Shown piece by piece: positions 1-64,000 of a stretch of DNA of 64,000 nucleotides (position 1 is its first letter; each line of letters opens with the position of its first letter). Origin of the DNA: an uncultured Litoreibacter sp. (GTDB lineage: Bacteria; Pseudomonadota; Alphaproteobacteria; Rhodobacterales; Rhodobacteraceae); contig CANLUY010000001.1 in assembly GCA_947494435.1 (NCBI GenBank), forward strand, positions 610,001 to 674,000, given 5' to 3'. The notes below the pieces were generated by a model, which made no database searches, was not told the origin of the DNA, and saw only the letters and a program-made list of their open reading frames with translations. The position numbers were made by a program, and so were the translations under genes.

Positions 1-40
1 GCCAGCGTTCGTTCTGAGCCAGGATCAAACTCTCAAGTTG
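1..40 (-). rRNA. 16S ribosomal RNA, 5' end (partial)
   Basis: Read on the minus strand, these bases are the highly conserved 5' end of bacterial 16S rRNA: the universal 27F primer site (AGAGTTTGATCCTGGCTCAG) followed by GAACGAACGCTGGC, the form typical of alphaproteobacteria. Only about 40 nucleotides are inside the window; the gene continues past the left edge. The mature 5' end is placed near position 40 by similarity to alphaproteobacterial 16S (CAACTTGAGAG). Confidence 0.95.
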
Positions 41-433
41 AAAAGCATTTGCATGCTTAACCTTGACGTCGAACCTCTGCACATATCAATCAACACGCCT
101 TACTGAAACGTGCTGACCATTCTTTCTGTTTGTTGTGCTTGAAGTTATCAAAGATAACTAGAAGCCGTCCAAACAGTGAAGCTGACCTTACTATAATCGG
201 CCGAAGCCTAAGTAAGTCGATATGAAAGAGGTTGATCCATCGAAATGGCCAAACCGCCCACATATCTCTTCAGTTACTATCAATTTCAAAGAGCGCAGAG
301 ACAAAAACCAACCGAAGCGCCTAATCTTGTTTGGCGCGCCAGCCTGCATAAGTCTCTGTTATTGTTCCGCTTTCTTGACCGTGTGGCCCGTCTGGCGCCC
401 CGTTGGTGCATCTCTGCGCCGCCGGTGAAGTGG
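41..433 (-). other. rRNA operon leader with boxA-like elements
   Basis: Untranslated leader between the putative rrn promoter and 16S. On the minus strand it contains GCTCTTTGA at 286-294, close to the boxA antitermination consensus (TGCTCTTTAACA), and a perfect inverted repeat GTTATC-AAA-GATAAC at 144-158. The short open frames here overlap the leader and show no protein-like features, so they are not called as genes. Confidence 0.6.
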
Positions 434-462
434 GTTCTAGGCCCAGTGGCCGGTCCCCGCAA
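434..462 (-). promoter_or_regulatory. Putative rRNA operon promoter
   Basis: On the minus strand TTGCGG (457-462) is separated by exactly 17 bases from TAGAAC (434-439), a plausible -35/-10 pair for the housekeeping sigma factor. An A-rich stretch lies just upstream (about 463-500), as in UP-element-boosted rRNA promoters. The call rests on spacing, orientation and proximity to 16S. Confidence 0.5.
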
Positions 463-621
463 CCACTTTTTTGCCTATCGCCGCATTTTTTTGCCACTTT
501 TTCTGTAGTTCGTTTATTTTCAATGACTTAGATCGGTATTTCTTTGGCAAAAACCTTCAATTCCCGCACCGAAACGCTTCTTCCCTTAGGGCATTTACCA
601 AGGTTTTCGGGCTTTTCCACA

Positions 622-721
622 GACTCACCCGATGAAATGGGGACAAATCACCCAGACTCGCCCCGGATTCAGGGGACTCACCCTCCGATTCACCGGAATC
701 GCCGACTCGCAAATCAGAATC
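622..721. other. Dense cluster of GANTC (CcrM-type) sites
   Basis: Eight GANTC sequences lie within 100 bases, starting at 622, 655, 666, 675, 687, 696, 704 and 717. Chance would give fewer than one. GANTC is the target of the cell-cycle adenine methyltransferase CcrM in most alphaproteobacteria. Two of the sites form an inverted repeat CGATTC-ACCG-GAATCG at 686-701, and a DnaA-box-like TTTTCCACA lies just before the cluster (near 614-622). The stretch lies between the rRNA promoter and the 3' end of msrQ and has no convincing gene. Confidence 0.6.
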
Positions 722-762
722 GCCGGATGCAATTCGCCAATTTTGGGGAAATGACGCCAGAA

Positions 763-1416
763 TTAGGCGCGAGCGGACACCTTGAGGTGCTTCTTCACGC
801 GGAATCCCAGAAGAACACAGATCGCGCCCAGATAGATCAGTGCCTCAGTCTCCCAAACGCGCTGCATCATCACGTAATGCACGCCACCCAGCAGGATCGC
901 GGGATAGGCAAGCTTGTGCAGCTTTTGCCAAGCCACCGGCCCCAGCTTCTTGATCGCCGCATTGTTCGACGTCACCGCCAGCGGGATCAGCAGAAGCAGC
1001 GACAGCATTCCAATCGTCATAAAGGGGCGCTTTAGAATATCGGTCCAAATCTCAGCCCAGCGCCATTGCAGATCAAGCCAGGCCCAGATGGCCAGATGCA
1101 GAAACGCATAGAAGAAGGTGAGCAGCCCCAGCGGACGCCGGAACTTGATCAGCTTCAGCCGGAATTGGTCCCGCAAAACAGAAATCAGCAAAGTCGCAAC
1201 AAAGAACTGGATTGCCAGTTCCCCCAACCACCGCTCAATCGTCTTGACCGGATCAATCCCAAGGGAGCCACCAAACAGGTCGACCCCCTGAAACGCCAAA
1301 ACGGTTCCCACTATTATATAGAGACCCGGCGCAGCCCCTACCAAATAGATCAGCCATTTGGGAATGGGACGCAGAACGGCATTGATCCGTTCCGATGGTG
1401 TCAGGGCGTGGCTCAT
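763..1416 (-). CDS. msrQ: MsrQ, heme-binding membrane subunit of the MsrPQ methionine sulfoxide reductase
   Basis: This 217-residue integral membrane protein has about six hydrophobic segments and belongs to the ferric-reductase-like transmembrane family (YedZ/MsrQ). The family binds heme b and passes electrons from the respiratory chain or flavin reductase to periplasmic MsrP, which repairs oxidised methionine. Conserved histidines lie in the membrane segments (FLHLAIWAW, KLHKLAYPA, GGVHYVM). The start codon overlaps the stop of the upstream MerF-like gene (ATGA), and msrP is two genes upstream, so all three are probably one transcript. Length matches the family. Confidence 0.93.
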   Translation of the reverse strand: MSHALTPSERINAVLRPIPKWLIYLVGAAPGLYIIVGTVLAFQGVDLFGGSLGIDPVKTIERWLGELAIQFFVATLLISVLRDQFRLKLIKFRRPLGLLTFFYAFLHLAIWAWLDLQWRWAEIWTDILKRPFMTIGMLSLLLLIPLAVTSNNAAIKKLGPVAWQKLHKLAYPAILLGGVHYVMMQRVWETEALIYLGAICVLLGFRVKKHLKVSARA

Positions 1417-1622
1417 GCCTTACTCTGGCGCAATCTTATGAACGAAGCGACAAGGATTACGACGCCAATCAGAAAGAGTGGCATCGCCACCACGTCGATC
1501 CAGCCCACAAAGGTCGCCAAGCCCAAAGCGGTGAGCCCGCTGACGGCAACCAATGTAAAGCAGCACAGACCGCCGATCACTGCGGCACCAAGCCCGATCA
1601 GAAACCAGCGGTCGCGCAGCAT
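1413..1622 (-). CDS. MerF-like small membrane protein
   Basis: This 69-residue protein has two predicted membrane helices. Residues about 17-25 carry GGLCCFTLV, the vicinal cysteine motif (CCF) of the mercury transporter MerF, followed by the LTALGLATFVGWIDVVAMP segment typical of that family. The second cysteine pair found at the C-terminus of classical MerF is absent. The gene is wedged between msrP and msrQ with one-base (TGATG) and ATGA overlaps, so it is translationally coupled to the methionine sulfoxide repair system, not to a mer operon. Homology to MerF is fairly clear; mercury transport is not established, and a copper or redox role is equally possible. Confidence 0.75.
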   Translation of the reverse strand: MLRDRWFLIGLGAAVIGGLCCFTLVAVSGLTALGLATFVGWIDVVAMPLFLIGVVILVASFIRLRQSKA

Positions 1623-2536
1623 CAGAAGTTTTTCGTCAGGTCCATGCCTTCGTAAAGGCCAGCGACTTCATCGGCATATCCGTTGAACATCTGTGTTGGG
1701 ATACGCTTGGCCAAAAGCCCGCCACCGACGCGACGCTCAGACGCCTGAGACCACCTTGGGTGATCCACCTCAGGGTTCACATTACTGTAGAAGCCGTATT
1801 CGCGCGGCTGGATCATGTTCCAGCTCGCCTCAGGCTGCTTATCCGTCAGCGTGATCTTCACTATCGACTTGATGGATTTGAACCCGTATTTCCACGGCAC
1901 CACCAAACGCATCGGCGCGCCGTTCTGGTTTGGGATGTCTTTGCCATAAATGCCCGTCGCCATAATCGTCAGCGGATGCATCGCCTCGTCCAGACGCAGA
2001 CCTTCACGGTAGGGCCATGGCACAAAATTGCGCTTCTGGCCCCACATCTCTTCCGGACGGACGAGCGTTTCGAACGCCACATATTTCGCGCCGGATTGCA
2101 CACCGGCCATATTCAGCAAATCCGCCAGTTCAAACCCGTTCCACGGGATGACCATCGACCACGCCTCGACACAACGGAACCGGTAAATCCGTTCCTCCAC
2201 CGTCATCGCGGCCATGATATCCTCAAAAGAGTAATCACCGGGCTTGTCGACCATGCCCCCGATCTCGACCTTCCAAGGGGATGTCGTCAAAGCGCCCGCA
2301 TATTCCGCCGGATCACTTTTGCCCGTGCCGAACTCGTAGAAGTTATTGTAGTTCGTGATCTCGTCCCACGTATTCGGCTCTTCTTTGGTCGAATAGTTCG
2401 ACGCTGCGAAGGCAGGCCCCGCAATCCCACCTGCAACCATAGCCGCACTACCCGCCATAAAGGCGCGACGGTTCAGGAAGACGTTTTCAGGTGTAACGTC
2501 CGACCAAGTAAGATCAGACTTAAAACGATGTGCCAT
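1622..2536 (-). CDS. msrP: MsrP, periplasmic protein-methionine-sulfoxide reductase (molybdoenzyme)
   Basis: This 304-residue protein has a twin-arginine signal (Arg23-Arg24 followed by [13 protein letters not shown] and a cleavage-like AFA), consistent with Tat export after molybdopterin insertion. It belongs to the sulfite-oxidase-fold family; Cys122 in YRFRCVEAW is the expected molybdenum ligand. Family members reduce methionine-S- and R-sulfoxides in periplasmic proteins using electrons from MsrQ. A good Shine-Dalgarno (AGGAGG) precedes the ATG. It is the first gene of the msrP / MerF-like / msrQ operon. Confidence 0.95.
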
Positions 2537-2649
2537 TGGGGCCTCCTAACTTCGGTTCCGCAACCCTATGGCCCTGTTCCGCCGATCCACAAAGCAAAAC
2601 TGTCGGATCTCACGAATTTGTTGGCGAAACGTGTAATCCCGTGCGACAG

Positions 2650-4134
2650 CTAAGACACCCGGTCCGGATAGAGCACATCCAATGGAACAGACTTTCCGCT
2701 ATCCTGCACGATCCGCACATGTTCGCGCCTTAACCGGCGCGGCTCGGCCACGCCTACGGAATGCGCAATCGTCTCGACCTCTTTGACGATGTTCTTCGCA
2801 TAGAGCGCCACCTTCTTATACTTGTCTTGTGGCACCAGCCCCTTTTGAAACCGTGGATCATGGGTCGTGATGCCGGTGGGACAGGTGTTCTTGTTGCACT
2901 TCATCGCCTGAATGCATCCGAGCGAGAACATGAACCCGCGCGCACTGGTCACAAAATCAGCCCCCGCCGCTAAAGCCCACGCCACATCACCGGGCACCAT
3001 CAGCTTGGCGCTCGCGATCAACCTGATCCGCTCCTTCAACCCGTATTCACGCAGCAAGCCTGCAACCTCAGGCAGCGCCTCGCGAATGGTGACGCCCACC
3101 AAATCCATCAATGGCAAGGGCGACGCACCCGTCCCGCCCTCGCCACCATCCAAGGTAATAAAGTCCGGCGCAAACGCCTCCCCCCGCCGCTTCACCGTAT
3201 CAAGCAAATCCCGAAACGGCTGGTCAGCGCCGAACACGGTCTTGATCCCCGCAGGTTTACCCGTGACCTCACGAATATGGGCGAGCATATCCAGCAGGTC
3301 ATCCCAGTCATCAATTTCGATATGGCGGTTCGGGCTGATACTGTCCTGCCCCGCATCAATCCCGCGTATCTTCGCAATCTCTGCGGTGATTTTCGCACCT
3401 GGCAGAATGCCGCCCTTGCCGGGCTTTGCCCCCTGCGCCAGCTTCAACTCGAACATCTTCACCTGTTCATGGGCCGCGACCTCTCGTAGCTTGTCATCAT
3501 CCAAGCGGCCTTCTTTATCGCGCACACCGTATTTCGCCGTGCCGATCTGAAACACAATATCCGCGCCGCCTTCCAAGTGATACGGGCTCAGGCCGCCCTC
3601 GCCCGTATTCATCCAAATGCCCGCCTCTTTCGCCCCTTGGCTCAGCGATAAAACGGCAGGCTTCGAAATCGCCCCGTAACTCATGCCAGAGATGTTAAAG
3701 AAGGACCCCGCCACATAAGGCTGCCTTGCCCCTGCCCCGATCATCATCGGTTCTGACTTCGCAAACTGATTGTCGAGCGGAGGGAATGGCGCATTCACAA
3801 ACAAGGGCGTGCCCACCACAGCCAAATTCCGTGTCGAGCCAAAGGCCACCGTATTGCCCTTGCCGGATACCGCCCGTTTCACCCAATCCCGCTGCGCCCG
3901 ATTGAACGGCAATTCCTCGCGGTCCATCGCAAAGAAATACTGCCGGAAAAATTCGCCCAGCTCAGTGAAGATGTGCCGGAACCGCCCGATCACCGGATAG
4001 TTGCGCCTGACCGCATCCTCCGTCTGTGCGCGGTCGATGATAAACAGCACCACAACCACCAAGGCCGCAACACCCACGACCAACACAAAGCCGAATGCAA
4101 GGATCTGAATGACCCATCCTGCCCAATCCATCAT
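2650..4134 (-). CDS. FMN-binding glutamate synthase family protein, membrane-anchored
   Basis: The 494 residues start with one hydrophobic helix (about residues 6-32) followed by a domain matching the FMN/Fe-S synthase part of glutamate synthase. Visible signatures are GGEGGTGASP in the flavin barrel and CIQAMKCNKNTCPTG, the cysteine cluster for a [3Fe-4S] centre. The glutaminase domain of true GltB is missing, as in other stand-alone members of this family, so the substrate is unknown. Those proteins are sometimes membrane-anchored oxidoreductases. The gene is divergent from the VWA gene at 4239. Confidence 0.88.
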   Translation of the reverse strand: MMDWAGWVIQILAFGFVLVVGVAALVVVVLFIIDRAQTEDAVRRNYPVIGRFRHIFTELGEFFRQYFFAMDREELPFNRAQRDWVKRAVSGKGNTVAFGSTRNLAVVGTPLFVNAPFPPLDNQFAKSEPMMIGAGARQPYVAGSFFNISGMSYGAISKPAVLSLSQGAKEAGIWMNTGEGGLSPYHLEGGADIVFQIGTAKYGVRDKEGRLDDDKLREVAAHEQVKMFELKLAQGAKPGKGGILPGAKITAEIAKIRGIDAGQDSISPNRHIEIDDWDDLLDMLAHIREVTGKPAGIKTVFGADQPFRDLLDTVKRRGEAFAPDFITLDGGEGGTGASPLPLMDLVGVTIREALPEVAGLLREYGLKERIRLIASAKLMVPGDVAWALAAGADFVTSARGFMFSLGCIQAMKCNKNTCPTGITTHDPRFQKGLVPQDKYKKVALYAKNIVKEVETIAHSVGVAEPRRLRREHVRIVQDSGKSVPLDVLYPDRVS

Positions 4135-4238
4135 ATCACGCGTCCTTCTTCCGGTGGCCCAATCAACTTCGCATGTCTCACCCCAGAGGCAACCCCATCC
4201 CGTAGACAGGCCAACACATTCCTGTCAGCCTGACGGCT

Positions 4239-4937
4239 ATGTTCAAAGCCACGTTCTTATCGACCCTGATCGCAACGCAAGCCGCCGCCAATTGCGCGTC
4301 AGACGCGATGATTGTCTTTGACGGCTCCAGTTCCATGTCCGCGATTGATCTCAGGATTGAAACCCCACGCATCAAAGACGCCCGCAAAGCCATCCGCCGC
4401 GCCCTGCCGCAGGTTGAGCAATTCCGAAACATCGGCCTGATCACCTACGGCCCCGGCCCAAAAGACGGATGCTCCAACATCGAACTCAGGCTTGCACCCC
4501 AGCCCGATGCCGCCCTGCCCATCATTATGGAAATCGACGCCCTCACGCCCAACGGAATGACGCCGCTGACGGCCTCCGTCGAACGCGCAGCAAACGCGCT
4601 GGACTATCGCAACAAGCCCGCCACCATCGTGCTTGTCACCGACGGCAATGAAACCTGCGGCGGCACGCCCTGCGCGCTTGGCCGTACATTAAACGCGCAC
4701 GCCCAAGACCTGACGATCCATGTGATCGGCTTTAAGTTCCGCTTTGATTTCTTCGGTTGGAACAACCCCGAGCAAGACACGAGCGAGAGCAAGCAGACCG
4801 TTGCCAAATGCCTCGCCGATGAAACCCAAGGCACCTACAGCTCCCCCGAAAGTGTCGAGGCGCTTGTCGACGCCTTGAACGCCACCCTTGGCTGCGCACT
4901 TATCGGAACTGCCCCACGGATTACCGAACACGGCTAA
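4239..4937 (+). CDS. Secreted VWA domain protein
   Basis: This 232-residue protein starts with a short signal peptide (FKATFLSTLIATQAAA, cleavage near ANC) followed by a von Willebrand factor A domain. The metal-binding MIDAS motif is intact: FDGSSSMS (DxSxS), with NGMTPLT as the threonine loop and LVTDGNETC as the aspartate loop. Paired cysteines are consistent with periplasmic disulfides. VWA domains bind proteins through a divalent metal; the partner is unknown. The gene stands alone, divergent from the glutamate synthase-like gene. Confidence 0.85.
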   Translation: MFKATFLSTLIATQAAANCASDAMIVFDGSSSMSAIDLRIETPRIKDARKAIRRALPQVEQFRNIGLITYGPGPKDGCSNIELRLAPQPDAALPIIMEIDALTPNGMTPLTASVERAANALDYRNKPATIVLVTDGNETCGGTPCALGRTLNAHAQDLTIHVIGFKFRFDFFGWNNPEQDTSESKQTVAKCLADETQGTYSSPESVEALVDALNATLGCALIGTAPRITEHG

Positions 4938-5129
4938 CGCGACACCGCCGACATATGGTTTCCTTGGAAGGGTTTCGCGCAAAATCTCGGGATGCAAGAA
5001 GACAGATGGACTGGCAAAAAGAACTGCGCGACCCAGAGGCACGGGCGCGGTGCGATTTATCAATGCACTACAGTTCCTCAAAATCGGTATGAGCTGGGTG
5101 GCGTCGCCAGGGTTGTATTATTTTGATAT

Positions 5130-5145
5130 TTCTATAATTATAGAA
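5130..5145 (+). promoter_or_regulatory. Putative ArsR operator overlapping the -10 box
   Basis: TTCTATAATTATAGAA is a perfect 16-base palindrome ending two bases before the arsR-family start codon at 5148. It contains TATAAT (5133-5138), a perfect -10 hexamer, so a bound repressor would block RNA polymerase directly. The predicted transcription start would fall at or next to the ATG and no Shine-Dalgarno is visible, suggesting a leaderless transcript. Confidence 0.6.
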
Positions 5146-5147
5146 TC

Positions 5148-5483
5148 ATGAAAACATTTGATGCGCCCGATATCACCCTCGTTGAAGCCGCCAGCGCCTA
5201 TGCCGCGCTCGGATCAGAGCAACGCCTTGCGCTGTTGCGCCACCTCACCCGTGCAGGCGATGACGGGATGAGCATCGGTACATTGGGCGATGCCACCGGC
5301 ATTTCCGGCGCAAATCTGACGCATCACCTGAAAATTCTGACCCAAGCGGGCTTGATCAAACAGGTCAAACAAGGCCGCTCCATCATCTGTGCGGCTGCTG
5401 ACTATGCGACGTTCAAACGGCTCAATGATTTTCTAATGGCGGAATGCTGTGCCGATCTGCCGGAAGGTCACCATCATGACTGA
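5148..5483 (+). CDS. ArsR-family metal-responsive repressor
   Basis: This 111-residue winged-helix protein has the ArsR core: ALGSEQRLALLRHL, then the recognition helix region TGISGANLTHHLKIL and the wing VKQGRSIICAA. The C-terminus is rich in possible metal ligands (AECCADLPEGHHHD), suggesting sensing of a soft or transition metal. It overlaps the following permease gene by 8 bases, so it very likely autoregulates and controls that transporter through the palindrome just upstream. The inducing metal cannot be told from sequence. Confidence 0.9.
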   Translation: MKTFDAPDITLVEAASAYAALGSEQRLALLRHLTRAGDDGMSIGTLGDATGISGANLTHHLKILTQAGLIKQVKQGRSIICAAADYATFKRLNDFLMAECCADLPEGHHHD

Positions 5484-6498
5484 TCTCACCCAAACGCCCA
5501 TCCGCGCGGCATGGAAGCTACCGAAAGTCTGGCTGGTTATTCTATCTATCCCGCTTCTGCTGGCGATTTTTGACCCCGCGCAGGTTGGCCCAACCCTGAA
5601 ATTTACCGCTGAAGCCTTCGGTCACACTGCCATCTTCATCGCCTTTGCGGTCCTCGCCATTGGCTACCTCAAAGCCACCGGCGCTGAAGCTGTCGTCACA
5701 AAAGCCTTCCAAGGCCGTGAGGTACGGATGATCTTTCTCGCCGCAGTTCTCGGCGGCGTCTCCCCCTTCTGTTCCTGCGAAGTCATTCCGTTCATCGCCG
5801 CTCTCCTGGTCGCAGGCGCCCCGCTCTCTGCCGTCATGGCGTTTTGGCTTTCGTCTCCCCTGATGGACCCCGCCATGTTCCTGATCACATCCGGCACACT
5901 CGGCTTCGACTTCGCCATCGCAAAAACCCTCGCCGCCGTTGGTCTGGGCCTCTTCGGCGGGTTCGCTGTCAAAACCCTCGCACGTACGCCTGTCTTCACC
6001 GACCCCCTACGCCCCGCGTCACAGGGCGGCGGGTGCGGCTGCGGATCGCCCTTCAAAGGCACGCCGCAATGGCAGTTCTGGTCGGAGCCCAAACGCCGCG
6101 CCGTCTTCAAAGACACTGTCCTTGAAAACGCGATGTTCCTCGGCAAGTGGCTGCTGCTGGCCTACCTCCTTGAAAGCCTGATGCTGACCTACATTCCCGC
6201 CGATTGGATCGGCACGTTTCTGGGCGGTACCGGCATCGGTCCGATCATCCTCGGCGCTTTGGTCGGCGCGCCCGCCTACCTCAACGGCTATGCCGCCGTG
6301 CCGCTGGTCGACGCGCTTCTCGCCCAAGGCATGAGCACCGGGGCCGCCATGTCCTTCATGCTTGCGGGCGGTGTCAGTTGCATCCCCGCCGCCGTCGCCG
6401 TCTGGGCCCTCGTCAAGCCGCGCGTCTTCGCCGCCTATCTCGGCTTCGCCTTCGTCGGATCCGTGGCCGCCGGACTGGTTTGGGCCCTGCTTGCCTGA
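5476..6498 (+). CDS. Permease of the SO_0444/ArsP-like metal efflux family
   Basis: This polytopic membrane protein (340 residues from the ATG at 5476) belongs to the DUF318/COG0701 permease family. The family hallmark is visible as PFCSCEVIPFI in an early helix, with a mirror-image half later (GGVSCIPAAVAV) typical of internal duplication. A cysteine/glycine-rich cytoplasmic loop (GGGCGCGSPF) may bind metal. Related proteins export copper/zinc or organoarsenicals. I chose 5476 over an ATG 27 bases earlier because GGAAGGT lies at proper distance before it. It is co-transcribed with the ArsR gene. Confidence 0.85.
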   Translation: MTDLTQTPIRAAWKLPKVWLVILSIPLLLAIFDPAQVGPTLKFTAEAFGHTAIFIAFAVLAIGYLKATGAEAVVTKAFQGREVRMIFLAAVLGGVSPFCSCEVIPFIAALLVAGAPLSAVMAFWLSSPLMDPAMFLITSGTLGFDFAIAKTLAAVGLGLFGGFAVKTLARTPVFTDPLRPASQGGGCGCGSPFKGTPQWQFWSEPKRRAVFKDTVLENAMFLGKWLLLAYLLESLMLTYIPADWIGTFLGGTGIGPIILGALVGAPAYLNGYAAVPLVDALLAQGMSTGAAMSFMLAGGVSCIPAAVAVWALVKPRVFAAYLGFAFVGSVAAGLVWALLA

Positions 6499-6725
6499 CG
6501 CAAAGGTCAACCAATCCAAGCGGAAATCGGGAAAATAGGGACAATTCGGCACCTGTTTTCCGCCCATTCACCGCATCTTTACCCAAATGGCGTTGAAAAA
6601 CATAAGGCGGCTCAGACATAGTGCGGTCTTAACGAAGGGTTAACAATACGCCCGACCCCGCAGGCATGCTAAAAGCCGGAAAGAAGCGGGGCAGGCAGAG
6701 GCATATCCGAGGTGGGCACAGCCCG

Positions 6726-7385
6726 ATGATTGAGTTTCGTGAGGTCAGCAAGTCCTTTTGGACCGGCACACAGCGCAAGGTGATCCTTGACCGCGCCTCT
6801 TTCCGCGTGGAGTTGGGCAATTCCATGGGCATCCTCGCCCCCAACGGCACCGGCAAAACCACCCTGATCAACATGATGGCGGGTCTCGAAAAGCCCGATG
6901 AGGGGGAGATCGTCAGAACCTCCCGTATCTCTTTCCCGCTGGGCTTTATGGGCGGCGTTGTTCCCAAACACACAGCCACCGAAAACTGCCGCTATATCGC
7001 GCGGCTCTACTCGCTGGATCCCGACTATATCGAAGCCTTCTGCCGCTACCTTTGCGGGCTGAAGGAATATTTCGACATGCCCGTGGGCACCTATTCCCAA
7101 GGGATGAAGGCGCGCTTCACCTTCGCTTTGATGCTCGCGCTGGAATTTGACATCTACCTGATTGACGAGGGCATGCCCGCTACAACAGATGTCGAATTTA
7201 ACCGAAAAGCAGGATCGATCCTGAAAGATCGCCTGAAGACATCGACGCTTGTCGTGGTCAGCCACCAAGCCGAAACACTGGAAAAATTCTGTCGATCCGC
7301 AGCCGTTCTGCTGAATGGAAAGCTGCACATGTTCGACACGTTGGAAGAGGCGAAAAGGCTCTATGAGTACGAAACCCAAAGCTAA
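6726..7385 (+). CDS. kpsT: Capsular polysaccharide export ATP-binding protein (KpsT-like)
   Basis: This 219-residue ABC ATPase is of the polysaccharide-export type. Walker A is APNGTGKTTL, the signature is YSQGMKARFTF (in place of LSGGQ, as in KpsT) and Walker B is FDIYLIDEG. It would energise export of a capsule or related Kdo-linked polysaccharide with a KpsM permease, which is not in this window. The start at 6726 (MIEFREVSK) matches the family; an ATG 60 bases upstream would add a non-homologous leader. It overlaps the KpsE-like gene by 23 bases. Confidence 0.9.
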   Translation: MIEFREVSKSFWTGTQRKVILDRASFRVELGNSMGILAPNGTGKTTLINMMAGLEKPDEGEIVRTSRISFPLGFMGGVVPKHTATENCRYIARLYSLDPDYIEAFCRYLCGLKEYFDMPVGTYSQGMKARFTFALMLALEFDIYLIDEGMPATTDVEFNRKAGSILKDRLKTSTLVVVSHQAETLEKFCRSAAVLLNGKLHMFDTLEEAKRLYEYETQS

Positions 7386-9081
7386 AAAGTTTCGCATCAA
7401 GCGCAACGAAGCTGCGAAACCTGCGCCCGCCAACGCCGCAAATGCGGCGCCGCAAGCGGCCCCTGCCCGCTCCGCTGAGACGGAAGCGCAAATGTTTGCG
7501 CCGCCCACGGATGACGGGTTTGGCGCAAAAACCTTCCCGTCAAACGGTCAGGATCAGACCAAGCAAAAAGCCAAACCGGCTGAGGCCAAACCGGCCCCGC
7601 AACCGATGCCGTCCAATCCGGCAGAAGCCATTGATATGATCCGGCGCGAAGGTCTGACCGGCCGCCAATTGCGCATGGCGCGCAGAGTGGCGCAGAAACA
7701 AGGCCTCAGCGCGACCTCAGACTATGACGCAGTGCGCCTGTTGCGCGAAAAAGGGATCGACCCGTTCAAACGCGCGAATATGCTTGAACTCGTTGTCTCG
7801 GACGCGAAAGAAGGCAAACCGCAGCAACCCAATATCGCGGCTCCGGCGTTGGGTAAGGTTGCGCCGACCGGTACGCAACTGACGCCAAGCCTGCAAAAAC
7901 CCAACCTGCCCTCCACCAATGTCATCACTGAAGAACAACGTGCGGGCGACGTGATGGGCATTCAGCGTGACATCGTGCGCCGCCGCCGCAAACGCGCGGC
8001 CCTGTTGATGACCCGCCTAATGGTCTTCGTCCTGCTGCCCACAATCGTCGCGGGCTATTACTTCTTTGCCGTGGCAACCCCGATGTATGCCACAAAATCC
8101 GAATTCGTCATCCAAGCTGCAGATGCTGCAGGTGGTGGCGGATTGGGCGGTGGCCTTTTGTCAGGATCACCTCTGGCCAGCAGTCAGGATTCGATCACCG
8201 TTCAGGGCTATCTGCAGTCACGCGACGCGATGCTGCGTCTGGACGAAGACGAAGATTTCCGCGCGCATTTCAGTCAGGACTTCATTGATCCAATCCAGCG
8301 CCTTGATACCGACGCGACGCAGGAAGCGGCTTATAAGAAATTCACCAAAAGCGTGAAGATCGGCTACGACCCGACCGAAGGCATCATCAAGATGGAGGTG
8401 ATCGCAGCCTCGCCCGAGACAAGCGCGCTCTTTTCCAAACAGCTTATCGGCTATGCGGAAGAACAGGTCGACCAACTAACAGCGCGCAAGCGTGGCGATC
8501 AGTTGGACGGTGCAGATCAAAGCCGCAAAGACGCCGAACAGAAAATGATCAATGCGCAAAACCGCATCGTCGAAATTCAGGAGAAACTTGGCGTTTTGAG
8601 CCCTGAAAGCGAAGTGCAGGCTGTATTTGGTCAGATCACACAACTAGAATCAGAGCTTCTGACAGAGCGGATTTCCCTGCAACAGTTCCTTGCCAACCAA
8701 CGCCCAAACGCGGCGAAGGTCTCTGCCTCGGAAAACAAAATTGCAGAACTGGAAAAGCTGATCCTCGAAAAGCGAGCGCAACTGACAGAAAGCAGCGCAA
8801 ATTCAGGCTCACTGGCGCGTATCTCAGGCGAGTTGCTGGTCGCGCAAGCCGATCTTGAAGTGCGCCAAGGCTTGCTTGCCCAAGCCGAAGCCGCGTTTGA
8901 AGCCGCCCGTCTGGAGGCGAACCGTCAGGTCCGCTACCTCTCAGTTGCGGTCACGCCTGTCGCCCCGGACGAGGCGACCTATCCCCGCTCGTTCGAGAAT
9001 ACGATCCTCGCCTTCTTGATCTTCGCAGGCATCTACTTGATGGTATCGCTGACATCTTCGATCCTTCGCGAACAGGTATAG
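7363..9081 (+). CDS. kpsE: Capsule polysaccharide export inner-membrane protein (KpsE-like)
   Basis: This protein has 572 residues, much longer than classical KpsE (about 380). The first 200 or so are cytoplasmic, rich in Ala, Pro, Lys and Gln, with a small helical block (GLTGRQLRMARRVAQKQGLS). A membrane helix at about 215-237 is followed by the conserved PMYATKSEFVIQ, a long periplasmic coiled coil and a C-terminal membrane helix (about 546-566). This is the polysaccharide co-polymerase topology that links the inner-membrane ABC exporter to the outer-membrane channel. The gene overlaps kpsT and is 6 bases from kdsA. Confidence 0.85.
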   Translation: MSTKPKAKKFRIKRNEAAKPAPANAANAAPQAAPARSAETEAQMFAPPTDDGFGAKTFPSNGQDQTKQKAKPAEAKPAPQPMPSNPAEAIDMIRREGLTGRQLRMARRVAQKQGLSATSDYDAVRLLREKGIDPFKRANMLELVVSDAKEGKPQQPNIAAPALGKVAPTGTQLTPSLQKPNLPSTNVITEEQRAGDVMGIQRDIVRRRRKRAALLMTRLMVFVLLPTIVAGYYFFAVATPMYATKSEFVIQAADAAGGGGLGGGLLSGSPLASSQDSITVQGYLQSRDAMLRLDEDEDFRAHFSQDFIDPIQRLDTDATQEAAYKKFTKSVKIGYDPTEGIIKMEVIAASPETSALFSKQLIGYAEEQVDQLTARKRGDQLDGADQSRKDAEQKMINAQNRIVEIQEKLGVLSPESEVQAVFGQITQLESELLTERISLQQFLANQRPNAAKVSASENKIAELEKLILEKRAQLTESSANSGSLARISGELLVAQADLEVRQGLLAQAEAAFEAARLEANRQVRYLSVAVTPVAPDEATYPRSFENTILAFLIFAGIYLMVSLTSSILREQV

Positions 9082-9087
9082 TGATCC

Positions 9088-9933
9088 ATGAAAACCGTTG
9101 AATTTGGACGAGGCGCTACAAAAGTAAGCGCCTCGAACGACCTGCCATTGGTCCTGATTGCAGGGCCATGCCAGCTTGAAAGCCGCGATCATGCCCTCAC
9201 GATTGCAGAGAAAATGGCAATGGCCTGCGCAAAAGCAGGCGCGGGCTATGTGTTCAAAGCCAGCTATGACAAAGCGAACCGCACCTCCCTGTCCGGCAAG
9301 CGGGGTTTGGGCATTGACGAAGGACTCGCGGTTTTGGCCGCTGTGCGCGACCAGATCGGATGCCCTGTGCTGACCGACGTCCACGCCCCGGAGCAATGCG
9401 CGCCCGTCGCCGAAGCCGTCGACATCATGCAAATCCCCGCCTTCCTCAGCCGCCAGACCGATCTGTTGGTTGCCGCCGGTAAAACTGGCGCAGTGGTCAA
9501 TATCAAAAAGGGCCAGTTTCTGGCCCCATGGGATATGCCCAATGTCATTTCCAAGGTCGAAAGCACCGGAAACGAGAATATCCTACTGACCGAACGCGGT
9601 GCCTCTTTTGGGTATAATACGCTTGTCGCGGATTTCCGGTCCCTGCCGACCATGGCCAAGACGGGCTATCCAGTTATCATGGACGCAACCCATTCCGTAC
9701 AACAACCCGGTGGCCAAGGTGGCTCCAGCGGCGGCCAGCGCGAGTTTGCGCCCGTGATGGCCCGCGCCGCAGTGTCGTTGGGCATCGCAGGCGTGTTCAT
9801 CGAAACACATCAGGACCCTGACACCGCGCCTTCGGACGGTCCCAACATGATCCCGCTCGATCAAATGCCCGCGCTGATTACATCGCTGATGCAGTTCGAC
9901 GCTTTGGCAAAAGACGATCCCTGCCGCGTGTGA
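9088..9933 (+). CDS. kdsA: 3-deoxy-8-phosphooctulonate synthase (Kdo-8-P synthase)
   Basis: This 281-residue cytoplasmic enzyme condenses phosphoenolpyruvate with arabinose 5-phosphate to give Kdo-8-phosphate, for lipid A core or the Kdo linker of exported polysaccharides. Family signatures include LIAGPCQLES near the N-terminus, FKASYDKANRTS, DVHAPEQ, KKGQFLAPWDM and DATHSVQQPGG. Its position directly after the kpsT/kpsE pair suggests a supply role for capsule as well as LPS. Length is normal. Confidence 0.95.
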   Translation: MKTVEFGRGATKVSASNDLPLVLIAGPCQLESRDHALTIAEKMAMACAKAGAGYVFKASYDKANRTSLSGKRGLGIDEGLAVLAAVRDQIGCPVLTDVHAPEQCAPVAEAVDIMQIPAFLSRQTDLLVAAGKTGAVVNIKKGQFLAPWDMPNVISKVESTGNENILLTERGASFGYNTLVADFRSLPTMAKTGYPVIMDATHSVQQPGGQGGSSGGQREFAPVMARAAVSLGIAGVFIETHQDPDTAPSDGPNMIPLDQMPALITSLMQFDALAKDDPCRV

Positions 9934-10002
9934 TGATTTCGCCCGCGGCGCGCGGGTTAAAAATCGGTTAAGTTTAGGGATAATCTATTTTTATCAGAGA
10001 CT

Positions 10003-10028
10003 TACAAAATCCCCCGCATGCGGGGGAT
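10003..10028 (-). terminator. Rho-independent terminator of the HI0933-family gene
   Basis: ATCCCCCGCATGCGGGGGAT at 10009-10028 is a perfect 20-base palindrome that overlaps the last base of the minus-strand stop codon and is followed on that strand by TTTTG. The strong GC stem plus T run fits an intrinsic terminator. It may also stop read-through from kdsA, which converges on it. Confidence 0.7.
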
Positions 10029-11203
10029 CAGCAAACCTGCCCCGCAGCCCATCCCGATGACCACGCCCATTGGAAATTATAGCCCCCCAGCCAGCCAGTC
10101 ACATCAACGACCTCTCCGATGAAATAAAGCCCCGGCACATCCTTCGCCTCCATCGTCTTGGCGTTCAGATAATCCGTATCAACCCCGCCCAGCGTGACCT
10201 CCGCCGTCCTATACCCCTCAGAGCCCGAAGGCTTCACGCTCCAGCGATGCAAACGATCCGCAATCCGCTGCAAATCAGCGTTGCTTTGATCCGCTAGGTT
10301 CCCGCGAACACCAGCATCCTCAACCACCAAAGCCGCCAGCTTCTCAGGCACATGCTGCGCCAAAGCATTCTTGATCGACAGCTTCCCTGATCGGGATCGG
10401 TCCTCTGCCAATAGACCCACAATATCCTGCCCGGCGCAGAGGTCGACATCAATGGCCTCCCCCTCTGACCAGTAAGATGAGATCTGCAACACTGACGGCC
10501 CCGACAGCCCCCGATGAGTAAACAACAACCCCTCATCAAAACGCGCGCGATCGTTCCCAACACGCGCGTCGACAGAGAGGCCGGACAGGGGCGCCGTATC
10601 CTCCAAAAGATGCGGCCCGAACGTCAACGGCACCAAACCCGCGCGCGTCTCAACAAGCGGTAGCCCAAACTGCGTCGCAATCTGATACCCGACACCCGTG
10701 GCCCCCATCTTCGGGATCGATTTCCCGCCCGTCGCGACAACGACCGCACCCGTCTGAAATGTGCCCTTAGATGTAACAACGGAAAACCCCACATTGGATT
10801 GCTTGACCTCTATAAGCTCCGTCTGCAGTTTCAGATCCGCTCCGGCAGCCTCCATTTCACTTAAAAGCATCGCAATGATCTCTTTCGCAGATCCGTCGCA
10901 GAACAACTGACCCAAAGTCTTCTCATGCCAAACAATGCCAGCCTGATCGACCCGCGAAATGAAATCCCATTGGGTGAACCGTTTCAGCGCGGAGATCGCG
11001 AATTTAGGATTGGAGGAAATGAACTTCTCCGGCGCGATATTGAGGTTCGTGAAATTGCAACGTCCCCCGCCCGAGATCCGAATCTTTTCGCCCGCTGCCT
11101 TCGCATGATCGAGCACAAGAACACGCCGCCCGCGGCGGCCAGCCTCGACGCTGCAGATCATTCCGGCAGCGCCCGCCCCAAGTATAATAACATCGTAATC
11201 CAT
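10028..11203 (-). CDS. HI0933/BaiN-family NAD(P)/FAD-dependent oxidoreductase
   Basis: This 391-residue flavoprotein has an N-terminal FAD-binding Rossmann motif (IILGAGAAGM) and the family signature SGGGRCNFTN. VATGGKS and a C-terminal FIGEVVDVTGWLGGYNFQWA block complete the fold. Homologues are called aminoacetone oxidase-like or flavoprotein HI0933; the physiological substrate is not settled. The start at 11203 is preceded by AAGGAGA; an upstream ATG at 11242 would add 13 unrelated residues. It is a single gene ending in a strong terminator. Confidence 0.88.
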   Translation of the reverse strand: MDYDVIILGAGAAGMICSVEAGRRGRRVLVLDHAKAAGEKIRISGGGRCNFTNLNIAPEKFISSNPKFAISALKRFTQWDFISRVDQAGIVWHEKTLGQLFCDGSAKEIIAMLLSEMEAAGADLKLQTELIEVKQSNVGFSVVTSKGTFQTGAVVVATGGKSIPKMGATGVGYQIATQFGLPLVETRAGLVPLTFGPHLLEDTAPLSGLSVDARVGNDRARFDEGLLFTHRGLSGPSVLQISSYWSEGEAIDVDLCAGQDIVGLLAEDRSRSGKLSIKNALAQHVPEKLAALVVEDAGVRGNLADQSNADLQRIADRLHRWSVKPSGSEGYRTAEVTLGGVDTDYLNAKTMEAKDVPGLYFIGEVVDVTGWLGGYNFQWAWSSGWAAGQVC

Positions 11204-11295
11204 CTCTCGTGTCTCCTTGCGACAAGCTAGGGACTTACGCAATGATTTTGGGGGTTGAAGTGCATGACCACCCGCATTAAATCACGCAACACTGT

Positions 11296-11370
11296 TGGGA
11301 TGTAGCCAAGTGGTAAGGCAACTGTTTTTGGTACAGTGTACCGTAGGTTCGAATCCTACCATCCCAGCCA
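11296..11370 (+). tRNA. tRNA-Gln (anticodon UUG)
   Basis: A 75-base cloverleaf with the CCA end encoded. The acceptor stem pairs TGGGATG with CATCCCA, the anticodon stem ACTGT/ACAGT encloses loop TTTTGGT giving anticodon TTG, and the T-arm has the canonical GGTTCGAATCC. The anticodon reads CAA/CAG glutamine codons. Confidence 0.95.
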
Positions 11371-11940
11371 ACCACCCTCTCTACGCCAAAGATAAGTGAT
11401 AGCTGCTAGATAGGGCTAGGTTTGTGGCCGGTTATGGCATGACGATGATTTCCAGAGACTGCAACCACGCCTAGAAGCGCCTTGTAATTGGGATAAAGTC
11501 TCTGCGCGCTCATTCCGCGACACGCATAAGAAGTGTAATATGACGTCGCGCTAGGCTTGCGCATGGCGGACAGGAGCGTTGACTTGGTATCGCTCAACTC
11601 ACCGATCGTAGATTATGTTGAGCCCGGCAACCTCATAGCCGCTCCAACTCACTCATCCGCGCACCCTGTGGGCGCGAGATAAGACATTCAAGCTGTGCCT
11701 TCTTCGTTGAGTGAGGTTTTGCGATATCAGACACGATGGTTTGAAACTGATATTTCATGTTATGTTCCACTCCGTCCAAGCCTTTTGACCCTGAGAGAAC
11801 CTTTGCAGAGAACGGCGGTGGGTGGTTGGAAAAGTCTTCGATGGTTCACCGAAAGATGACGAAGCCGCATCTAATAGCATTACGACGCAATGCTAGGGAT
11901 GTGCTCATCGCCAAGGCTGAATTGCTGCCCGCCTCTTCAT
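11371..11940. other. 570-base stretch downstream of tRNA-Gln without a clear gene
   Basis: Only short weak open frames occur here (for example 11406-11597 minus and 11757-11993 plus). None shows a recognisable domain, convincing ribosome binding site or protein-like composition. The position directly 3' of a tRNA is a common integration site for mobile elements, but I see no integrase or transposase. Confidence 0.5.
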
Positions 11941-12954
11941 CTAGGTACGCCGGATCGCTCTTGGCATCGTCCCTTCAACACTCAGTTGGCTGAATGGAGG
12001 AATAGCGGAGGTCGCTGTTAGTCCTTTGAGGGACGCGCGTGCGGTGGCCGCCGCGATCTGAATTGCGTGGTCCGGCGTCATGTCTTCGTGAAGCCCATAA
12101 AGCAGCCCGGCACAGAACGCGTCGCCCGCCCCGAGATGGCTTGCGATCTCTTGTGTCTCAAGTTGGTCAATGTTGTGGACACGTCCAAGCTCATCTGGGC
12201 CCAGCCAGACAACCGTTTCGGCAGTATGGATGATCACGGCGCGTTTCACACCCATACCAAGTATGACCTGCGCCATCTCAATTAAATCATCTTGCGATCC
12301 GCTAGGTTCTTTTCCGTTTGCAAGAGCGGCTTCGATCTCGTTGGCGATAAAGTAGTCCACGAAGGGCGCAGCAGACGCGACGATTTCTTGAAATCGGGGG
12401 TGGTGGATTGACACAAGATCGACGCAAGTGGTCAAGCCCGCCTGTTGAGCGCGTTGCAATACCTTCGCCGCATTTGTTTTGCCGTCTTCGGCCGTTTCAT
12501 CCAATTCGCCCAAGAGCGTAAGATATCCAAGGTAGAAGATACGAGCTTGTGTATCTGTGAACGTACCGGACGGGAAATCACTGACGCCTAAGGCGTCGTT
12601 TGCACCACCTTGATAAAAGAATGTGCGGCTTTGGCCCGCGACGGACATAACATGTGTGTGTGCCGTAGCGATCCCGGTTTTGGTCTGCATCCCAGGTGTC
12701 GGCAGCCCAAGCCGCTGACATTCGTTGAGGATGAAGGCGGCCTGTTCATCGTCACCGATAGCGCCCATAGGGTAAAGGTTCACACCGGTTTCCAGCCTTG
12801 CCAACGCTGAAATCACATTTGCAGCACCCCCACCGATTCCGCGAGTCTGCTGGTTAATTCGCGTCAGTTCACTTTCGTTGGGCCAGCGGTCAACGTCATG
12901 AACGAGGTCCACGATCCAATTCCCTGCGCAGATAATCCCTGATCGATCTGTCAT
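11941..12954 (-). CDS. PfkB-family carbohydrate kinase
   Basis: This 337-residue ribokinase/PfkB-fold kinase has the N-terminal PfkB signature GIGGGAANVISAL and the C-terminal LGAGDAFCAGLLYG, whose Asp is the catalytic base. It should phosphorylate a sugar or keto-deoxy sugar acid with ATP. In context it is the last gene of a sugar-catabolic block, 55 bases downstream of a Gfo/Idh/MocA gene and an aldolase gene, which suggests that its product feeds the aldolase. The exact substrate is not visible. Confidence 0.88.
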   Translation of the reverse strand: MTDRSGIICAGNWIVDLVHDVDRWPNESELTRINQQTRGIGGGAANVISALARLETGVNLYPMGAIGDDEQAAFILNECQRLGLPTPGMQTKTGIATAHTHVMSVAGQSRTFFYQGGANDALGVSDFPSGTFTDTQARIFYLGYLTLLGELDETAEDGKTNAAKVLQRAQQAGLTTCVDLVSIHHPRFQEIVASAAPFVDYFIANEIEAALANGKEPSGSQDDLIEMAQVILGMGVKRAVIIHTAETVVWLGPDELGRVHNIDQLETQEIASHLGAGDAFCAGLLYGLHEDMTPDHAIQIAAATARASLKGLTATSAIPPFSQLSVEGTMPRAIRRT

Positions 12955-13009
12955 GGATTTTTGACGACTGGATTAGTCGCCACCGCTTCAAATCGAGGTA
13001 TCGAGCTAT

Positions 13010-14155
13010 TCATCGAGAGTAGACCACGTCTTGAACGGTATGGCTTGTCCCAGCCTTCAAGGCAGCTGTGAGAATAGCGTGATGGTCAGCTGCCTCTTGC
13101 GGTGTCACGCAAGGGAACCCGTTTGCGTCACCGCCGGCCAATTCATCCAAATAGGCTGCCCACATTTGTTGCAGTGCATCAGGGAAGCCAAATTCGAAAA
13201 TACCACCGGTTATGGTGGGGAACCGGGACTGGTATCCCAAGTCTTCGACATTCCAGACTTGAGCTCCCCCGTCATATTCCATGAACTGCCACTGCCGGGG
13301 ATTTTTCGTTGAGAAAAACGCGCTTTTGCGTGTGCCGAGGACTTTGATGCTCCAAGTGTTTGAGTGACCGGGGGCAATCCGCCAAGTTTTCATAACCAGT
13401 GGAAAGCCGCCTGCGTCGTCCTCTACATGACCCGTGATCGTCGCATTGTCCCATGTCTCGCAAGGGACCGTGCCGCCTTTCCCATCTGGACGGGTCGGGA
13501 ACCGATTGACGAGAGAGGCCGACACGGATTTAGGTCTCCACCCCAGCCTGAGCGGCACGTGGAGCACGTGCATCCCAAGATCGCCCATGCAACCATAGGC
13601 GCCGTTCACGTCGACCATACGCTTCCAATTTATGGGCTTATCGGGGTTCAGGTCGGAAGAATGCAGAAAAGCGGCTTCGACTTCGATGATGTCGCCCAGA
13701 TCGCCTGAGCGGACGAAGTCGATGACCTTTTGCGCCCCGGGGTAGAATGGCATCTCTGACGAGCATCTGACGAAACATCCAGGTTGGGCCTTGATGGCCG
13801 CTTGGATTTGCTTATTCGCCGCGGCGTCAATTCCAAATGGCTTCTCACCAAGCAAATGTTTTCCGGCAGCAAGGATATCAGGGTAAATGTCATGGTGAAG
13901 GTTATGCGGAACAGCGCAGTAAACCGCGTCGACATCTTCGTTTGCCAATAGCTCACTGTATTCGCGGGTCACTTGTTTAACCGTCGGGACGTTGTCGGAA
14001 AACCAGTCCGTCAAATCTGAGTTGAGATCGCAGACAGCTACTATTTTGGGCCGCGCACGTGTTTCAGACAAATGCAACCACCGCGCGGCAGCGGAGGCAA
14101 ATTCTCGCCCCATCAATCCACAGCCAATTACGCCAAAGCGAATGACCTGCGTCAC
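13010..14155 (-). CDS. Gfo/Idh/MocA-family oxidoreductase
   Basis: This 381-residue dehydrogenase has an N-terminal NAD(P)-binding Rossmann domain (FGVIGCGLMGREFA) and the family motif GEKPFGID, with the catalytic Lys in EKP, followed by the C-terminal sugar-binding domain. The family oxidises or reduces ring or chain hydroxyls of sugars and inositols. The start overlaps the aldolase stop by four bases, so the two are co-translated. It is predicted to act on an intermediate of the sugar imported by the ABC system at 18018-22926. Confidence 0.88.
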   Translation of the reverse strand: MTQVIRFGVIGCGLMGREFASAAARWLHLSETRARPKIVAVCDLNSDLTDWFSDNVPTVKQVTREYSELLANEDVDAVYCAVPHNLHHDIYPDILAAGKHLLGEKPFGIDAAANKQIQAAIKAQPGCFVRCSSEMPFYPGAQKVIDFVRSGDLGDIIEVEAAFLHSSDLNPDKPINWKRMVDVNGAYGCMGDLGMHVLHVPLRLGWRPKSVSASLVNRFPTRPDGKGGTVPCETWDNATITGHVEDDAGGFPLVMKTWRIAPGHSNTWSIKVLGTRKSAFFSTKNPRQWQFMEYDGGAQVWNVEDLGYQSRFPTITGGIFEFGFPDALQQMWAAYLDELAGGDANGFPCVTPQEAADHHAILTAALKAGTSHTVQDVVYSR

Positions 14156-14979
14156 GCGATCATGCCCAACGCGTCCGCGACGGACGTGCCATCATGAACC
14201 ACTGACATCAGCGCTTTGGTCATTCCCGCAGGGTTTGAGTGGTGGATCACATTTCGCCCGTAGACGATCCCTTTCGCGCCCTGCGCCATCAGCTCGGCCG
14301 TTCTGTTCAGGATTTCTTCGTCACTGACTTTGCCGCCACCTCTGACCAACACGGGGATGCCCTGCGCGGTCTCAATGACGCGATGATACTCCTGCACATT
14401 TTCGCAGGGGTCGGCTTTGATGATATCAGCGCCCAGCTCCACTGCTTGACGCACCAAAGCGAGGATTTTGTTGATGTCTCCATCGACCATATAGCCGCCC
14501 GCCTTCGCGTTATCCTGCATCACCAGAGGTTCAACCATCAAAGGCATGCCGGTCAGGTCACAAGCGCGCTTGAGGGCAGTGATGTTCTTGATGCACGCTT
14601 CGTGCACCTCTGGCTGATCAGGTAGCAACAAAAGGTTCACGACGACACAAGCGGCGTCCAGCATGACACCTTGCTCTACAGCATCCTCGATCACCACGGA
14701 AAACAGGGAGCGAGGCAGTGGGTTGCCATACACATTGGCGATATCGGTCCGCAAAACCAAGGCAGGGCGCGTCTTGCCCGTCATAGATTGCAGAATAGGG
14801 GCTGTTCCCGGGGTCAGCTGAATTGCATCCGGCGCGGCCTTCGCCACCACAGAAATCGCGTCATGCATGTTTTCTATGCCGCCCAAAAAGCCGGGCTCAT
14901 TGAACATCCCATGATCAATGGCGACATCAAAACAATGCCCAGACGGGCCAAAAAGCCGGTTCATGCGCGCCAATTTCAT
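14152..14979 (-). CDS. Class I aldolase of the DeoC/LsrF/FbaB superfamily
   Basis: This 275-residue TIM-barrel protein has the FbaB/LsrF-type pattern: FDVAIDHGMF near the N-terminus, a Schiff-base lysine candidate in DIIKADPCE, VLVRGGGKVSDEE and a phosphate-binding GIVYGRNVIHHSNP. Members cleave or transfer fragments from phosphorylated keto sugars. Next to a PfkB kinase this suggests cleavage of a kinase product to three-carbon or shorter units. GGGAG precedes the ATG. It is the first gene of the minus-strand unit aldolase / Gfo-Idh-MocA / kinase, divergent from the amidohydrolase gene. Confidence 0.85.
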   Translation of the reverse strand: MKLARMNRLFGPSGHCFDVAIDHGMFNEPGFLGGIENMHDAISVVAKAAPDAIQLTPGTAPILQSMTGKTRPALVLRTDIANVYGNPLPRSLFSVVIEDAVEQGVMLDAACVVVNLLLLPDQPEVHEACIKNITALKRACDLTGMPLMVEPLVMQDNAKAGGYMVDGDINKILALVRQAVELGADIIKADPCENVQEYHRVIETAQGIPVLVRGGGKVSDEEILNRTAELMAQGAKGIVYGRNVIHHSNPAGMTKALMSVVHDGTSVADALGMIA

Positions 14980-14980
14980 A

Positions 14981-15027
14981 TGATTTACTCCCTTACCGTT
15001 ACGGAAAGTAAATCACAGGAAACCTGT
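14981..15027. promoter_or_regulatory. Nested inverted repeats in a divergent promoter region
   Basis: TGATTTACT (14981-14989) and AGTAAATCA (15007-15015) are perfect 9-base inverted repeats around a 17-base centre. Directly adjoining is ACAGG-AAA-CCTGT (15015-15027), another perfect inverted repeat. They lie between the divergent aldolase and amidohydrolase genes and look like operator sites for one or two regulators. No dedicated regulator gene is present in the sugar block. Confidence 0.5.
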
Positions 15028-15102
15028 TCTCGAAAGTCCAAACGCCTTGCGTTTACACAGTGAATTCCAGACGATCTTGTCAGAGACCGTGAAGGAAACG
15101 TC

Positions 15103-15939
15103 GTGACATACGTTGATGCACATCACCATTTCTGGAACCCGGCGCGTGGCGATTACGGCTGGATGCCGGACGACGATCCGATTTTATCGAAAGCCTATGG
15201 GCCATCGGACTTATCGCAGGCGCTCGAAGCCGCCGGCGTGAACCAGACCGTTTTGGTGCAGGCAGCCCCGACGGTTCATGAAACAGAATACCTGTTGGGC
15301 ATTGCAGATGCGTGCTCATCCGTCGCCAAAGTAGTCGGGTGGATCGATTTTGAGGACCCCTTGTCCGTCGAGACTCTCCGGCGCCTAGCCCAACACCCGA
15401 AATTCGCGGGTGTCCGACCAATGATACAAGATTTGCCCGATGACGACTGGATGCTGCGCCCGGATATCCAATGGGCGTACGAGGCGTTGATTGAGTTGAA
15501 CTTGACCTTTGATTGCCTCGGCTTTCCAAGGCATCTGGCAAATTTCCATACGCTACTGACGCGTTATCCGGAATTGAGGGCCGTCATCGACCATTGCATG
15601 AAGCCCCAGATCAGCGACGACACGGATGCACATTTCAAGATGTGGGCGGAAGGTCTTGGACGTCTAGCGGAAGATACGGGCGTCTTTTGTAAGTTATCCG
15701 GACTTGTGACCGAAGCAGACACCAATTGTACCGTTGCGACGCTGAAACCCTACAGCGATTTTGTGATTAAGACGTTTGGGGCAGAGCGCGTCATGTGGGG
15801 CAGTGACTGGCCGGTGGTCCGATTGCGCACTGAGTATGCTCAGTGGTATGGCATGAGCACTGAACTGACTGCCCATCTGACTGCTCCCGAACACCAACAG
15901 ATCTTTGCAGGGTCGGCGCGCAGGTTTTATCAATTCTAA
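15103..15939 (+). CDS. Amidohydrolase-family lactonase (L-fuconolactonase-like)
   Basis: This 278-residue COG3618 amidohydrolase begins VDAHHHFWNP, the family's N-terminal metal-binding HxH, and ends with the MWGSDWPV motif carrying the catalytic Asp. Relatives hydrolyse sugar lactones such as L-fucono- or L-rhamnonolactone to the acid. This would be the second oxidative step after an aldose dehydrogenase (compare the aldo/keto reductase at 24480). The start is GTG with GAAGGAA upstream. It is convergent with the alcohol dehydrogenase gene (three bases between stops). Confidence 0.85.
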   Translation: MTYVDAHHHFWNPARGDYGWMPDDDPILSKAYGPSDLSQALEAAGVNQTVLVQAAPTVHETEYLLGIADACSSVAKVVGWIDFEDPLSVETLRRLAQHPKFAGVRPMIQDLPDDDWMLRPDIQWAYEALIELNLTFDCLGFPRHLANFHTLLTRYPELRAVIDHCMKPQISDDTDAHFKMWAEGLGRLAEDTGVFCKLSGLVTEADTNCTVATLKPYSDFVIKTFGAERVMWGSDWPVVRLRTEYAQWYGMSTELTAHLTAPEHQQIFAGSARRFYQF

Positions 15940-15942
15940 GCT

Positions 15943-16941
15943 TCAGGCCTCATATGGAACGACGATGGCACGGACCTCTCCTTTCAGGGGTGGCGAAGCA
16001 ATGGCCTCCGCTGCTTCAGCAAGTGAAATCGTTCGACTGATCAGAGGAGCGACCGAGATGCTCCCATTCGAAATCATCTGTGCCGCGCGGCTATGCGTGA
16101 ACGGATTGAGAAAGCTAAAATGCATCTGAATTTCGCGAAACAGCAGGTCAAACGGCTCAATCGGCACCTGTTCGCCCTGCGGCAGGACACCAAGGATCAC
16201 GACCCGCCCGCCGGTGCGGGTCAGTTTGGGGGACATCACGACCGTTTTAGCAACACCCGCGCATTCGACCACCGCATCCGCGCCACCGGGCCAGATACCC
16301 TGAAAAGCGCCTTCATCTCCAACCGCATGGTCCGCACCCAGCGACAAGGCCAGCGCCTGCTTTTCAGCACTGCGGGTCAGCAAAGCGACTTCAGCGCCCG
16401 CGCGCTTGGCGAGTTGTACCGCCAATAATCCAATGACACCGCCGCCAATGATCAACACCTTCTCGCCAGCTTGGACCGCCGCCAAGTCCATACCGTGGAT
16501 GGTGCAGGCCAAAGGTTCGCAAAATGCACCGTATAAAGGGTTTAGATCACGTGGCAGCAACACCGCTTTTGATGCTGGAAAGGCGCAAAACTCAGCGAAC
16601 CCGCCGTCTCGGTGAATACCGGTCGCGACATTGTTGGTGCAGAGATTTACGCGCCCGCGTAAGCATTGGTCGCACGTGCCGCACCACGTATTCGGATCGC
16701 AAGTCACACGGCAGCCTTCGGTGAAGCCTGTATCACCAGCATCCACGACGATCCCGGAAAACTCATGGCCCAGCGTTTTGCCGGGAACCGATGGAAATTC
16801 ACCCTTGTAGAGGTGACGATCGGTTCCACAGATCCCTGCAGCCTCAACCCGGATAAGTACTTCGCCTGGGGCAATAGACGGGACCGGCACGTCAACCGTA
16901 CGAATGTCGCCAGTCGTGAAAAGCTGAGTGGCTTTCATCAT
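15943..16941 (-). CDS. Zinc-dependent medium-chain alcohol/polyol dehydrogenase
   Basis: This 332-residue MDR-family enzyme has the catalytic zinc ligands in GICGTDRH and LGHEFSG, the structural zinc cysteines in CGTCDQCLRGRVNLC, and the NAD-binding GGGVIGLLAVQLAKRAG. It resembles sorbitol/threonine dehydrogenases and should oxidise a secondary hydroxyl of a sugar or polyol intermediate. It overlaps the DUF4432 gene by four bases and is the last gene of the ABC transporter operon. Confidence 0.88.
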   Translation of the reverse strand: MMKATQLFTTGDIRTVDVPVPSIAPGEVLIRVEAAGICGTDRHLYKGEFPSVPGKTLGHEFSGIVVDAGDTGFTEGCRVTCDPNTWCGTCDQCLRGRVNLCTNNVATGIHRDGGFAEFCAFPASKAVLLPRDLNPLYGAFCEPLACTIHGMDLAAVQAGEKVLIIGGGVIGLLAVQLAKRAGAEVALLTRSAEKQALALSLGADHAVGDEGAFQGIWPGGADAVVECAGVAKTVVMSPKLTRTGGRVVILGVLPQGEQVPIEPFDLLFREIQMHFSFLNPFTHSRAAQMISNGSISVAPLISRTISLAEAAEAIASPPLKGEVRAIVVPYEA

Positions 16942-18011
16942 CCCTCCCGCAGCTGCGTGATTTTCGCCATTGCAGCGTCGGTCTCCGAAATGGTCAAAAG
17001 ACCAAACTGCATATCAATGCGCCATGTCTGGCCTGCCTCTACTGTCTCGACCCGGCCCTTTGCCTTTTCGGCGGTGTAGCCTTCGACGCCGGAAGTTGAG
17101 GGAAACGCAATGCCGAGACCATCTTGATCCGGGGTCCGACAGATCCAGCGCGTACAAAGTGTCGATTGACTAGGGCGGCAACGGACATAGTCCGCGGTGC
17201 CGTCGGGATGCTTCTGCAAGGCATGAGCAAAGCCGTCCGTATCAGCTTTCAAATCAAGCTCGAAAACTACTTCGGGGTCAAAAGCCAGATCGGGGGCGAG
17301 AACATGATGCAACGCAGGGTTTTCTGCCAGATCTGACAAGAATTCTGTATACCCCGCCTCCGGCGTCACATGCGACGGGATAGATTTGCGTACCCGAACT
17401 GAGGCAGGGTTGTAGTCGGCGGTGTAATGCAGCTCGCCGTGATCCACGGGGCGGAAGTTGGCATGGCCCAAATACATCAGATCCATCGGCGTGCGTTTTA
17501 GGTTTTCGACTGAGACAGATACGTCCATCAGGGCCGAACCCGCTGACAATGACGTCTCAACCGTCGCGCGGTAATTGGTCGAGAAGGCCACCGTGTGCTG
17601 ATAGCTGCCCGCAACCGTTAGCCTTTGAGTGCCCGGATCAATCTGCAACCAAGCTGTGTCAAAGGGGGCATTGGGCAATTCGCCGTGCAGCGCGTGTGTG
17701 TCTTCCGGCCCCGGAGCACCCAGCCCTGTGATCCCACAATGGATCAGGAACCCACCATAGGTTTCCAAATAGGTGCGGGTCTCTTTAGGCTGGTCAAACA
17801 TTGACCGCATCGTCAGGTCTCGTCCGTCAAATTCAGCGCGCCAGACCTGTTGGCCTTGATAAGGAAGCATGACGATTTCGCCACGAGCATTCCGCACCCT
17901 CAGGCCAGCGACGCCACTGGCAAAGCGAAACGCGCTGACGGAAAATTCACCGGATTGGCAAAGCGGTCGCTCTAACTCAGTGAACATGGAAGGGTAGAGC
18001 TCTATCCGCAT
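16938..18011 (-). CDS. DUF4432 aldose-1-epimerase-like protein
   Basis: This 357-residue cytoplasmic protein has the beta-rich galactose-mutarotase-like fold of the DUF4432 family; characteristic stretches are YGGFLIHCG, HALHGELPNAPFD and YLGHANFRPVD. Such proteins are thought to interconvert anomers of a sugar before oxidation or phosphorylation. It is 6 bases downstream of the transporter ATPase gene, so it is probably co-expressed with uptake. The function is inferred from fold and context. Confidence 0.75.
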   Translation of the reverse strand: MRIELYPSMFTELERPLCQSGEFSVSAFRFASGVAGLRVRNARGEIVMLPYQGQQVWRAEFDGRDLTMRSMFDQPKETRTYLETYGGFLIHCGITGLGAPGPEDTHALHGELPNAPFDTAWLQIDPGTQRLTVAGSYQHTVAFSTNYRATVETSLSAGSALMDVSVSVENLKRTPMDLMYLGHANFRPVDHGELHYTADYNPASVRVRKSIPSHVTPEAGYTEFLSDLAENPALHHVLAPDLAFDPEVVFELDLKADTDGFAHALQKHPDGTADYVRCRPSQSTLCTRWICRTPDQDGLGIAFPSTSGVEGYTAEKAKGRVETVEAGQTWRIDMQFGLLTISETDAAMAKITQLREG

Positions 18012-18017
18012 CGCCGC

Positions 18018-19088
18018 TTACCGGATCCGCTGACCGCTGGTCTCATCAAAGACGAACAGATGCTCTGACGGGAGAATGACCCCGATGTCATCGCCCATTT
18101 CACCAGCGAATTCCTTGGGAGCCTTAACTGCTATCTGATCATCGCCCCACGCAACCGTGACGAGCGCATGATCTCCGATCAACTCGTTGGTGAAAATCTT
18201 ACCCGCCAGCGTGCCCTCCGACGGTGACGCAATCCTGCAATCTTCCGGCCGAATACCCATAACGGCCTTCTCGGCGCGGCCTGAAACGGCTGTCTCCACA
18301 TGCACGCCGTTGGTCAGGAATTGGCTTCCATCTAGACTGCCATGCACCACGTTCATGGGCGGCGAGCCGATGAATTGCGCGACGAACAGGTTTGCGGGGT
18401 TGTTGTAAATCTCTGCCGGGGTGTCGAGTTGCTGCAACACGCCTTTCTCAAGAATGGCAACCCGGTGTGCCAGAGTCATCGCTTCGATTTGATCGTGGGT
18501 CACGTAGATCGTAGTGATGCCCATCGACTTCTGCATGTGCTTGAGTTGCGCGCGCATGTGGCCGCGCAATTTTGCATCCAGATTGGACAATGGCTCATCC
18601 ATCAAGAAGACCGAAGGGCTTCTGATGATCGCGCGGGCCAAGGCCACGCGTTGCCGTTGGCCACCCGATAGGGCACGTGGGTAGCGATCCAAAAGGTTTT
18701 CAATCTGAACTTGCGCCGCGGCATCATGAATCGCGGCATCCATGTCCTCCTTGCTCATTCCGCGAACCTTCAACGGGAAGCCGATGTTTTCGGCGACGGT
18801 TTTGTGCGGGTAGAGCGCGTAGGATTGGAACACCATCGAGATATTGCGATATTTGGGCAGGATATCCGTGACGTTCTCATCGCCGATATAGACCTGTCCG
18901 CCAGAGGGCGTTTCCAGACCAGATAAGATACGCAGCGCTGTCGTCTTGCCCGACCCCGATGCGCCCAGCAGGACAACAAATTCGCCCGGCTCCACGACTA
19001 AATCAAAGTCGCGCAGGACTTTCACATCCCCAAAGCTCTTTTCGATATTTTCAAATCTGACCGGAACCTGATTGCCGAAGTCTTTCAT
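18018..19088 (-). CDS. Sugar ABC transporter ATP-binding protein (MalK/UgpC type)
   Basis: This 356-residue ATPase has Walker A GASGSGKTTAL, Q-loop VFQSYALYPH, signature LSGGQRQRVALARA, Walker B VFLMDEPLSNLDA and the H-loop VTHDQ, followed by a C-terminal TOBE/OB regulatory domain. It powers the importer made of the two permeases and the binding protein directly upstream (19092-22926). Confidence 0.93.
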   Translation of the reverse strand: MKDFGNQVPVRFENIEKSFGDVKVLRDFDLVVEPGEFVVLLGASGSGKTTALRILSGLETPSGGQVYIGDENVTDILPKYRNISMVFQSYALYPHKTVAENIGFPLKVRGMSKEDMDAAIHDAAAQVQIENLLDRYPRALSGGQRQRVALARAIIRSPSVFLMDEPLSNLDAKLRGHMRAQLKHMQKSMGITTIYVTHDQIEAMTLAHRVAILEKGVLQQLDTPAEIYNNPANLFVAQFIGSPPMNVVHGSLDGSQFLTNGVHVETAVSGRAEKAVMGIRPEDCRIASPSEGTLAGKIFTNELIGDHALVTVAWGDDQIAVKAPKEFAGEMGDDIGVILPSEHLFVFDETSGQRIR

Positions 19089-19091
19089 TCC

Positions 19092-20279
19092 TTAACCTTT
19101 CACCGCGCCCGACAGGACGCCTTTAGAAATGAACCGTGTCAGCAGGATCGACATCAGTATGACAGGGATGATCATCACAACGATCAGCGCGCACATTTCC
19201 CACCAGAAGATGCCCTTCTCCCCCGTGTTTTTGGCCGCGATCATGATGGGCATCGTCTGAACTTTGACTGTCGCAAGAAACACCGCAAACAGGTATTCAT
19301 TCCAACTCAGCACAAGGATCAGCAACGTTGTGGCCGCGAGGCCTGGACGGGTCAGCGGCATGACGATTTCCCAAAAAATGCGCGGGCGCGTGGCGCCGTC
19401 CAGCTGCGCGGATTCCTCTAGCTCAATCGGCAGGTTGGCGAAGAAGTCGTGCATCAGCCACACGACGATGGGCATGTTCGCGACCGCATAGAGCAGGATC
19501 AGGGCCAAATGCGTATCCAGCAAGCCGACGGCCTGAAACATGACATAGATCGGAATGACCACGACGATTGGTGGCAAGATCCGTTGTGAGATAATCCAGA
19601 ACAGGATGTCGCCATTCTTTAGCGACGTTTTGAAGTACCCCCTGAGCGCGCGTAACAGCAGGAAAAAGAACGCCAAGGCAAAGGCGGTTGCGGCCCACCA
19701 AGGCGCGCCTGCGTAGATCGTGGCGAAGATCACGCCCACGAGGAGAAGAACGAAGATCAGGATGTTGCCGAAACGCGGTGCATATTGGATACGCGCCAAG
19801 GCGTATGCGGCCATGGACCCGACGACGACACACAGCCCGGTCGAGAATATGCTGATGACGACAGAGTTGGTGAAGGCCAGATAGATCTTGCATATCTGCG
19901 GCTCCATCGGGGCCAGCGTCACCACAGGCGAGACGATGAATACGAAGGAATTGTAGACCAAGAGCCCCAACTGACGCCCGATGGCTCCAAAGTTGCAGTT
20001 CGGGTCTTCGGTAAACTGGATACGCCATGCGTCGAGCGTTGGTTGGAAGTCAACAAAGGGCAGATAGAACGGCCCCTGATTGACGGCAGCTGCGTCCTTG
20101 AAGGAGGTGATGATCACCCAGTAAATCGGGAATAGCACGAAGAGCGACCAGATCAGCAGCAGCGTATAGGCCACAAGCTTGGAGACGGGTGACATCTTGC
20201 CAACAGCAGGTGCCTCAAAAAGGCGTTGCATGACCGTGCGATTGGACAGCCGGAAGCGGAAGGAAGAGGCGTCTTTCAT
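19092..20279 (-). CDS. Carbohydrate ABC transporter permease (MalG type), enlarged
   Basis: The C-terminal half has the EAA loop (LEESAQLDGATRPRIFWEI) and helices of MalG-like permeases. With 395 residues it is about 110 longer than usual. The extra part lies between the first helices and the core and contains additional hydrophobic segments (FGNILIFVLLLVGVIFATIY, WWAATAFALAFFFLLLRAL). The start overlaps the stop of the other permease gene (ATGA). It forms the membrane channel with the protein at 20276. Confidence 0.9.
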   Translation of the reverse strand: MKDASSFRFRLSNRTVMQRLFEAPAVGKMSPVSKLVAYTLLLIWSLFVLFPIYWVIITSFKDAAAVNQGPFYLPFVDFQPTLDAWRIQFTEDPNCNFGAIGRQLGLLVYNSFVFIVSPVVTLAPMEPQICKIYLAFTNSVVISIFSTGLCVVVGSMAAYALARIQYAPRFGNILIFVLLLVGVIFATIYAGAPWWAATAFALAFFFLLLRALRGYFKTSLKNGDILFWIISQRILPPIVVVIPIYVMFQAVGLLDTHLALILLYAVANMPIVVWLMHDFFANLPIELEESAQLDGATRPRIFWEIVMPLTRPGLAATTLLILVLSWNEYLFAVFLATVKVQTMPIMIAAKNTGEKGIFWWEMCALIVVMIIPVILMSILLTRFISKGVLSGAVKG

Positions 20280-21430
20280 GCGCGAGCCTTTTTGATTTGC
20301 CCGAGGACGACGTAGTTGAAGAAGGATGCGCAGACGACGACCGTAAGGATCAGCAGCAGATAAGCAATTGCGGCGGATGAACCCAGATCGTTGGCCCGCC
20401 AGATATACATCGAATGCAACGTCATCGACTCTGTCGCCGAACCGGGACCACCGCCGGTCATGATGTTGGGCAGATCAACGATCTTGAAAGCCTCGATCAT
20501 CCGGATCAGCAGCACAGTGACGGCGACGGGCAGGATCTGAGGCCAGGTAATTTCCTTGAAGATTTGTGGGCTTGAAGCGCCATCTACCTGCGCAGCCTCG
20601 ACGTGATCGCGCGGGACGTTTTCAAAGGCGGCCAGCATGCAGATGAAGATGAACGGGATCCATTGCCAGCTGTCGCTGACCATCATCATAAAACGTGCAG
20701 ACCAAGCATCTGCCGACCAGATCCAGTCTTGCAAACCGATCAGCCCTAAGATCGGCTCAATCGGGCCCTTCGTGACGTCAGCCACCATGCGCATGGCGTA
20801 TCCGACGCCCAAGGGTGTGATCATCAGCGGGATGAAGAAAATCACCCGGAAGAAGTTTTTGCCCGATATTGGCTGAGAGCAGAGAAATGCGAGCCCTGTA
20901 CCGATGGCGAATTGAAACGCGCAGCCGACGATAACGTAGAACAGGGTCGTGTAGAGCGTGCCAATGGAGTTACCGGACAAAAGCGACGCACACAAAATCC
21001 ATGACAGGAAGATCGCCATCGCCGCCGAGATCGTGCGGCCAAGCATGCCGACCCAAGTTGTGATCTTGCGTGACCGCCAAAGCCAGACCAATACGGCAAC
21101 CGCGACAATGGCGAAAACGGTATAGCCGAAGATACTGACAGGGTCGGTGCGCCCAAGGAAATGAACCTCGCTGCTGCCGAAGAATTGTTTTGCGAAGTTG
21201 CGGAAACCTACGTAGCGGAATTTCAGGCCATCAGGCGTGAACCGTACCCGACTGACCGCAAAAAAGATCGAATAGATCGTTGGGAAAATTGCAAAAATAA
21301 GGATCAAGGTCACGCAAGGCGCAATGAAGAAGGTACCGGAATGACGGTCCACCCATTCCGCAAAGCGCTCGCGTCGCGTCGTGCCAGCCGGAGAAAACCC
21401 CGGCTGGCCCATGTTATCAAGACTTGCCAT
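20276..21430 (-). CDS. Carbohydrate ABC transporter permease (MalF type), enlarged
   Basis: This 384-residue permease has the EAA-type loop (HVEAAQVDGASSPQIFKEI) and about eight membrane segments. Like its partner it is longer than typical sugar permeases (about 300) through an insertion with extra hydrophobic stretches (VSIFGYTVFAIVAVAVLVWL, SAAMAIFLSWILCASLL). It lies between the binding protein gene (20 bases upstream) and the second permease gene (overlapping). Confidence 0.9.
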   Translation of the reverse strand: MASLDNMGQPGFSPAGTTRRERFAEWVDRHSGTFFIAPCVTLILIFAIFPTIYSIFFAVSRVRFTPDGLKFRYVGFRNFAKQFFGSSEVHFLGRTDPVSIFGYTVFAIVAVAVLVWLWRSRKITTWVGMLGRTISAAMAIFLSWILCASLLSGNSIGTLYTTLFYVIVGCAFQFAIGTGLAFLCSQPISGKNFFRVIFFIPLMITPLGVGYAMRMVADVTKGPIEPILGLIGLQDWIWSADAWSARFMMMVSDSWQWIPFIFICMLAAFENVPRDHVEAAQVDGASSPQIFKEITWPQILPVAVTVLLIRMIEAFKIVDLPNIMTGGGPGSATESMTLHSMYIWRANDLGSSAAIAYLLLILTVVVCASFFNYVVLGQIKKARA

Positions 21431-21450
21431 CAGCTCAGCAGATCAGCAGA

Positions 21451-22926
21451 TCAGTTGCCAAGTGCGAGAGCTTGAGCTTCGACCTGCTCGTCGCGTCCGA
21501 AGTCTTCGGTGATTTCTTCCCAGCCTTCTTCGATGTTCTCCAAAGCTTCATCGACTGTGATTTCACCGGCCAAATACCTTGCTAGCTGGGTGTCCAAAAC
21601 AACCGCAGTGTATTGCTGAGCACCCGGAATTTTCATGTCAGATGCCATGTTCGGGTTGTTCAGCGCGCCGTTGATTGCACCAAGATAGTTCTCGGCCAGC
21701 TCTTTCGGCATACCGGCTTCGACCCAAAGGTCAGTGCTGGCAAGCTGCGAGTTGCGATATGGGTTGTAGCCTGTGGCCCCGCGTGTCACGTCCACGCCGG
21801 ATTGTGCGGCTTGGTTCATGTAGGACAGGAACGCATAAGACGCCGCTTTCGTCTTCTCATCGGCGTTGGCGTTGACGGCGCCAGCCCAGCCACCGAAGGC
21901 TGCGAATGGTGCATAGTTTACACCGTCAACGGCATGTGGCGCGCTTTCGGCGGACACAGGAACCAACTCACCGCTTTCACGGTCCAGCACTTCGGTCGAC
22001 CCGATAGCTGATATGGCGTACATCTTGCCTTTGATCGCCGTGGCGTCATCATCAAGTTGCAAAGTGCCCGGATCACCCCATTCAACGATCAGACCGCAAC
22101 GGCCTGCTTTGAACAGCGCACGCGTGTCGCCGATGTCGAGGTTGAGCTCTTCCGGCGGGCCATATTTGCCGGTTTCCTTGTACAGCTCAAACGCCTTGCG
22201 CCAGCCCGCGTTGTTCACAATCGGCGCCATTGTGGCGTTGTCGAAGTGGAAGCCCTGCGCGGTGCCTTGTGTCTGCACAATCGGGGCCGCGAAGGTCTGG
22301 ATAGCAAAGTAGGACTGCGCGTTCCGCTTCTTGAAGATGCAGGAGCCATAGTCTGCTTCGCCATCGCCATTCATGTCCTTGTCATGAATTTTTGACGCCA
22401 CGTCGAGGTATTCTTCCCAAGTTTTTGGTGGTTCCAGCCCCGCTTCGGACAGTACGTCAGTGCGGTAATACACCATCTGGAAGTCGCCATCGACCATTAG
22501 CATCTTGGTCTTGCCGCCGACCTTTTGGCCGAATTCGCGGAAGTAAGGTGCGATGTCGTTCAAGTCGATCTTGTCGTCCTTGGCGATGTAAGGGTCTAAG
22601 TCTTCGAGCAGTCCCGCAGCGTCAAGTTCGACACCCCAACCAGCCGCGAAAACACCAACATCGATAGAATTTGTCCCAGTTGCCCAGTCGTTTTGGATTT
22701 TCGGGAAGATCTCCGCGAACGGCACTTCCGTTACGACGATCTTCGCGCCGGTTTCAGCTTCAAAGTCTTTCCCGCGCTCTGCGAGTGGTCCCGCGATCAC
22801 GTAGCCGGGGCGTGTCAGGATGTTTACCGTGACCCCTTCAAATTCTTGCGCAATGGCGGGCACACAAACTGAGCCCAAAGCAGCGGCGCTAACAGACAGC
22901 GCCTTTAGATGCTTCTTCAACATCAA
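21451..22926 (-). CDS. Extracellular sugar-binding protein of the ABC importer
   Basis: This 491-residue protein begins with a Sec signal peptide (KHLKALSVSAAALGSVCVPAIA, cut before QEFEG) and has the type I solute-binding fold, for example FEAETGAKIVVTEVPF and an aromatic-rich ligand region. It is large for the family and carries no lipobox Cys at the cut site. A strong GGGAGGA precedes the ATG, fitting the high expression expected of a periplasmic receptor. It is the first gene of the operon; the sugar bound is unknown. Confidence 0.92.
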   Translation of the reverse strand: MMLKKHLKALSVSAAALGSVCVPAIAQEFEGVTVNILTRPGYVIAGPLAERGKDFEAETGAKIVVTEVPFAEIFPKIQNDWATGTNSIDVGVFAAGWGVELDAAGLLEDLDPYIAKDDKIDLNDIAPYFREFGQKVGGKTKMLMVDGDFQMVYYRTDVLSEAGLEPPKTWEEYLDVASKIHDKDMNGDGEADYGSCIFKKRNAQSYFAIQTFAAPIVQTQGTAQGFHFDNATMAPIVNNAGWRKAFELYKETGKYGPPEELNLDIGDTRALFKAGRCGLIVEWGDPGTLQLDDDATAIKGKMYAISAIGSTEVLDRESGELVPVSAESAPHAVDGVNYAPFAAFGGWAGAVNANADEKTKAASYAFLSYMNQAAQSGVDVTRGATGYNPYRNSQLASTDLWVEAGMPKELAENYLGAINGALNNPNMASDMKIPGAQQYTAVVLDTQLARYLAGEITVDEALENIEEGWEEITEDFGRDEQVEAQALALGN

Positions 22927-22945
22927 AAAATTCCTCCCAGAATTA

Positions 22946-22975
22946 AATATAATTTACGGGGATTCTCCGTCCCAA
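22946..22975 (-). promoter_or_regulatory. Putative promoter with operator-like palindrome before the sugar-binding protein gene
   Basis: On the minus strand TTGGGA (22970-22975) and TATATT (22946-22951) are spaced 18 bases apart, about 20 bases ahead of the ribosome binding site. The spacer holds an imperfect inverted repeat, ACGGAGAATCCCCGT on the minus strand (22956-22970), which could be an operator. Confidence 0.35.
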
Positions 22976-23080
22976 GTGTTAACAGCCTAGGACGCAAATT
23001 TCGATCTGGCTAGAAAAAATCTGTTATTATCAATAGCTGTTCCACTGATCCGCGACCTAAGAATTGCGCAGATGATCTGT

Positions 23081-23674
23081 TCATATGTTATGAAGCGGGT
23101 CATCAATCGCGGGTCCTATTTCAAATTCGAAGAACCGCGCGACCAGCCCCGATCTTTGCGGGGAACACGCCATGGGGCCCACCAAAACAGGGACATCAGG
23201 CTCAAAGTTCGCGAGGCGCAGCAGCTGCCAATGCCCGGTCTTTGCCATAAAATGCGAAATGATCGCCCCTCCCACCCGGGTCAGTCTGATGCGTTGCCGC
23301 ATGGCCAACTTATCCTGACAAAAGACTGACCAGTCGGAATGCCCATCGCGTGTCACAACCGTTGAGAAATTGGTGACACCATCGGAGTGTTCGACGCCCG
23401 TCTTGATCCAATCCTCTCTATTGATCCGCACCATCAAGCCCGCCTGATCGTACAACACTTGGTACTCTGCCGCGAACGTCAGTACGGCCGTAAAATCCCC
23501 CTGAAGTTCACGTCCAAGAAAATGACCATCATCGCGATGAAATCCGTAAAACGTGTCTTGCCAGAAATCCGTGTCCTTGCCTGTTTCGATTGTCAGGACG
23601 TCATCTTTCAGACTCCACGCGTCAGGCTCATTTGTCCATTTTGCGTCGCTAAGGCCTTGCTCAAGTCTTGTCAT
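23081..23674 (-). CDS. DUF1349 domain protein
   Basis: This 197-residue protein matches the DUF1349 family (concanavalin A/laminin-G-like beta sandwich): DKTDFW-type N-terminus (ETGKDTDFWQDT), YDQAGLMVRINREDWIKTGVEH and a closing GPMACSPQRSGL. No signal peptide is visible, so it is probably cytoplasmic. Related domains bind carbohydrates, but the family function is undefined. It lies upstream of the sugar-binding protein gene on the same strand and divergent from the SDR gene. Confidence 0.75.
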   Translation of the reverse strand: MTRLEQGLSDAKWTNEPDAWSLKDDVLTIETGKDTDFWQDTFYGFHRDDGHFLGRELQGDFTAVLTFAAEYQVLYDQAGLMVRINREDWIKTGVEHSDGVTNFSTVVTRDGHSDWSVFCQDKLAMRQRIRLTRVGGAIISHFMAKTGHWQLLRLANFEPDVPVLVGPMACSPQRSGLVARFFEFEIGPAIDDPLHNI

Positions 23675-23751
23675 TCTCGAATTTTCCTACCTTGATCGAC
23701 AAATGGGGTGAGTTCCGTAAACTCGACCAACATGCATATGGGAGTAACGGT

Positions 23752-24483
23752 GTGAAGACTGGATTGAGCGGACGGCGCGTCCTCGTGACCGGAGCATCAG
23801 GTGGGATCGGTGCCGCAACGGTCCGGCTACTCGTTGAGGAGGGCGCAACTGTCATTGCCTCGGGGCGGGACGAAGACAGACTCTCGAAGCTTGCGACTGA
23901 GACGGGATGCGAAGTTTTGCCTTTTGATCTGACGTCGGAAGATTCAGTGAAGAGCGCTCTCACAGGTGTCGAGTTATTCGGTGTCGTGAACTGTGGCGGC
24001 TGGGGAGGTGAAATTGCGACGCCAATGGAGACCGACACGGCCGTCTTCGACAAGGTTATCGACATTAACGCCCGCGGTACGCTTCTTGTCACAAAATACG
24101 CTTCGCAAAACATGGTTGCTGCAGGAAACGGAGGGTCGATTGTCAATGTGTCCAGCCAAGCATCACTGGTCGGGTTGGCCGGACACATCTCTTATGCCTC
24201 TTCAAAAGGGGCGGTCGATGCAATGACACGGGTATCAGCCCTCGAACTTGGAAAGTACAAGATCCGCGTGAACGCTGTGAACCCCACCGTCGTTATGACA
24301 CCGATGTCTGAATGGTATTGGGGCCGCGAAGATATTGGTGGCCCACTTATCGATGCCATGCCGCTGCATCGCTGGGCCACTGAGGAAGACTGCGCTGGCC
24401 CGATTGTCTTCTTGCTATCGGACGCAGCTGTGATGATTTCTGGTGTTTGCCTTCCCATCGATGGTGGCTTTACTGCTGTTTAG
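23752..24483 (+). CDS. Short-chain dehydrogenase/reductase
   Basis: This 243-residue classical SDR has the cofactor motif TGASGGIGAAT, the active-site Ser in VNVSSQASL and YASSK (YxxxK). It resembles L-xylulose reductase and 2-keto-3-deoxy-sugar-acid dehydrogenases. I chose GTG at 23752, preceded by GGGAG, because the longer frame (from 23668) would run across the divergent promoter and adds non-SDR sequence. Its stop codon overlaps the aldo/keto reductase stop on the other strand. Confidence 0.85.
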   Translation: MKTGLSGRRVLVTGASGGIGAATVRLLVEEGATVIASGRDEDRLSKLATETGCEVLPFDLTSEDSVKSALTGVELFGVVNCGGWGGEIATPMETDTAVFDKVIDINARGTLLVTKYASQNMVAAGNGGSIVNVSSQASLVGLAGHISYASSKGAVDAMTRVSALELGKYKIRVNAVNPTVVMTPMSEWYWGREDIGGPLIDAMPLHRWATEEDCAGPIVFLLSDAAVMISGVCLPIDGGFTAV

Positions 24484-25466
24484 ATAGGCACTTCCGCATC
24501 TTCGCGAAGAAGCCCCTTTGTTTTGAGCGTCGACCAAAAGTCTGATGGGATGTCGACGCCAAACCACTCGACAATCTGCTTAAGCTCACCCTCGTCGCGA
24601 GGGCCAGGGATGACCGATGACACGATTGGGTCGCCCAACGGGAATTGCAGCGCTGCTGCCGCGAGCGGGACGTTGAACGCATCCGCGACATCCGCCAATG
24701 CGCGGGCTCTCTCAATGACATTTTTAGGCGCTTTGGCGTAGTTCCATGTGTCCCGACCGACCAGAATCCCGGAATTAAAGGGGCCACCGCAAATGATCGT
24801 TGTGCCTGCGTCCCGACATGCTGGGAATAGCGCATCCAAAGCCGTTTGTTCGAGCAGTGTATAGCGCCCTGCAAGCAAGAAGACGTCCCAGTCGCCAATG
24901 CTTAGTGCATCCCGACAAACCTTGTTCTCATTCACACCAAGTCCGATGGCTTTCACTTGGCCCCCTCGCCGCAACTCATCCATTGCGCGGTAGCCTCCTT
25001 CCGTCAGATCCCGGAAGTGACGCACGTTTTCGTCGCCGTGCTGAAACGCGCCGATGTCATGCGCAAGCAAGATATCAATTCGGTCGAGGCCAAGACGTTG
25101 AAGATTGTCCTCGAACGCCCGCATTATCCCGTCATAGCTGTAATCGTAGACGACATGGAACGGTAGCGGATCAACCATCCCAAACTCTGCCGGGTTTTCG
25201 ACAGCCCCGGGCACCAGCAGACGGCCAACTTTATCAGAGAGCACATAATCTGAGCCTCGCAGCACATCTCCCATAACGCGCTCAGATCGTCCGAAACCGT
25301 ACCACGGCGCAGTGTCAAAATACCCTATGCCTGCGGCCTTAGCGGCCCGGATTAGCGCTTCCGCCTGCGCGTAGCCAAGATCAACGAAGTTGCCCCCCAA
25401 CGGCGCCCCCCCCAATCCAAGGACATCGACTTTGAGAGTTGTTCGACCAATCGCTCTTTGTTCCAA
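24480..25466 (-). CDS. Aldo/keto reductase, D-threo-aldose 1-dehydrogenase (L-fucose dehydrogenase)-like
   Basis: This 328-residue TIM-barrel oxidoreductase carries the AKR tetrad: Asp and Tyr in YFDTAPWYGFGRSE, Lys in VLSDKVG and His in ILLAHDIG. The sequence is closest in style to the D-threo-aldose/L-fucose dehydrogenase subgroup, which oxidises an aldose at C1 to the lactone with NAD(P). That makes it the likely first enzymatic step, feeding the lactonase at 15103. Confidence 0.87.
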   Translation of the reverse strand: MEQRAIGRTTLKVDVLGLGGAPLGGNFVDLGYAQAEALIRAAKAAGIGYFDTAPWYGFGRSERVMGDVLRGSDYVLSDKVGRLLVPGAVENPAEFGMVDPLPFHVVYDYSYDGIMRAFEDNLQRLGLDRIDILLAHDIGAFQHGDENVRHFRDLTEGGYRAMDELRRGGQVKAIGLGVNENKVCRDALSIGDWDVFLLAGRYTLLEQTALDALFPACRDAGTTIICGGPFNSGILVGRDTWNYAKAPKNVIERARALADVADAFNVPLAAAALQFPLGDPIVSSVIPGPRDEGELKQIVEWFGVDIPSDFWSTLKTKGLLREDAEVPI

Positions 25467-25538
25467 AACGGGTTCATCCTTTTATGCGGTCTCAATGTGT
25501 GCTCGCGTTTCGACGCGGGGCAAAGTCTGTTTCAACGC

Positions 25539-26774
25539 TCAAACAGAAGTCAGACCCATCTGCCTGCGACCTAACTCTGTCAGATCGTCGAGTGCGGCGC
25601 GGCCCTCAAAGTCGACCTCATAGTCTTCTGCAGCGAAATCCGGTGCGCTGCGTCCCGCCATGAACGCCTCCGCCTGTTTCTGCACATAGGCCTTGTTCTT
25701 CGCGCAGACAGGCGAAGCTCCGATGTAGATGACATTGGCATAGTCGCTGCCTTTGTGCTCATTCGCGACGGAATGCAGGACGTCGGGATGCCACCAGACT
25801 GTATCACCCGGTCGGACCTCCGGAATACTGATCATTCCTTCAAGAATTTCGCCATGCCAGTGAGGGTCTGCGCCAAGTGCCCGTCCGGGCCAGGCACCAC
25901 AAAGATCATCTTCCGCAACATCATCTTGGAGCGCCCGCAGAAGCATGTAGCCGATTGAATTGGCGATGGGCAAAAGGCTTAACGTTCCGTCACCTGGGCC
26001 TTGTGTCGTCAAGGCCGTCCATCCCTGAAATGTCCGAAACATCGAGCAGACCGCAGGCGAAGCATATTCCCGTGTCTGTGTCCGAAAGGCCGCTTTCCAG
26101 GGATCGAAACTCTCCATATCGCCTTGGTAAATTGACCGGTAAATCGCCTGATAGGCCGGGTCACACCAGCGTTCGTACGAACCACTATCCATATGTGGCG
26201 ACAGGCCCAGCGTCGTGTCACCAGGCTGACGACGACGCAGCCGGTCTGCGTATGCCAAGTCATGATTTGGGTCAAATTCTTGTCCCATTGGCGCGGTCAC
26301 ATCATACAACCGATTGAGAAACCGCTTGGTCAACGCCATGCTTTCAGCCTGTCTGGCCATGACTTGAGGTCGCGACCAATACAATCCGAAAATCTGCGGT
26401 GTCGCGTCGTCCAACGTGCTGAAATACTTGTCGATCCCGGCTTTTGCCTTGGCTTTTGAAAGATAGTCGTTGAGATCAATATAGGCGCCGACTTCGTCGT
26501 TCCACTCTTCGGCTTGCGTGCGGTCGAAAACGCCACGGACGATCACACACCCACGCTGACGCACAAACGCTCGGTCGGTCTCGTCAACGTCGTCATCGGC
26601 AATCTGGCGATATTGGATTTCGGGGATGACAGGGCGTCCAGCGGCGACATCCATCTTTATTGCTTCAACATCGCGAAGGATTTTGTCGCGACAGGTCGCG
26701 AAAGACGTCCGCATGTCTGACAATTGGGACAGTCTACGCTTCGTCTCAGCTATAATCGATCTGGGGTCGAACTC
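25539..26774 (-). CDS. DUF1479 family protein (Fe(II)/2-oxoglutarate oxygenase-like)
   Basis: This 411-residue protein matches DUF1479 (YbiU family), distantly related to phytanoyl-CoA-type Fe(II)/2-oxoglutarate oxygenases. Candidate iron ligands are visible as SPHMDSG (HxD) and, about 150 residues later, WWHPDVLHSV. The reaction of the family is not known to me. The start at 26774 begins MEFDPRSI; an upstream start at 26807 would add 11 residues. It is the outermost gene of the sugar block, 72 bases from the aldo/keto reductase gene on the same strand. Confidence 0.8.
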   Translation of the reverse strand, partial: EFDPRSIIAETKRRLSQLSDMRTSFATCRDKILRDVEAIKMDVAAGRPVIPEIQYRQIADDDVDETDRAFVRQRGCVIVRGVFDRTQAEEWNDEVGAYIDLNDYLSKAKAKAGIDKYFSTLDDATPQIFGLYWSRPQVMARQAESMALTKRFLNRLYDVTAPMGQEFDPNHDLAYADRLRRRQPGDTTLGLSPHMDSGSYERWCDPAYQAIYRSIYQGDMESFDPWKAAFRTQTREYASPAVCSMFRTFQGWTALTTQGPGDGTLSLLPIANSIGYMLLRALQDDVAEDDLCGAWPGRALGADPHWHGEILEGMISIPEVRPGDTVWWHPDVLHSVANEHKGSDYANVIYIGASPVCAKNKAYVQKQAEAFMAGRSAPDFAAEDYEVDFEGRAALDDLTELGRRQMGLTSV

Positions 26775-27077
26775 CATGGCAAGCTCCAAAATGATTGTCT
26801 TGAGCACTCAAAGTAGAACCTGTTTCGGGTAATTTAGAAAGAGGTCTACGAGAAGAAAGCGAATTTGGACGGATCTGATGCTTGCCGTTTGCATGCTCGC
26901 GACAGGCTTGGAAGTTGAAGTGCAAGTGGCAGTATCTCATCGCATCCGACGTCCATGGAACGCTGTTACGTGAGTTTGAACCGGCTTCGAGTGAGGAAAG
27001 CAGTGGTTGCCTGCGAAGCAAGCTGCCCCACTGCACTTTGAAAGTGTCGTGAATAGCCATTTTAGTACTTAATGTCG
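26775..27077. other. Intergenic stretch between the DUF1479 and LysR genes
   Basis: About 300 bases. A 119-codon open frame on the minus strand (26746-27105) overlaps both neighbours' ends and shows no recognisable domain or ribosome binding site, so I do not call it. The region should hold the promoter for the DUF1479 gene; AACCTGTTTCGGGT at about 26817-26830 resembles part of the repeat found at 15021-15031. Confidence 0.4.
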
Positions 27078-27995
27078 TCAGGATCTTGCGATCAAGCTGG
27101 CCCATTTGTCTTTCGCTAGTTCCTTTGCGAGATGATCAAATGTGATGCGGATACGGCGGCTGGTTTGTATCTCTCGATGTGTGACCAGCCATGTTTCCAT
27201 GTTGAAGGACGGCGCGTTAGGCAGGACGCGTTGTAGCCCAAGTCGACCCTCGGCAACGATCGTGGGCAAGAATGCGATACCTGCGCCATCCCGCACCAAT
27301 TCATACATCGTGCTGCCGTTTGAAGTGGTGATGCCAAAGTTTGATTTTGTCACGGGGAAGCCCATCGCGGCGATCTGCGGTACCAGACGCTCCGGCGATT
27401 GATAGCCAATGAAATTGGCGTCCGCAAAGTCTTCCGGGGCATTCAACGGGCCAAGGCCTGAGAGATAGGTTTTTGAGGCGAAGAGTGAGATTTCGATGTC
27501 AGCAATCCGTTTAGCGACCAGATCAGGTTGCTCGGGGCGTACGTGCCGGATCGCGATGTCAGCGTCTCGGCGGGTCAGATCGGACATCTCGTTTGAAGGG
27601 ACAAGCTCGACGCTGATGCCAGGATAAGACTCGCGCAAAGAGATTAGGCATCGAGGAAGTGCGTAAGCCGCCATTGCGTCACTAGAGGTGATTCTGACAG
27701 CCCCTTCAATGGCTTGGCTTTGACCGGCGGCAACAAGAGAAATCTGGGTCGCAGCTTCGGCCATGTTCTGGACATGCGCTAGCAACTCACTTCCGGCTTC
27801 TGTGATTTGCATGATCCGTGTGCCACGTTCAAACAGCGTCAGATTCAGCGCCTCTTCCAAAGATGAAATTTGACGGCTGAGCGTGGGCTGTGTTTGCTTC
27901 AACGCCCTCGCAGCACCTGAAAGCGAACCCTGCTCCACGACGGCGAGGAAGGCGCGGACATGATTCCAGTCGAAAGAGATCGCATCCCAGTTCAT
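27078..27995 (-). CDS. LysR-family transcriptional regulator
   Basis: This 305-residue regulator has an N-terminal winged helix-turn-helix (FLAVVEQGSLSGAARALKQTQPTLSRQI, residues about 15-42) and a C-terminal periplasmic-binding-like effector domain. It is divergent from the DUF6326/methyltransferase pair and a LysR-type palindrome lies between them, so it probably controls those genes and itself. Its relation to the sugar block on its other side is uncertain. Confidence 0.92.
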   Translation of the reverse strand: MNWDAISFDWNHVRAFLAVVEQGSLSGAARALKQTQPTLSRQISSLEEALNLTLFERGTRIMQITEAGSELLAHVQNMAEAATQISLVAAGQSQAIEGAVRITSSDAMAAYALPRCLISLRESYPGISVELVPSNEMSDLTRRDADIAIRHVRPEQPDLVAKRIADIEISLFASKTYLSGLGPLNAPEDFADANFIGYQSPERLVPQIAAMGFPVTKSNFGITTSNGSTMYELVRDGAGIAFLPTIVAEGRLGLQRVLPNAPSFNMETWLVTHREIQTSRRIRITFDHLAKELAKDKWASLIARS

Positions 27996-28034
27996 CTATT
28001 TTTGTATAGAACTCATCCACAATTAGTCAATTCC

Positions 28035-28049
28035 ATTCGCATATCGAAT
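28035..28049. promoter_or_regulatory. LysR-type binding site (T-N11-A palindrome)
   Basis: ATTCGCATATCGAAT is a perfect inverted repeat ATTCG-N5-CGAAT and contains the T-N11-A spacing of LysR sites. It sits between the divergent LysR gene (start 27995) and the DUF6326 gene (start 28089), the classical arrangement for autoregulation. Confidence 0.55.
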
Positions 28050-28088
28050 AGCTGAAAGAGCCGGGGAAACCAACGCTTGGAGATACTA

Positions 28089-28523
28089 ATGCTCAATCGC
28101 TCAGACCCCAACGACTTAAGGCCGGCCCTGTCGCTTCTATGGCTTTTCGCCATTCTCAACATGGTTTTTCGTGACATCCATGAATTCACCATGGCCAGTA
28201 CACTCAACGAAATTCTGTCTGGTACAATAAATGGAAACCCAATGTCGGAAACCGTTCTGTTATATGGCGCATTCGCCGTAGAAATTCTGCTTCTTGGGTT
28301 CCTTCTGTCTGCGGTGTTGCCCGCGCGATGGGCGCGCAATCTCAACCTTGTTCTTGTTCCGGCAGCAATTGCGGGGATGTTTGTCGTTCCACCGGCTGAC
28401 CCGGATGACATTTTTTTCGCAATTGTCGAAATCTGTGCCCTGGCTGCTGCTTTCGTTTTGGCTTGGCGGTGGACGCCTCATACGCACCCATTCAAAACCC
28501 GTGGAGACGGCTATGCTGTATGA
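28089..28523 (+). CDS. DUF6326 family membrane protein
   Basis: This 144-residue protein has four predicted membrane helices, starting RPALSLLWLFAILNMVFRDIHEF, and resembles the DUF6326 family of unknown function. ATG at 28089 has GGAG six bases upstream. The next gene (methyltransferase) starts inside its last codons, so they are translationally coupled. Confidence 0.75.
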   Translation: MLNRSDPNDLRPALSLLWLFAILNMVFRDIHEFTMASTLNEILSGTINGNPMSETVLLYGAFAVEILLLGFLLSAVLPARWARNLNLVLVPAAIAGMFVVPPADPDDIFFAIVEICALAAAFVLAWRWTPHTHPFKTRGDGYAV

Positions 28524-29277
28524 AAGTGCCATTCAGGCGGAGCATGCTCGATCTTCATTCTCCGTCCCGGTTTTTTCCCGTTCATTTGGAAGCTGGCGTT
28601 TGTCCGTCGACCGAAGTCTGTTTGATCAGGATGCACTTGCGGGGCATTACGACAAAAAGGCTGCTGGTTGGCAGAATATCATCGACCGATACGGGTTTGC
28701 ATCTGCGTATGAGTCTCTGATTGCCCGCATTAAGACAGACCCACAGTATCGGCAAGATTCCGGCTCTTTACGTATCCTCGATACCGGTGTCGGCACGGGC
28801 GCGATGTCCCTGGCGTTTCGCAGACAATTTACGGGCCATCTTGAGCTGGATGCTGTTGATATCTCAAAAGCGATGCTTCGGCAGGCAAGGCATCGGCTCG
28901 AGCATCCGAATACGACGCTTTGCGTAAAGCAGGCCAGTCTTTTCGCATTGCCATACGACGACAACACCTTCGACGTCGTTCTTGCAGCTCATGTCATTGA
29001 GCATTTGCCAGAACCACAGGTCGCTTTGTCAGAGATTGTTCGCGTCCTGAAGCCAGGTGGTATCTTGATTTGTAGCCTCACCAAAGCGTCACTTGTTGGG
29101 ACCTTAGTCCAACTTGTGTGGCGGACTCACCGCGCTTCTCAGAAAGTCGCGATCAACTGGCTCGCTCATTCTGGATTGCGCTCTGTACGGGCATTTCCTT
29201 TCAGTAAGAATACGGCTGCTTCCAAATTCAGCACGGGTTATGTCGGCCAGAAACCAAGCTCAAACTCGCGGATTTAG
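28513..29277 (+). CDS. Class I SAM-dependent methyltransferase
   Basis: This 254-residue enzyme has methyltransferase motif I ILDTGVGTGAMS, an acidic strand-2 end (LDAVDIS), VVLAAHVIEHL and a post-motif LKPGGILICS, as in Methyltransf_11/25 enzymes. The substrate is unknown. The start at 28513 overlaps the DUF6326 gene end by 11 bases. The LysR gene upstream probably regulates the pair. Confidence 0.87.
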   Translation: MLYESAIQAEHARSSFSVPVFSRSFGSWRLSVDRSLFDQDALAGHYDKKAAGWQNIIDRYGFASAYESLIARIKTDPQYRQDSGSLRILDTGVGTGAMSLAFRRQFTGHLELDAVDISKAMLRQARHRLEHPNTTLCVKQASLFALPYDDNTFDVVLAAHVIEHLPEPQVALSEIVRVLKPGGILICSLTKASLVGTLVQLVWRTHRASQKVAINWLAHSGLRSVRAFPFSKNTAASKFSTGYVGQKPSSNSRI

Positions 29278-29590
29278 AATTTAGACTGGCAAATTTCTGC
29301 ACTAACCGCAGTGGCTCCAAACTGTTGTTACATCGGCGGGCCAGCTTTTTGGTTGCAAGTGCAGCATCTGAAAGCGACAGAGAGTAAAGCCTTTTGCGCC
29401 GCATACGGCATAAAACGTAGGCTACACGGCATAGTGGATGAAGGTTAATCTGCTTGAAAAGCGGATTTCTGGATCATATTGGCGATGAAAAAGAGCGGCG
29501 CAGAGGACTTCTTGCTATGTCTTAGTTTAATGCCTTGCCGTCACCTATGCCTTATGTTGCAATTCCACGCAAAGATGGCACATTCTCGGG
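29278..29590. other. Intergenic stretch before the heme oxygenase gene
   Basis: Just over 300 bases with no convincing gene on either strand. ACGGCATA occurs twice within 25 bases (near 29404 and 29424), with no obvious function. The promoter of the heme oxygenase-phytochrome operon is expected here, but I cannot pick it out reliably. Confidence 0.4.
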
Positions 29591-30163
29591 ATGATCTGGA
29601 AACAAAACAACAGCTTGCGTGCTCGTTTACGAGCCGACATGTGGGCGTCGCACTATGATCTCGACCGAAAGGTATCCCAGTTCGATCTGGCGACGCGATG
29701 TGGTTTTGTGCATTTTCTTCTTATGAAGTCAGTAGCTCTTAGCTCTGTTATACCTATACCTCGCGGGGGGCGCTCAGTAATAAAAGAAGGTATCAATGAG
29801 CTTCTAGCGCGGGTCGCAAAATACCTTCGCGTCATTGGCGCTATGGATGATGTCGAGACGGCTGAAATTGGGCCATTTCATGTGCTGGCGATTGACTATT
29901 TGATTGCAGGTTCAAGGCTCGGTACGCAGCTTCTGCGGCAAAGGTGGCTTGCCGCAGGCGACCCGAATATCAATCAGGTCAGCGCTTCCTTTTACTCGCC
30001 CGGCTATATCAAGGTTTGGAAGCCGTTTTGCGCTGAAACCAATAGGACGTCAGCGGTCGGCGAAACAGCCGATCAAATCGTCACCCATGGAAACCTGGTC
30101 TTCAAATTCTACCATAGATGTACGCACGCACCATACGCGACGAAAGGGGCAGCCAATGCCTGA
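29591..30163 (+). CDS. bphO: Heme oxygenase (BphO-type) supplying biliverdin to the phytochrome
   Basis: This 190-residue all-helical protein resembles bacterial heme oxygenases. The N-terminal helix LRADMWASHYDLDRKVSQFD contains the expected proximal heme-ligand histidine (His21), and GSRLGTQLLRQRW matches the glycine-rich distal helix. The enzyme opens heme to biliverdin, the chromophore of bacteriophytochromes. It overlaps the phytochrome gene by 8 bases, which strongly supports the assignment even though the sequence is fairly diverged. Confidence 0.82.
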   Translation: MIWKQNNSLRARLRADMWASHYDLDRKVSQFDLATRCGFVHFLLMKSVALSSVIPIPRGGRSVIKEGINELLARVAKYLRVIGAMDDVETAEIGPFHVLAIDYLIAGSRLGTQLLRQRWLAAGDPNINQVSASFYSPGYIKVWKPFCAETNRTSAVGETADQIVTHGNLVFKFYHRCTHAPYATKGAANA

Positions 30164-32723
30164 AGCAGAACAAACTCCGCACCAACAAAACTTCAATCTG
30201 ACCGATTGTGACCGCGAGCCAATCCATGTTCTTGGCCGCGTGCAAAGTTACGGCTGTTTGATTGCGCTTTCTGCTGACTGGATGATCACATATGCATCCG
30301 AAAACTGCGCCGATCTGCTGGGCCTTGATGCGCAAAGCATTGTTGGGTCGCGATTTGCCGAAGTATTCTCACAAGAAACAGTGCATCATTTAAGAACCAA
30401 GATGCAGGTGCTTAGCTACCAGACGGGTGCTGCGCGCCTTTTTGCATATCCCGCATTAGAAGATGATCGCCTGTTCGACATCTCGATCAGTCAAAGCGAC
30501 CACAGCATTATCTTTGAATTCGAACCGCGCGTTCCCGAAGTAAAGAAAGACCTTGATCGTTCCACGGTGCGTGCGCTCATCGGGCGCGTAAAGCGTCATG
30601 AGACCGTCGAAGACATGGCGCGCGAAGCAGTGCGTGCGATAAAGGCATTGTCAGGCTTTGACAGGGTGATGGCCTATCGGTTCAACGATGATGACAGCGG
30701 CACAGTTATTGCTGAGGTCTGTGAACCCGACCAAGAGCCGTTTTTAGGTCTTAGGTATCCTGCAAGCGATATCCCGAAACAGGCACGCGCGCTCTACCTT
30801 CGTAGTCCGCTGCGGATCATCGCCGACATTGATGCTGACACGTACGCCATCCATCCAGCACTTGACCCCAATGGGCGACCTCTTGATCTGTCGCTTGCCG
30901 TGACGCGTGCAGTTTCTCCAATCCATCTTGAGTACCTTCGCAACATGAAGGTTGCCGCCTCGATGTCCGTTTCGATCATCCGGAACGGCAAGCTTTGGGG
31001 GCTGTTTGCATGCCACCACCAATCATCCAAGTATATTAACTACGAGCTGCGTAGTGAGATTGAGCTCTTTTCTGAGCTGTTCAATTATCAACTCGCGCAG
31101 GTTGAGTTGACATCCGAATTGGCCGAACTGGACCGCGCCCGTGAGTTGCACGACAGGTTGATGACACAGCTTTCTGGCGGCAAGTCCATGTCGGAAACCT
31201 TCGACGTTCTTTCCGAGAACATTAAAGAAGTTATTCCGTTTGATGGCGCGGCTGTTTTCACCGATGGAGTGTACAAGTCCACAGGTTTGGCCCCGACCAA
31301 AGAAGAGTTTATGGGGTTGGCGCGGTTTTTGAACACAACACCTTCCGGACAAGTCTACCAAACCAATGCACTGTCTTCTCGATATCCCGGTGCCGCGGGA
31401 TATGTCGACCGGGTTGCGGGCATAATGGCGCTGCCTGTGTCGCGCACTCCACGGGACTATCTTGTTCTATTTCGACGCGAAATTGCCGCATCGGTCAAAT
31501 GGGCGGGCAATCCTGAGAAACCGGTAGAGTTTGGACCAAATGGCGCACGTTTGACGCCGAGAAAGAGTTTTGACGCTTGGCAGGAGGTTGTGCGTGAACA
31601 ATCTGCTCCATGGCGTGCCTCGGAACTGCGCGCGGCTGACGCGCTTCGTGTCACGCTACTGGAAGTCGTGCTGAAGATGGCCGATGAACGCAACGCCGCT
31701 CGCAAGCAGGCCCAAGATCAACAGGAGCTTTTGGTTGCGGAATTAAACCACCGCGTCCGGAACATCTTGAACCTGATCAGAGGCCTCGTCTCCCAAGGTC
31801 AGGAAGACGCCCAATCACTGGACGACTACCGATCCGTCCTAGAAGACCGCATCTTCGCGCTGGCCCGCGCCCATGACCAACTGACACAGACTGAATGGAG
31901 CTGGGTGTCACTCCGCTCTCTGGTTGAGACCGAGGTGAGGGCGTTTCTAACCTCCAAAGCCTCTCGCGTCCGGATCACTGGGGACGAAATCGAACTGTCG
32001 CCAACCGCTTTTTCGACCCTCGCGCTGGTCATCCATGAACTTGTGACCAACTCCGCCAAGTATGGGGCACTCAACGACTCGTCTGGATCGGTTAGTCTTG
32101 ATGTGCGCCTGCAACCCGATGGGGTGGCGCAATTGTCTTGGCGGGAAGAAAACGGTCCGCCTGTCCAAGCGCCGCAACGTCGCGGCTTTGGCACAACAAT
32201 CATCGAAAGATCCATACCTTTTGAACTCAAAGGGCAAGCCGATGCACGCTTCCGTGTGACTGGATTTGAAGCCGATTTCCTTCTGCCGTCTGCACATGTG
32301 CGGCCCGCTTCAGCCGCTGCTCTCGCTCCGCGAGAGCCCTCAAACGACAAGACAACCGAGGTTCGTTTGGATGGGCATTGTCTGGTTGTCGAAGACAATA
32401 TGGTGATCGCACTCGATGCGTCCGACATGCTCTCAGACTTAGGGGCCGAACACGTGCATACGGCAAGTTCGGTCGTGGACGGGCTCGCCATACTGTCCAA
32501 ACATACCATTACTTTTGCGTTGCTTGACGTAAATCTGGGTGATGAGACGTCTATCCCCGTCATCGAGAAATGCCTAGAATTGGGTATACCGACGATCCTT
32601 GCCACTGGCTACGGTGCGAACAAGGACCTCTTAGCGAAGTTCCCGAACATGCCGGTCTTAAACAAGCCGTACAATTCTGATGGGCTGACGCAGACGATTT
32701 CGAAGGCTTTGGACGAAAGCTGA
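30156..32723 (+). CDS. bphP: Bacteriophytochrome histidine kinase with C-terminal receiver domain
   Basis: This 855-residue red/far-red photoreceptor has, in order: a PAS domain with the biliverdin-binding Cys18 (TDCDREPIHVLG), a GAF domain with the phytochrome signature YPASDIPKQARALY (Asp205), a PHY domain, an HWE-type histidine kinase (phospho-acceptor His532 in ELNHRVRNIL; LSWREENGPP matches the WxE motif) and a receiver domain with Asp791 in LLDVNLG and Lys in NKPY. The start at 30156 (MPEAEQ) lies inside the heme oxygenase gene end. The receiver may act as a phosphate sink or relay. No output regulator is adjacent. Confidence 0.95.
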   Translation: MPEAEQTPHQQNFNLTDCDREPIHVLGRVQSYGCLIALSADWMITYASENCADLLGLDAQSIVGSRFAEVFSQETVHHLRTKMQVLSYQTGAARLFAYPALEDDRLFDISISQSDHSIIFEFEPRVPEVKKDLDRSTVRALIGRVKRHETVEDMAREAVRAIKALSGFDRVMAYRFNDDDSGTVIAEVCEPDQEPFLGLRYPASDIPKQARALYLRSPLRIIADIDADTYAIHPALDPNGRPLDLSLAVTRAVSPIHLEYLRNMKVAASMSVSIIRNGKLWGLFACHHQSSKYINYELRSEIELFSELFNYQLAQVELTSELAELDRARELHDRLMTQLSGGKSMSETFDVLSENIKEVIPFDGAAVFTDGVYKSTGLAPTKEEFMGLARFLNTTPSGQVYQTNALSSRYPGAAGYVDRVAGIMALPVSRTPRDYLVLFRREIAASVKWAGNPEKPVEFGPNGARLTPRKSFDAWQEVVREQSAPWRASELRAADALRVTLLEVVLKMADERNAARKQAQDQQELLVAELNHRVRNILNLIRGLVSQGQEDAQSLDDYRSVLEDRIFALARAHDQLTQTEWSWVSLRSLVETEVRAFLTSKASRVRITGDEIELSPTAFSTLALVIHELVTNSAKYGALNDSSGSVSLDVRLQPDGVAQLSWREENGPPVQAPQRRGFGTTIIERSIPFELKGQADARFRVTGFEADFLLPSAHVRPASAAALAPREPSNDKTTEVRLDGHCLVVEDNMVIALDASDMLSDLGAEHVHTASSVVDGLAILSKHTITFALLDVNLGDETSIPVIEKCLELGIPTILATGYGANKDLLAKFPNMPVLNKPYNSDGLTQTISKALDES

Positions 32724-32759
32724 TTAAGTCAGAAAGGATGCATTGCTCAGTCTGAATTT

Positions 32760-33306
32760 ACTCGAACTAGTTCAGCTTTAATTTTCGAACACAGGGACTT
32801 AAGCGTGTTCTGGTTGATAGGTCGGATGTATTGCTGACGCTGGTTAACCCGTAGCGAAAGTACGCCCCATCCCACGGCGCATCGAATGGGTGCTACAGAC
32901 AGTTGGCTTGAGACCAATCGATGTGACCAAATCTTGGGAAATCCGTGCATATTGCCGCATCGAGACATATAACGGTTTGTGAAACCGAGCACGCTAAAGA
33001 CAATTGGATCTAATGATCAATTCGTCTTCAATCCACTTATTGAACGAAGCGCGGGTGCCGTTCGAGATGTCGAGGCATACCGGCTTCCGGGTTTTGCTTT
33101 TCAAAACAGAAACACGCGCTTTGATCGACGTAGAAACAGTGACATCAACCACCTTCACAAGGTCTAAATCACGTAGGTCACTTTCGATTACCATGTCAAA
33201 GAGCGCTAGGTTACGATTGTTCTTGGCCAATTCAAGACGTACACGGATCGCCCCGGCATGTGTTGGTTCCGACAGACGCTTCTGATCAAAGACACCACCC
33301 TTTTTC
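32760..33306 (-). pseudogene. Decayed tyrosine recombinase (integrase) remnant
   Basis: Minus-strand translation from about 33306 gives a stretch typical of a proteobacterial phage-integrase family: AIRVRLELAKNNRNLALFDM, then LDLVKVVDVTVSTSIKARVS and KTRKPVCLDISNGTR. It stops at 32994. In another frame further downstream MRQYARI and GLKPTVCSTHSMRR (about 32870-32970) continue the family's catalytic region. Frame changes and stops interrupt it, and the C-terminal Tyr part is not intact. It marks a past insertion. Confidence 0.7.
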
Positions 33307-33501
33307 GAACCTGGTAAGGTGACTAACTGGTGGGTAGGTACATTGTTTCAATATCCGCTTCGCTGCCCCATCACTTCTGCCAATCACGACAATCCTACGC
33401 CGACCGAAACAACGTAACATATCCTGCCGCACCGAGCTTCCGGACTGAAGTGAGCCCCATTCAAGTGATGCTGCGTCGTTCAAAAGTTTCGGCTCTACGG
33501 A

Positions 33502-34362
33502 TTATGAAGACTTCGCAACGAACAGAAATGCAGGCAGTGCGCTCCCCAGCCAGACAACGCTATAGAGCGCTGCGGGAATTGCGTAGGCGTTGAACGTTGG
33601 GCCATTCGCAATCAACAGACCAGCAATTGCTAAAGCTAATGCTCCGTTTTGAACACCGGTCTCAATTGCGATGGTCTTTGCTTCTGGGTCGGTTGCGCCA
33701 AGCATGCGTGACACTGCAAAGCCGATGACCGACAGGGCGACAATCAGGGCAAATAATCCTAGCCCGAGATGCGTGATATTGTTGGTCACAACTTGCCAGT
33801 TTGACAGTATCGCGGCGGCAATCACCGCAACAAACAATCCCATTGCCACCTTTGCCAGCGTCGGTGCGATCTTGGCGACCGCCGCTGGTGAGGCTGCACG
33901 AAGCATCATACCAAGTGTGATAGGTAGCGCTGTCAGCAGAAAGGCTGTGATCGCTGTTGAGGCAATATCGATCTCGGGCGCGGTGGCCCCCAAAAAATGA
34001 GCGACCGCGACATCAAGGATGATCGGTATTGTCACCACACAAGTTAAACTGAAGGTCGCGGTCAGTGTGACCGAAAGTGCGACATCCCAGTTGGCAAGCT
34101 TGGTGATGATATTGCTTGCCGCACCACCCGGGCACGCCGCGAGTATCATTATTCCGACGGCAGTCTCACCGGTAAAGCCAAAGATAAGGATGATGAGATA
34201 GGCCATCACCGGCAGCAGAATGATTTGGTTCAATGCTCCGATGCAAAAAGCGCGCGGACGTTCCGCAATTCGCCGAAAATCCGATGGTGTGAGCCCTAGA
34301 CCAAGGCTGAACATGATGACCACGACAGCCAATGGAAGAAGCGCTGTCACAAATACGTCCAT
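33502..34362 (-). CDS. Bile acid:sodium symporter (BASS) family transporter
   Basis: This 286-residue membrane protein has about nine helices and BASS family marks: MFSLGLGLTPSDF near the N-terminus, AACPGGAASNIIT in the crossover region and ETGVQNGALALAI in the second half. The family couples import of organic anions to sodium; in marine bacteria the substrate could be a keto acid or other carboxylate. It is not obviously in an operon. Confidence 0.9.
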   Translation of the reverse strand: MDVFVTALLPLAVVVIMFSLGLGLTPSDFRRIAERPRAFCIGALNQIILLPVMAYLIILIFGFTGETAVGIMILAACPGGAASNIITKLANWDVALSVTLTATFSLTCVVTIPIILDVAVAHFLGATAPEIDIASTAITAFLLTALPITLGMMLRAASPAAVAKIAPTLAKVAMGLFVAVIAAAILSNWQVVTNNITHLGLGLFALIVALSVIGFAVSRMLGATDPEAKTIAIETGVQNGALALAIAGLLIANGPTFNAYAIPAALYSVVWLGSALPAFLFVAKSS

Positions 34363-34479
34363 GTGTCATGCCTTTGCCGACCTTCAAACCTGCAAGCAAA
34401 TTATGTCATTGCCGCAGGTTTGACGAGAGTTGGCTCTCGGCGGAAGACAGGCACCTGAGGGTAGATGCCCTAACAAGGT

Positions 34480-35169
34480 TCAGTTAGGAGCCGCGGAAAT
34501 TTGCGAAAGAGGGGCATTGTTGATGATGGGGGCTGAAGAAATTTCTATTGTTGGCGCATAGCCATTGCTTCTTGAACTCATCTGTGGCCGCAACCCTTCG
34601 ATGAAACGTGGAGACATCCCAAGCGACTTTGCAGCGATAAAATCGCGCTTGTGCGCCACGAGGACTTCCGTCTCGCTATGAGTGATACCCATGAAAGACG
34701 CACAAGCTGTGAGGGCGTCAGATGTGGTTTCGAGCCGTAGAGGATCGGACAAGGCCTTCAGATGTCCAATTCTTGAGGCATTTGTCAGTAGAGCAGCCGA
34801 ACGCATCACATTTGTCGTCAGCAACGGGTAGTCCGAGACGAAACCCTTTCGGCGTGTGAATTTATCCTGACCTAGAATTGCCGATAATACGGTCTTGTTT
34901 GGTATCAGCCTCGTGGCCCAAACTGCTTCGTTGAGTATGTCCAGATAAGAGGAAACCAGGCCCTCGCGCTGTGCGCGGGATCCTGGCAGGTGAGCGAGAA
35001 ATCCAAGCATTGTTGTGGTTGCGAGCAACCGCGCGTGGTCCTGCGCTGCGAGGACCGCAGGGATGTCGTGCAGTTCACATGCGCGATTACACGCCTCGCG
35101 CTCAAGCTGTGAGATATTGCACAATGCATGGATGGAACAAATGATTACGGCTTTCACGGTGGCCTCCAT
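34480..35169 (-). CDS. Hypothetical protein, unrecognised
   Basis: The 229-residue frame is open and protein-like, with a helical, Ala/Leu-rich composition and Cys residues near the N-terminus (IICSIHALCNISQ). I do not recognise a family. No membrane helix is clear and no strong ribosome binding site precedes the ATG. It lies between the BASS transporter and a run of small membrane protein genes on the same strand. Confidence 0.5.
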   Translation of the reverse strand: MEATVKAVIICSIHALCNISQLEREACNRACELHDIPAVLAAQDHARLLATTTMLGFLAHLPGSRAQREGLVSSYLDILNEAVWATRLIPNKTVLSAILGQDKFTRRKGFVSDYPLLTTNVMRSAALLTNASRIGHLKALSDPLRLETTSDALTACASFMGITHSETEVLVAHKRDFIAAKSLGMSPRFIEGLRPQMSSRSNGYAPTIEISSAPIINNAPLSQISAAPN

Positions 35170-35223
35170 CAGGTTGAATATTGAGTAAATGTTTGAAACA
35201 GCTTCATGTTTGATTGCGCTGCT

Positions 35224-35301
35224 TTAAAGAGACAGTGCGACGTTCCAGCTCAAGGTAAGGAGCAGAACAAACGAAGAGGAATAGATCAGGTAAAGTGGCA
35301 T
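35224..35301 (-). CDS. Possible 25-residue membrane peptide
   Basis: A short frame (ATG at 35299-35301, stop TAA at 35224-35226) encodes a mostly hydrophobic peptide (MPLYLIYSSSFVLLLTL and eight more residues), enough for one membrane helix. AAGGA lies 8 bases before the ATG. The rest of 35170-35566 shows no other plausible gene. The call is tentative because chance ORFs of this length are common. Confidence 0.3.
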   Translation of the reverse strand: MPLYLIYSSSFVLLLTLSWNVALSL

Positions 35302-35566
35302 GGTAGTGATCCTTAAGTGACGTTGTTTCATAAGGAATAGATCTGATTGACCGCCAAGAATTGACCTGCAGAGCCACGGTTTTGACCCTGTCGGCCAAAC
35401 TGCGCGCGCTGCGATTGTAGATGTTTTTCCGGATTGATTATGGTCGGTGCTAATTTCAGCCCGCACACCCCCGACGAAGGCTTCAACCGTGTGATGCATG
35501 ACGACGCATAAAGGCGGCGTAAGACCAGAAATGGGGCCACTCGGGCCCCACCTGCTTTCTTTAGAC

Positions 35567-36070
35567 TTAGTGAGCGTGGCTTTGCGTCATCCACAGCAAA
35601 CCAGATAGCAAAAGCAATGCCGCAAGTGCTGAGGCGAGGGTTCGCACGGTGTTCCAGAATGTCCAACGCGGCAGATACGTTGAGGTCCAATAATTTTGCG
35701 CTGTTGCCGACGATGCATCCATTTCGGCCAGCGCTTCATTCATGGGCACGTTGAAAAATACGGTCACCCCAAAGCAGCCGATGACATAGACCAGCCCGGC
35801 CAAGACAAACATGGTACCGGGTCCACTTCTGGCGACAAATCCACCATAGGCTGCAATCGCCAGTGATACGGGGGCCATGCCGATAAATAGCGCCATGAAG
35901 ACCCAGCGAAAGACTTCGCGATTGATGGATTGCATGGCATCGACACCGCTCATTCCGCGCGTATGGGCAAGGGAACGCATGATGAAATCAGAAAAAGCCA
36001 GAAAGACTCCGCTGACGAGTGCGTAAGCGATGATGGCGAATTGAAGGATGGTAGAAATCAGCGGCGACAT
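35567..36070 (-). CDS. DUF1772 family membrane protein
   Basis: This 167-residue protein has four membrane helices and matches DUF1772 (anthrone-oxygenase-like): FFNVPMNEAL is the family's conserved block, and SINREVFRWVF precedes it. A bacterial role is undefined. The ATG at 36070 is preceded by GGAG at good spacing, so I prefer it to one 15 bases upstream. It is the likely distal member of a minus-strand run that includes DUF4345, FMN reductase and NmrA-like genes. Confidence 0.8.
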   Translation of the reverse strand: MSPLISTILQFAIIAYALVSGVFLAFSDFIMRSLAHTRGMSGVDAMQSINREVFRWVFMALFIGMAPVSLAIAAYGGFVARSGPGTMFVLAGLVYVIGCFGVTVFFNVPMNEALAEMDASSATAQNYWTSTYLPRWTFWNTVRTLASALAALLLLSGLLWMTQSHAH

Positions 36071-36144
36071 GAGAGGTTTCTCCATATTTGAGGGAGCTAT
36101 TGGCGGCGCGCGTTATGCGCGAAACGCGTTGCTCAGGGTGTGTT

Positions 36145-36540
36145 TCAGTTGCCGGACAAACGTTTGCGAAAAGCAAACAGACATAAGGCGGCGATACTGA
36201 CTTCAAGGATCAAAGCGGCGATGATGCCTGAGGAAGGCATCCCATCAACGACAAGGCCTATGAACCGTCCTGCAGGAAAGGCAAGAAACACAATGAGTGT
36301 TGCAGCGACGGCCAATTGCGCCAAAGCAGATCGCCAGATGCCGAGAAGCATGAGAACGCCCAGTGCCGTCAGACCGGCCCCAGGGGCCCGTAATTCACTC
36401 AAAAGACTGGGGTTTTCTCTTAGTGTAATGCCGTAGCTGGCGTAAAACGTATGAGGCGCGAGTGTGATCATTCCGCCGATGCCAAGAGCCGTCAGGCCAG
36501 AGATGCCGAGAGTGATTTTTTCAATTTTGTTCATGAACAT
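36145..36540 (-). CDS. DUF4345 family membrane protein
   Basis: This 131-residue protein has four predicted membrane helices, with ELRAPGAGLTALG matching the conserved loop of DUF4345. The function is unknown. It is 74 bases from the DUF1772 gene on the same strand; the two families often occur together in proteobacteria near NAD(P)H-dependent enzymes. Confidence 0.75.
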   Translation of the reverse strand: MFMNKIEKITLGISGLTALGIGGMITLAPHTFYASYGITLRENPSLLSELRAPGAGLTALGVLMLLGIWRSALAQLAVAATLIVFLAFPAGRFIGLVVDGMPSSGIIAALILEVSIAALCLFAFRKRLSGN

Positions 36541-36575
36541 AAATATGACCTTCCAATGTGTTGAGGGCTTGCGAC

Positions 36576-36875
36576 TTATTCTGTTTCGATCAGATCAAGC
36601 TCCAAGCGACAGATGTGAGTTTGGTTGTCTCGATCATGATGAAGCTGTGTGGTGTTCGTTGGTGCAGTCAGCCTCAACACAGATTTTGCAGTGGCAATCG
36701 GTTCGGTGCCGTGCCTTCCGAAATCTGGCTGGTTCGCTTCTCTCGACAAGCAATTTGCATCTGAGCCGCGCTTGATCGCTATCGAAAACGGATCGACTGT
36801 CTCTGGATTGGCTGTGGCTGCTGCAGATATCAAAGACGCTGAGACAATAAGAATCGTAAATTTAAGAAGCTCCAT
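36576..36875 (-). CDS. Small exported protein, unrecognised
   Basis: This 99-residue protein has a good signal peptide (LKFTILIVSASLISAAATA, cut near ATA-NP), so it is probably periplasmic. The mature part is short and polar with two Cys residues that could form a disulfide. AAGGA precedes the ATG. I do not recognise a family. Confidence 0.6.
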   Translation of the reverse strand: MELLKFTILIVSASLISAAATANPETVDPFSIAIKRGSDANCLSREANQPDFGRHGTEPIATAKSVLRLTAPTNTTQLHHDRDNQTHICRLELDLIETE

Positions 36876-37008
36876 TGGACCGTTCCTTTCGAGTTGGGGA
36901 GTTCAAAATGTCCAGGGGCGGCGCGGTGCTAAATCGCCGCCCCGGGGCTGTCAGTCAGGCATTGTAAGAAATGCTTAAGCGTTCAGTTTGCCGACGGGCT
37001 TCCGGTGA

Positions 37009-37560
37009 CTAGGCGTCGTGTTCGGCAACTTCACGCATGGCCAACGCCTGCGTTGCCGCCGTTAGCTCTGACAACACGTCTGGATCCGTGACGCGCCCTT
37101 TGCGTGTATCGAACACATCATAGAAATTTGGAACGGAAACGGCCGCCCTTAGGTCTACGCCAAAAAACTCGGCTGATCCTTCAGCAGATGCCAATACGCT
37201 TCCAGCACCGCCCGGGCCGGGAGATGTCGCAAGATAGATCGTCGGCTTGTCTTGGAAGACCTTTTGATCAATCCGGCTGGCCCAATCAAACAAGTTCTTA
37301 TAGGCAGCAGAATAGGTGCCGTTGTGCTCAGCAAAAGATATGATCAATCCGTCAGCAGAGCCAATTTTCGCAAAGAATTTCCTCGCCGGTTCAGGTTGTC
37401 CGATCTTTTTCTCAATGTCTTCGCCAAAGATAGGCAGCTCAAAGTCATTGAGGTCTAAGACCTCAACGTCAGCACCCGGGACCAAGGATGCAGTGAATTC
37501 CGCAAGCGTCTTGTTGATTGAGTTTTTGCTATTGCTTGCGCCGAAAGCCAGAATTTTCAT
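37009..37560 (-). CDS. NADPH-dependent FMN reductase family protein
   Basis: This 183-residue flavodoxin-fold enzyme begins ILAFGASNSKNSINKTLAEF (the phosphate-binding loop) and has IISFAEHNGTYSAAYKNLFDW and LATSPGPGGAGSVL as in the FMN_red family. It reduces flavin or quinone-like substrates with NAD(P)H. It lies 35 bases downstream of the NmrA-like gene and is probably co-expressed. Confidence 0.88.
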   Translation of the reverse strand: MKILAFGASNSKNSINKTLAEFTASLVPGADVEVLDLNDFELPIFGEDIEKKIGQPEPARKFFAKIGSADGLIISFAEHNGTYSAAYKNLFDWASRIDQKVFQDKPTIYLATSPGPGGAGSVLASAEGSAEFFGVDLRAAVSVPNFYDVFDTRKGRVTDPDVLSELTAATQALAMREVAEHDA

Positions 37561-37595
37561 GACTGTTCTCCATTAAGTGTAGATAGGTTTCAGTG

Positions 37596-38423
37596 TCAGG
37601 CTGCTGTGGCCCAGACGCCGTGAGAGGCCGCTTTCGCCGCGAATTCGGCAAAGTCACGTGGCTTGCGGCCGAGTGCCTGTTCAACGCCATTCGTGACGTA
37701 GGCATTGCGACCATCAAGCGTTTCACGCGCGATCTTGGTGAACACATCAGCGACAAAATCATCACCAGAAGCCGCAACATTGGCGTGGAAGTCTTCAAAG
37801 CTGATCGGCACGTGCTGGATGTGTCGCCCAAGCGTGGTGGACAGAACCTCGGCCATCTGGGCGAAGGTCATGAGACGGGGGCCGGTGACCTCGTAGCGTT
37901 CGCCAAGATGACCGTCCTCTGTCAGCGCTGCGACGACGACGTCTGCAATGTCATCAATGTCGATAATGGGTTCCGCGATATCCCCGCCTGGCATGGGCAG
38001 GACGCCACCTAGAATGGGATCGCGCAAATACCCTTCGCTGAAGTTCTGAGCGAACCAAGCAGCACGCACGATGGTGAAAGGCAGGCCAGAGTTGCGGACG
38101 ACCTCTTCGCCCAGACTGGCGAAATGCTCGCCACGGCCCGATAGCAACACAATGTGCTCAAGCCCGGTTTGGCCTGCGACCTTTGTAAAAGCCTCTAGCT
38201 TTTCTACTGCGCCTGGGAATGCAAGGTCGGGAAAATAGGTAACGTAAGCTTTGCGGATGCCGGAAAGCGCAGGTTTCCACGTTCCGGGTGCCTCCCAGTC
38301 GAAGGGGATATCCGCGCCACGTGAGCCGCGACGGACGGCAATACCTTTTTCCTCAAGTCGCGTAACGACGCGTGAACCGGTTTTTCCATTTGCGCCGACG
38401 ACAAGGATTGGTTGGGTGTGCAT
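37596..38423 (-). CDS. NmrA-like NAD(P)-binding oxidoreductase
   Basis: This 275-residue Rossmann-fold protein has the NAD(P) motif ILVVGANGKTGSRVV and the NmrA/atypical-SDR outline (VRAAWFAQNFSEG, EVTGPRLMTFAQMAEVL). The start at 38423 has AGGAG nine bases upstream; a longer frame start at 38456 would add 11 residues. Members act as quinone reductases or redox sensors. It is the first gene of the operon with the FMN reductase, and the AraC gene lies just upstream. Confidence 0.87.
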   Translation of the reverse strand: MHTQPILVVGANGKTGSRVVTRLEEKGIAVRRGSRGADIPFDWEAPGTWKPALSGIRKAYVTYFPDLAFPGAVEKLEAFTKVAGQTGLEHIVLLSGRGEHFASLGEEVVRNSGLPFTIVRAAWFAQNFSEGYLRDPILGGVLPMPGGDIAEPIIDIDDIADVVVAALTEDGHLGERYEVTGPRLMTFAQMAEVLSTTLGRHIQHVPISFEDFHANVAASGDDFVADVFTKIARETLDGRNAYVTNGVEQALGRKPRDFAEFAAKAASHGVWATAA

Positions 38424-38529
38424 GGGTGATGCTCCTTGGTTGAAAGTGATGACCAAGGAATAGGCATGCCGCAGGATGAATTATTGACAGCGCCCGCCAG
38501 CGTTTTGACCAACGCGGCCAAAGACAGGG

Positions 38530-39678
38530 TTAGCGTGGAAGCGACTTTCGATAGCTTGCGGGTGTCTCATTTGTCCAACGCTTGAAAGCCCGGTTGAAAG
38601 CGCTTTGTTCTGAGAACCCAGTAAGAAATGCGATCTCCGAGAGGGGGCAGTTTTTGTCGCGCAGCATGCTTAGCGCAATCTCTCGCCGTGTTTCCTCTGC
38701 TATCGTCTGAAAATTGGCGCCGTGATCTGCAAGGCGACGGTGGAAGGAACGGACACTAAATCCTAGCTCGCGCGCCACATCGGCCATCTTGGGCAACCCC
38801 TCACTGAGCACACGGGCAATCTCCTCCTTCGTAGTATGTACCAGCGACGGTTCGGTTTTGAGTTGCTCCAGCTCTGCATCAAGATGCTTTGTCAGAAATT
38901 CAGAAAGGGCCAGATCGCCAAGCTTGTTTTCCGTTTCGAGGCTGGATTCCGAGAACAGTATCCCGTTTGCCCCTGCGCCAAATCTGACCTCACACCCGAA
39001 GAAATCCTCAAACAGAGGGGCATCATTCGGCGCGGCGTGCTGGAATGTAACCAATTGTGGTGTAATCCTCTTGGCTGCCACTTGGTTGATGGCTTGATAC
39101 ATGGCCGACAATCCGGCCTCAGGCGAGAACACCACTCCCGGGCCGGATCCGACAAGAACGTCTTGCCTCAGCAGTGTTGCGCCAGTCCGAACCTCCAAAT
39201 GGTAGCGAACGCTGTCGGACAAGAGCGAATGGTACCGAGCCATGCGTTGTAACACACCACTGACGTTCGGGGCCGCTTTGCACGCCAGTGCCAGCGTGCC
39301 CAACTTGTCAATATCAATGGATTGGGCGTGCCTGACCGATAGGGCTGCACGATCGGGTACCTGCTTTGCAACCAATCCGAGGATTTCGTAATGCGCCTCA
39401 GCCGTGATCTTGCCGTCTTTAACCGATGCCTGCATCAGCGTTGCTCCACCCTGTGTGAGGCGTCCATCCGTCGTCAGCGCTAGACCGGCTGCACCGGCAA
39501 AATACTGCGTTACGATAAGTGATACGGATGGCATATGGCTGGTTTGTCGCTTGCGGTCGCGGGCTGAATTCAAGGTATCTTGACCGATTAGCATATCCAG
39601 CACCGAATTGAAAAACCGCAGCATAAAAGGCCGCGCAAGCCACATCCGGTCGTTCATTAAGAGGCTTAGCAATCTCAA
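38530..39678 (-). CDS. AraC-family transcriptional regulator (OruR-like)
   Basis: This protein has a C-terminal AraC HTH (MADVARELGFSVRSFHRRL and LSEIAFLTGFSEQSAFNRAF) and an N-terminal Arabinose_bd-type domain. The open frame gives 382 residues, but the conserved protein seems to begin at MPSVSLIVTQYF (ATG at 39534, 334 residues), the usual family length; the first 48 residues may be untranslated. It lies upstream of the NmrA/FMN reductase genes on the same strand and probably regulates them. Confidence 0.87.
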   Translation of the reverse strand: MRLLSLLMNDRMWLARPFMLRFFNSVLDMLIGQDTLNSARDRKRQTSHMPSVSLIVTQYFAGAAGLALTTDGRLTQGGATLMQASVKDGKITAEAHYEILGLVAKQVPDRAALSVRHAQSIDIDKLGTLALACKAAPNVSGVLQRMARYHSLLSDSVRYHLEVRTGATLLRQDVLVGSGPGVVFSPEAGLSAMYQAINQVAAKRITPQLVTFQHAAPNDAPLFEDFFGCEVRFGAGANGILFSESSLETENKLGDLALSEFLTKHLDAELEQLKTEPSLVHTTKEEIARVLSEGLPKMADVARELGFSVRSFHRRLADHGANFQTIAEETRREIALSMLRDKNCPLSEIAFLTGFSEQSAFNRAFKRWTNETPASYRKSLPR

Positions 39679-40068
39679 AATTTAGCCGAGCGGTTAAAAA
39701 TTGCGGCAGAGCCGGTCATGTTCTGCTCGACGGTAACTTAGGCAGATCATGCCCGTGACACGGGCTCGGTCGGTAAAGTCATGGAGACAGGCTTTTTCAA
39801 ATAGAATTACTCTGGTCTGAAATGTAAAATGCCGTAGCAGCAACCTTTGTTCTTAAGACGCGAGACGTGGACAAATTCGACCTCACTGGCTGGATCGAAA
39901 TGACTTCTTACCCATCGCAGGTTCACGCGTTGCAACTGTGCCAGCCAGCACGGAGTTAAAACTATGTGCCTATGATGGAGCCATTAGTCTCAAGAAACCT
40001 GCAGCGATGAGCCGCCGCTGCGTGTCGTTTGACCCAAAATATCGGTTTGGATCGGCTCCGCCCGAGGA
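39679..40068. other. Intergenic stretch between AraC and LysR genes
   Basis: About 390 bases between a minus-strand AraC start and a minus-strand LysR stop. I see no convincing gene, RNA or terminator in it. Confidence 0.4.
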
Positions 40069-40974
40069 TCAAGAATTCTGATAATAGTCGCGATACTTCG
40101 GGACGAAGAAATTGGTGAACGCTTTCACGTCTTTGCGTTTGTACGCGGTTGGATTTACCAGCAGCCATACCGTTGATCCCAGCCCGTTGGGCATCTTATA
40201 GGCCTCCACCAACTCAGGGTGGCTGATGATGAAACGCCTTGGGAGCATTCCTAATCCTGCACCCATTTTGATGGATGTGATCATCGAGAGTATGTCGCGC
40301 GGCGAAGACACAATCTGCCCCGGCCCCGCCTGTGCGCGTAGCCATTGATTGCCCGGATGGTCGCCCAAATGGCCTTCAAAAGTCAGAAGTCTATGGGTCA
40401 GCAATTCTTCTTCAGAAGACGGGCAGCCATGCGCTTCGATATACCCACGCGACGCGAAAAGAGACGTCTCAAGCTCATAAATCCTGTGGCTGATTAAGGA
40501 CGGATCCAAAGTGACATTACAATTTGCCATTCGAATGGCCACATCCGTATCTCCGGCGGCGATGTCAACTTTCTCATCACTGGGCTGCAAGGTGAACCTG
40601 ACGTCTTTGTGCCGCTCTGTGAATTCGCCCAAAATTGCAGAAAACTGTTCATTGAAGGCATCAATGACAGCCGTGATCCGAATGATTCGATCATGCGCAT
40701 TCTTCTGCCTGACAGCCGCTTCGGCAAAGCTATGCGCACTTCGCTCAAGCGTTTCGGCTGCTTCAAGTAACGCAAGCGCGTCCGATGTTGGCGTACTGCC
40801 GCGCGTCGTTTTTTCGAACAGCGACAGACCCAAGATATGCTCTAGCACGTCGATCCGGCGCGACACTGTTGTCTGATTGATCCCCAGCACGCGCGAGGCC
40901 GCAAGCGTCGATCCTTCCCGTATGACGGCAAGGAAAATCCGGACATCGCCCCAGTCTGTAAATCTATTATGCAT
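40069..40974 (-). CDS. LysR-family transcriptional regulator
   Basis: This 301-residue regulator has the N-terminal HTH FLAVIREGSTLAASRVLGIN followed by TTVSRRID (residues about 13-40) and a LysR substrate-binding domain. ATG at 40974 (MHNRFTDW) is the family-like start; a longer frame begins 36 bases upstream. It is divergent from the small gene/DUF924/sulfotransferase unit and is its likely regulator. Confidence 0.9.
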   Translation of the reverse strand: MHNRFTDWGDVRIFLAVIREGSTLAASRVLGINQTTVSRRIDVLEHILGLSLFEKTTRGSTPTSDALALLEAAETLERSAHSFAEAAVRQKNAHDRIIRITAVIDAFNEQFSAILGEFTERHKDVRFTLQPSDEKVDIAAGDTDVAIRMANCNVTLDPSLISHRIYELETSLFASRGYIEAHGCPSSEEELLTHRLLTFEGHLGDHPGNQWLRAQAGPGQIVSSPRDILSMITSIKMGAGLGMLPRRFIISHPELVEAYKMPNGLGSTVWLLVNPTAYKRKDVKAFTNFFVPKYRDYYQNS

Positions 40975-41060
40975 TTTTGCAGAACAACACAGCGACGCGC
41001 CGGATACCACAAGAATTCTGGAGATTTTAGGGTGAGTGACAACACATGGAGGATGGTGAG

Positions 41061-41267
41061 ATGATTGGACTAACGGTGAACTGGCTCGGATTTTCGTTTC
41101 GCCCCTTCAAGGCCAAAACGAAACCGCCCGTCTGTCTTGAGACGCGGCAGGACCGTGAACGCCAAGACCTGAGACGCAGCTACGTGACTGAAATGATGTG
41201 CTCAGGCGCGTGTGCCGGCGAACTTGGTGCGCAAGCGTTGATGGCCGTTTTTCCCCGGGATTTCTGA
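41061..41267 (+). CDS. Small conserved-looking protein, unrecognised
   Basis: This 68-residue frame begins at an ATG with a near-ideal GGAGG eight bases upstream and ends one base before the DUF924 start, so it looks like a real first gene of that unit. The N-terminal part is basic (SFRPFKAKTKPP); the C-terminal part has MMCSGACAGELGAQ with two Cys. No domain is recognised. Confidence 0.55.
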   Translation: MIGLTVNWLGFSFRPFKAKTKPPVCLETRQDRERQDLRRSYVTEMMCSGACAGELGAQALMAVFPRDF

Positions 41268-41268
41268 G

Positions 41269-41946
41269 ATGCGTAGCGGTTTTCACCAAGATCAGGTTTT
41301 AGACCTTTGGTTTCCCGACACCGGGTTTGAAAAAACGCGGGACAGCTTTTCTGCTTGGATCACGGAGCGGATGTATGGCGGGATGGACGCGATCATTTGC
41401 GAGGATTTTGCGGAGCTGACAATTGCCGCGGCCAAGGGAGAATTGGACGACTGGGCCGAAACTGCACAGGGGCGATTGGCGCTATTGATTGCGCTGGATC
41501 AGTTCCCCAGGTCACTATGGCGCGACACGCCCGCAGCCTATGCACAAGATATCAAGGCGAACCGCTTGGTATTGGATGGGATCCCTAACGGGCATGTCGC
41601 AGAGCTCGCCCCGTGGGAAAAGCTGTTTTGCGTGATCGCGCTTGGTCATTGCGAGGGTGTTGATCATCTTGATCGTTTGGACGTTGTGGATACGCTGACC
41701 GGACAAATTATCGGGGAAAACCCGCCGCAGCTGGACTATACCGCTGACCTGCTTCGCGCCCAGAATGCGCGTGTGCGATCCACCATTGAACGTTTTGGCA
41801 GACACCCCCACCGCAATCCACATTATGGTAGGGTCTCTACTGCTGAAGAAGAGGCATACATCGCGCAGGGCGATTTCCCCCATGTGAAATCACCCTCGCG
41901 CGCAGTGACCCACGCCAAGAAGAAACCTGAAAGGACAGTCAATTGA
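41269..41946 (+). CDS. DUF924 family protein
   Basis: This 225-residue helical protein matches DUF924: VLDLWFPD at the N-terminus, LALLIALDQFPRSLWRDTPAAYAQD in the core and HPHRNPHYGR near the end. The fold is TPR-like and the function is unknown. Its stop overlaps the TTG start of the next gene. Confidence 0.88.
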   Translation: MRSGFHQDQVLDLWFPDTGFEKTRDSFSAWITERMYGGMDAIICEDFAELTIAAAKGELDDWAETAQGRLALLIALDQFPRSLWRDTPAAYAQDIKANRLVLDGIPNGHVAELAPWEKLFCVIALGHCEGVDHLDRLDVVDTLTGQIIGENPPQLDYTADLLRAQNARVRSTIERFGRHPHRNPHYGRVSTAEEEAYIAQGDFPHVKSPSRAVTHAKKKPERTVN

Positions 41947-42566
41947 CACTGAAGATAATCGGAACCGGATTTGGTCGTACAGGCACCGACTCCATGCGCC
42001 GCGCCTTGGACATGCTTGGTGTTGGTCCGACACACCACATGCTCGAATTGGGGGAAGGTGCGCCGCTGCGTCAACGCTGGCTTGATTTGGCAAACGGGGC
42101 AGTGCCTGATTGGGATCATCTTTTTGAAGGCTACAATGCGTGTGTCGATTGGCCTTCTGCCCAGTACTGGTGCACGCTGATTGACGTGTACCCCGATGCG
42201 AAGGTGCTTTTGACAATGCGGTCGGCTGACAGTTGGTGGAAGAGCTTTGAGGGAACAATTCTGAAGTATCTGCAAAGCAATGATGACCCTCATGGCTTGG
42301 CGCATGCCATTGGCCGGGACGTGTTTGATGGGCGCTACGCAGATCGGGACTATGCCATCGCGCTGTATAACCAAAACGTCTCGGATGTGCTTGCCACTGT
42401 GCCGCGCGACAGGCTGCTGGTGCATCGGCTCGGTGATGGCTGGGCCCCTCTTTGTGATTGGCTCAACCTTCCGGTTCCAGATCTGCCTTATCCAAGCGGC
42501 AACACGACGTCAGAGTTCACGTCCCGCGTTAACGAAAGTGGCGAGGGCGAAACGCCGCAAGTGTAA
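41943..42566 (+). CDS. Sulfotransferase family protein
   Basis: This 207-residue protein has the PAPS 5'-phosphosulfate loop GTGFGRTGTDSMRRAL at the N-terminus and VLLTMRSADSWWKS as the 3'-phosphate region, as in the Sulfotransfer_4 family. It would transfer a sulfuryl group from PAPS to an unknown acceptor. The likely start is TTG at 41943 with AAGGA upstream, overlapping the DUF924 stop (TTGA). Confidence 0.82.
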   Translation: MTLKIIGTGFGRTGTDSMRRALDMLGVGPTHHMLELGEGAPLRQRWLDLANGAVPDWDHLFEGYNACVDWPSAQYWCTLIDVYPDAKVLLTMRSADSWWKSFEGTILKYLQSNDDPHGLAHAIGRDVFDGRYADRDYAIALYNQNVSDVLATVPRDRLLVHRLGDGWAPLCDWLNLPVPDLPYPSGNTTSEFTSRVNESGEGETPQV

Positions 42567-42651
42567 CCGCGCGTTCAGTTGAAATCATCCACAACGGCGC
42601 AGTGTCTTCTAATGGAGCCCCGCACCGGCCCGTAATTCGCAAGGACAGAAA

Positions 42652-43146
42652 ATGACACAGAAAGTTCAAGGCGTCCCCGGCGCACATGTTGGCCACGGCC
42701 ATTTGAAAGTGGCGGATTTAGACCGCGCGATCACATTTTATCGCGATGTGATCGGCATGAAGCTCATGACGCTTTACGGCAAACAAGCGGCGTTCTTGTC
42801 CTTTGATGATTACCATCACCACCTTGGTCTGAACACATGGGAAAGCGCCGGTGCCACACCACCACCGGCGGGCCATACAGGGCTTTATCACGTCGCATTC
42901 CTATTTCCAGATCGCAAAACACTAGGGCAGGTTATCGACCGCATTCAACGCGCCGGATACAAGCTAACCGGTGCTGCGGATCACGGCGTGAGTGAAGCCG
43001 TTTACCTCAATGACCCGGATGGCAATGGCCTAGAACTCTACCGGGACCGACCAAAAGCTGAGTGGACCATTTTGGAAGATGGCTCGCTGGAATTGGTAAA
43101 CCTTCCTTTGGATGTTGACGCTTTGGTCAAAGAGGCACCTCTATAG
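42652..43146 (+). CDS. VOC family protein (catechol 2,3-dioxygenase/glyoxalase fold)
   Basis: This 164-residue protein has two beta-alpha-beta-beta-beta modules with candidate metal ligands in GHGHLKVADL, TGLYHVAFLF and GNGLELYRDRP (His, His, Glu). It resembles extradiol-dioxygenase-like VOC enzymes; the substrate is unknown. AAGGAC lies just before the ATG. Confidence 0.87.
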   Translation: MTQKVQGVPGAHVGHGHLKVADLDRAITFYRDVIGMKLMTLYGKQAAFLSFDDYHHHLGLNTWESAGATPPPAGHTGLYHVAFLFPDRKTLGQVIDRIQRAGYKLTGAADHGVSEAVYLNDPDGNGLELYRDRPKAEWTILEDGSLELVNLPLDVDALVKEAPL

Positions 43147-43425
43147 CTTCGCGGAAGCAATTGGCTTGTTTTCAAAAAGACGGAATGTGGCGCTGTCGAA
43201 GAACCTTAGAGCGCGGTCATCGGATCTGTTCGTCAGGTGGGGTCCGACCCTTCTCGCCACTAAGGCAACTTGCCGAAAATCTGAGAAAAGGCGCGTTGAA
43301 ATTTCTAGTTCTCTATTGTGATGCTGATCGCTTGACCGGATAACCACCGCTTAGACCAAGAAACTAGTTTAATTTTGTTCATTCACATCGCCTGCGTTTG
43401 TGAGCATTGAGATAAGGAAACTGAT

Positions 43426-44984
43426 ATGATGGACCCATCAGCACGAATGGCGCTGAAGCTCTAGTCGAAACGCTGCTCGCATCGAACGTCACCGTGTGTT
43501 TCGCGAACCAAGGCACATCTGAGATGCATTTTGTAGCGGCTTTAGATACGCATCCCGAAATGCGGTGCATCCTTTGCCTGTTTGAGGGTGGCGTGACAGG
43601 CGCTGCGGATGGCTACAACAGAATGAGCGGGAACGTCGCGGGAACTCTCCTTCACCTCGGAGCGGGTTTCGCAAATTCGTGGGCAAACCTTCACAATGCG
43701 CGGAAAGCGCATTCGGGCATGGTGAATGTGGTTGGCGATCATGCAGGTTATCACTTGAAGTATGATGCGCCGCTGCAATCAGACCTCGACGGTGTGGTTG
43801 GATCAATATCGCACTGGGTCCGGCGGGCGACGGATGCCTCAATGGTCAGCCGTTTCGGGGCTGACGCAATCCAAAGCGCCCGTGACGGTAAGATCGCAAC
43901 ACTTATTCTGCAGGCTGATGCCGCTTGGGGCGAGAGTGTTGTGGGCCCAGTCGAAGCCCCAGTCCCTGTCTCTAAACGCCAGCCAGAAGCCGCGAGGATC
44001 AATGCCGCAGCTCAGGCACTGTCAAAGCCCGGCGCGGCGATGCTCGTCGGTGGACCCGCGCTTTTTGGGAAAGGCGCGGAACTGGCGGGGCAAATTTCGG
44101 AACGGACCGGTTGCCGTCTTTTGGCTCCATTCTTTGCAGCACGTATGGAGTTTGGACACGGCGCGGTGGCGTTTGAACCGCTCTATTACCCCGGGGACAT
44201 GAACGCCGAACTGTTGAAAGACATCTCAAGCATCACCTTGGTGGGGGAGAACCCGCCGGTGAATTTCTTCGCTTATCCCGGCAAACCCTCCACGCCCGAA
44301 GCACCGGGTTCCGCGATTGACCGACTTTGCCACGGCGATTGGGATATTCTAGGTACCTTGCGGGCTTTGGCAGATGCCGTCGGTGTTGATGGCACGGAAA
44401 CCGTGCAACGGATCGCCAAAGATATCCCCGAGCTTGAAGCGGGCTGCTTGACCTCAGATGGTATCGGTCGCGCCTTGGCGCGTGCCATTCCAGACGGGGC
44501 CATATTGATCAATGAAGCAATGACGGCTGGTCAAGGTATTGCACCTCAGCTCAGAGGCGCGGGGCGTCACGACCGGATCAACAATACAGGCGGATCAATT
44601 GGTCAGTGTTTGCCCAATGCATTAGGCGCATCGATTGCGTGTCCCAATCGGCCGGTCTTTGCGCTTTCCGGTGATGGGTCTGCCATGTACCAATTGCAAT
44701 GCCTTTGGACCGCTGCACGCGAAGGATTGGACATCACCGTCGTGATCATCGCCAACAAAGGCTACCAAATCCTGCATCACGAACTCGCGGCACAAGGCGC
44801 ATCTGCACCAGGGCGGAATGCCCGTGCAATGTTCGACATTGAAGACCCGCTTTTGGACTGGGTTTCGCTGGCCAAGGGACACGGTGTCAGCAGTGAACGC
44901 GTTGATACCGAAGAGGCTTTTGCCGACGCCCTTGCGCGGGCCAAGACCAATGCGGGCCCGTATCTTATTGAAGCCGTCATCTAG
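43426..44984 (+). CDS. Acetolactate synthase-like TPP enzyme with apparent N-terminal frameshift
   Basis: The reading frame from 43425 to 44984 encodes a TPP-dependent enzyme of the acetolactate synthase/benzoylformate decarboxylase type: NGAEALVETLLASNVTVCFA, the cofactor Glu in ANQGTSEMHF, and the TPP-binding GDGSAMYQLQCLWTAAREGL near the C-terminus. The best start (ATG 43426 with AAGGAA upstream) is one base out of frame and reaches a stop after 12 codons. The first in-frame start is GTG 43494, which would cut off the first strand and helix. Either a one-base indel has inactivated the gene or the sequence has an error. Confidence 0.8.
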
Positions 44985-45049
44985 TTATCTGCATCACTGC
45001 TGCGGTTGCCTGGCTGGCTGGAAAATGTCACCTCAAGGCTGGATGCTGA

Positions 45050-46216
45050 CTATGCAGCGCCGTCGCACGGGGTGGTTTTGATGTGGTGGTATGCGAAGCC
45101 AAGTGGGACCACGGCGGCGAAAAGGACGATCGCCAGCCAGATGGGTGCTTGCGCGGTCCCCGTTGCCTCCAGAAGAGCACCAGCCAAGGGAGGTGTGATC
45201 AGCATAAACGCGTAGTAAATCGTAAAGAAGACGCCCATTCCCAAGGCACGGACGTCGGGTCGCATCGCTCGGCCTGCTAACGCCATGATGACCCCAGCCG
45301 GCGCCATTCCGACGAGCCCAAAAAGTACACTCGCACTGAAGCCAGCATTAGGAACACTGAGCAATAGAAGCGCGGTAATGGCCGCACCCATACAGACCGT
45401 CAAAACGATGGTTCGTCCGCCAAAACGGTCTACGATTTGACCACATACAGCGCCGGAGATGATCATGATCCAGCTGCCGATGCTGATGATACCTGCGGCT
45501 GCGATGGTGGATTGGCCCAAGCCCTCCAAGATCTTCGGTCCAAAGGACAGGTAGATCACGTAGGCCGCATTAAAGACGCCCCAGGCCGTGGCGGCACAAA
45601 GCACCAGACGCCATTCTTTCTTTGTCATCGTCGCACGGGACCCGCCTTGAACGCGCGGCAGATCGGCGGGCGCTTGATAGAAGAGGAACACGCCAAGGGC
45701 AGCAATCAGGCAATATAATGAAGCCACCTGAAACGGAGCCTGCCAGCCGAAATGCTGGGCAAGCCAGACGTGGCCGATCTGGCCCATCGCTATCCCGAAT
45801 GGCCAGGACATCACGATGATACTCATCGCGGTTGCGATCTCGTGGCCCTCGAACCAGTCGGCGACCATCTTCGTCAGGTACAATGTCGTGAAAAGAAATC
45901 CGATCCCGGCCAATATGCGCCCTGTTCCGAGGCCCCAACTTTCGCTCGCCATAGACGATATGGCTCCGCCCAAAGCCAAAGCGCCCAAGCCAAAGACCAC
46001 CATGATGCGGTCAGACACGAAGCGTCCCCAATACCCTGCTGGCAATGCCAGTACAAATCCGGGGGCCATGAACAAACCAATCATCAGACCGATGCCGACA
46101 TAGTCGATCCCGAAGATGACGGTAAGATCATCGCCGACAGATGCCACCGTTTGAAAATGAAACCCGAGCCCGATACGCGCCAGAAACAACAGGCCAAGGA
46201 TGCGCCAGCGCATCAT
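45050..46216 (-). CDS. MFS transporter
   Basis: This 388-residue membrane protein has 12 predicted helices and the MFS loop GYWGRFVSDR between helices 2 and 3. It resembles CynX/NimT-like and oxalate/formate-like exporters; the substrate is unclear. Its start overlaps the stop of a 42-residue ORF (ATGA), so the two are translationally coupled. It is convergent with the TPP enzyme gene. Confidence 0.88.
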   Translation of the reverse strand: MMRWRILGLLFLARIGLGFHFQTVASVGDDLTVIFGIDYVGIGLMIGLFMAPGFVLALPAGYWGRFVSDRIMVVFGLGALALGGAISSMASESWGLGTGRILAGIGFLFTTLYLTKMVADWFEGHEIATAMSIIVMSWPFGIAMGQIGHVWLAQHFGWQAPFQVASLYCLIAALGVFLFYQAPADLPRVQGGSRATMTKKEWRLVLCAATAWGVFNAAYVIYLSFGPKILEGLGQSTIAAAGIISIGSWIMIISGAVCGQIVDRFGGRTIVLTVCMGAAITALLLLSVPNAGFSASVLFGLVGMAPAGVIMALAGRAMRPDVRALGMGVFFTIYYAFMLITPPLAGALLEATGTAQAPIWLAIVLFAAVVPLGFAYHHIKTTPCDGAA

Positions 46217-46341
46217 GCCCAGCCGAACCCGCGCGAAACCCGCACGTCATTCCAAAATTTGCTCATTTGGCTGATCTTGCCGCCCGTGACTTTCAGTATG
46301 CACGCGCCAGAGAAATCTTGTGCAGCTTCATAATTGGTCAT
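46213..46341 (-). CDS. 42-residue ORF coupled to the MFS transporter gene
   Basis: ATG at 46341 is preceded by AAAGGA at 8 bases, and the TGA overlaps the MFS start codon. The peptide (ending SKFWNDVRVSRGFGWA, with CILKVTGGKISQ before it) resembles the last strands of a SnoaL/NTF2-like domain. It may be a remnant of a longer gene or a leader peptide; its signals favour translation. Confidence 0.5.
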   Translation of the reverse strand: MTNYEAAQDFSGACILKVTGGKISQMSKFWNDVRVSRGFGWA

Positions 46342-46522
46342 GGAGACGTCCTTTGCGTGGTTAACTCAACACCATGAGTAAAGCGTTGGCGCTGCACCGA
46401 ATATCAGGCAAATGCAGTATTTTCTGGGTTTAGGGTGCGGTATCCGGCTACTGCATCTGCGGGATTGTTTCGCGTTTGGCCTTTGGTATCTTTGGTCTTG
46501 GACACCAGATGGATTGGACCAC

Positions 46523-47326
46523 ATGCTCGACGACCCCAAACTTAGCCCCAGAGAGCAGCAGATTGCTGAAAGTTACGCGGCCGGATGCAATTATCAGGAG
46601 ATCGCAGCAGATTTGCACATCGCGCCGACCACCGTGCGGACTCACCTTGCCACGATCTACCGGAAGCTTGAGGTCTCCTCAAAAATTGACTTAGCAGACC
46701 GTCTCAACGGACAGAACCAAGGTCCGCGCGGCAATGTGGATCATCCCGCGATCATTTCAGAACTGGCCTTGAGCCTTGAAGAAGCGCTGAGCCGTGAGAA
46801 AGCGCAGAGCGAAGTACTCCGCATTATCGGCGCGTCCCAAGGGGATTTAAACTTGGTGATGCCTGCAATTCTGCGTTACGCGCTGGACCTGTGCGACGCA
46901 GAGTTCGGCATATTGTTCGAATACCGCGGCAAGAAGCGATTCCAAGCGAGCTTCACTTTAGGCATTCCGACAGCGTTTCAAGGATGGCTCGATGACAGCG
47001 GTATCTTCGGTGTCAGCGAACATACCGGGCTTGGGCGCATGGTTTCTAATAAGACGACGGTCAACATCATAGATGTGAAATCAGAGGCGATATACCGGAC
47101 AGACGATCCGTTACGGTTCGCCACAGCAGACTTAGGCGGTGCGCGGTCTTTTGTGGCAATTCCGATGCTAGTCGCAGACCGGCTCGTCGGCGCGTTCACA
47201 GTCTATCGACAGTCGGTCCGCCCATTTTCGGAAGAGACGCTTCGGTTGGCACAGATATTCGCCGCACAAAGCGTTATCGCATTGGAAAATGCCCGTCTTA
47301 TCAGCGACAGCGGAACTGAAAGGTAA
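46523..47326 (+). CDS. LuxR-type HTH plus GAF domain protein
   Basis: The protein starts with a LuxR HTH (LSPREQQIAESYAAGCNYQE then TVRTHLATIYRKLEVSSK) and continues into a GAF sensor domain (SEVLRIIGASQGDLNLVMPA through ARSFVAIPMLVADRLVGAFT). In relatives such a GAF is normally followed by a kinase or cyclase. Here the frame stops soon after it (SDSGTER), so an output domain may be lost. ATG at 46523 is preferred; an in-frame ATG at 46412 would add 37 residues that do not look conserved. Confidence 0.75.
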   Translation: MLDDPKLSPREQQIAESYAAGCNYQEIAADLHIAPTTVRTHLATIYRKLEVSSKIDLADRLNGQNQGPRGNVDHPAIISELALSLEEALSREKAQSEVLRIIGASQGDLNLVMPAILRYALDLCDAEFGILFEYRGKKRFQASFTLGIPTAFQGWLDDSGIFGVSEHTGLGRMVSNKTTVNIIDVKSEAIYRTDDPLRFATADLGGARSFVAIPMLVADRLVGAFTVYRQSVRPFSEETLRLAQIFAAQSVIALENARLISDSGTER

Positions 47327-47527
47327 GTGCTATAACAGCCGTATAGCTGGTAATTCGGCGGTTTGACCTTGCAGCAGCGTTGTCTTAGCCAAATACGGGA
47401 CTGCGGTTCTTGAAGGGGCAGCGTTGCGCTACTTGGCCGCCAACGGACGTAAGCCACGTCGAAAACCTATCAGTCGGAGGCGATCTGGGAACGCAGACTT
47501 GCCACGCGACGTGCTCTTAAGAAGGCT

Positions 47528-49000
47528 TCATTCGCCCAAACCGTGATGAGCTGCTAGTTCAGCAAACCACTGGCCGCTCTTTTTCGGAATGCGCTCCTGC
47601 GTCTCATAGTCGACGAAGACCAGTCCGAACCTCATCCGGTAGCCCTCCGCCCATTCGAAATTGTCCATCAGTGACCACGCAAAGTAACCTTTCAAAGGAA
47701 CACCGGATTTGGCCATATCTGCCAAAACGTTCAAATGAGCAGCGATGTAATCTAGACGATCCTGATCTTCGACGACGCCGTCTTGGTCAGGTTCTGTGTT
47801 GTAGCAGGCACCGTTTTCTGTGATGTAGACCGGAGGTAGATCGTAACGGTCATAGACCTGCGTCAGCAGGTCGGCGATACCTTGGGGGACGATTTCCCAA
47901 CCGATATCGGTGCGCAGATTGCTTTCTGAGCTCGGCACAGATGTCAGGTTTAGAAATGCCGATGCTTCATCTTCATCAGAGCTGAAACGGCCCATTGCGC
48001 CGACCCCGGTCAAACCGCTGCGCTCAGCCGACGTAGAGGCGGCTTTGACCGTCGCCGGAAAGTAGTAATTGAAGCCCCACCAATCCAAGGGTTGGTGGAT
48101 GATCTCTAGATCACCTTGCTGTACACGAAGCTTGTCGCCCAACGCGTTCCAGAGCTGATTTGGGTATTCCCCTTTGAACAGTGGATCAAAGAATACGCCG
48201 TTGTTGAACTGGAACGAGCGTTCGGCAGCGTCGCGGTCAGCTTCGCTGTCGCTTGCCGGATAAATGGATTGAGCGTTGAGCACGGTACCCATGGGTATGT
48301 CTGGCCGTTCAGCTCTTGCAGCTTGAACGCTCAACCCATGTGCTAGGTTGGTGACGTGCACTGCAGCGAGTGCGGCATCTATGCTGCGTTCACCCGGGGC
48401 ATGTTTGCCAATCCAGTGACCAAGATAGGTAGAACACCAAGGTTCATTAAAGGTTGCCAGCGCATCGATCCGATCACCTAAGCGGCGCATAACGGCGGTG
48501 GTGTAATCAGCGAAGGCGTTAGCAGTTTCGCGATCCGTCCAACCCCCATAACCCGCCAACGCCAAAGGCAAATCCCAATGATAAAGGGTCGGGAACGCCT
48601 TTATCCCACGCGCCACCATTCCATCCAGAAGGCGATCGTAGAAATCCAAACCGGCCTCATTCACTTGCCCGCGCCCATTGGGAAATACACGCGGCCAGGC
48701 GATGGAGAACCGGTAAGCCTTCACGCCCATTGCCGCGATGAGGTCCAGATCCTCGTCCATTCGGTTGTAATGGTCGCAGGCAATATCGCCGTTATGTCCT
48801 TGAAACACACGGCCTGGCATATTGGAAAACGCGTCCCAGATGCTTGGACCGCGGCCATCGGTACGTGTCGCGCCTTCAATTTGGTAGGATGCGGTTGCGA
48901 CGCCCCAAACAAAATCGCTGTCAAAACGATCCGCGACGGCCTTAGGATCATGTGTCTTGGTATCAGACCATTGGGTCGCAACGGGTGAAAATGTGTTCAT
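47528..49000 (-). CDS. GH1 family beta-glucosidase
   Basis: This 490-residue cytoplasmic enzyme has both catalytic motifs of glycoside hydrolase family 1: TFNEPW (acid/base Glu186) and YITENG (nucleophile Glu395). The N-terminal FVWGVATASYQIEGA is also canonical. It hydrolyses beta-glucosides such as cellobiose imported by the adjoining ABC system. It is 10 bases downstream of the ATPase gene and ends the operon. Confidence 0.95.
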   Translation of the reverse strand: MNTFSPVATQWSDTKTHDPKAVADRFDSDFVWGVATASYQIEGATRTDGRGPSIWDAFSNMPGRVFQGHNGDIACDHYNRMDEDLDLIAAMGVKAYRFSIAWPRVFPNGRGQVNEAGLDFYDRLLDGMVARGIKAFPTLYHWDLPLALAGYGGWTDRETANAFADYTTAVMRRLGDRIDALATFNEPWCSTYLGHWIGKHAPGERSIDAALAAVHVTNLAHGLSVQAARAERPDIPMGTVLNAQSIYPASDSEADRDAAERSFQFNNGVFFDPLFKGEYPNQLWNALGDKLRVQQGDLEIIHQPLDWWGFNYYFPATVKAASTSAERSGLTGVGAMGRFSSDEDEASAFLNLTSVPSSESNLRTDIGWEIVPQGIADLLTQVYDRYDLPPVYITENGACYNTEPDQDGVVEDQDRLDYIAAHLNVLADMAKSGVPLKGYFAWSLMDNFEWAEGYRMRFGLVFVDYETQERIPKKSGQWFAELAAHHGLGE

Positions 49001-49010
49001 AAAGATGATC

Positions 49011-50141
49011 CTAGAGGCGTTGCTCAGTGGCGGCGTTGAAAATGTTCAGGGTCTCAACCGCAATTCCGACGGAGAGCGTGTCACCGGCGGAAATCTTTGT
49101 TTGACCATCGAGCCGGACGCGGAAACGTCGGCCGTCGAGCGTTGACCAGACAAGCGTGTCAGCTCCCATGGGTTCAACAATCTCGGCGGTCAGTTCAAAT
49201 GTTGCCGCACTCTGCAATTGATCGGTACCAACGATTAGGTGCTCAGGTCGCAGACCAACCGTGACATTCAGATCGCCGCCAGGCGCGCTTTGGAAAGGGT
49301 AGTCAGCGACATCAACGGACAAATCTGCAAAACTGAGTTTGGTGCCCGATAGCTTGCCATCTACAAAGTTCATGGCGGGTGCACCAATGAATTCAGCCAC
49401 ATAACGATTGGCGGGTTGATTGTAGACCGCGTCGGGCGTACCCAACTGCATGATCTTGCCGTCCTTCATGATCGCGATGCGGTCAGCAAGCGTCATAGCT
49501 TCGACCTGATCATGGGTCACGTAAATCATCGTGTTGCCCAGCTGTTGGTGGAGCAACTTGATCTCGACCCGCAGATCAGCGCGCAACTTCGCATCAAGGT
49601 TAGAAAGAGGTTCATCAAAAAGGAACACATCTACGTCCCGCACGAGCGCACGGCCAATAGCGACCCTTTGACGTTGACCACCGGAAAGGGCGGCGGGGCG
49701 ACGTTTCAAAAGCGGTTCAATCTGCAAGATTTTGGCAGCCCTTGCGATCCGCTCCTTCACCTCTGCTTTGGGCACACCGGCATTCCGCAAACCAAAGCCA
49801 AGGTTCCCCTCCACTGTCATTTGTGGATAAAGCGCGTAGCTTTGAAATACCATCCCGATGCCGCGCTCTGACGGCTCCGCCCAAGTAACGTTTTGACCAT
49901 TGATAAAAATCTGGCCGTCCGTCAGATCCAAAAGGCCAGCGATACAACTCAGGAGCGTTGACTTTCCGCAGCCCGATGAGCCGAGCAGCACGAGAAACTC
50001 ACCTGCGGCGATATCAAGGTTGAGGCCCTTAAGGACATCCACTGCGCCGAAGCTCAAGTCGAGTTCCTTGATTGACACGGATGGTTGTGACGCCGTCATG
50101 GCTGTTTGATCCAAGTTATGCAGTGCAGTTTCATGTTTCAT
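49011..50141 (-). CDS. Sugar ABC transporter ATP-binding protein (MalK/UgpC type)
   Basis: This 376-residue ATPase has Walker A GSSGCGKSTLL, VFQSYALYPQ, LSGGQRQRVAIGRAL, VFLFDEPLSNLDA and VTHDQ, followed by a TOBE domain. It overlaps the upstream permease gene by four bases and energises the beta-glucoside importer. Confidence 0.94.
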   Translation of the reverse strand: MKHETALHNLDQTAMTASQPSVSIKELDLSFGAVDVLKGLNLDIAAGEFLVLLGSSGCGKSTLLSCIAGLLDLTDGQIFINGQNVTWAEPSERGIGMVFQSYALYPQMTVEGNLGFGLRNAGVPKAEVKERIARAAKILQIEPLLKRRPAALSGGQRQRVAIGRALVRDVDVFLFDEPLSNLDAKLRADLRVEIKLLHQQLGNTMIYVTHDQVEAMTLADRIAIMKDGKIMQLGTPDAVYNQPANRYVAEFIGAPAMNFVDGKLSGTKLSFADLSVDVADYPFQSAPGGDLNVTVGLRPEHLIVGTDQLQSAATFELTAEIVEPMGADTLVWSTLDGRRFRVRLDGQTKISAGDTLSVGIAVETLNIFNAATEQRL

Positions 50142-51037
50142 CCTTTAACAGCCCCTGCTGCAATTCCGCGCACGAATAGTTTTCCTGACACGAAGTAGAT
50201 TGTCAGAGGGACAATCCCGGTCAGAAGCGTTGCGGCCATGTTGACATTGTATTCTTTGACGCCTTGTACGGCGTTGACGATGTTGTTGAGCTGAACCGTC
50301 ATCGGGTACTGATCGGGGCGCGTGTAGATCACGCCGAACAGAAAGTCGTTCCAGATACCGGTCATCTGCAGGATCAGTGCGACCATGAAAATGGGCAAAG
50401 ACATTGGGACCAGCACCCTGAAGAAAATACCCCAAAACCCTGCGCCATCGACACGCGCGGCTTTGAACAGCTCTTCGGGTAACGAGGTAAAGTAGTTGCG
50501 GAACAAGAGGGTGAGAATCGGCATCCCAAAGACGGTGTGAACCAGAACCAGCCCCCAGAGCGAACCGAATAATCCAATTTCGCGCAGTAGTATAACCAGC
50601 GGGTAAATCATCACTTGGTATGGGATAAAGGCACCAAAAATCAGAATGGTGAAGAACACCTCGGACCCTTTGAAGCGCCAGTTCGCAATCGCATAGCCGG
50701 AGATCGACGCCATAGCGATCGACAGAATAGTAGACGGCACCAGAATTTCGACTGAGTTCCAGAAGCCTCGGGATAGCCCCTCACAATTCAGCCCCGTGCA
50801 AGCAGTGAAAGCAGCCTTATGCCAAGCGTCAAACGTGATCTCCATTGGCGGGGAGAAGATGTTGCCCATACGGATTTCCGGCATGCCCTTCAACGACGTC
50901 ACAACCATCACGTAAAGGGGCAACGCGTAGTAAGCGAGGATCACGGCAAGTGTGGACCAGAGAATCACGTTTCCCTTCGTCATCACGCGGCGTGGCTTCG
51001 CGCCTCTTGCATCTGTTGGGTAGGAGATATCAGCCAT
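50138..51037 (-). CDS. Carbohydrate ABC transporter permease (MalG type)
   Basis: This 299-residue permease has six membrane helices and the EAA loop LFKAARVDGAGFWGIFFRV. ATG at 51037 has GGGAG at eight bases; the longer frame starting at 51058 would overlap the other permease gene further. Normal family length, unlike the enlarged permeases at 19092-21430. Confidence 0.92.
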   Translation of the reverse strand: MADISYPTDARGAKPRRVMTKGNVILWSTLAVILAYYALPLYVMVVTSLKGMPEIRMGNIFSPPMEITFDAWHKAAFTACTGLNCEGLSRGFWNSVEILVPSTILSIAMASISGYAIANWRFKGSEVFFTILIFGAFIPYQVMIYPLVILLREIGLFGSLWGLVLVHTVFGMPILTLLFRNYFTSLPEELFKAARVDGAGFWGIFFRVLVPMSLPIFMVALILQMTGIWNDFLFGVIYTRPDQYPMTVQLNNIVNAVQGVKEYNVNMAATLLTGIVPLTIYFVSGKLFVRGIAAGAVKG

Positions 51038-51956
51038 GTTTCTTTCTCCCGAATTCAAGGTAGGCCCAAGGGATCAGAATGACTGCAACCGACAGCAGCA
51101 TCATCGTCGAAGCCGCAAAACCTTGGCCGAGGTTTTGGTTCCCGAACATCATGTCTATGACGTATTTTGCCGGAACCTCACTGCTGATGCCCGGCCCTCC
51201 ATTGGTCTGAGCCTTCACAAGGTCATAAACCTTGATGATGCCAGACGCGATCAGTACCAGCGCCGTCACAAATACTGGGCGCATCATAGGAATGATAATG
51301 AAGACGTAGGTCCGCCATCTGGGAATGCCGTCAACGCGCGCGGCCTTCCAGATCTCTTCATCTATGCCGCGAAGACCGGCCAGCATCACAACCATGATGA
51401 AGCCTGACCCCTGCCAGACTGCCGCAATCAACACGCCATAGATGACGATGTCAGGGTTGAAGAGCGGATTGAACTCGAAGCTCTGCCAACCCAGGTCCCG
51501 AACGACCTGCTGGATGCCAAAGTCAGGGTTCAGAACCCACTGCCAGATAAGCCCGGTCACGATGAACGACAGCGCAAAGGGATAAAGGATGATGGTTCGA
51601 ATGGTGTTTTCAAAACGGATTTTCTGATCGAGCAGAGCGGCCAATACGAAGCCGATGACAAGGCTTAAGATCATCATGCAGAACCCAAAGATCAGCAGGT
51701 TCTCGACAGCAATCTGCCATTTCGGTGTGTTCCAGAGGCGTTCGTATTGCTGCAGACCTACCCATTTGTCGCTTGGCAACATCCGGGACTTCGTGAACGA
51801 GTAATACACTGTCCAAAGCGTGCAGCCGACAAAGACAAACAAAGCGGTGGCGATCATCGGAAGTGCTGCGATTTTCGCAGTCAGGTTCCGAAACAAGGCA
51901 TTAGGCCGTTGGGTTTGCATGATGGGGTTTTCTACGCTCTGGGACCATGCCGACAA
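51030..51956 (-). CDS. Sugar ABC transporter permease (MalF type)
   Basis: This 308-residue permease (or 296 from the ATG at 51920; neither start has a strong ribosome site) has six helices and the EAA loop IWKAARVDGIPRWRTYVFI. It forms the channel with the protein at 50138 and overlaps its gene by 8 bases. Confidence 0.92.
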   Translation of the reverse strand: MSAWSQSVENPIMQTQRPNALFRNLTAKIAALPMIATALFVFVGCTLWTVYYSFTKSRMLPSDKWVGLQQYERLWNTPKWQIAVENLLIFGFCMMILSLVIGFVLAALLDQKIRFENTIRTIILYPFALSFIVTGLIWQWVLNPDFGIQQVVRDLGWQSFEFNPLFNPDIVIYGVLIAAVWQGSGFIMVVMLAGLRGIDEEIWKAARVDGIPRWRTYVFIIIPMMRPVFVTALVLIASGIIKVYDLVKAQTNGGPGISSEVPAKYVIDMMFGNQNLGQGFAASTMMLLSVAVILIPWAYLEFGRKKHG

Positions 51957-51993
51957 AGTGCCGGCATGGTCATGGACAAGTCCACAGGGAGAT

Positions 51994-53232
51994 TTAGTCG
52001 GCCTGTTCGATCAGTTGCGCCATGCGCTCCTGAGCGTCAGCGGTCGACAGCGACTTGTCGTTGAAGAACTCGATAAACAAATCCCGCATTTGTTGTTCTG
52101 TATCTTGCGAGATCGCTTGCTCTGACGAAGGCAAAACGTTGCCAGACGCCAGAATATCAAGACCTTTGCGCATGCAATCGTTCGCTGTGCTCATGTCAAT
52201 GTCGCCGCGAACTGGCAAGGAGCCTTTCTTCAAGTTGAAGGCGACCTGCGCTTCTCGGCTGAACATAATTGAGGCCAGTTCCTTCTGGGCTGCAGTCACA
52301 TCTGGATCATCATGTTTTGGGAAGTAAAACGCGTCACCACCAGTTTGGATGACCTCATTCATTCCCAAGCCCGGCAAGCACGTGTAGTCCTCTCCTGCCA
52401 CCTTTTCGGCCACAGCAAATTCGCCTTGCGCCCAGTCGCCCATAATTTGGGCGCCAGCTTCACCGTTGATGATCTTGGCTGTGGCAAGGTTCCAGTCCCC
52501 CACATTGCTGTTTGCACTCAGGTTGCGTGCTGTGTCGGCTGCTTCGAAAACCTTAGCCATTGCATCGCCGCGCACGGCCTCAGCGTTCTTGTTGGCATAA
52601 ATGTCGAGCCAAAGGTCGGTGCCACCAATGGCCACCAGCAGGACGGAAAACGCCCCACGTGCCTGCCAGTCTTGTTGACCTACGACCAACGGCACCTTGC
52701 CAGCAGCTTCAAGCGCCGGGGCGGATGCTACGAATTCCTCCCAATTGGCTGGAACCGCGACGCCGGCGTCGGCGAAAGCCTTGTTCGACATCCACATCCA
52801 TTGCCACGAATGAATGTTGATTGGCACGCAGTAAACTTTTCCCTCGTAGGTGCAGCTATCAAGCAGTGACACCGGATTGATTGTGTCGCGCCAACCCTCA
52901 GCTTCCGCAACATCTGTCAGATCCAGCATCAAACCAGCTTCGACAAGCTCTTCGGCTTGGCGGCCATGGTTGAACTGTGTCGCGTGCATCGGATCGCCGC
53001 CCGTGATCCGGCTGATCATAACGGGACGGGCCGTGGAGCCACCGCCCGCGATTGCACCATCGACCCACTCGTTTTGTGACTTTTCACCAAAAACGTCGGC
53101 CAGCGCCTTCACAGCGGCTGCTTCGCCGCCCGAAGTCCACCAGTGCGTAACTTCTAATTTAACTCCCTCCGCTGCTGCAGCTGTTGCGCATAGCACGGTC
53201 GATGCGGCTAGGATTGCCTTCAAACGCCTCAT
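51994..53232 (-). CDS. Sugar-binding protein of the beta-glucoside ABC importer
   Basis: This 412-residue protein has a signal peptide (RRLKAILAASTVLCATAAAA, cut before EG) and resembles glucose/mannose-type binding proteins (VTHWWTSGGEAAAVKAL). ATG at 53232 is preceded by GGGAGGA. An open frame extends 55 codons further upstream across the operator region and is not translated in this model. First gene of the operon, controlled from the paired operators just upstream. Confidence 0.93.
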   Translation of the reverse strand: MRRLKAILAASTVLCATAAAAEGVKLEVTHWWTSGGEAAAVKALADVFGEKSQNEWVDGAIAGGGSTARPVMISRITGGDPMHATQFNHGRQAEELVEAGLMLDLTDVAEAEGWRDTINPVSLLDSCTYEGKVYCVPINIHSWQWMWMSNKAFADAGVAVPANWEEFVASAPALEAAGKVPLVVGQQDWQARGAFSVLLVAIGGTDLWLDIYANKNAEAVRGDAMAKVFEAADTARNLSANSNVGDWNLATAKIINGEAGAQIMGDWAQGEFAVAEKVAGEDYTCLPGLGMNEVIQTGGDAFYFPKHDDPDVTAAQKELASIMFSREAQVAFNLKKGSLPVRGDIDMSTANDCMRKGLDILASGNVLPSSEQAISQDTEQQMRDLFIEFFNDKSLSTADAQERMAQLIEQAD

Positions 53233-53245
53233 GTCGTCCTCCCAA

Positions 53246-53281
53246 TCTAAAACGTTATAGATTTTACTAAAACGTTTTAGT
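53246..53281. promoter_or_regulatory. Paired LacI-type operators
   Basis: ACTAAAACGTTTTAGT (53266-53281) is a perfect 16-base palindrome of the LacI/AglR type with central CG. TCTAAAACGTTATAGA (53246-53261) is a near copy with two mismatched pairs. Their centres are 20 bases apart, about two helical turns, so two repressor dimers could bind side by side. They lie just upstream of the binding-protein gene and between it and the divergent lacI-type gene. Confidence 0.75.
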
Positions 53282-53359
53282 TTCTTTTTCAAGCCCCCAG
53301 TCCTATAAAGGATTATGACGCGGGACCGAAGTCTTTGACCTCCAACTGGATGATTGAAA

Positions 53360-54358
53360 ATGCTCGATAAAAAAGTGCGCCCAACGCTAAAATCCATCTC
53401 TCAACTGACCGGTTTGGCGGTGCCGACGGTGTCACGCGCACTTGGCAATGCACCAGATATCAGCAAGACGACGCGGCAACGCGTACAGAAAGTTGCCAAA
53501 GAAATCGGATATGTTCCGAATCGGGCCGGGGTGCGTTTGCGCACCGGGCGCAGCTATGTCGTGTCTCTTGTTCTTTCGACTGAGACCGATGTGATGAACC
53601 TGACTGCGAAACTGATCAATTCGATCGCTTCAGGACTGCGTGGAACGCGTTACAATCTCACAATCACCCCGGTGCTTCCAGATGAAGATCCGCTCGTCAT
53701 CATAGAGAGCATTGTCCAAAACCAAGCGGCCGACGTGATCATTCTGAACCAAACCCAGCCTGATGATCCTCGGATTGCGTATCTCAAATCTCAGAATTTT
53801 CCTTTCGTCACCCACGGGCGCACTGGGATTGAAGATAGGCATGACTATTTTGATTTCGACAATCGCGTTTGTGCTGCCTTGGCGGTTGAACGTATGGCCG
53901 CTCGAGGACGAAAAAACCTCCTACTCCTCGCCCCACCAGCAAACCAATTCTATGCATCGGAAATGATCGCGGGCGCGACCGAGGCTGCGGATAGACTCAA
54001 CGTAGCGCTATCATTGATGGAAAATGTCACAAGCGATTCCGCTTCAGAAGAAATCATACAGGCGCTCAAATCATATCTTTCAGCGGAAGATGGCCACGCA
54101 GATGGAGTAATATGTGGTTCGTCAACGAGTTGTATGGCCTCTGTGGCTGCTGTCGAAGACCTGGGTTTGGTCGTCGGGTCAGACATTGATCTGTTTTCAA
54201 AAGAAGCCGTGCCTTTTTTGAAACGCTTTCGCAAAGGGATTTTGACCTTTTACGAAGATGTGAGCGAGGCGGGGGCCTTCCTTGCGAAAGCGGCCGTGCG
54301 TCGTGTAGAACAACCTGACGAACAACCGATGCAGAAAGTGGCCGTTCCCAGTGATTAA
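53360..54358 (+). CDS. LacI-family repressor of the beta-glucoside operon (AglR-like)
   Basis: This 332-residue regulator has the LacI HTH and hinge (LKSISQLTGLAVPTVSRALG, YVPNRAGVRLRTGRS) and a sugar-binding-protein-like effector domain. ATG at 53360 is chosen over the TTG six bases earlier. It is divergent from the sugar transport operon with matching palindromic operators in between, so it should repress that operon in the absence of its sugar. Confidence 0.93.
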   Translation: MLDKKVRPTLKSISQLTGLAVPTVSRALGNAPDISKTTRQRVQKVAKEIGYVPNRAGVRLRTGRSYVVSLVLSTETDVMNLTAKLINSIASGLRGTRYNLTITPVLPDEDPLVIIESIVQNQAADVIILNQTQPDDPRIAYLKSQNFPFVTHGRTGIEDRHDYFDFDNRVCAALAVERMAARGRKNLLLLAPPANQFYASEMIAGATEAADRLNVALSLMENVTSDSASEEIIQALKSYLSAEDGHADGVICGSSTSCMASVAAVEDLGLVVGSDIDLFSKEAVPFLKRFRKGILTFYEDVSEAGAFLAKAAVRRVEQPDEQPMQKVAVPSD

Positions 54359-54447
54359 GTGGTCGCGCGTTTGTCCGGTCCAGGTTCTTTTAAAGCAGAT
54401 TGAGAACTCCACGCGGTAAGTCAGGGCGCTTGACGCTGAGCTGTCCG

Positions 54448-56754
54448 TTAAGCGCTATCACGCGCCGTCTTGTCAGCCTTAGAGGTCGCAATGAAATGGG
54501 TTGAGACCAACATTACCGCGAGCGCGATGCCTGCCCCAACCACAATTGGTGCTTTCCAGAGAATGAGGATAGCGGCGACTATGCGCAGGAGCACTTGCCG
54601 CTGTGGCAAGGCTGCGCGGTCAAATCGCGCCAGAGCCGACGCGATCAGATAGAGCGCGGCAAGCAGACGGCAAAGCAAGAGTGAGAGCGCGCCGAAATCG
54701 GTGTTTTCCGTATATCCGTCCATGAGGACACGCCGCCCGTTATCGTCCGTTATTGTGACAGCCTCAGGGATCAGCAAAAGTTCCGGGTACCACGCAAATA
54801 CGAAGGGAATTGTGAACATCACGATGCCGACCCGAACGGCGGACAAAGCCGTCCGCATCGGCTCGGTTCGGGTGATGGATGCAGCGGCAAAAGCGGCCAC
54901 GGCGACCGGCGGCGTGATGGCCGAGGCGACTGCAAAATAGAAGACGAACATGTTTGCGGTAAAGAAACTGACGCCAAGTTGAGCAAGCAGCGGACCAAGC
55001 AGCAGTGCCACGTTCACATAGGCCGGGACCGTGGGCATCCCCATGCCCAAAAGGATCGCGCAGAGCATGGCGCAAACAAGCGCCAGCATCAGGTAGACGC
55101 CGCCTGTGATGGGGATCTGAAATCCGAGCAGGTTCACCAAGGTCACGCGGGCAAGCCACGATGTCACGGCGCGGGTCAGCTCACCCGTAAGGCCGCTTTC
55201 ATTCAGGAATGCCGCGATGATCGAAACCGCAAACAAAAGAAGGAAAAGACGCGAGATCAGAATGCCGCCTTCGCCAAGCGCTGTCAGAACTTTGCTTGGT
55301 TTTGCCCGGGTCTCGGGGTCTATGAACATCAGCGGCAATAAAAGGGCCACGGCCCACCATCCCGCCGAGACAGCGTCACCTGCTGCGTTGACGATTGTTT
55401 GCACCACCACCTGTGGCAGAAGCGCGGTAAGCCAACCCTGGCTGATCGTGTCCTTGTTGCCAAGAAGTAGGAACAGGATTGTCAGGATCGGCAAGAAGAT
55501 GATCCAAAGATTTCGCCAGTCCTGCCGCCCCATGATCAAGTCGTTCGGAATGTCCCGCATTGGTTCAACGTTTTCGCGTCGGGCTTGGAACATCACCGCA
55601 AGGAAGATTGAGACAAAGAATGCAATCGCCGGGATGAAGGCTGCCGTGATCACCTTGGTGTAGGGAACAGCCGTCAATGCCACAAGAACGAAGGCAGCAA
55701 TACCCATGACTGGCGGCATGATCTGCCCGCCCGATGACGCTGCCGCCTCGACCCCGCCCGCGAATTGCGGAGAGAAGCCGTTGCGCCGCATCATTGGAAT
55801 GGTGAGCCGTCCCGTGGACAGCACATTCGTGACAGGCCCGCCCGTGATAGTGCCAAACATCGCTGACGAGACGATGGCGGCATGGGCGGGACCGCCTCTG
55901 AGGTTGCGCGTCAACCGCACCGCCAGCTTGATCAGCGAGGTGCCGCCCGCCGACGCGCCGAACAACGCGCCCAGCACCACATAGGGAAAGACCTGATTGA
56001 TGATAATGTCCATGAAGCGGCCCATGAAGCCATCCGGCGTTATGAAGACATTCGTGGCCTTCTGAACCGCTGCAGCCAAGGCATCGCCGCCATCGGCCCC
56101 AAGTTTGGTCAGTAGGAAATTATTGTCGCTGAGGCCGAACACCCAGATCAGTGCGGTCACGACGGTATAAAGCACCACCACGCTGGCCACGATGACCAGT
56201 GGCAATCCCCAGACCCGGATGTTGTACATGAAAAAGAGTACGATGATGGTGAAGAGCAATGGCAAGCTCCAGACCCCAAGTCGGGCCTGACAGGCGGGCA
56301 CCTCAGCCTCAAGGGTCAAGCCGGGGATCAGGTTCTCGGATCGGTTCAGCGCGTCTTCGATCAGGCGCGCACGCTCACCGGTGATCTGGTCGATCAGGCA
56401 GACAGAGTCGATTTCGATCCAGAACCCCAACGCCCCCAGAAGGGCCGCCACGACCAGCCCGATGTCCAGCGCCGCCCCTAGCCAGGCCCGTTCGGGACGC
56501 GTTTCGCGCCATGTCCGGTAAAGGCTTCCATCAAGTGCGACAATCACCATCATCAGCACGAAAAGCGGCGGGAACAAATATTCGGTCGGGAAGCCCGAGA
56601 TGCGGAAAAACCGGATGCCGGTGAGATTACGCGCCCAATTCTGAAGCCCCGGTATCTCCGGCAGGGTGTTCACCATGCCCACCAAGACCAGCAAAACCGC
56701 GAGGAGCAGCGCGATGCGCTGCCCCTGTGATCTGGTGATGGTCGTGTCGTTCAT
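54448..56754 (-). CDS. TRAP transporter fused permease (TAXI-type)
   Basis: This 768-residue membrane protein combines the small (DctQ-like, 4-helix) and large (DctM-like, 12-helix) TRAP subunits in one chain, the form that pairs with TAXI binding proteins. The DctM part shows GGPVTNVLSTGRLTIPMM, GGQIMPPVMGIAAFVLVA and LGMGMPTVPAYVN. It imports an organic anion using the sodium gradient. The TAXI receptor gene is 31 bases upstream in the same operon. Confidence 0.92.
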   Translation of the reverse strand: MNDTTITRSQGQRIALLLAVLLVLVGMVNTLPEIPGLQNWARNLTGIRFFRISGFPTEYLFPPLFVLMMVIVALDGSLYRTWRETRPERAWLGAALDIGLVVAALLGALGFWIEIDSVCLIDQITGERARLIEDALNRSENLIPGLTLEAEVPACQARLGVWSLPLLFTIIVLFFMYNIRVWGLPLVIVASVVVLYTVVTALIWVFGLSDNNFLLTKLGADGGDALAAAVQKATNVFITPDGFMGRFMDIIINQVFPYVVLGALFGASAGGTSLIKLAVRLTRNLRGGPAHAAIVSSAMFGTITGGPVTNVLSTGRLTIPMMRRNGFSPQFAGGVEAAASSGGQIMPPVMGIAAFVLVALTAVPYTKVITAAFIPAIAFFVSIFLAVMFQARRENVEPMRDIPNDLIMGRQDWRNLWIIFLPILTILFLLLGNKDTISQGWLTALLPQVVVQTIVNAAGDAVSAGWWAVALLLPLMFIDPETRAKPSKVLTALGEGGILISRLFLLLFAVSIIAAFLNESGLTGELTRAVTSWLARVTLVNLLGFQIPITGGVYLMLALVCAMLCAILLGMGMPTVPAYVNVALLLGPLLAQLGVSFFTANMFVFYFAVASAITPPVAVAAFAAASITRTEPMRTALSAVRVGIVMFTIPFVFAWYPELLLIPEAVTITDDNGRRVLMDGYTENTDFGALSLLLCRLLAALYLIASALARFDRAALPQRQVLLRIVAAILILWKAPIVVGAGIALAVMLVSTHFIATSKADKTARDSA

Positions 56755-56785
56755 GACCGAACCCTATTGCGAATGGCCGGAAACC

Positions 56786-57841
56786 TTAAGGCTTGACGCA
56801 ATCCGCGATGTTATGGCCCGCTTCTTCATAGGCGCGGACCGCGCCGGGGTGCAGTTTCATCGTCACTGCACCGCACACGCCCTGACTTGTGCCGTCAATG
56901 TCCCCGAAGCTCAGGAACAGATAGGGGCCGCGCGGCGAGCCCGTTTCGAACCGTTCCTGCCCTGCGAGGTAGGATTTTGTGATTTGATAAGCGAGGTCTT
57001 CGTCCATCGTCGCGGGCACGATTTGAGCGAATGCCAACGCAAAGGTGTCGAACGTGTCATCATCCGTCACGATTGTGATGTCATTTCCAGCATACGCGGC
57101 CCGATATTCTTCAATAGGAATCGAGTACGGCGCGTTGCCGGGCGCGTTGACGATCTGCTGGCCCAACTCGCTGTTCAGCAGTTCAGACGGCATATCGTAA
57201 AGTGTCGTCCCACCAGCGGCAGCAATCGCGATTTGGCGTCCAGAGGGCAGACCCTCGGGAAGGGTCCAACCATCAACCGCACCACCCGTGATCGTAGACA
57301 CCGTGTCTGGCCACGGCGTTTGCACGCCCTCATAGCCTTCGCCATCCTTCAGACCGGCCAAAAGCTGGATAGCCGCCCGCCCCGTAGTCAAAGCGGCACC
57401 GCGCGGCGGGCCATTGTAGATGCGTTTGCCTTCAATATCCGCGATCCCCTGGATCGCGCCGCTGTTGTAGTGACCGAATAGTTGCGCAGAGGGGGCTGAA
57501 AAGAACAAGGCCCGAAGGTTGCCTGCAAGTTCGGCACCTTTCTCGGCACCAACGCCGGAATAGGGCCCAACACCGCGCGACAACAGGAAGGGCAAGATCA
57601 GCGGCGCAGGAGCCATATCAAGCTGGCCTTCGGCCACAGCCTGAACCGAATTGGTCAGCGTAGCCCCTTCGGTGATTTGCAGTGTCGCTACACCGTCGGC
57701 GTCCAGAACGGCAGCAAGTGTTGTGTCAATGTAATGCGGTGTAGATCCCGGCGAGGTGGTTTCCGCAGTCAGTGTTGCTTGAGCGACAGCTGCAGCGGGC
57801 AGCAACGCCAGAATCGCGCCTGCGATTGATGTCTTGATCAT
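56786..57841 (-). CDS. TAXI-family TRAP transporter solute-binding protein
   Basis: This 351-residue exported receptor has a signal peptide ending AAAVAQA and the TAXI fold, with IQGIADIEGKRIYNGPPRGA and GAVDGWTLPEG in the ligand region. Together with the fused permease it forms a secondary importer. The ligand is unknown; the adjacent sulfatase hints at a sulfated organic compound. A MarR operator lies upstream. Confidence 0.9.
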   Translation of the reverse strand: MIKTSIAGAILALLPAAAVAQATLTAETTSPGSTPHYIDTTLAAVLDADGVATLQITEGATLTNSVQAVAEGQLDMAPAPLILPFLLSRGVGPYSGVGAEKGAELAGNLRALFFSAPSAQLFGHYNSGAIQGIADIEGKRIYNGPPRGAALTTGRAAIQLLAGLKDGEGYEGVQTPWPDTVSTITGGAVDGWTLPEGLPSGRQIAIAAAGGTTLYDMPSELLNSELGQQIVNAPGNAPYSIPIEEYRAAYAGNDITIVTDDDTFDTFALAFAQIVPATMDEDLAYQITKSYLAGQERFETGSPRGPYLFLSFGDIDGTSQGVCGAVTMKLHPGAVRAYEEAGHNIADCVKP

Positions 57842-57920
57842 TTCTTCCTCCCTGAACGGTGCGCATGCGGGCGCACAGTAGTCCCGCTTGGCACGGGCAT
57901 CGGCGGAAGATTTGCAAATA

Positions 57921-57940
57921 TTATGTGACTTGTCACGTAA
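57921..57940. promoter_or_regulatory. Putative MarR operator
   Basis: TTATGTGACTTGTCACGTAA contains the inverted repeat GTGAC-TT-GTCAC and is nearly symmetric over 20 bases, fitting a MarR dimer site. It lies between the divergent TAXI receptor gene (start 57841) and MarR gene (start 57976), so one site could regulate both transcripts. Confidence 0.55.
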
Positions 57941-57975
57941 AATAATAACTGATCTTATTGTAAGCAGGAGGACCC

Positions 57976-58485
57976 ATGACGACAGCTCAGAATGAATGCG
58001 TTGATCGCTACAAGGCGCGGTGTCTTATGCAAGAGCGTAACCTGTTCGGGCGTTTGCAGGCGGCGGCTTTGGCGTCCCGCACGCAAGCTAAGCGGCTGCT
58101 GCGGTCGATTGGGGACCTCTCTATCACCGAATGGCGCGTTCTTTGGGATTTGGCGGAGGCCGGCCCTTTGACGGTCACGGAGATGGCCTCTATCCAAAGG
58201 ACAGATCACGCCCTGATTAGCCGGACCATCCCGGCCATGATTGAGAAGGGCTACGTCGCAACGACAACAGGCCAAACGGATCGCAGGACATCCTTGGTCG
58301 CACTAACCCCGGCGGGGCAGTCCATTTTTGACGAAACATCTGTGATTATGTCACGTCGGCGAGCGGCCCTTTCAGACGTGTTTTCCGAAGCCGATCTCGA
58401 CGCTTTCCTCGGTCTGATCGACCGCTTCGAGCAGTTTGTTGAAGACCCTATTTCACTTCGTCCAGCGACTGGGGGCACAGAATGA
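57976..58485 (+). CDS. MarR-family transcriptional regulator
   Basis: This 169-residue winged-helix regulator has the MarR DNA-binding core: LSITEWRVLWDLAEAGPLTV, the recognition helix DHALISRTIPAM and the wing TDRRTSLVALTPAG. It overlaps the sulfatase start by four bases (ATGA) and is divergent from the TAXI-TRAP genes. It probably senses the transported compound or its product. Confidence 0.92.
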   Translation: MTTAQNECVDRYKARCLMQERNLFGRLQAAALASRTQAKRLLRSIGDLSITEWRVLWDLAEAGPLTVTEMASIQRTDHALISRTIPAMIEKGYVATTTGQTDRRTSLVALTPAGQSIFDETSVIMSRRRAALSDVFSEADLDAFLGLIDRFEQFVEDPISLRPATGGTE

Positions 58486-60128
58486 CCGATACCCCTAACG
58501 TCCTGTGGATCATGGCGGATCAGCTCCGTTTCGACTATCTAAGCTGCTACGGCCATCCGCATCTTCACACACCGCATATTGATGCACTGGCGAAGCGCGG
58601 GGTGCGTTTTGATCGTGCTTATGTGCAGTCGCCCGTTTGTGGCCCGTCCCGGATGTCGGCCTATACAGGGCGCTATGTACGCAGCCACGGGTCAACCTGG
58701 AACGGCATGCCCCTGCGGGTCGGAGAACCCACTCTAGGCGACCACTTACGCGAAGCCGGTGCCCGTGCGGTGCTGGTCGGCAAAACCCATATGATCGCTG
58801 ACAAGGAAGGTATGGCCTGGCTGGGCATTGATCCCAAAAGCGAAATCGGGGTGCACCGGTCGGAATGCGGGTTCGAGCCATTTGAACGTGACGATGGCCT
58901 TCATCCCGACAGCCCGCGTCAACAATGGTCAGCCTATGACGACTATCTCGTGGCGCATGGGTATGACAGTGACAACCCGTGGGAGGACTTTGCCAATTCT
59001 GGCGTAGACGAGGACGGAGAGCTTTTGTCAGCCTGGTTGCTCAAAAACTCCCGCCTTCCCGCCAACGTCCCCGAAGAGCATTCGGAAACCGCTTATATGA
59101 CGAACCGGGCCATGGATTTCATGGAAGAGGCCGTGAAAGATGGCCGTCCGTGGATGTGCCACCTGAGCTACATCAAGCCGCACTGGCCCTATATTGTGCC
59201 TGCCCCTTATCACGACATGTATGACGAGACGCATATTGTGGCTCCCATCCGGTCTGACGCCGAACGTGAAACGGATCATCCCCTCATGCGCGCCTATCTC
59301 AACGCCCGCGTTTGCCGCAGCTTTTCCCGCGACCATGTGCGCGAACACGTCATCCCGGCCTATATGGGCCTGATCAAGCAGTTGGACTACAACCTTGGCC
59401 GACTGTTTGCTTGGATGAACGAAAAAGGGTTGAGCGAAAACACAATCATCGCCTTCACCTCGGATCACGGCGACTACATGGGTGATCACTGGATGGGGGA
59501 CAAGGATTTCTACCACGATATAGCGGTCAAAGTACCGCTGATCATCGCGGACCCTCGTCCCGAGGCCAATGCGACCCGCGGGACGGTTTCAGATGCCCTT
59601 GTTGAAATGATCGACCTCGCGCCAACCTTTATGAACGCGCTTGACTGCACGCCAAAACCTCACGTGATTGAGGGCAGCGATCTGACACCGCTTCTGCATG
59701 GTACCGCTGGGTTCTCCCGGAAGTATGTCATCAGCGAGCATGACTATCATTGGTCCGAGATGGCGCGCACGCTTAAGGTGCGTCAGGAAGACGCCCATAC
59801 GACCATGATCTTTGACGGGCGGTGGAAGTACATCCGCTGCGAGGGGTTCGCGCCGCTTCTCTTTGACCTTGAGAGCGATCCGGAAGAACTCGACGATCTG
59901 GGCCATTCAGAAGCGCCGCGGCATGTCGAGGCGCGCGCACGACTGGACGCAGCCTTACTAAGATGGGCGACACGTCACCATACAAGGATAACTGCTACAC
60001 CTGCCGTCTTAGCTCGCCAAAAAACAGCGGCGAAGGATGGGATTCTCATCGGTTTCTGGGATGAGGAGGAGTACCTGAACGCGACAGGTCAGGCTTTCAG
60101 TGATTTGGAGCCTTCCGGAAAGGGATGA
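58482..60128 (+). CDS. Sulfatase family hydrolase (arylsulfatase/phosphonate monoester hydrolase type)
   Basis: This 548-residue alkaline-phosphatase-superfamily enzyme has the sulfatase modification motif CGPSR with Cys53, expected to be converted to formylglycine. Metal-binding elements are WIMADQLRFD near the N-terminus and FTSDHGDYMGDH later. The ADQ and CGP forms resemble phosphonate monoester hydrolases as much as true sulfatases, so the ester type is open. No signal peptide is visible: it acts in the cytoplasm, after import by the neighbouring TAXI-TRAP system. Confidence 0.9.
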   Translation: MTDTPNVLWIMADQLRFDYLSCYGHPHLHTPHIDALAKRGVRFDRAYVQSPVCGPSRMSAYTGRYVRSHGSTWNGMPLRVGEPTLGDHLREAGARAVLVGKTHMIADKEGMAWLGIDPKSEIGVHRSECGFEPFERDDGLHPDSPRQQWSAYDDYLVAHGYDSDNPWEDFANSGVDEDGELLSAWLLKNSRLPANVPEEHSETAYMTNRAMDFMEEAVKDGRPWMCHLSYIKPHWPYIVPAPYHDMYDETHIVAPIRSDAERETDHPLMRAYLNARVCRSFSRDHVREHVIPAYMGLIKQLDYNLGRLFAWMNEKGLSENTIIAFTSDHGDYMGDHWMGDKDFYHDIAVKVPLIIADPRPEANATRGTVSDALVEMIDLAPTFMNALDCTPKPHVIEGSDLTPLLHGTAGFSRKYVISEHDYHWSEMARTLKVRQEDAHTTMIFDGRWKYIRCEGFAPLLFDLESDPEELDDLGHSEAPRHVEARARLDAALLRWATRHHTRITATPAVLARQKTAAKDGILIGFWDEEEYLNATGQAFSDLEPSGKG

Positions 60129-60626
60129 GTTCGCAAACACTCGTTTCCGACCTACAGCAATGTCGCTCAGCGGAATTCGTATGGAGATCGCAAACGTCGG
60201 CTAAGTCATCAACCCGATCATCTGGAAAAGTAAACAATACGCAGTCGCGGAAAATATGCCTGCGGCGCGCTGCAAACGTAGAGTCCCAACACATAGACGA
60301 GTGACCAACGTGGACCATCTGCAAATCAAGCCCAAATGTTCGATTTGAATAACCTCTATGATGGTCAGTTTGTCTTCAAGCTTCACCCAAAGATCTATGG
60401 GAGCTCCGAAAGTCTTCGATAGGCGGAGACAGCCAATCGACCGTTGTATTACGTAATCAGAAGACACGCAGGTATAGAAACAGTCGCTGTCACATCACTT
60501 AGGCCTTTGCCCGATATGCATCGCAGAGGTTTCCGGACAACGTTATAAGTGATACACTAAATTCTCAGACTAATAGTTATGTCCCATTTTTGAGTTTGGG
60601 TGCTCAAAACCTAACCCAAAAATTGT
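60129..60626. other. Intergenic stretch after the sulfatase gene
   Basis: About 500 bases, more AT-rich than the genes around it. An 88-codon minus-strand frame (60201-60467) lacks a recognisable domain and a clear ribosome binding site; it may be an old gene remnant. I see no RNA gene or clear terminator. Confidence 0.4.
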
Positions 60627-62276
60627 ATGCCGATCTCAGATCATATCACCGAAGAGCACATTGACCGCTATATAGGGCAAGTCAAAGCGTCAGGAGTTTT
60701 TGGAAGGAGCAATCGCCGCATCAGGTTGCTTTCACACTTGATGCGCTCAGAATTGCTGGGTCAAGGTGACCGGCTGAAAGCCTATTCAATTGGCTTGGAC
60801 ATATTTGACAAGAAAAGTTCATTCGACCCCAGCACGGATAGTATTGTTCGTGTGGAAATGGGGCGTCTCAGGACTGCGATCGCGCTGTTTGAAGCTGGAG
60901 AATACGCAAACACCACAATCCATGTAGAGATTGGCATCGGGACCTATCGTCCGACGATAACACTTCGTGAAACGGTACCACAGGGTGAGCCTGAACATCT
61001 GGCGGACATTGGCAACGAGAAACAATCAAAAATCTGGCCAACCAAGCTGCTCCTTGCGCTGGCTGTCGGACTCGCGGCAGCTTTTGTACTAAGCCAATTT
61101 TTGTTTACGGCGAACGAGCACCCTACGATTGGCGTGCAAGTAACAGTGCGCGACGTAGATGACGGCTTGTTGCGAAACGCGAAATCAGCGCTGACGCGCT
61201 CTTTGTCTCATGCCAAGACAATTCGTGTTTTGGACGGGTCACGGGATGAATTGCACAAGGACGCCAATTTCGAACTGAAACTTGACGTGTTGGAGGAAAA
61301 AGACGGCTACCTCCTGACTGGCGAGCTTTACGACGTAGAGAACCAACGACTCGTTTGGTCGAAACCAGTCTTCATGAAACGCCAAGATAGCGTGATCACG
61401 ACGGTTGAACGGACTATTGGCCGCGAATTGCGCGTCCGTCTGTTCGGAGCATCCAAAGAGATACTTGAGAAGCTTGATCCTGCCACCCTTCCGCCTGAAG
61501 CCCTGTTCGTGCTCTCGACTTGGGTGCCAGGGGTCGCGCAATCAGCAATATCGTGGGAAATGTCACGTATTGATCTTGCGGAAAAGGCGCTCGAAATCGA
61601 TCCAGATTTTGGCGCAGCCCATTCCGTTATTGCTGATAAATTGGCGTATCTCGCGAATGTATACGGGCTGTCAGATACAGCTGAGAATCGCGCGCGTTCG
61701 GCCTTCCATGCACGACGGGCAATGGATTTGTCACCGTTGGACCCCGATGTGGTATTTAACGTCGCGCAATCCCATTGGCATTCCGGACGCATAAAGGAAA
61801 GCGAGGCGCTGATGTCGCGCGTCATAGAGCTTGATCCGAACCACGAACTTGCGCAGTTCCTGGCGCGCGTCATTCCTTACACATGCGCGACGGCCTCAGA
61901 TGAAGTTTTGCAAGAGGTGATGAGTTCCAATGCAGCTATATCTGCAGACAATCCAATACGGTGGCTGACGCTGACTTGGATTGGCTGGCTGCATGCCTAT
62001 CGCGGTGAATGGGCCGAGGCACTTGAAGCCGAAGACGCCGCTGCACGTATCTTCCAGGTCCCCTATTCATTTATGCGGCGCGCCATGGTTTTGAATAAGT
62101 TGGGGCGCTCTCAAGACGCCATAGCGATTATTCAAAGCCAAGAACAAAGTTGGGCAGACTTCGATCCGCTTCATTTTGCAAATGTCTCGATTCCACGGTT
62201 GTGCAGTGAAAATCCTGACGGAGCGCCGTTTATTGCGCTATACACCGATTTAACGGCGAAACTTCCAAACAACTGA
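60627..62276 (+). CDS. Membrane-anchored TPR protein with winged-helix-like N-terminal domain
   Basis: This 549-residue protein starts with a conserved domain often fused to TPR or adenylate-cyclase modules (SGVFGRSNRRIRLLSHLM, LKAYSIGLDIFDKKSSFDP, DSIVRVEMGRLRTAI). A single membrane helix follows at about 137-157, then a periplasmic-side domain (TIGVQVTVRDVDDG) and TPR-like repeats (AEKALEIDPDFGAAH, ARRAMDLSPLDPDVVFNV). The layout resembles CadC-like transmembrane regulators, but DNA binding is not proven. It stands alone on the plus strand. Confidence 0.72.
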   Translation: MPISDHITEEHIDRYIGQVKASGVFGRSNRRIRLLSHLMRSELLGQGDRLKAYSIGLDIFDKKSSFDPSTDSIVRVEMGRLRTAIALFEAGEYANTTIHVEIGIGTYRPTITLRETVPQGEPEHLADIGNEKQSKIWPTKLLLALAVGLAAAFVLSQFLFTANEHPTIGVQVTVRDVDDGLLRNAKSALTRSLSHAKTIRVLDGSRDELHKDANFELKLDVLEEKDGYLLTGELYDVENQRLVWSKPVFMKRQDSVITTVERTIGRELRVRLFGASKEILEKLDPATLPPEALFVLSTWVPGVAQSAISWEMSRIDLAEKALEIDPDFGAAHSVIADKLAYLANVYGLSDTAENRARSAFHARRAMDLSPLDPDVVFNVAQSHWHSGRIKESEALMSRVIELDPNHELAQFLARVIPYTCATASDEVLQEVMSSNAAISADNPIRWLTLTWIGWLHAYRGEWAEALEAEDAAARIFQVPYSFMRRAMVLNKLGRSQDAIAIIQSQEQSWADFDPLHFANVSIPRLCSENPDGAPFIALYTDLTAKLPNN

Positions 62277-62391
62277 AAAATATACGTTTCTCCAAAATGT
62301 AACCTGTGACAAACTGTTGAAACGTAGTGTGTTAATCGACATGACGGCATGTTGGCGCTTGCAACGGAAATCTTGCAAAGAGGCACCGCAC

Positions 62392-62682
62392 ATGACCCCC
62401 GACAAATCTACGACCTCCGACTCTGATACCCAGCCGCAATTTTCGCGTGAAGACCTAGAGTTGATGACAGAGATGCGCAGCTGGGCTGAAACCCAAGTCG
62501 CGCGCTTTCCTGTCGCGCAGCAGCATCGCGCACTTCTGGGAATGGCAAGTGAATTGGTAGATTCCGCTGCCGAGCTTGCAAGCGTTCAATGGCCGGGCGT
62601 TCGTGCGGTCGAGCTGAGCCTTCTCGCTGAGCGCATAGCGAGTCTCTCAGATCAAGCGGGGAGCGAGAAGCGTGATGTCTAA
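62392..62682 (+). CDS. Hypothetical protein, helical, unrecognised
   Basis: This 96-residue acidic, helical protein begins at ATG 62392 with AGAGG upstream; the longer frame from 62317 adds a non-protein-like leader. It has no membrane segment and no family I recognise. It overlaps the next gene by 8 bases, so the two form a coupled pair. Confidence 0.6.
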   Translation: MTPDKSTTSDSDTQPQFSREDLELMTEMRSWAETQVARFPVAQQHRALLGMASELVDSAAELASVQWPGVRAVELSLLAERIASLSDQAGSEKRDV

Positions 62683-63121
62683 ACAACCACCAATGCGACG
62701 GGATACAAGATCGGATGCCACGTACCAATCCCTCGAACATCCAGTGTTGGCTGTGAGCTGTGTGGACGCGTTGCCAGACGAGTTCCGCGAGGCAGTGAGG
62801 CCCTATGAGCTGTCCACAAATAGTCTTGACGGAAGACTTCGAATGGAAAAGGCGCACTATGCGTGCGTCATCGCCATAGTTGATCCAACATCCAAGCCCA
62901 GTATGAAATCTCTGGAAGCCTTACAAACTTGCGCAAATCGTTTTGCCACACCGCTTGTAAGCTGTTCCCCTGTCAATCCATCGTGGATTGAAAACCTGAT
63001 GCAACATCTAGGCGTTGTTGCCCATTTCAAAGAACCACCCAACGCGCAGCAGATAAAACAAGTTGTTGAAGTTTGGAAAAGCAACTCTTCTTCTGTTCTG
63101 AATTCCGGATCGAACAGCTGA
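62675..63121 (+). CDS. Hypothetical protein, possible degenerate receiver-like domain
   Basis: This 148-residue protein (ATG 62675, or GTG three bases earlier) has alternating strands and helices: VLAVSCVDALP, ACVIAIVDPTSKPSMKSLEA, LVSCSPVNPSW. This pattern loosely recalls a response-regulator receiver fold, with VDP at the place of the phospho-acceptor. I cannot assign a family. It is coupled to the gene before it; a radical SAM gene follows after 184 bases. Confidence 0.6.
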   Translation: MSKQPPMRRDTRSDATYQSLEHPVLAVSCVDALPDEFREAVRPYELSTNSLDGRLRMEKAHYACVIAIVDPTSKPSMKSLEALQTCANRFATPLVSCSPVNPSWIENLMQHLGVVAHFKEPPNAQQIKQVVEVWKSNSSSVLNSGSNS

Positions 63122-63305
63122 TGAGTATGCCGCTATTGAAATTAAGTACGACAAGAGTATCAGTCTAATTGACAATCAAAGCTCAGGTTTGATGCGTTCG
63201 CCTTTTTCGCAGCGCACGTAAATAACCTGCTAATCTTTTCCGATAATACGGCTTGGTACGGCATTTATTATTGCCGAAAGATTGATGCGAACATATCATG
63301 AACAA

Positions 63306-64000
63306 ATGGTTCAGTATTCAACACAACAAAAGCTAGCGATCCTCAGCGATGCCGCGAAATACGATGCATCATGTGCGTCCTCGGGATCGACCAAGCGCGA
63401 TTCACGCTCCGGAAAAAGCGTAGGCTCAAATGAAGGGTCTGGGATTTGTCATGCGTACGCGCCCGACGGACGGTGTATCAGTCTGCTAAAAATTTTGATG
63501 ACGAATTTCTGTATTTACGACTGCACCTATTGCGTAAACCGCGTTTCGTCTAACGTTCAGCGCGCGCGGTTTTCTGTTGATGAGGTTGTAAAACTGACAA
63601 TCGACTTTTACCGGCGGAATTATATTGAAGGTTTGTTTTTGTCGTCCGGCGTCATCAAGTCACCGGACGCGACCATGTCAGATATGGTTCGAATTGCGCG
63701 GCGTTTGCGTAAAGAAGAGAATTTTCGCGGCTATATTCATCTTAAAACGATCCCCGATGCGGCCCCGGAGCTGATAGAGGAAGCAGGGCTTCTGGCAGAT
63801 CGCTTGTCGATCAACATCGAATTACCAACTGACGCTGCTGTCGCCCAACACGCGCCTGAAAAGAACCCGGTGCAAATCCGCAAAGCCATGGCTGATGTCA
63901 GATTACGAAAACAAGAGGCCAAGGATCGCAGCTTCACAGGTAAGCGCCCACCGCGGTTCGCACCTGCAGGTCAGTCTACACAATTGATTGTCGGAGCAGA
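63306..64000 (+). CDS. Radical SAM protein linked to uracil-DNA-glycosylase (partial)
   Basis: From ATG 63306 the frame stays open to the right edge (231 codons). The radical SAM cluster motif is CIYDCTYC (Cys69, Cys73, Cys76), preceded by CISLLKILMTNF and followed by RRNYIEGLFLSSGV and DRLSINIELPT. These match the putative DNA modification/repair radical SAM family found next to a UDG-like partner gene. The partner would lie beyond the window. The C-terminal part is missing only because of the cut. Confidence 0.88.
   Translation, partial: MVQYSTQQKLAILSDAAKYDASCASSGSTKRDSRSGKSVGSNEGSGICHAYAPDGRCISLLKILMTNFCIYDCTYCVNRVSSNVQRARFSVDEVVKLTIDFYRRNYIEGLFLSSGVIKSPDATMSDMVRIARRLRKEENFRGYIHLKTIPDAAPELIEEAGLLADRLSINIELPTDAAVAQHAPEKNPVQIRKAMADVRLRKQEAKDRSFTGKRPPRFAPAGQSTQLIVGA

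Follow-up and report, generated by a model that had tools for sequence, protein, structure and literature searches.

The window analysed here is a stretch of 64,000 nucleotides from an uncultured Litoreibacter sp. (contig CANLUY010000001.1, C1 below, positions 610001–674000), and the block of sugar genes within it begins 3′ of a tRNA-Gln gene, the point where synteny ends. Its genes are given below, Gig2-like being Pfam's name for a family known among solved structures as DUF1479; among the four ABC importer genes, the solute-binding protein was used for a database search and the other three were named by eye.

11941–12954, minus strand: PfkB-family sugar kinase (Kin), core trio; Pfam PfkB, 113 bits
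13010–14155, minus strand: Gfo/Idh/MocA dehydrogenase (Gfo), core trio; Pfam GFO_IDH_MocA, 60 bits
14152–14979, minus strand: class I aldolase (Ald), LsrF/MJ0400-like, core trio; Pfam DeoC/LacD, 118 bits
15103–15939, plus strand: amidohydrolase, L-fucono-1,5-lactonase-like; Pfam Amidohydro_2, 154 bits, and NCBIfam
15943–16941, minus strand: Zn-dependent medium-chain dehydrogenase (ZnDH); Pfam ADH_N, 92 bits, and ADH_zinc_N, 82 bits
16938–18011, minus strand: DUF4432 protein; Pfam DUF4432, 81 bits
18018–19088, minus strand: ABC importer ATPase, MalK/UgpC type by eye; intact frame, ortholog in window-type loci
19092–20279, minus strand: ABC importer permease, by eye; intact frame, ortholog in window-type loci
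20276–21430, minus strand: ABC importer permease, by eye; intact frame, ortholog in window-type loci
21451–22926, minus strand: ABC importer solute-binding protein (SBP); 18 weak PDB matches
23081–23674, minus strand: DUF1349 protein; Pfam DUF1349, 197 bits
23668–24483, plus strand: SDR; Pfam adh_short_C2, 174 bits
24480–25466, minus strand: aldo-keto reductase (AKR), L-galactose dehydrogenase-like; Pfam Aldo_ket_red, 114 bits
25539–26807, minus strand: DUF1479/Gig2-like protein; Pfam Gig2-like, 435 bits

All families named in a preliminary description of this DNA are present within 11941–26807, as Pfam domains in the 10 non-transport proteins and as intact open reading frames for the importer. 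The block end given there, 26774, is an internal ATG, and the longest DUF1479 frame begins at a GTG at 26807; the true start of the SDR lies probably near 23728, since its relatives align from residue 20–21. Within the genus, the block's aldolase is found in 3 of 21 genomes, the present one counted. The block is not a chance juxtaposition, because its gene set and order recur in record CANMVD010000006.1 (locus L018 with the upstream stretch L132), with a single gene inserted. A putative shared promoter motif was noted only by eye.

In a scan covering one genome for each species, 166 stretches encode a relative of the aldolase, and the best 80 of these (L016–L095) were analysed. Aldolase, Gfo and kinase occur together in 77 of the 80 loci, mostly from Rhodobacterales and rhizobia, which are related rather than independent and include some genomes twice (e.g., L004 and L036); in the remaining three the contig ends inside the trio. 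For the counts, matches had to reach E 1e-12 or below and 50% coverage, with identity thresholds of 60% (Gfo), 35% (Kin), 45% (ZnDH), 50% (AKR), 60% (SDR) and 60% (rbsB), and an isomerase had to lie within 4 kb. In the window the three genes are adjacent on the same strand and in the same order (11941–14979). No description of trio operons was found among the literature matches listed, and the trio is common in relatives yet apparently uncharacterised.

The trio enzymes retain catalytic-type residues in alignments from which tblastn matches with stops or less than 85% coverage were dropped, and in which the query is one of the rows and some genomes appear twice. The aldolase, whose best solved relatives are MJ0400 (80 bits) and LsrF (66 bits), has both the DeoC/LacD Pfam domain and the lysine expected of an LsrF/DhnA-like class I aldolase: Lys188, which we take to be the Schiff-base lysine of the family, aligns with a lysine of both MJ0400 and LsrF and is conserved in 94 rows. 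Asp278 of the kinase (GAGD motif) is at least 98% conserved in 77 aligned rows, and the best solved relative is YdjH (53 bits). In Gfo, Lys105 (EKP), Asp192 and His196 are conserved (81 rows), and the best NCBIfam match, levoglucosan dehydrogenase, reaches 76 bits against a cut-off of 650. Assignment to the myo-inositol pathway finds no support, with IolC kinase at 79 bits and IolG dehydrogenase at 52 bits against curated cut-offs of 300 and 355, respectively.

A D-lyxose/D-mannose-family isomerase accompanies the trio in 51 of the 80 loci, where its gene almost always sits between Gfo and Kin; searches with one member confirmed the family (258 bits in Pfam; 232 bits in NCBIfam, against a cut-off of 350), and His101, His103, Glu108 and His166 are conserved (55 rows). 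The trio proteins of these loci are 73–82% (Ald), 67–78% (Gfo) and 39–57% (Kin) identical to those of the window. In the window-type group, Zn-dehydrogenase, SDR, AKR and importer stand in place of the isomerase. The gap between Gfo and Kin is 55 bases in the window and 6–68 bases in the five DUF4432-bearing loci that cover the interval, which leaves no room for an isomerase gene, and DUF4432 (in 7 loci, leaving out a partial copy at the edge of L023) and the window's lactonase and AKR are found in none of the 51 isomerase loci within the stretch examined. A strict mutual exclusion is weakened, however, by isomerase-family genes elsewhere. Two uncultured alphaproteobacterial records (L020 and L032) have one about 2–2.5 kb upstream of the block, beside a mannitol dehydrogenase and a sugar kinase, both named by eye, and the present genome has one at C1:214204–214872, with no sugar genes adjoining by eye. 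Furthermore, 18 of the 80 loci have neither an isomerase nor an intact-length Zn-dehydrogenase nearby, and 15 of these 18 have no marker gene, so the entry step is not fixed across loci.

A Zn-dehydrogenase at least 45% identical to that of the window is present in 42 of the 80 loci; the protein is 33% identical to YdjJ and 31% to LgoD, and scyllo-inosose 3-dehydrogenase is its best NCBIfam match (172 bits, cut-off 450). SDRs 62–74% identical to the one in the window lie directly 5′ of the aldolase in L036, L042, L072 and L087. L-galactose dehydrogenase is the best solved relative of the AKR (90 bits), which scores 74 bits as YdjG in NCBIfam (cut-off 550), and the amidohydrolase reaches 195 bits as L-fucono-1,5-lactonase, below the cut-off of 400. 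For the lactonase and for DUF1479, absence refers to the stretch examined rather than to the whole genome; on this basis the lactonase is present in four of nine comparable loci and missing in five.

The DUF4432 protein is probably a member of the galactose-mutarotase superfamily. Its sole phmmer match is 3ty1, a putative aldose 1-epimerase (E 0.017), which is also the top Foldseek match of the predicted structure (E 1.7e-6, TM 0.46), a low-confidence model in a set of poor ones (pLDDT 49 for DUF4432, and 39); Pfam gave no aldose-epimerase family up to E 10, and profile comparison with YihR gave no match. The label AEP (aldose epimerase), assigned by eye to a protein with neither a Pfam nor an NCBIfam match, is unsupported. 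The DUF1349 protein resembles yeast YJL217W (structure 3o12, 145 bits) and is not essential to the block, being intact in one of five window-type relatives and present as a C-terminal remnant in one. The best PDB match of the solute-binding protein is 5iai (49 bits), followed by trehalose/maltose- and sorbitol-labelled entries among 18 weak matches; searches with this protein and with the RbsB-type solute-binding protein indicated no specific ligand.

The DUF1479 protein is probably an Fe(II)/2-oxoglutarate oxygenase, as suggested by its solved relatives 4rgk (441 bits) and YbiU, a Pfam PhyH score of 21.9 bits just below the cut-off, and a sequence motif with HxD at 205–207 and a distal His at 345. 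This makes conceivable, at very low probability, a pathway in which the oxygenase performs the key entry step by hydroxylating a modified (e.g., O-methylated) sugar, which AKR, SDR, kinase and aldolase then process. The gene precedes the AKR gene in the window and in three of five window-type relatives (L016/L130, L018/L132 and L020), but it is not upstream of the AKR in L017/L131 and L032/L134, where the region is covered, and at E up to 1e-60 it occurs in 4 of 292 genomes, the other three of which have no aldolase match at E up to 1e-40.

Oxidative pathways of the L-fucose type consist of a dehydrogenase, a lactonase, a dehydratase of the enolase or IlvD family, an SDR and, as in L110, a hydrolase, and the preliminary description had read the block as one linear route from aldose through lactone, acid and phosphate to aldol cleavage, with the dehydratase missing. 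That absence is borne out: no dehydratase family scored above the limits used in Pfam and NCBIfam among the 10 non-transport proteins (for the SDR, the best 25 of 240 NCBIfam matches were compared), and a genome-wide search covering IlvD/Edd and the enolase superfamily (MR_MLE) gave three and five matches, respectively, all outside the window (C1:610001–674000). Nor do the 10 proteins include a 2-keto-3-deoxy acid hydrolase or pyruvate-forming aldolase family, the aldolase being of the DeoC/LacD type and the LsrF kind. The further proposal that one of the DUF proteins substitutes for the dehydratase is not supported, given the mutarotase likeness of DUF4432, the oxygenase likeness of DUF1479, and relatives in which DUF1479 and DUF1349 are missing or broken; since lactonase, DUF1479 and DUF1349 are each absent from some relatives that otherwise retain the block, none looks like a replacement. 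The single linear pathway with a gap likewise finds no support, as kinase and aldolase belong to a trio linked to an isomerase in 51 of 80 loci. The dehydratase is probably not needed, because the block is built around kinase and aldolase and would lead from aldose or polyol via ketose and ketose phosphate to aldol cleavage. This cautions against assuming that the genes of a mixed sugar block form a single linear pathway from which one step is missing.

A canonical dehydratase gene just outside the block, or elsewhere and co-regulated with it, would have counted against the preliminary reading if the block also matched a described pathway gene for gene, and this stands in part: a sugar-acid-type dehydratase is encoded at C1:1,924,791–1,926,575, but it is widespread among genomes of the order. 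The corresponding reading, in which the AKR forms a lactone and the lactonase opens it in an upper pathway of the L-fucose/L-galactose/D-arabinose type, a remote cluster at about C1:1.922–1.927 Mb completes the route, and kinase and aldolase serve another substrate, is possible though rather unlikely. Genes 60–61% (AKR) and 46–48% (lactonase) identical to those of the block are paired in L108 and L110, and in L110 (60% and 46%) their neighbours are an SDR, a fumarylacetoacetate-hydrolase-family protein and two members of the enolase superfamily, which upholds the earlier view that these two genes are L-fucose-pathway-like. The remote cluster lies about 1.3 Mb from the block. Its IlvD-type dehydratase scores 1013 bits in NCBIfam (PRK13017, cut-off 684) and is accompanied by an SDR and a didehydro-deoxy-rhamnonate-hydrolase-type protein (433 bits, cut-off 500); by eye the cluster has no sugar dehydrogenase or lactonase of its own. 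An adjacent IlvD–hydrolase pair (IlvD 80–93% identical) occurs in 4 of 12 chosen genomes (L016, L018, L023 and L025), all window-type or Zn-dehydrogenase-type. This promising co-occurrence is undone by the background, however, as the remote IlvD is present in 80 of 292 genomes of the order, including all five of the genus, of which the present genome alone has the block's aldolase. Moreover, a TRAP-type transporter adjoins the remote cluster as its own by eye, the lactonase is missing in the five loci mentioned above, and the conserved trio is left unexplained.

We therefore favour, with moderate confidence and on sequence grounds, the interpretation that the block is a sugar or polyol utilisation island in which carbon flows through a kinase–aldolase route and not through an oxidative dehydratase route. 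From gene content, conservation, catalytic-type residues and isomerase linkage we infer the order of reactions, the ketose intermediate and the products. Uptake of a sugar or polyol would fall to the importer and the handling of anomers perhaps to the DUF4432 protein, and Zn-dehydrogenase and/or SDR, with the AKR, would generate a ketose, the task of the isomerase in most relatives. The PfkB kinase would phosphorylate the ketose, and the aldolase would cleave the ketose phosphate via Lys188, giving an aldehyde and a triose phosphate that is probably dihydroxyacetone phosphate. Gfo would act in the same module, and AKR and lactonase would be accessory, perhaps oxidising an aldose or the released aldehyde. 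The route is supported by the trio in 77 of 80 loci, the isomerase linkage, the SDR type adjoining the aldolase in four other records, the resemblance of Kin, ZnDH and AKR to YdjH, YdjJ and YdjG, the aligned Lys188 and the parallel with sulfo-EMP. Against it, AKR and lactonase point to an aldonate, and an isomerase-type ketose then fits only if these two have a different substrate; Gfo is invariant yet has no explained role; and the aldolase also resembles, in sequence, family members with other reactions (MJ0400 and LsrF). If correct, the model describes a so far unassigned sugar or polyol pathway of rhizobia and Rhodobacterales that is testable with three enzymes.

Fungal xylose reductase and xylitol dehydrogenase convert an aldose to an alditol and then a ketose. 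A similar oxidoreductive detour around the isomerase, in which the AKR would reduce the imported aldose to an alditol, Zn-dehydrogenase or SDR would oxidise it to a ketose that feeds an undescribed ketose-phosphate kinase–aldolase pathway, and Gfo would process the released aldehyde or the sugar, is a quite unlikely further reading.

Among known systems, sulfo-EMP (yihR/S/T/U/V) comprises an isomerase, a PfkB-type kinase and a class I aldolase (PMC12890257), and shares with the block a layout of mutarotase, isomerase, kinase and class I aldolase that has no dehydratase. A sulfosugar pathway of this type, in which Gfo would be an NAD-dependent sulfoglycosidase or dehydrogenase, the PfkB kinase would phosphorylate a sulfoketose and the aldolase would release sulfolactaldehyde, is nonetheless highly improbable for the block. 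A Gfo-family gene without assigned function does occur in Arthrobacter strains that have a sulfo-EMP pathway with isomerase, kinase and class I aldolase (PMC8873060), and the solute-binding protein weakly matches the sulfoquinovosyl-glycerol-binding SmoF (29 bits). However, Kin matches YihV only at E 0.001 across 97 residues, Ald does not match YihT at E up to 1, and no sulfolactaldehyde reductase or dehydrogenase, sulfolyase, or sulfite/sulfonate exporter family is named among the 10 block proteins. In a Paracoccus sulfofucose cluster, moreover, a PF00294/PF01791 pair, not equated with the trio here, was not significantly raised on sulfofucose (PMC12421959).

The E. coli ydj cluster, annotated for L-glycero-L-galacto-octuluronate, likewise unites an AKR (YdjG), a PfkB kinase (YdjH), an aldolase (YdjI) and Zn-dehydrogenases (YdjJ/YdjL). 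The similarities are distant and orthology is not claimed (Kin 27% to YdjH, E 5e-21; ZnDH 33% to YdjJ, E 1e-42; AKR 25% to YdjG, E 2e-20), and the LsrF-like aldolase of the block is not homologous by BLAST (E 0.89) to YdjI, a class II aldolase. Gfo, lactonase, DUF4432 and ABC importer, none of them annotated in the ydj stretch, are all present in the block. With L-fucose-type pathways, as in L110, the block shares the AKR and lactonase families, an SDR and an ABC importer, but it lacks dehydratase and hydrolase and has kinase and class I aldolase instead. The aldolase–Gfo–isomerase–kinase operons of rhizobia and Rhodobacterales, e.g., on Thioclava plasmid p4 (L096) and in Rhizobium (L050), are a further comparison; unlike them, the window has no operon isomerase, and carries AKR, lactonase, DUF4432 and a different importer.

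The block adjoins a tRNA gene and consists of 14 open reading frames (11941–26807), all intact when read from the window. The families that the preliminary description had named for the 10 non-transport genes were confirmed by Pfam and NCBIfam. None of these 10 proteins has a dehydratase family among the matches listed from either database, and a genome search places none of the genome's three IlvD/Edd-type and five enolase-superfamily matches inside the window. The arrangement, taken from the coordinates, is as follows:

11296–11370, tRNA-Gln, with the sugar block as the next feature on its 3' side
Minus strand, run of class I aldolase, Gfo/Idh/MocA dehydrogenase and PfkB-family kinase genes, the first two overlapping by 4 bases
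Plus strand, lactonase, divergent from the aldolase
Minus strand, run of solute-binding protein, permease, permease, ATPase, DUF4432 and Zn-dehydrogenase genes
Minus strand, DUF1349, divergent from the SDR gene on the plus strand
Minus strand, run of DUF1479 and AKR genes

By eye, an imperfect inverted repeat, GATTTACT...AGTAAATC (14980–15017), lies just 5' of the aldolase gene and is partly kept in the related locus L016; it is a possible operator. Also by eye, a glycosidase, an ABC importer and a LacI-type regulator form a separate sugar cluster at 47528–54358.

Similarity between the window and five congeneric regions, compared out of 19 relatives having the neighbour gene, extends as far as the tRNA-Gln 3' end and breaks off no more than 12 bases from there. 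Of 21 genomes of the genus, three, including the present one, hold the aldolase; in one of them, G317, this gene and the tRNA-side neighbour gene are on separate contigs. Judged by this similarity break and the patchy occurrence of the aldolase, the block resembles variable cargo next to a tRNA, much as an integration hot spot would hold. A search of the window for a further copy of the tRNA-Gln end, allowing up to three mismatches, found none.

A scan of named genome contigs for the aldolase gave 166 confirmed stretches, the best 80 of which were retained. The Gfo dehydrogenase and PfkB kinase accompany the aldolase in 77 of these 80 loci, and in the other three (L019, L027 and L084) the contig ends at that point. 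The commonest gene order is aldolase, Gfo dehydrogenase, isomerase where present, and kinase, with the exception of L092, where the isomerase gene precedes the aldolase. Among 292 genomes drawn evenly across Rhodobacterales, the aldolase has a match at E ≤1e-40 in 14 and one of at least 76% identity in five, including the present genome. Aldolase Lys188, which aligns with a lysine of MJ0400 and LsrF and which we take to be the Schiff-base lysine, is conserved to at least 98% across 94 aligned rows; Lys105, Asp192 and His196 of the Gfo protein (81 rows) and Asp278 of the kinase (77 rows) are likewise conserved. A limited literature search found no published description of this trio. A second aldolase clade (about 50% identity; L097, which is S. 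meliloti pSymB, and L007–L015) lies near an RbsABC-type importer, the S. meliloti locus also carrying an AKR and a glycerol-3-phosphate dehydrogenase-like gene, and a GMC-type match occurs in 7 of 9 order loci of this clade. In a MAG titled Rhodobacter (L028:2763–9755), a RuBisCO-like protein, a DUF1537-type kinase (PF07005/PF17042) and a 6PGDH-like protein stand beside the trio, a set that to us resembles apionate catabolism.

Within the best 80 of 166 loci, a D-lyxose/D-mannose-family isomerase lies near the trio in 51, and 42 have a Zn-dehydrogenase at 45% identity or more. Both are missing from 18 loci, and 15 lack every marker gene; one of these 15 is L084, whose contig ends inside the trio. 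A single member served to confirm the isomerase family, scoring 258 bits in Pfam and 232 bits in NCBIfam (cut-off 350); His101, His103, Glu108 and His166 are kept in 55 aligned rows. DUF4432 occurs in seven of the 80 loci; the five that cover the Gfo–kinase interval have gaps of 6–68 bases there and therefore no isomerase. Conversely, DUF4432, lactonase and AKR are absent from all 51 isomerase loci within the fetched stretches. This mutual avoidance is suggestive rather than a statistic because the loci are related, and it is less clean given L020 and L032, which carry an isomerase-family gene 2–2.5 kb upstream of the block.

Five records with a gene set like the window's (L016, L017, L018, L020 and L032) were compared together with their upstream stretches (L130–L134). 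The most complete is the record behind L018, titled Tateyamaria, whose upstream part (L132) holds the solute-binding protein, DUF1349 (61%), SDR (84%), AKR (83%) and DUF1479 (77%) in the order of the window; a GMC oxidoreductase is inserted before its lactonase. DUF1479 is present in three of the five records, and DUF1349 is intact in one, with a remnant in one more. Among nine loci covering the interval between Zn-dehydrogenase and aldolase, the lactonase is found there in four (L016, L017, L018 and L027) and absent in L019, L020, L023, L024 and L032. Since each is absent or broken in some comparable loci, none of lactonase, DUF1479 and DUF1349 seems to be a required step, unless another part of those genomes provides it. 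The uncultured alphaproteobacterial records L020 (9252–9803) and L032 (9247–9804) share the same internal loss of Zn-dehydrogenase residues 137–277, and the AKR of L032 is split across two frames.

The nearest outside relatives of AKR (60–61%) and lactonase (46–48%) are paired in L108 and L110. In L110 the surroundings include two enolase-superfamily proteins, an SDR and a candidate 2,4-didehydro-3-deoxy-L-rhamnonate hydrolase (421 bits, cut-off 500). A fucose-type sub-route may run through the genome's own cluster near 1.92 Mb of contig C1, but the IlvD of that cluster is widespread (80 of the 292 order genomes) and occurs in all five genomes of the genus in that draw, whereas only the present genome among those five has the block's aldolase. 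L109 has an AKR (61%) and no lactonase match, and AKRs at 76–79% identity occur in four genomes without an aldolase match, with no lactonase match in their fetched stretch.

For DUF4432, the putative aldose 1-epimerase 3ty1 is the top match both in sequence (E 0.017) and, from a poor predicted model, in fold (E 1.7e-6); Pfam returns no family besides DUF4432 itself up to E 10. DUF1349 is related to yeast YJL217W. DUF1479 has solved relatives, none with a named function, and its HxD motif and distal histidine suggest an Fe/2-oxoglutarate enzyme. Its orthologs (66–67%) in L105 (5062–10371) and L106 adjoin a divergent Gfo gene; some 3.4 kb away, behind an ABC importer, is a gene of the D-lyxose isomerase family.

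Sulfosugars were considered because Arthrobacter sulfo-EMP strains have a Gfo-family gene (PMC8873060) and because a PF00294/PF01791 pair, whose levels did not rise significantly on sulfofucose, is present in a Paracoccus sulfofucose cluster (PMC12421959); sequence comparison lends a sulfosugar pathway no support. Polyol genes neighbour, by eye, several loci of the Zn-dehydrogenase type or with the window's gene set (L023, L043 and L133/L134); all functions given to neighbouring genes from ORF lists alone are likewise assigned by eye. A sorbitol-labelled entry is among the solved relatives of the solute-binding protein, at only 41.5 bits. The isomerase, PfkB kinase and class I aldolase would most likely convert an aldose to a ketose and a ketose phosphate, followed by aldol cleavage, and in the window an oxidoreductase (Zn-dehydrogenase or SDR) may take the place of the isomerase step. 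The described model for such an isomerase–kinase–aldolase route is the sulfo-EMP pathway (PMC12890257), and the E. coli ydj cluster offers a second parallel to a kinase–aldolase route.
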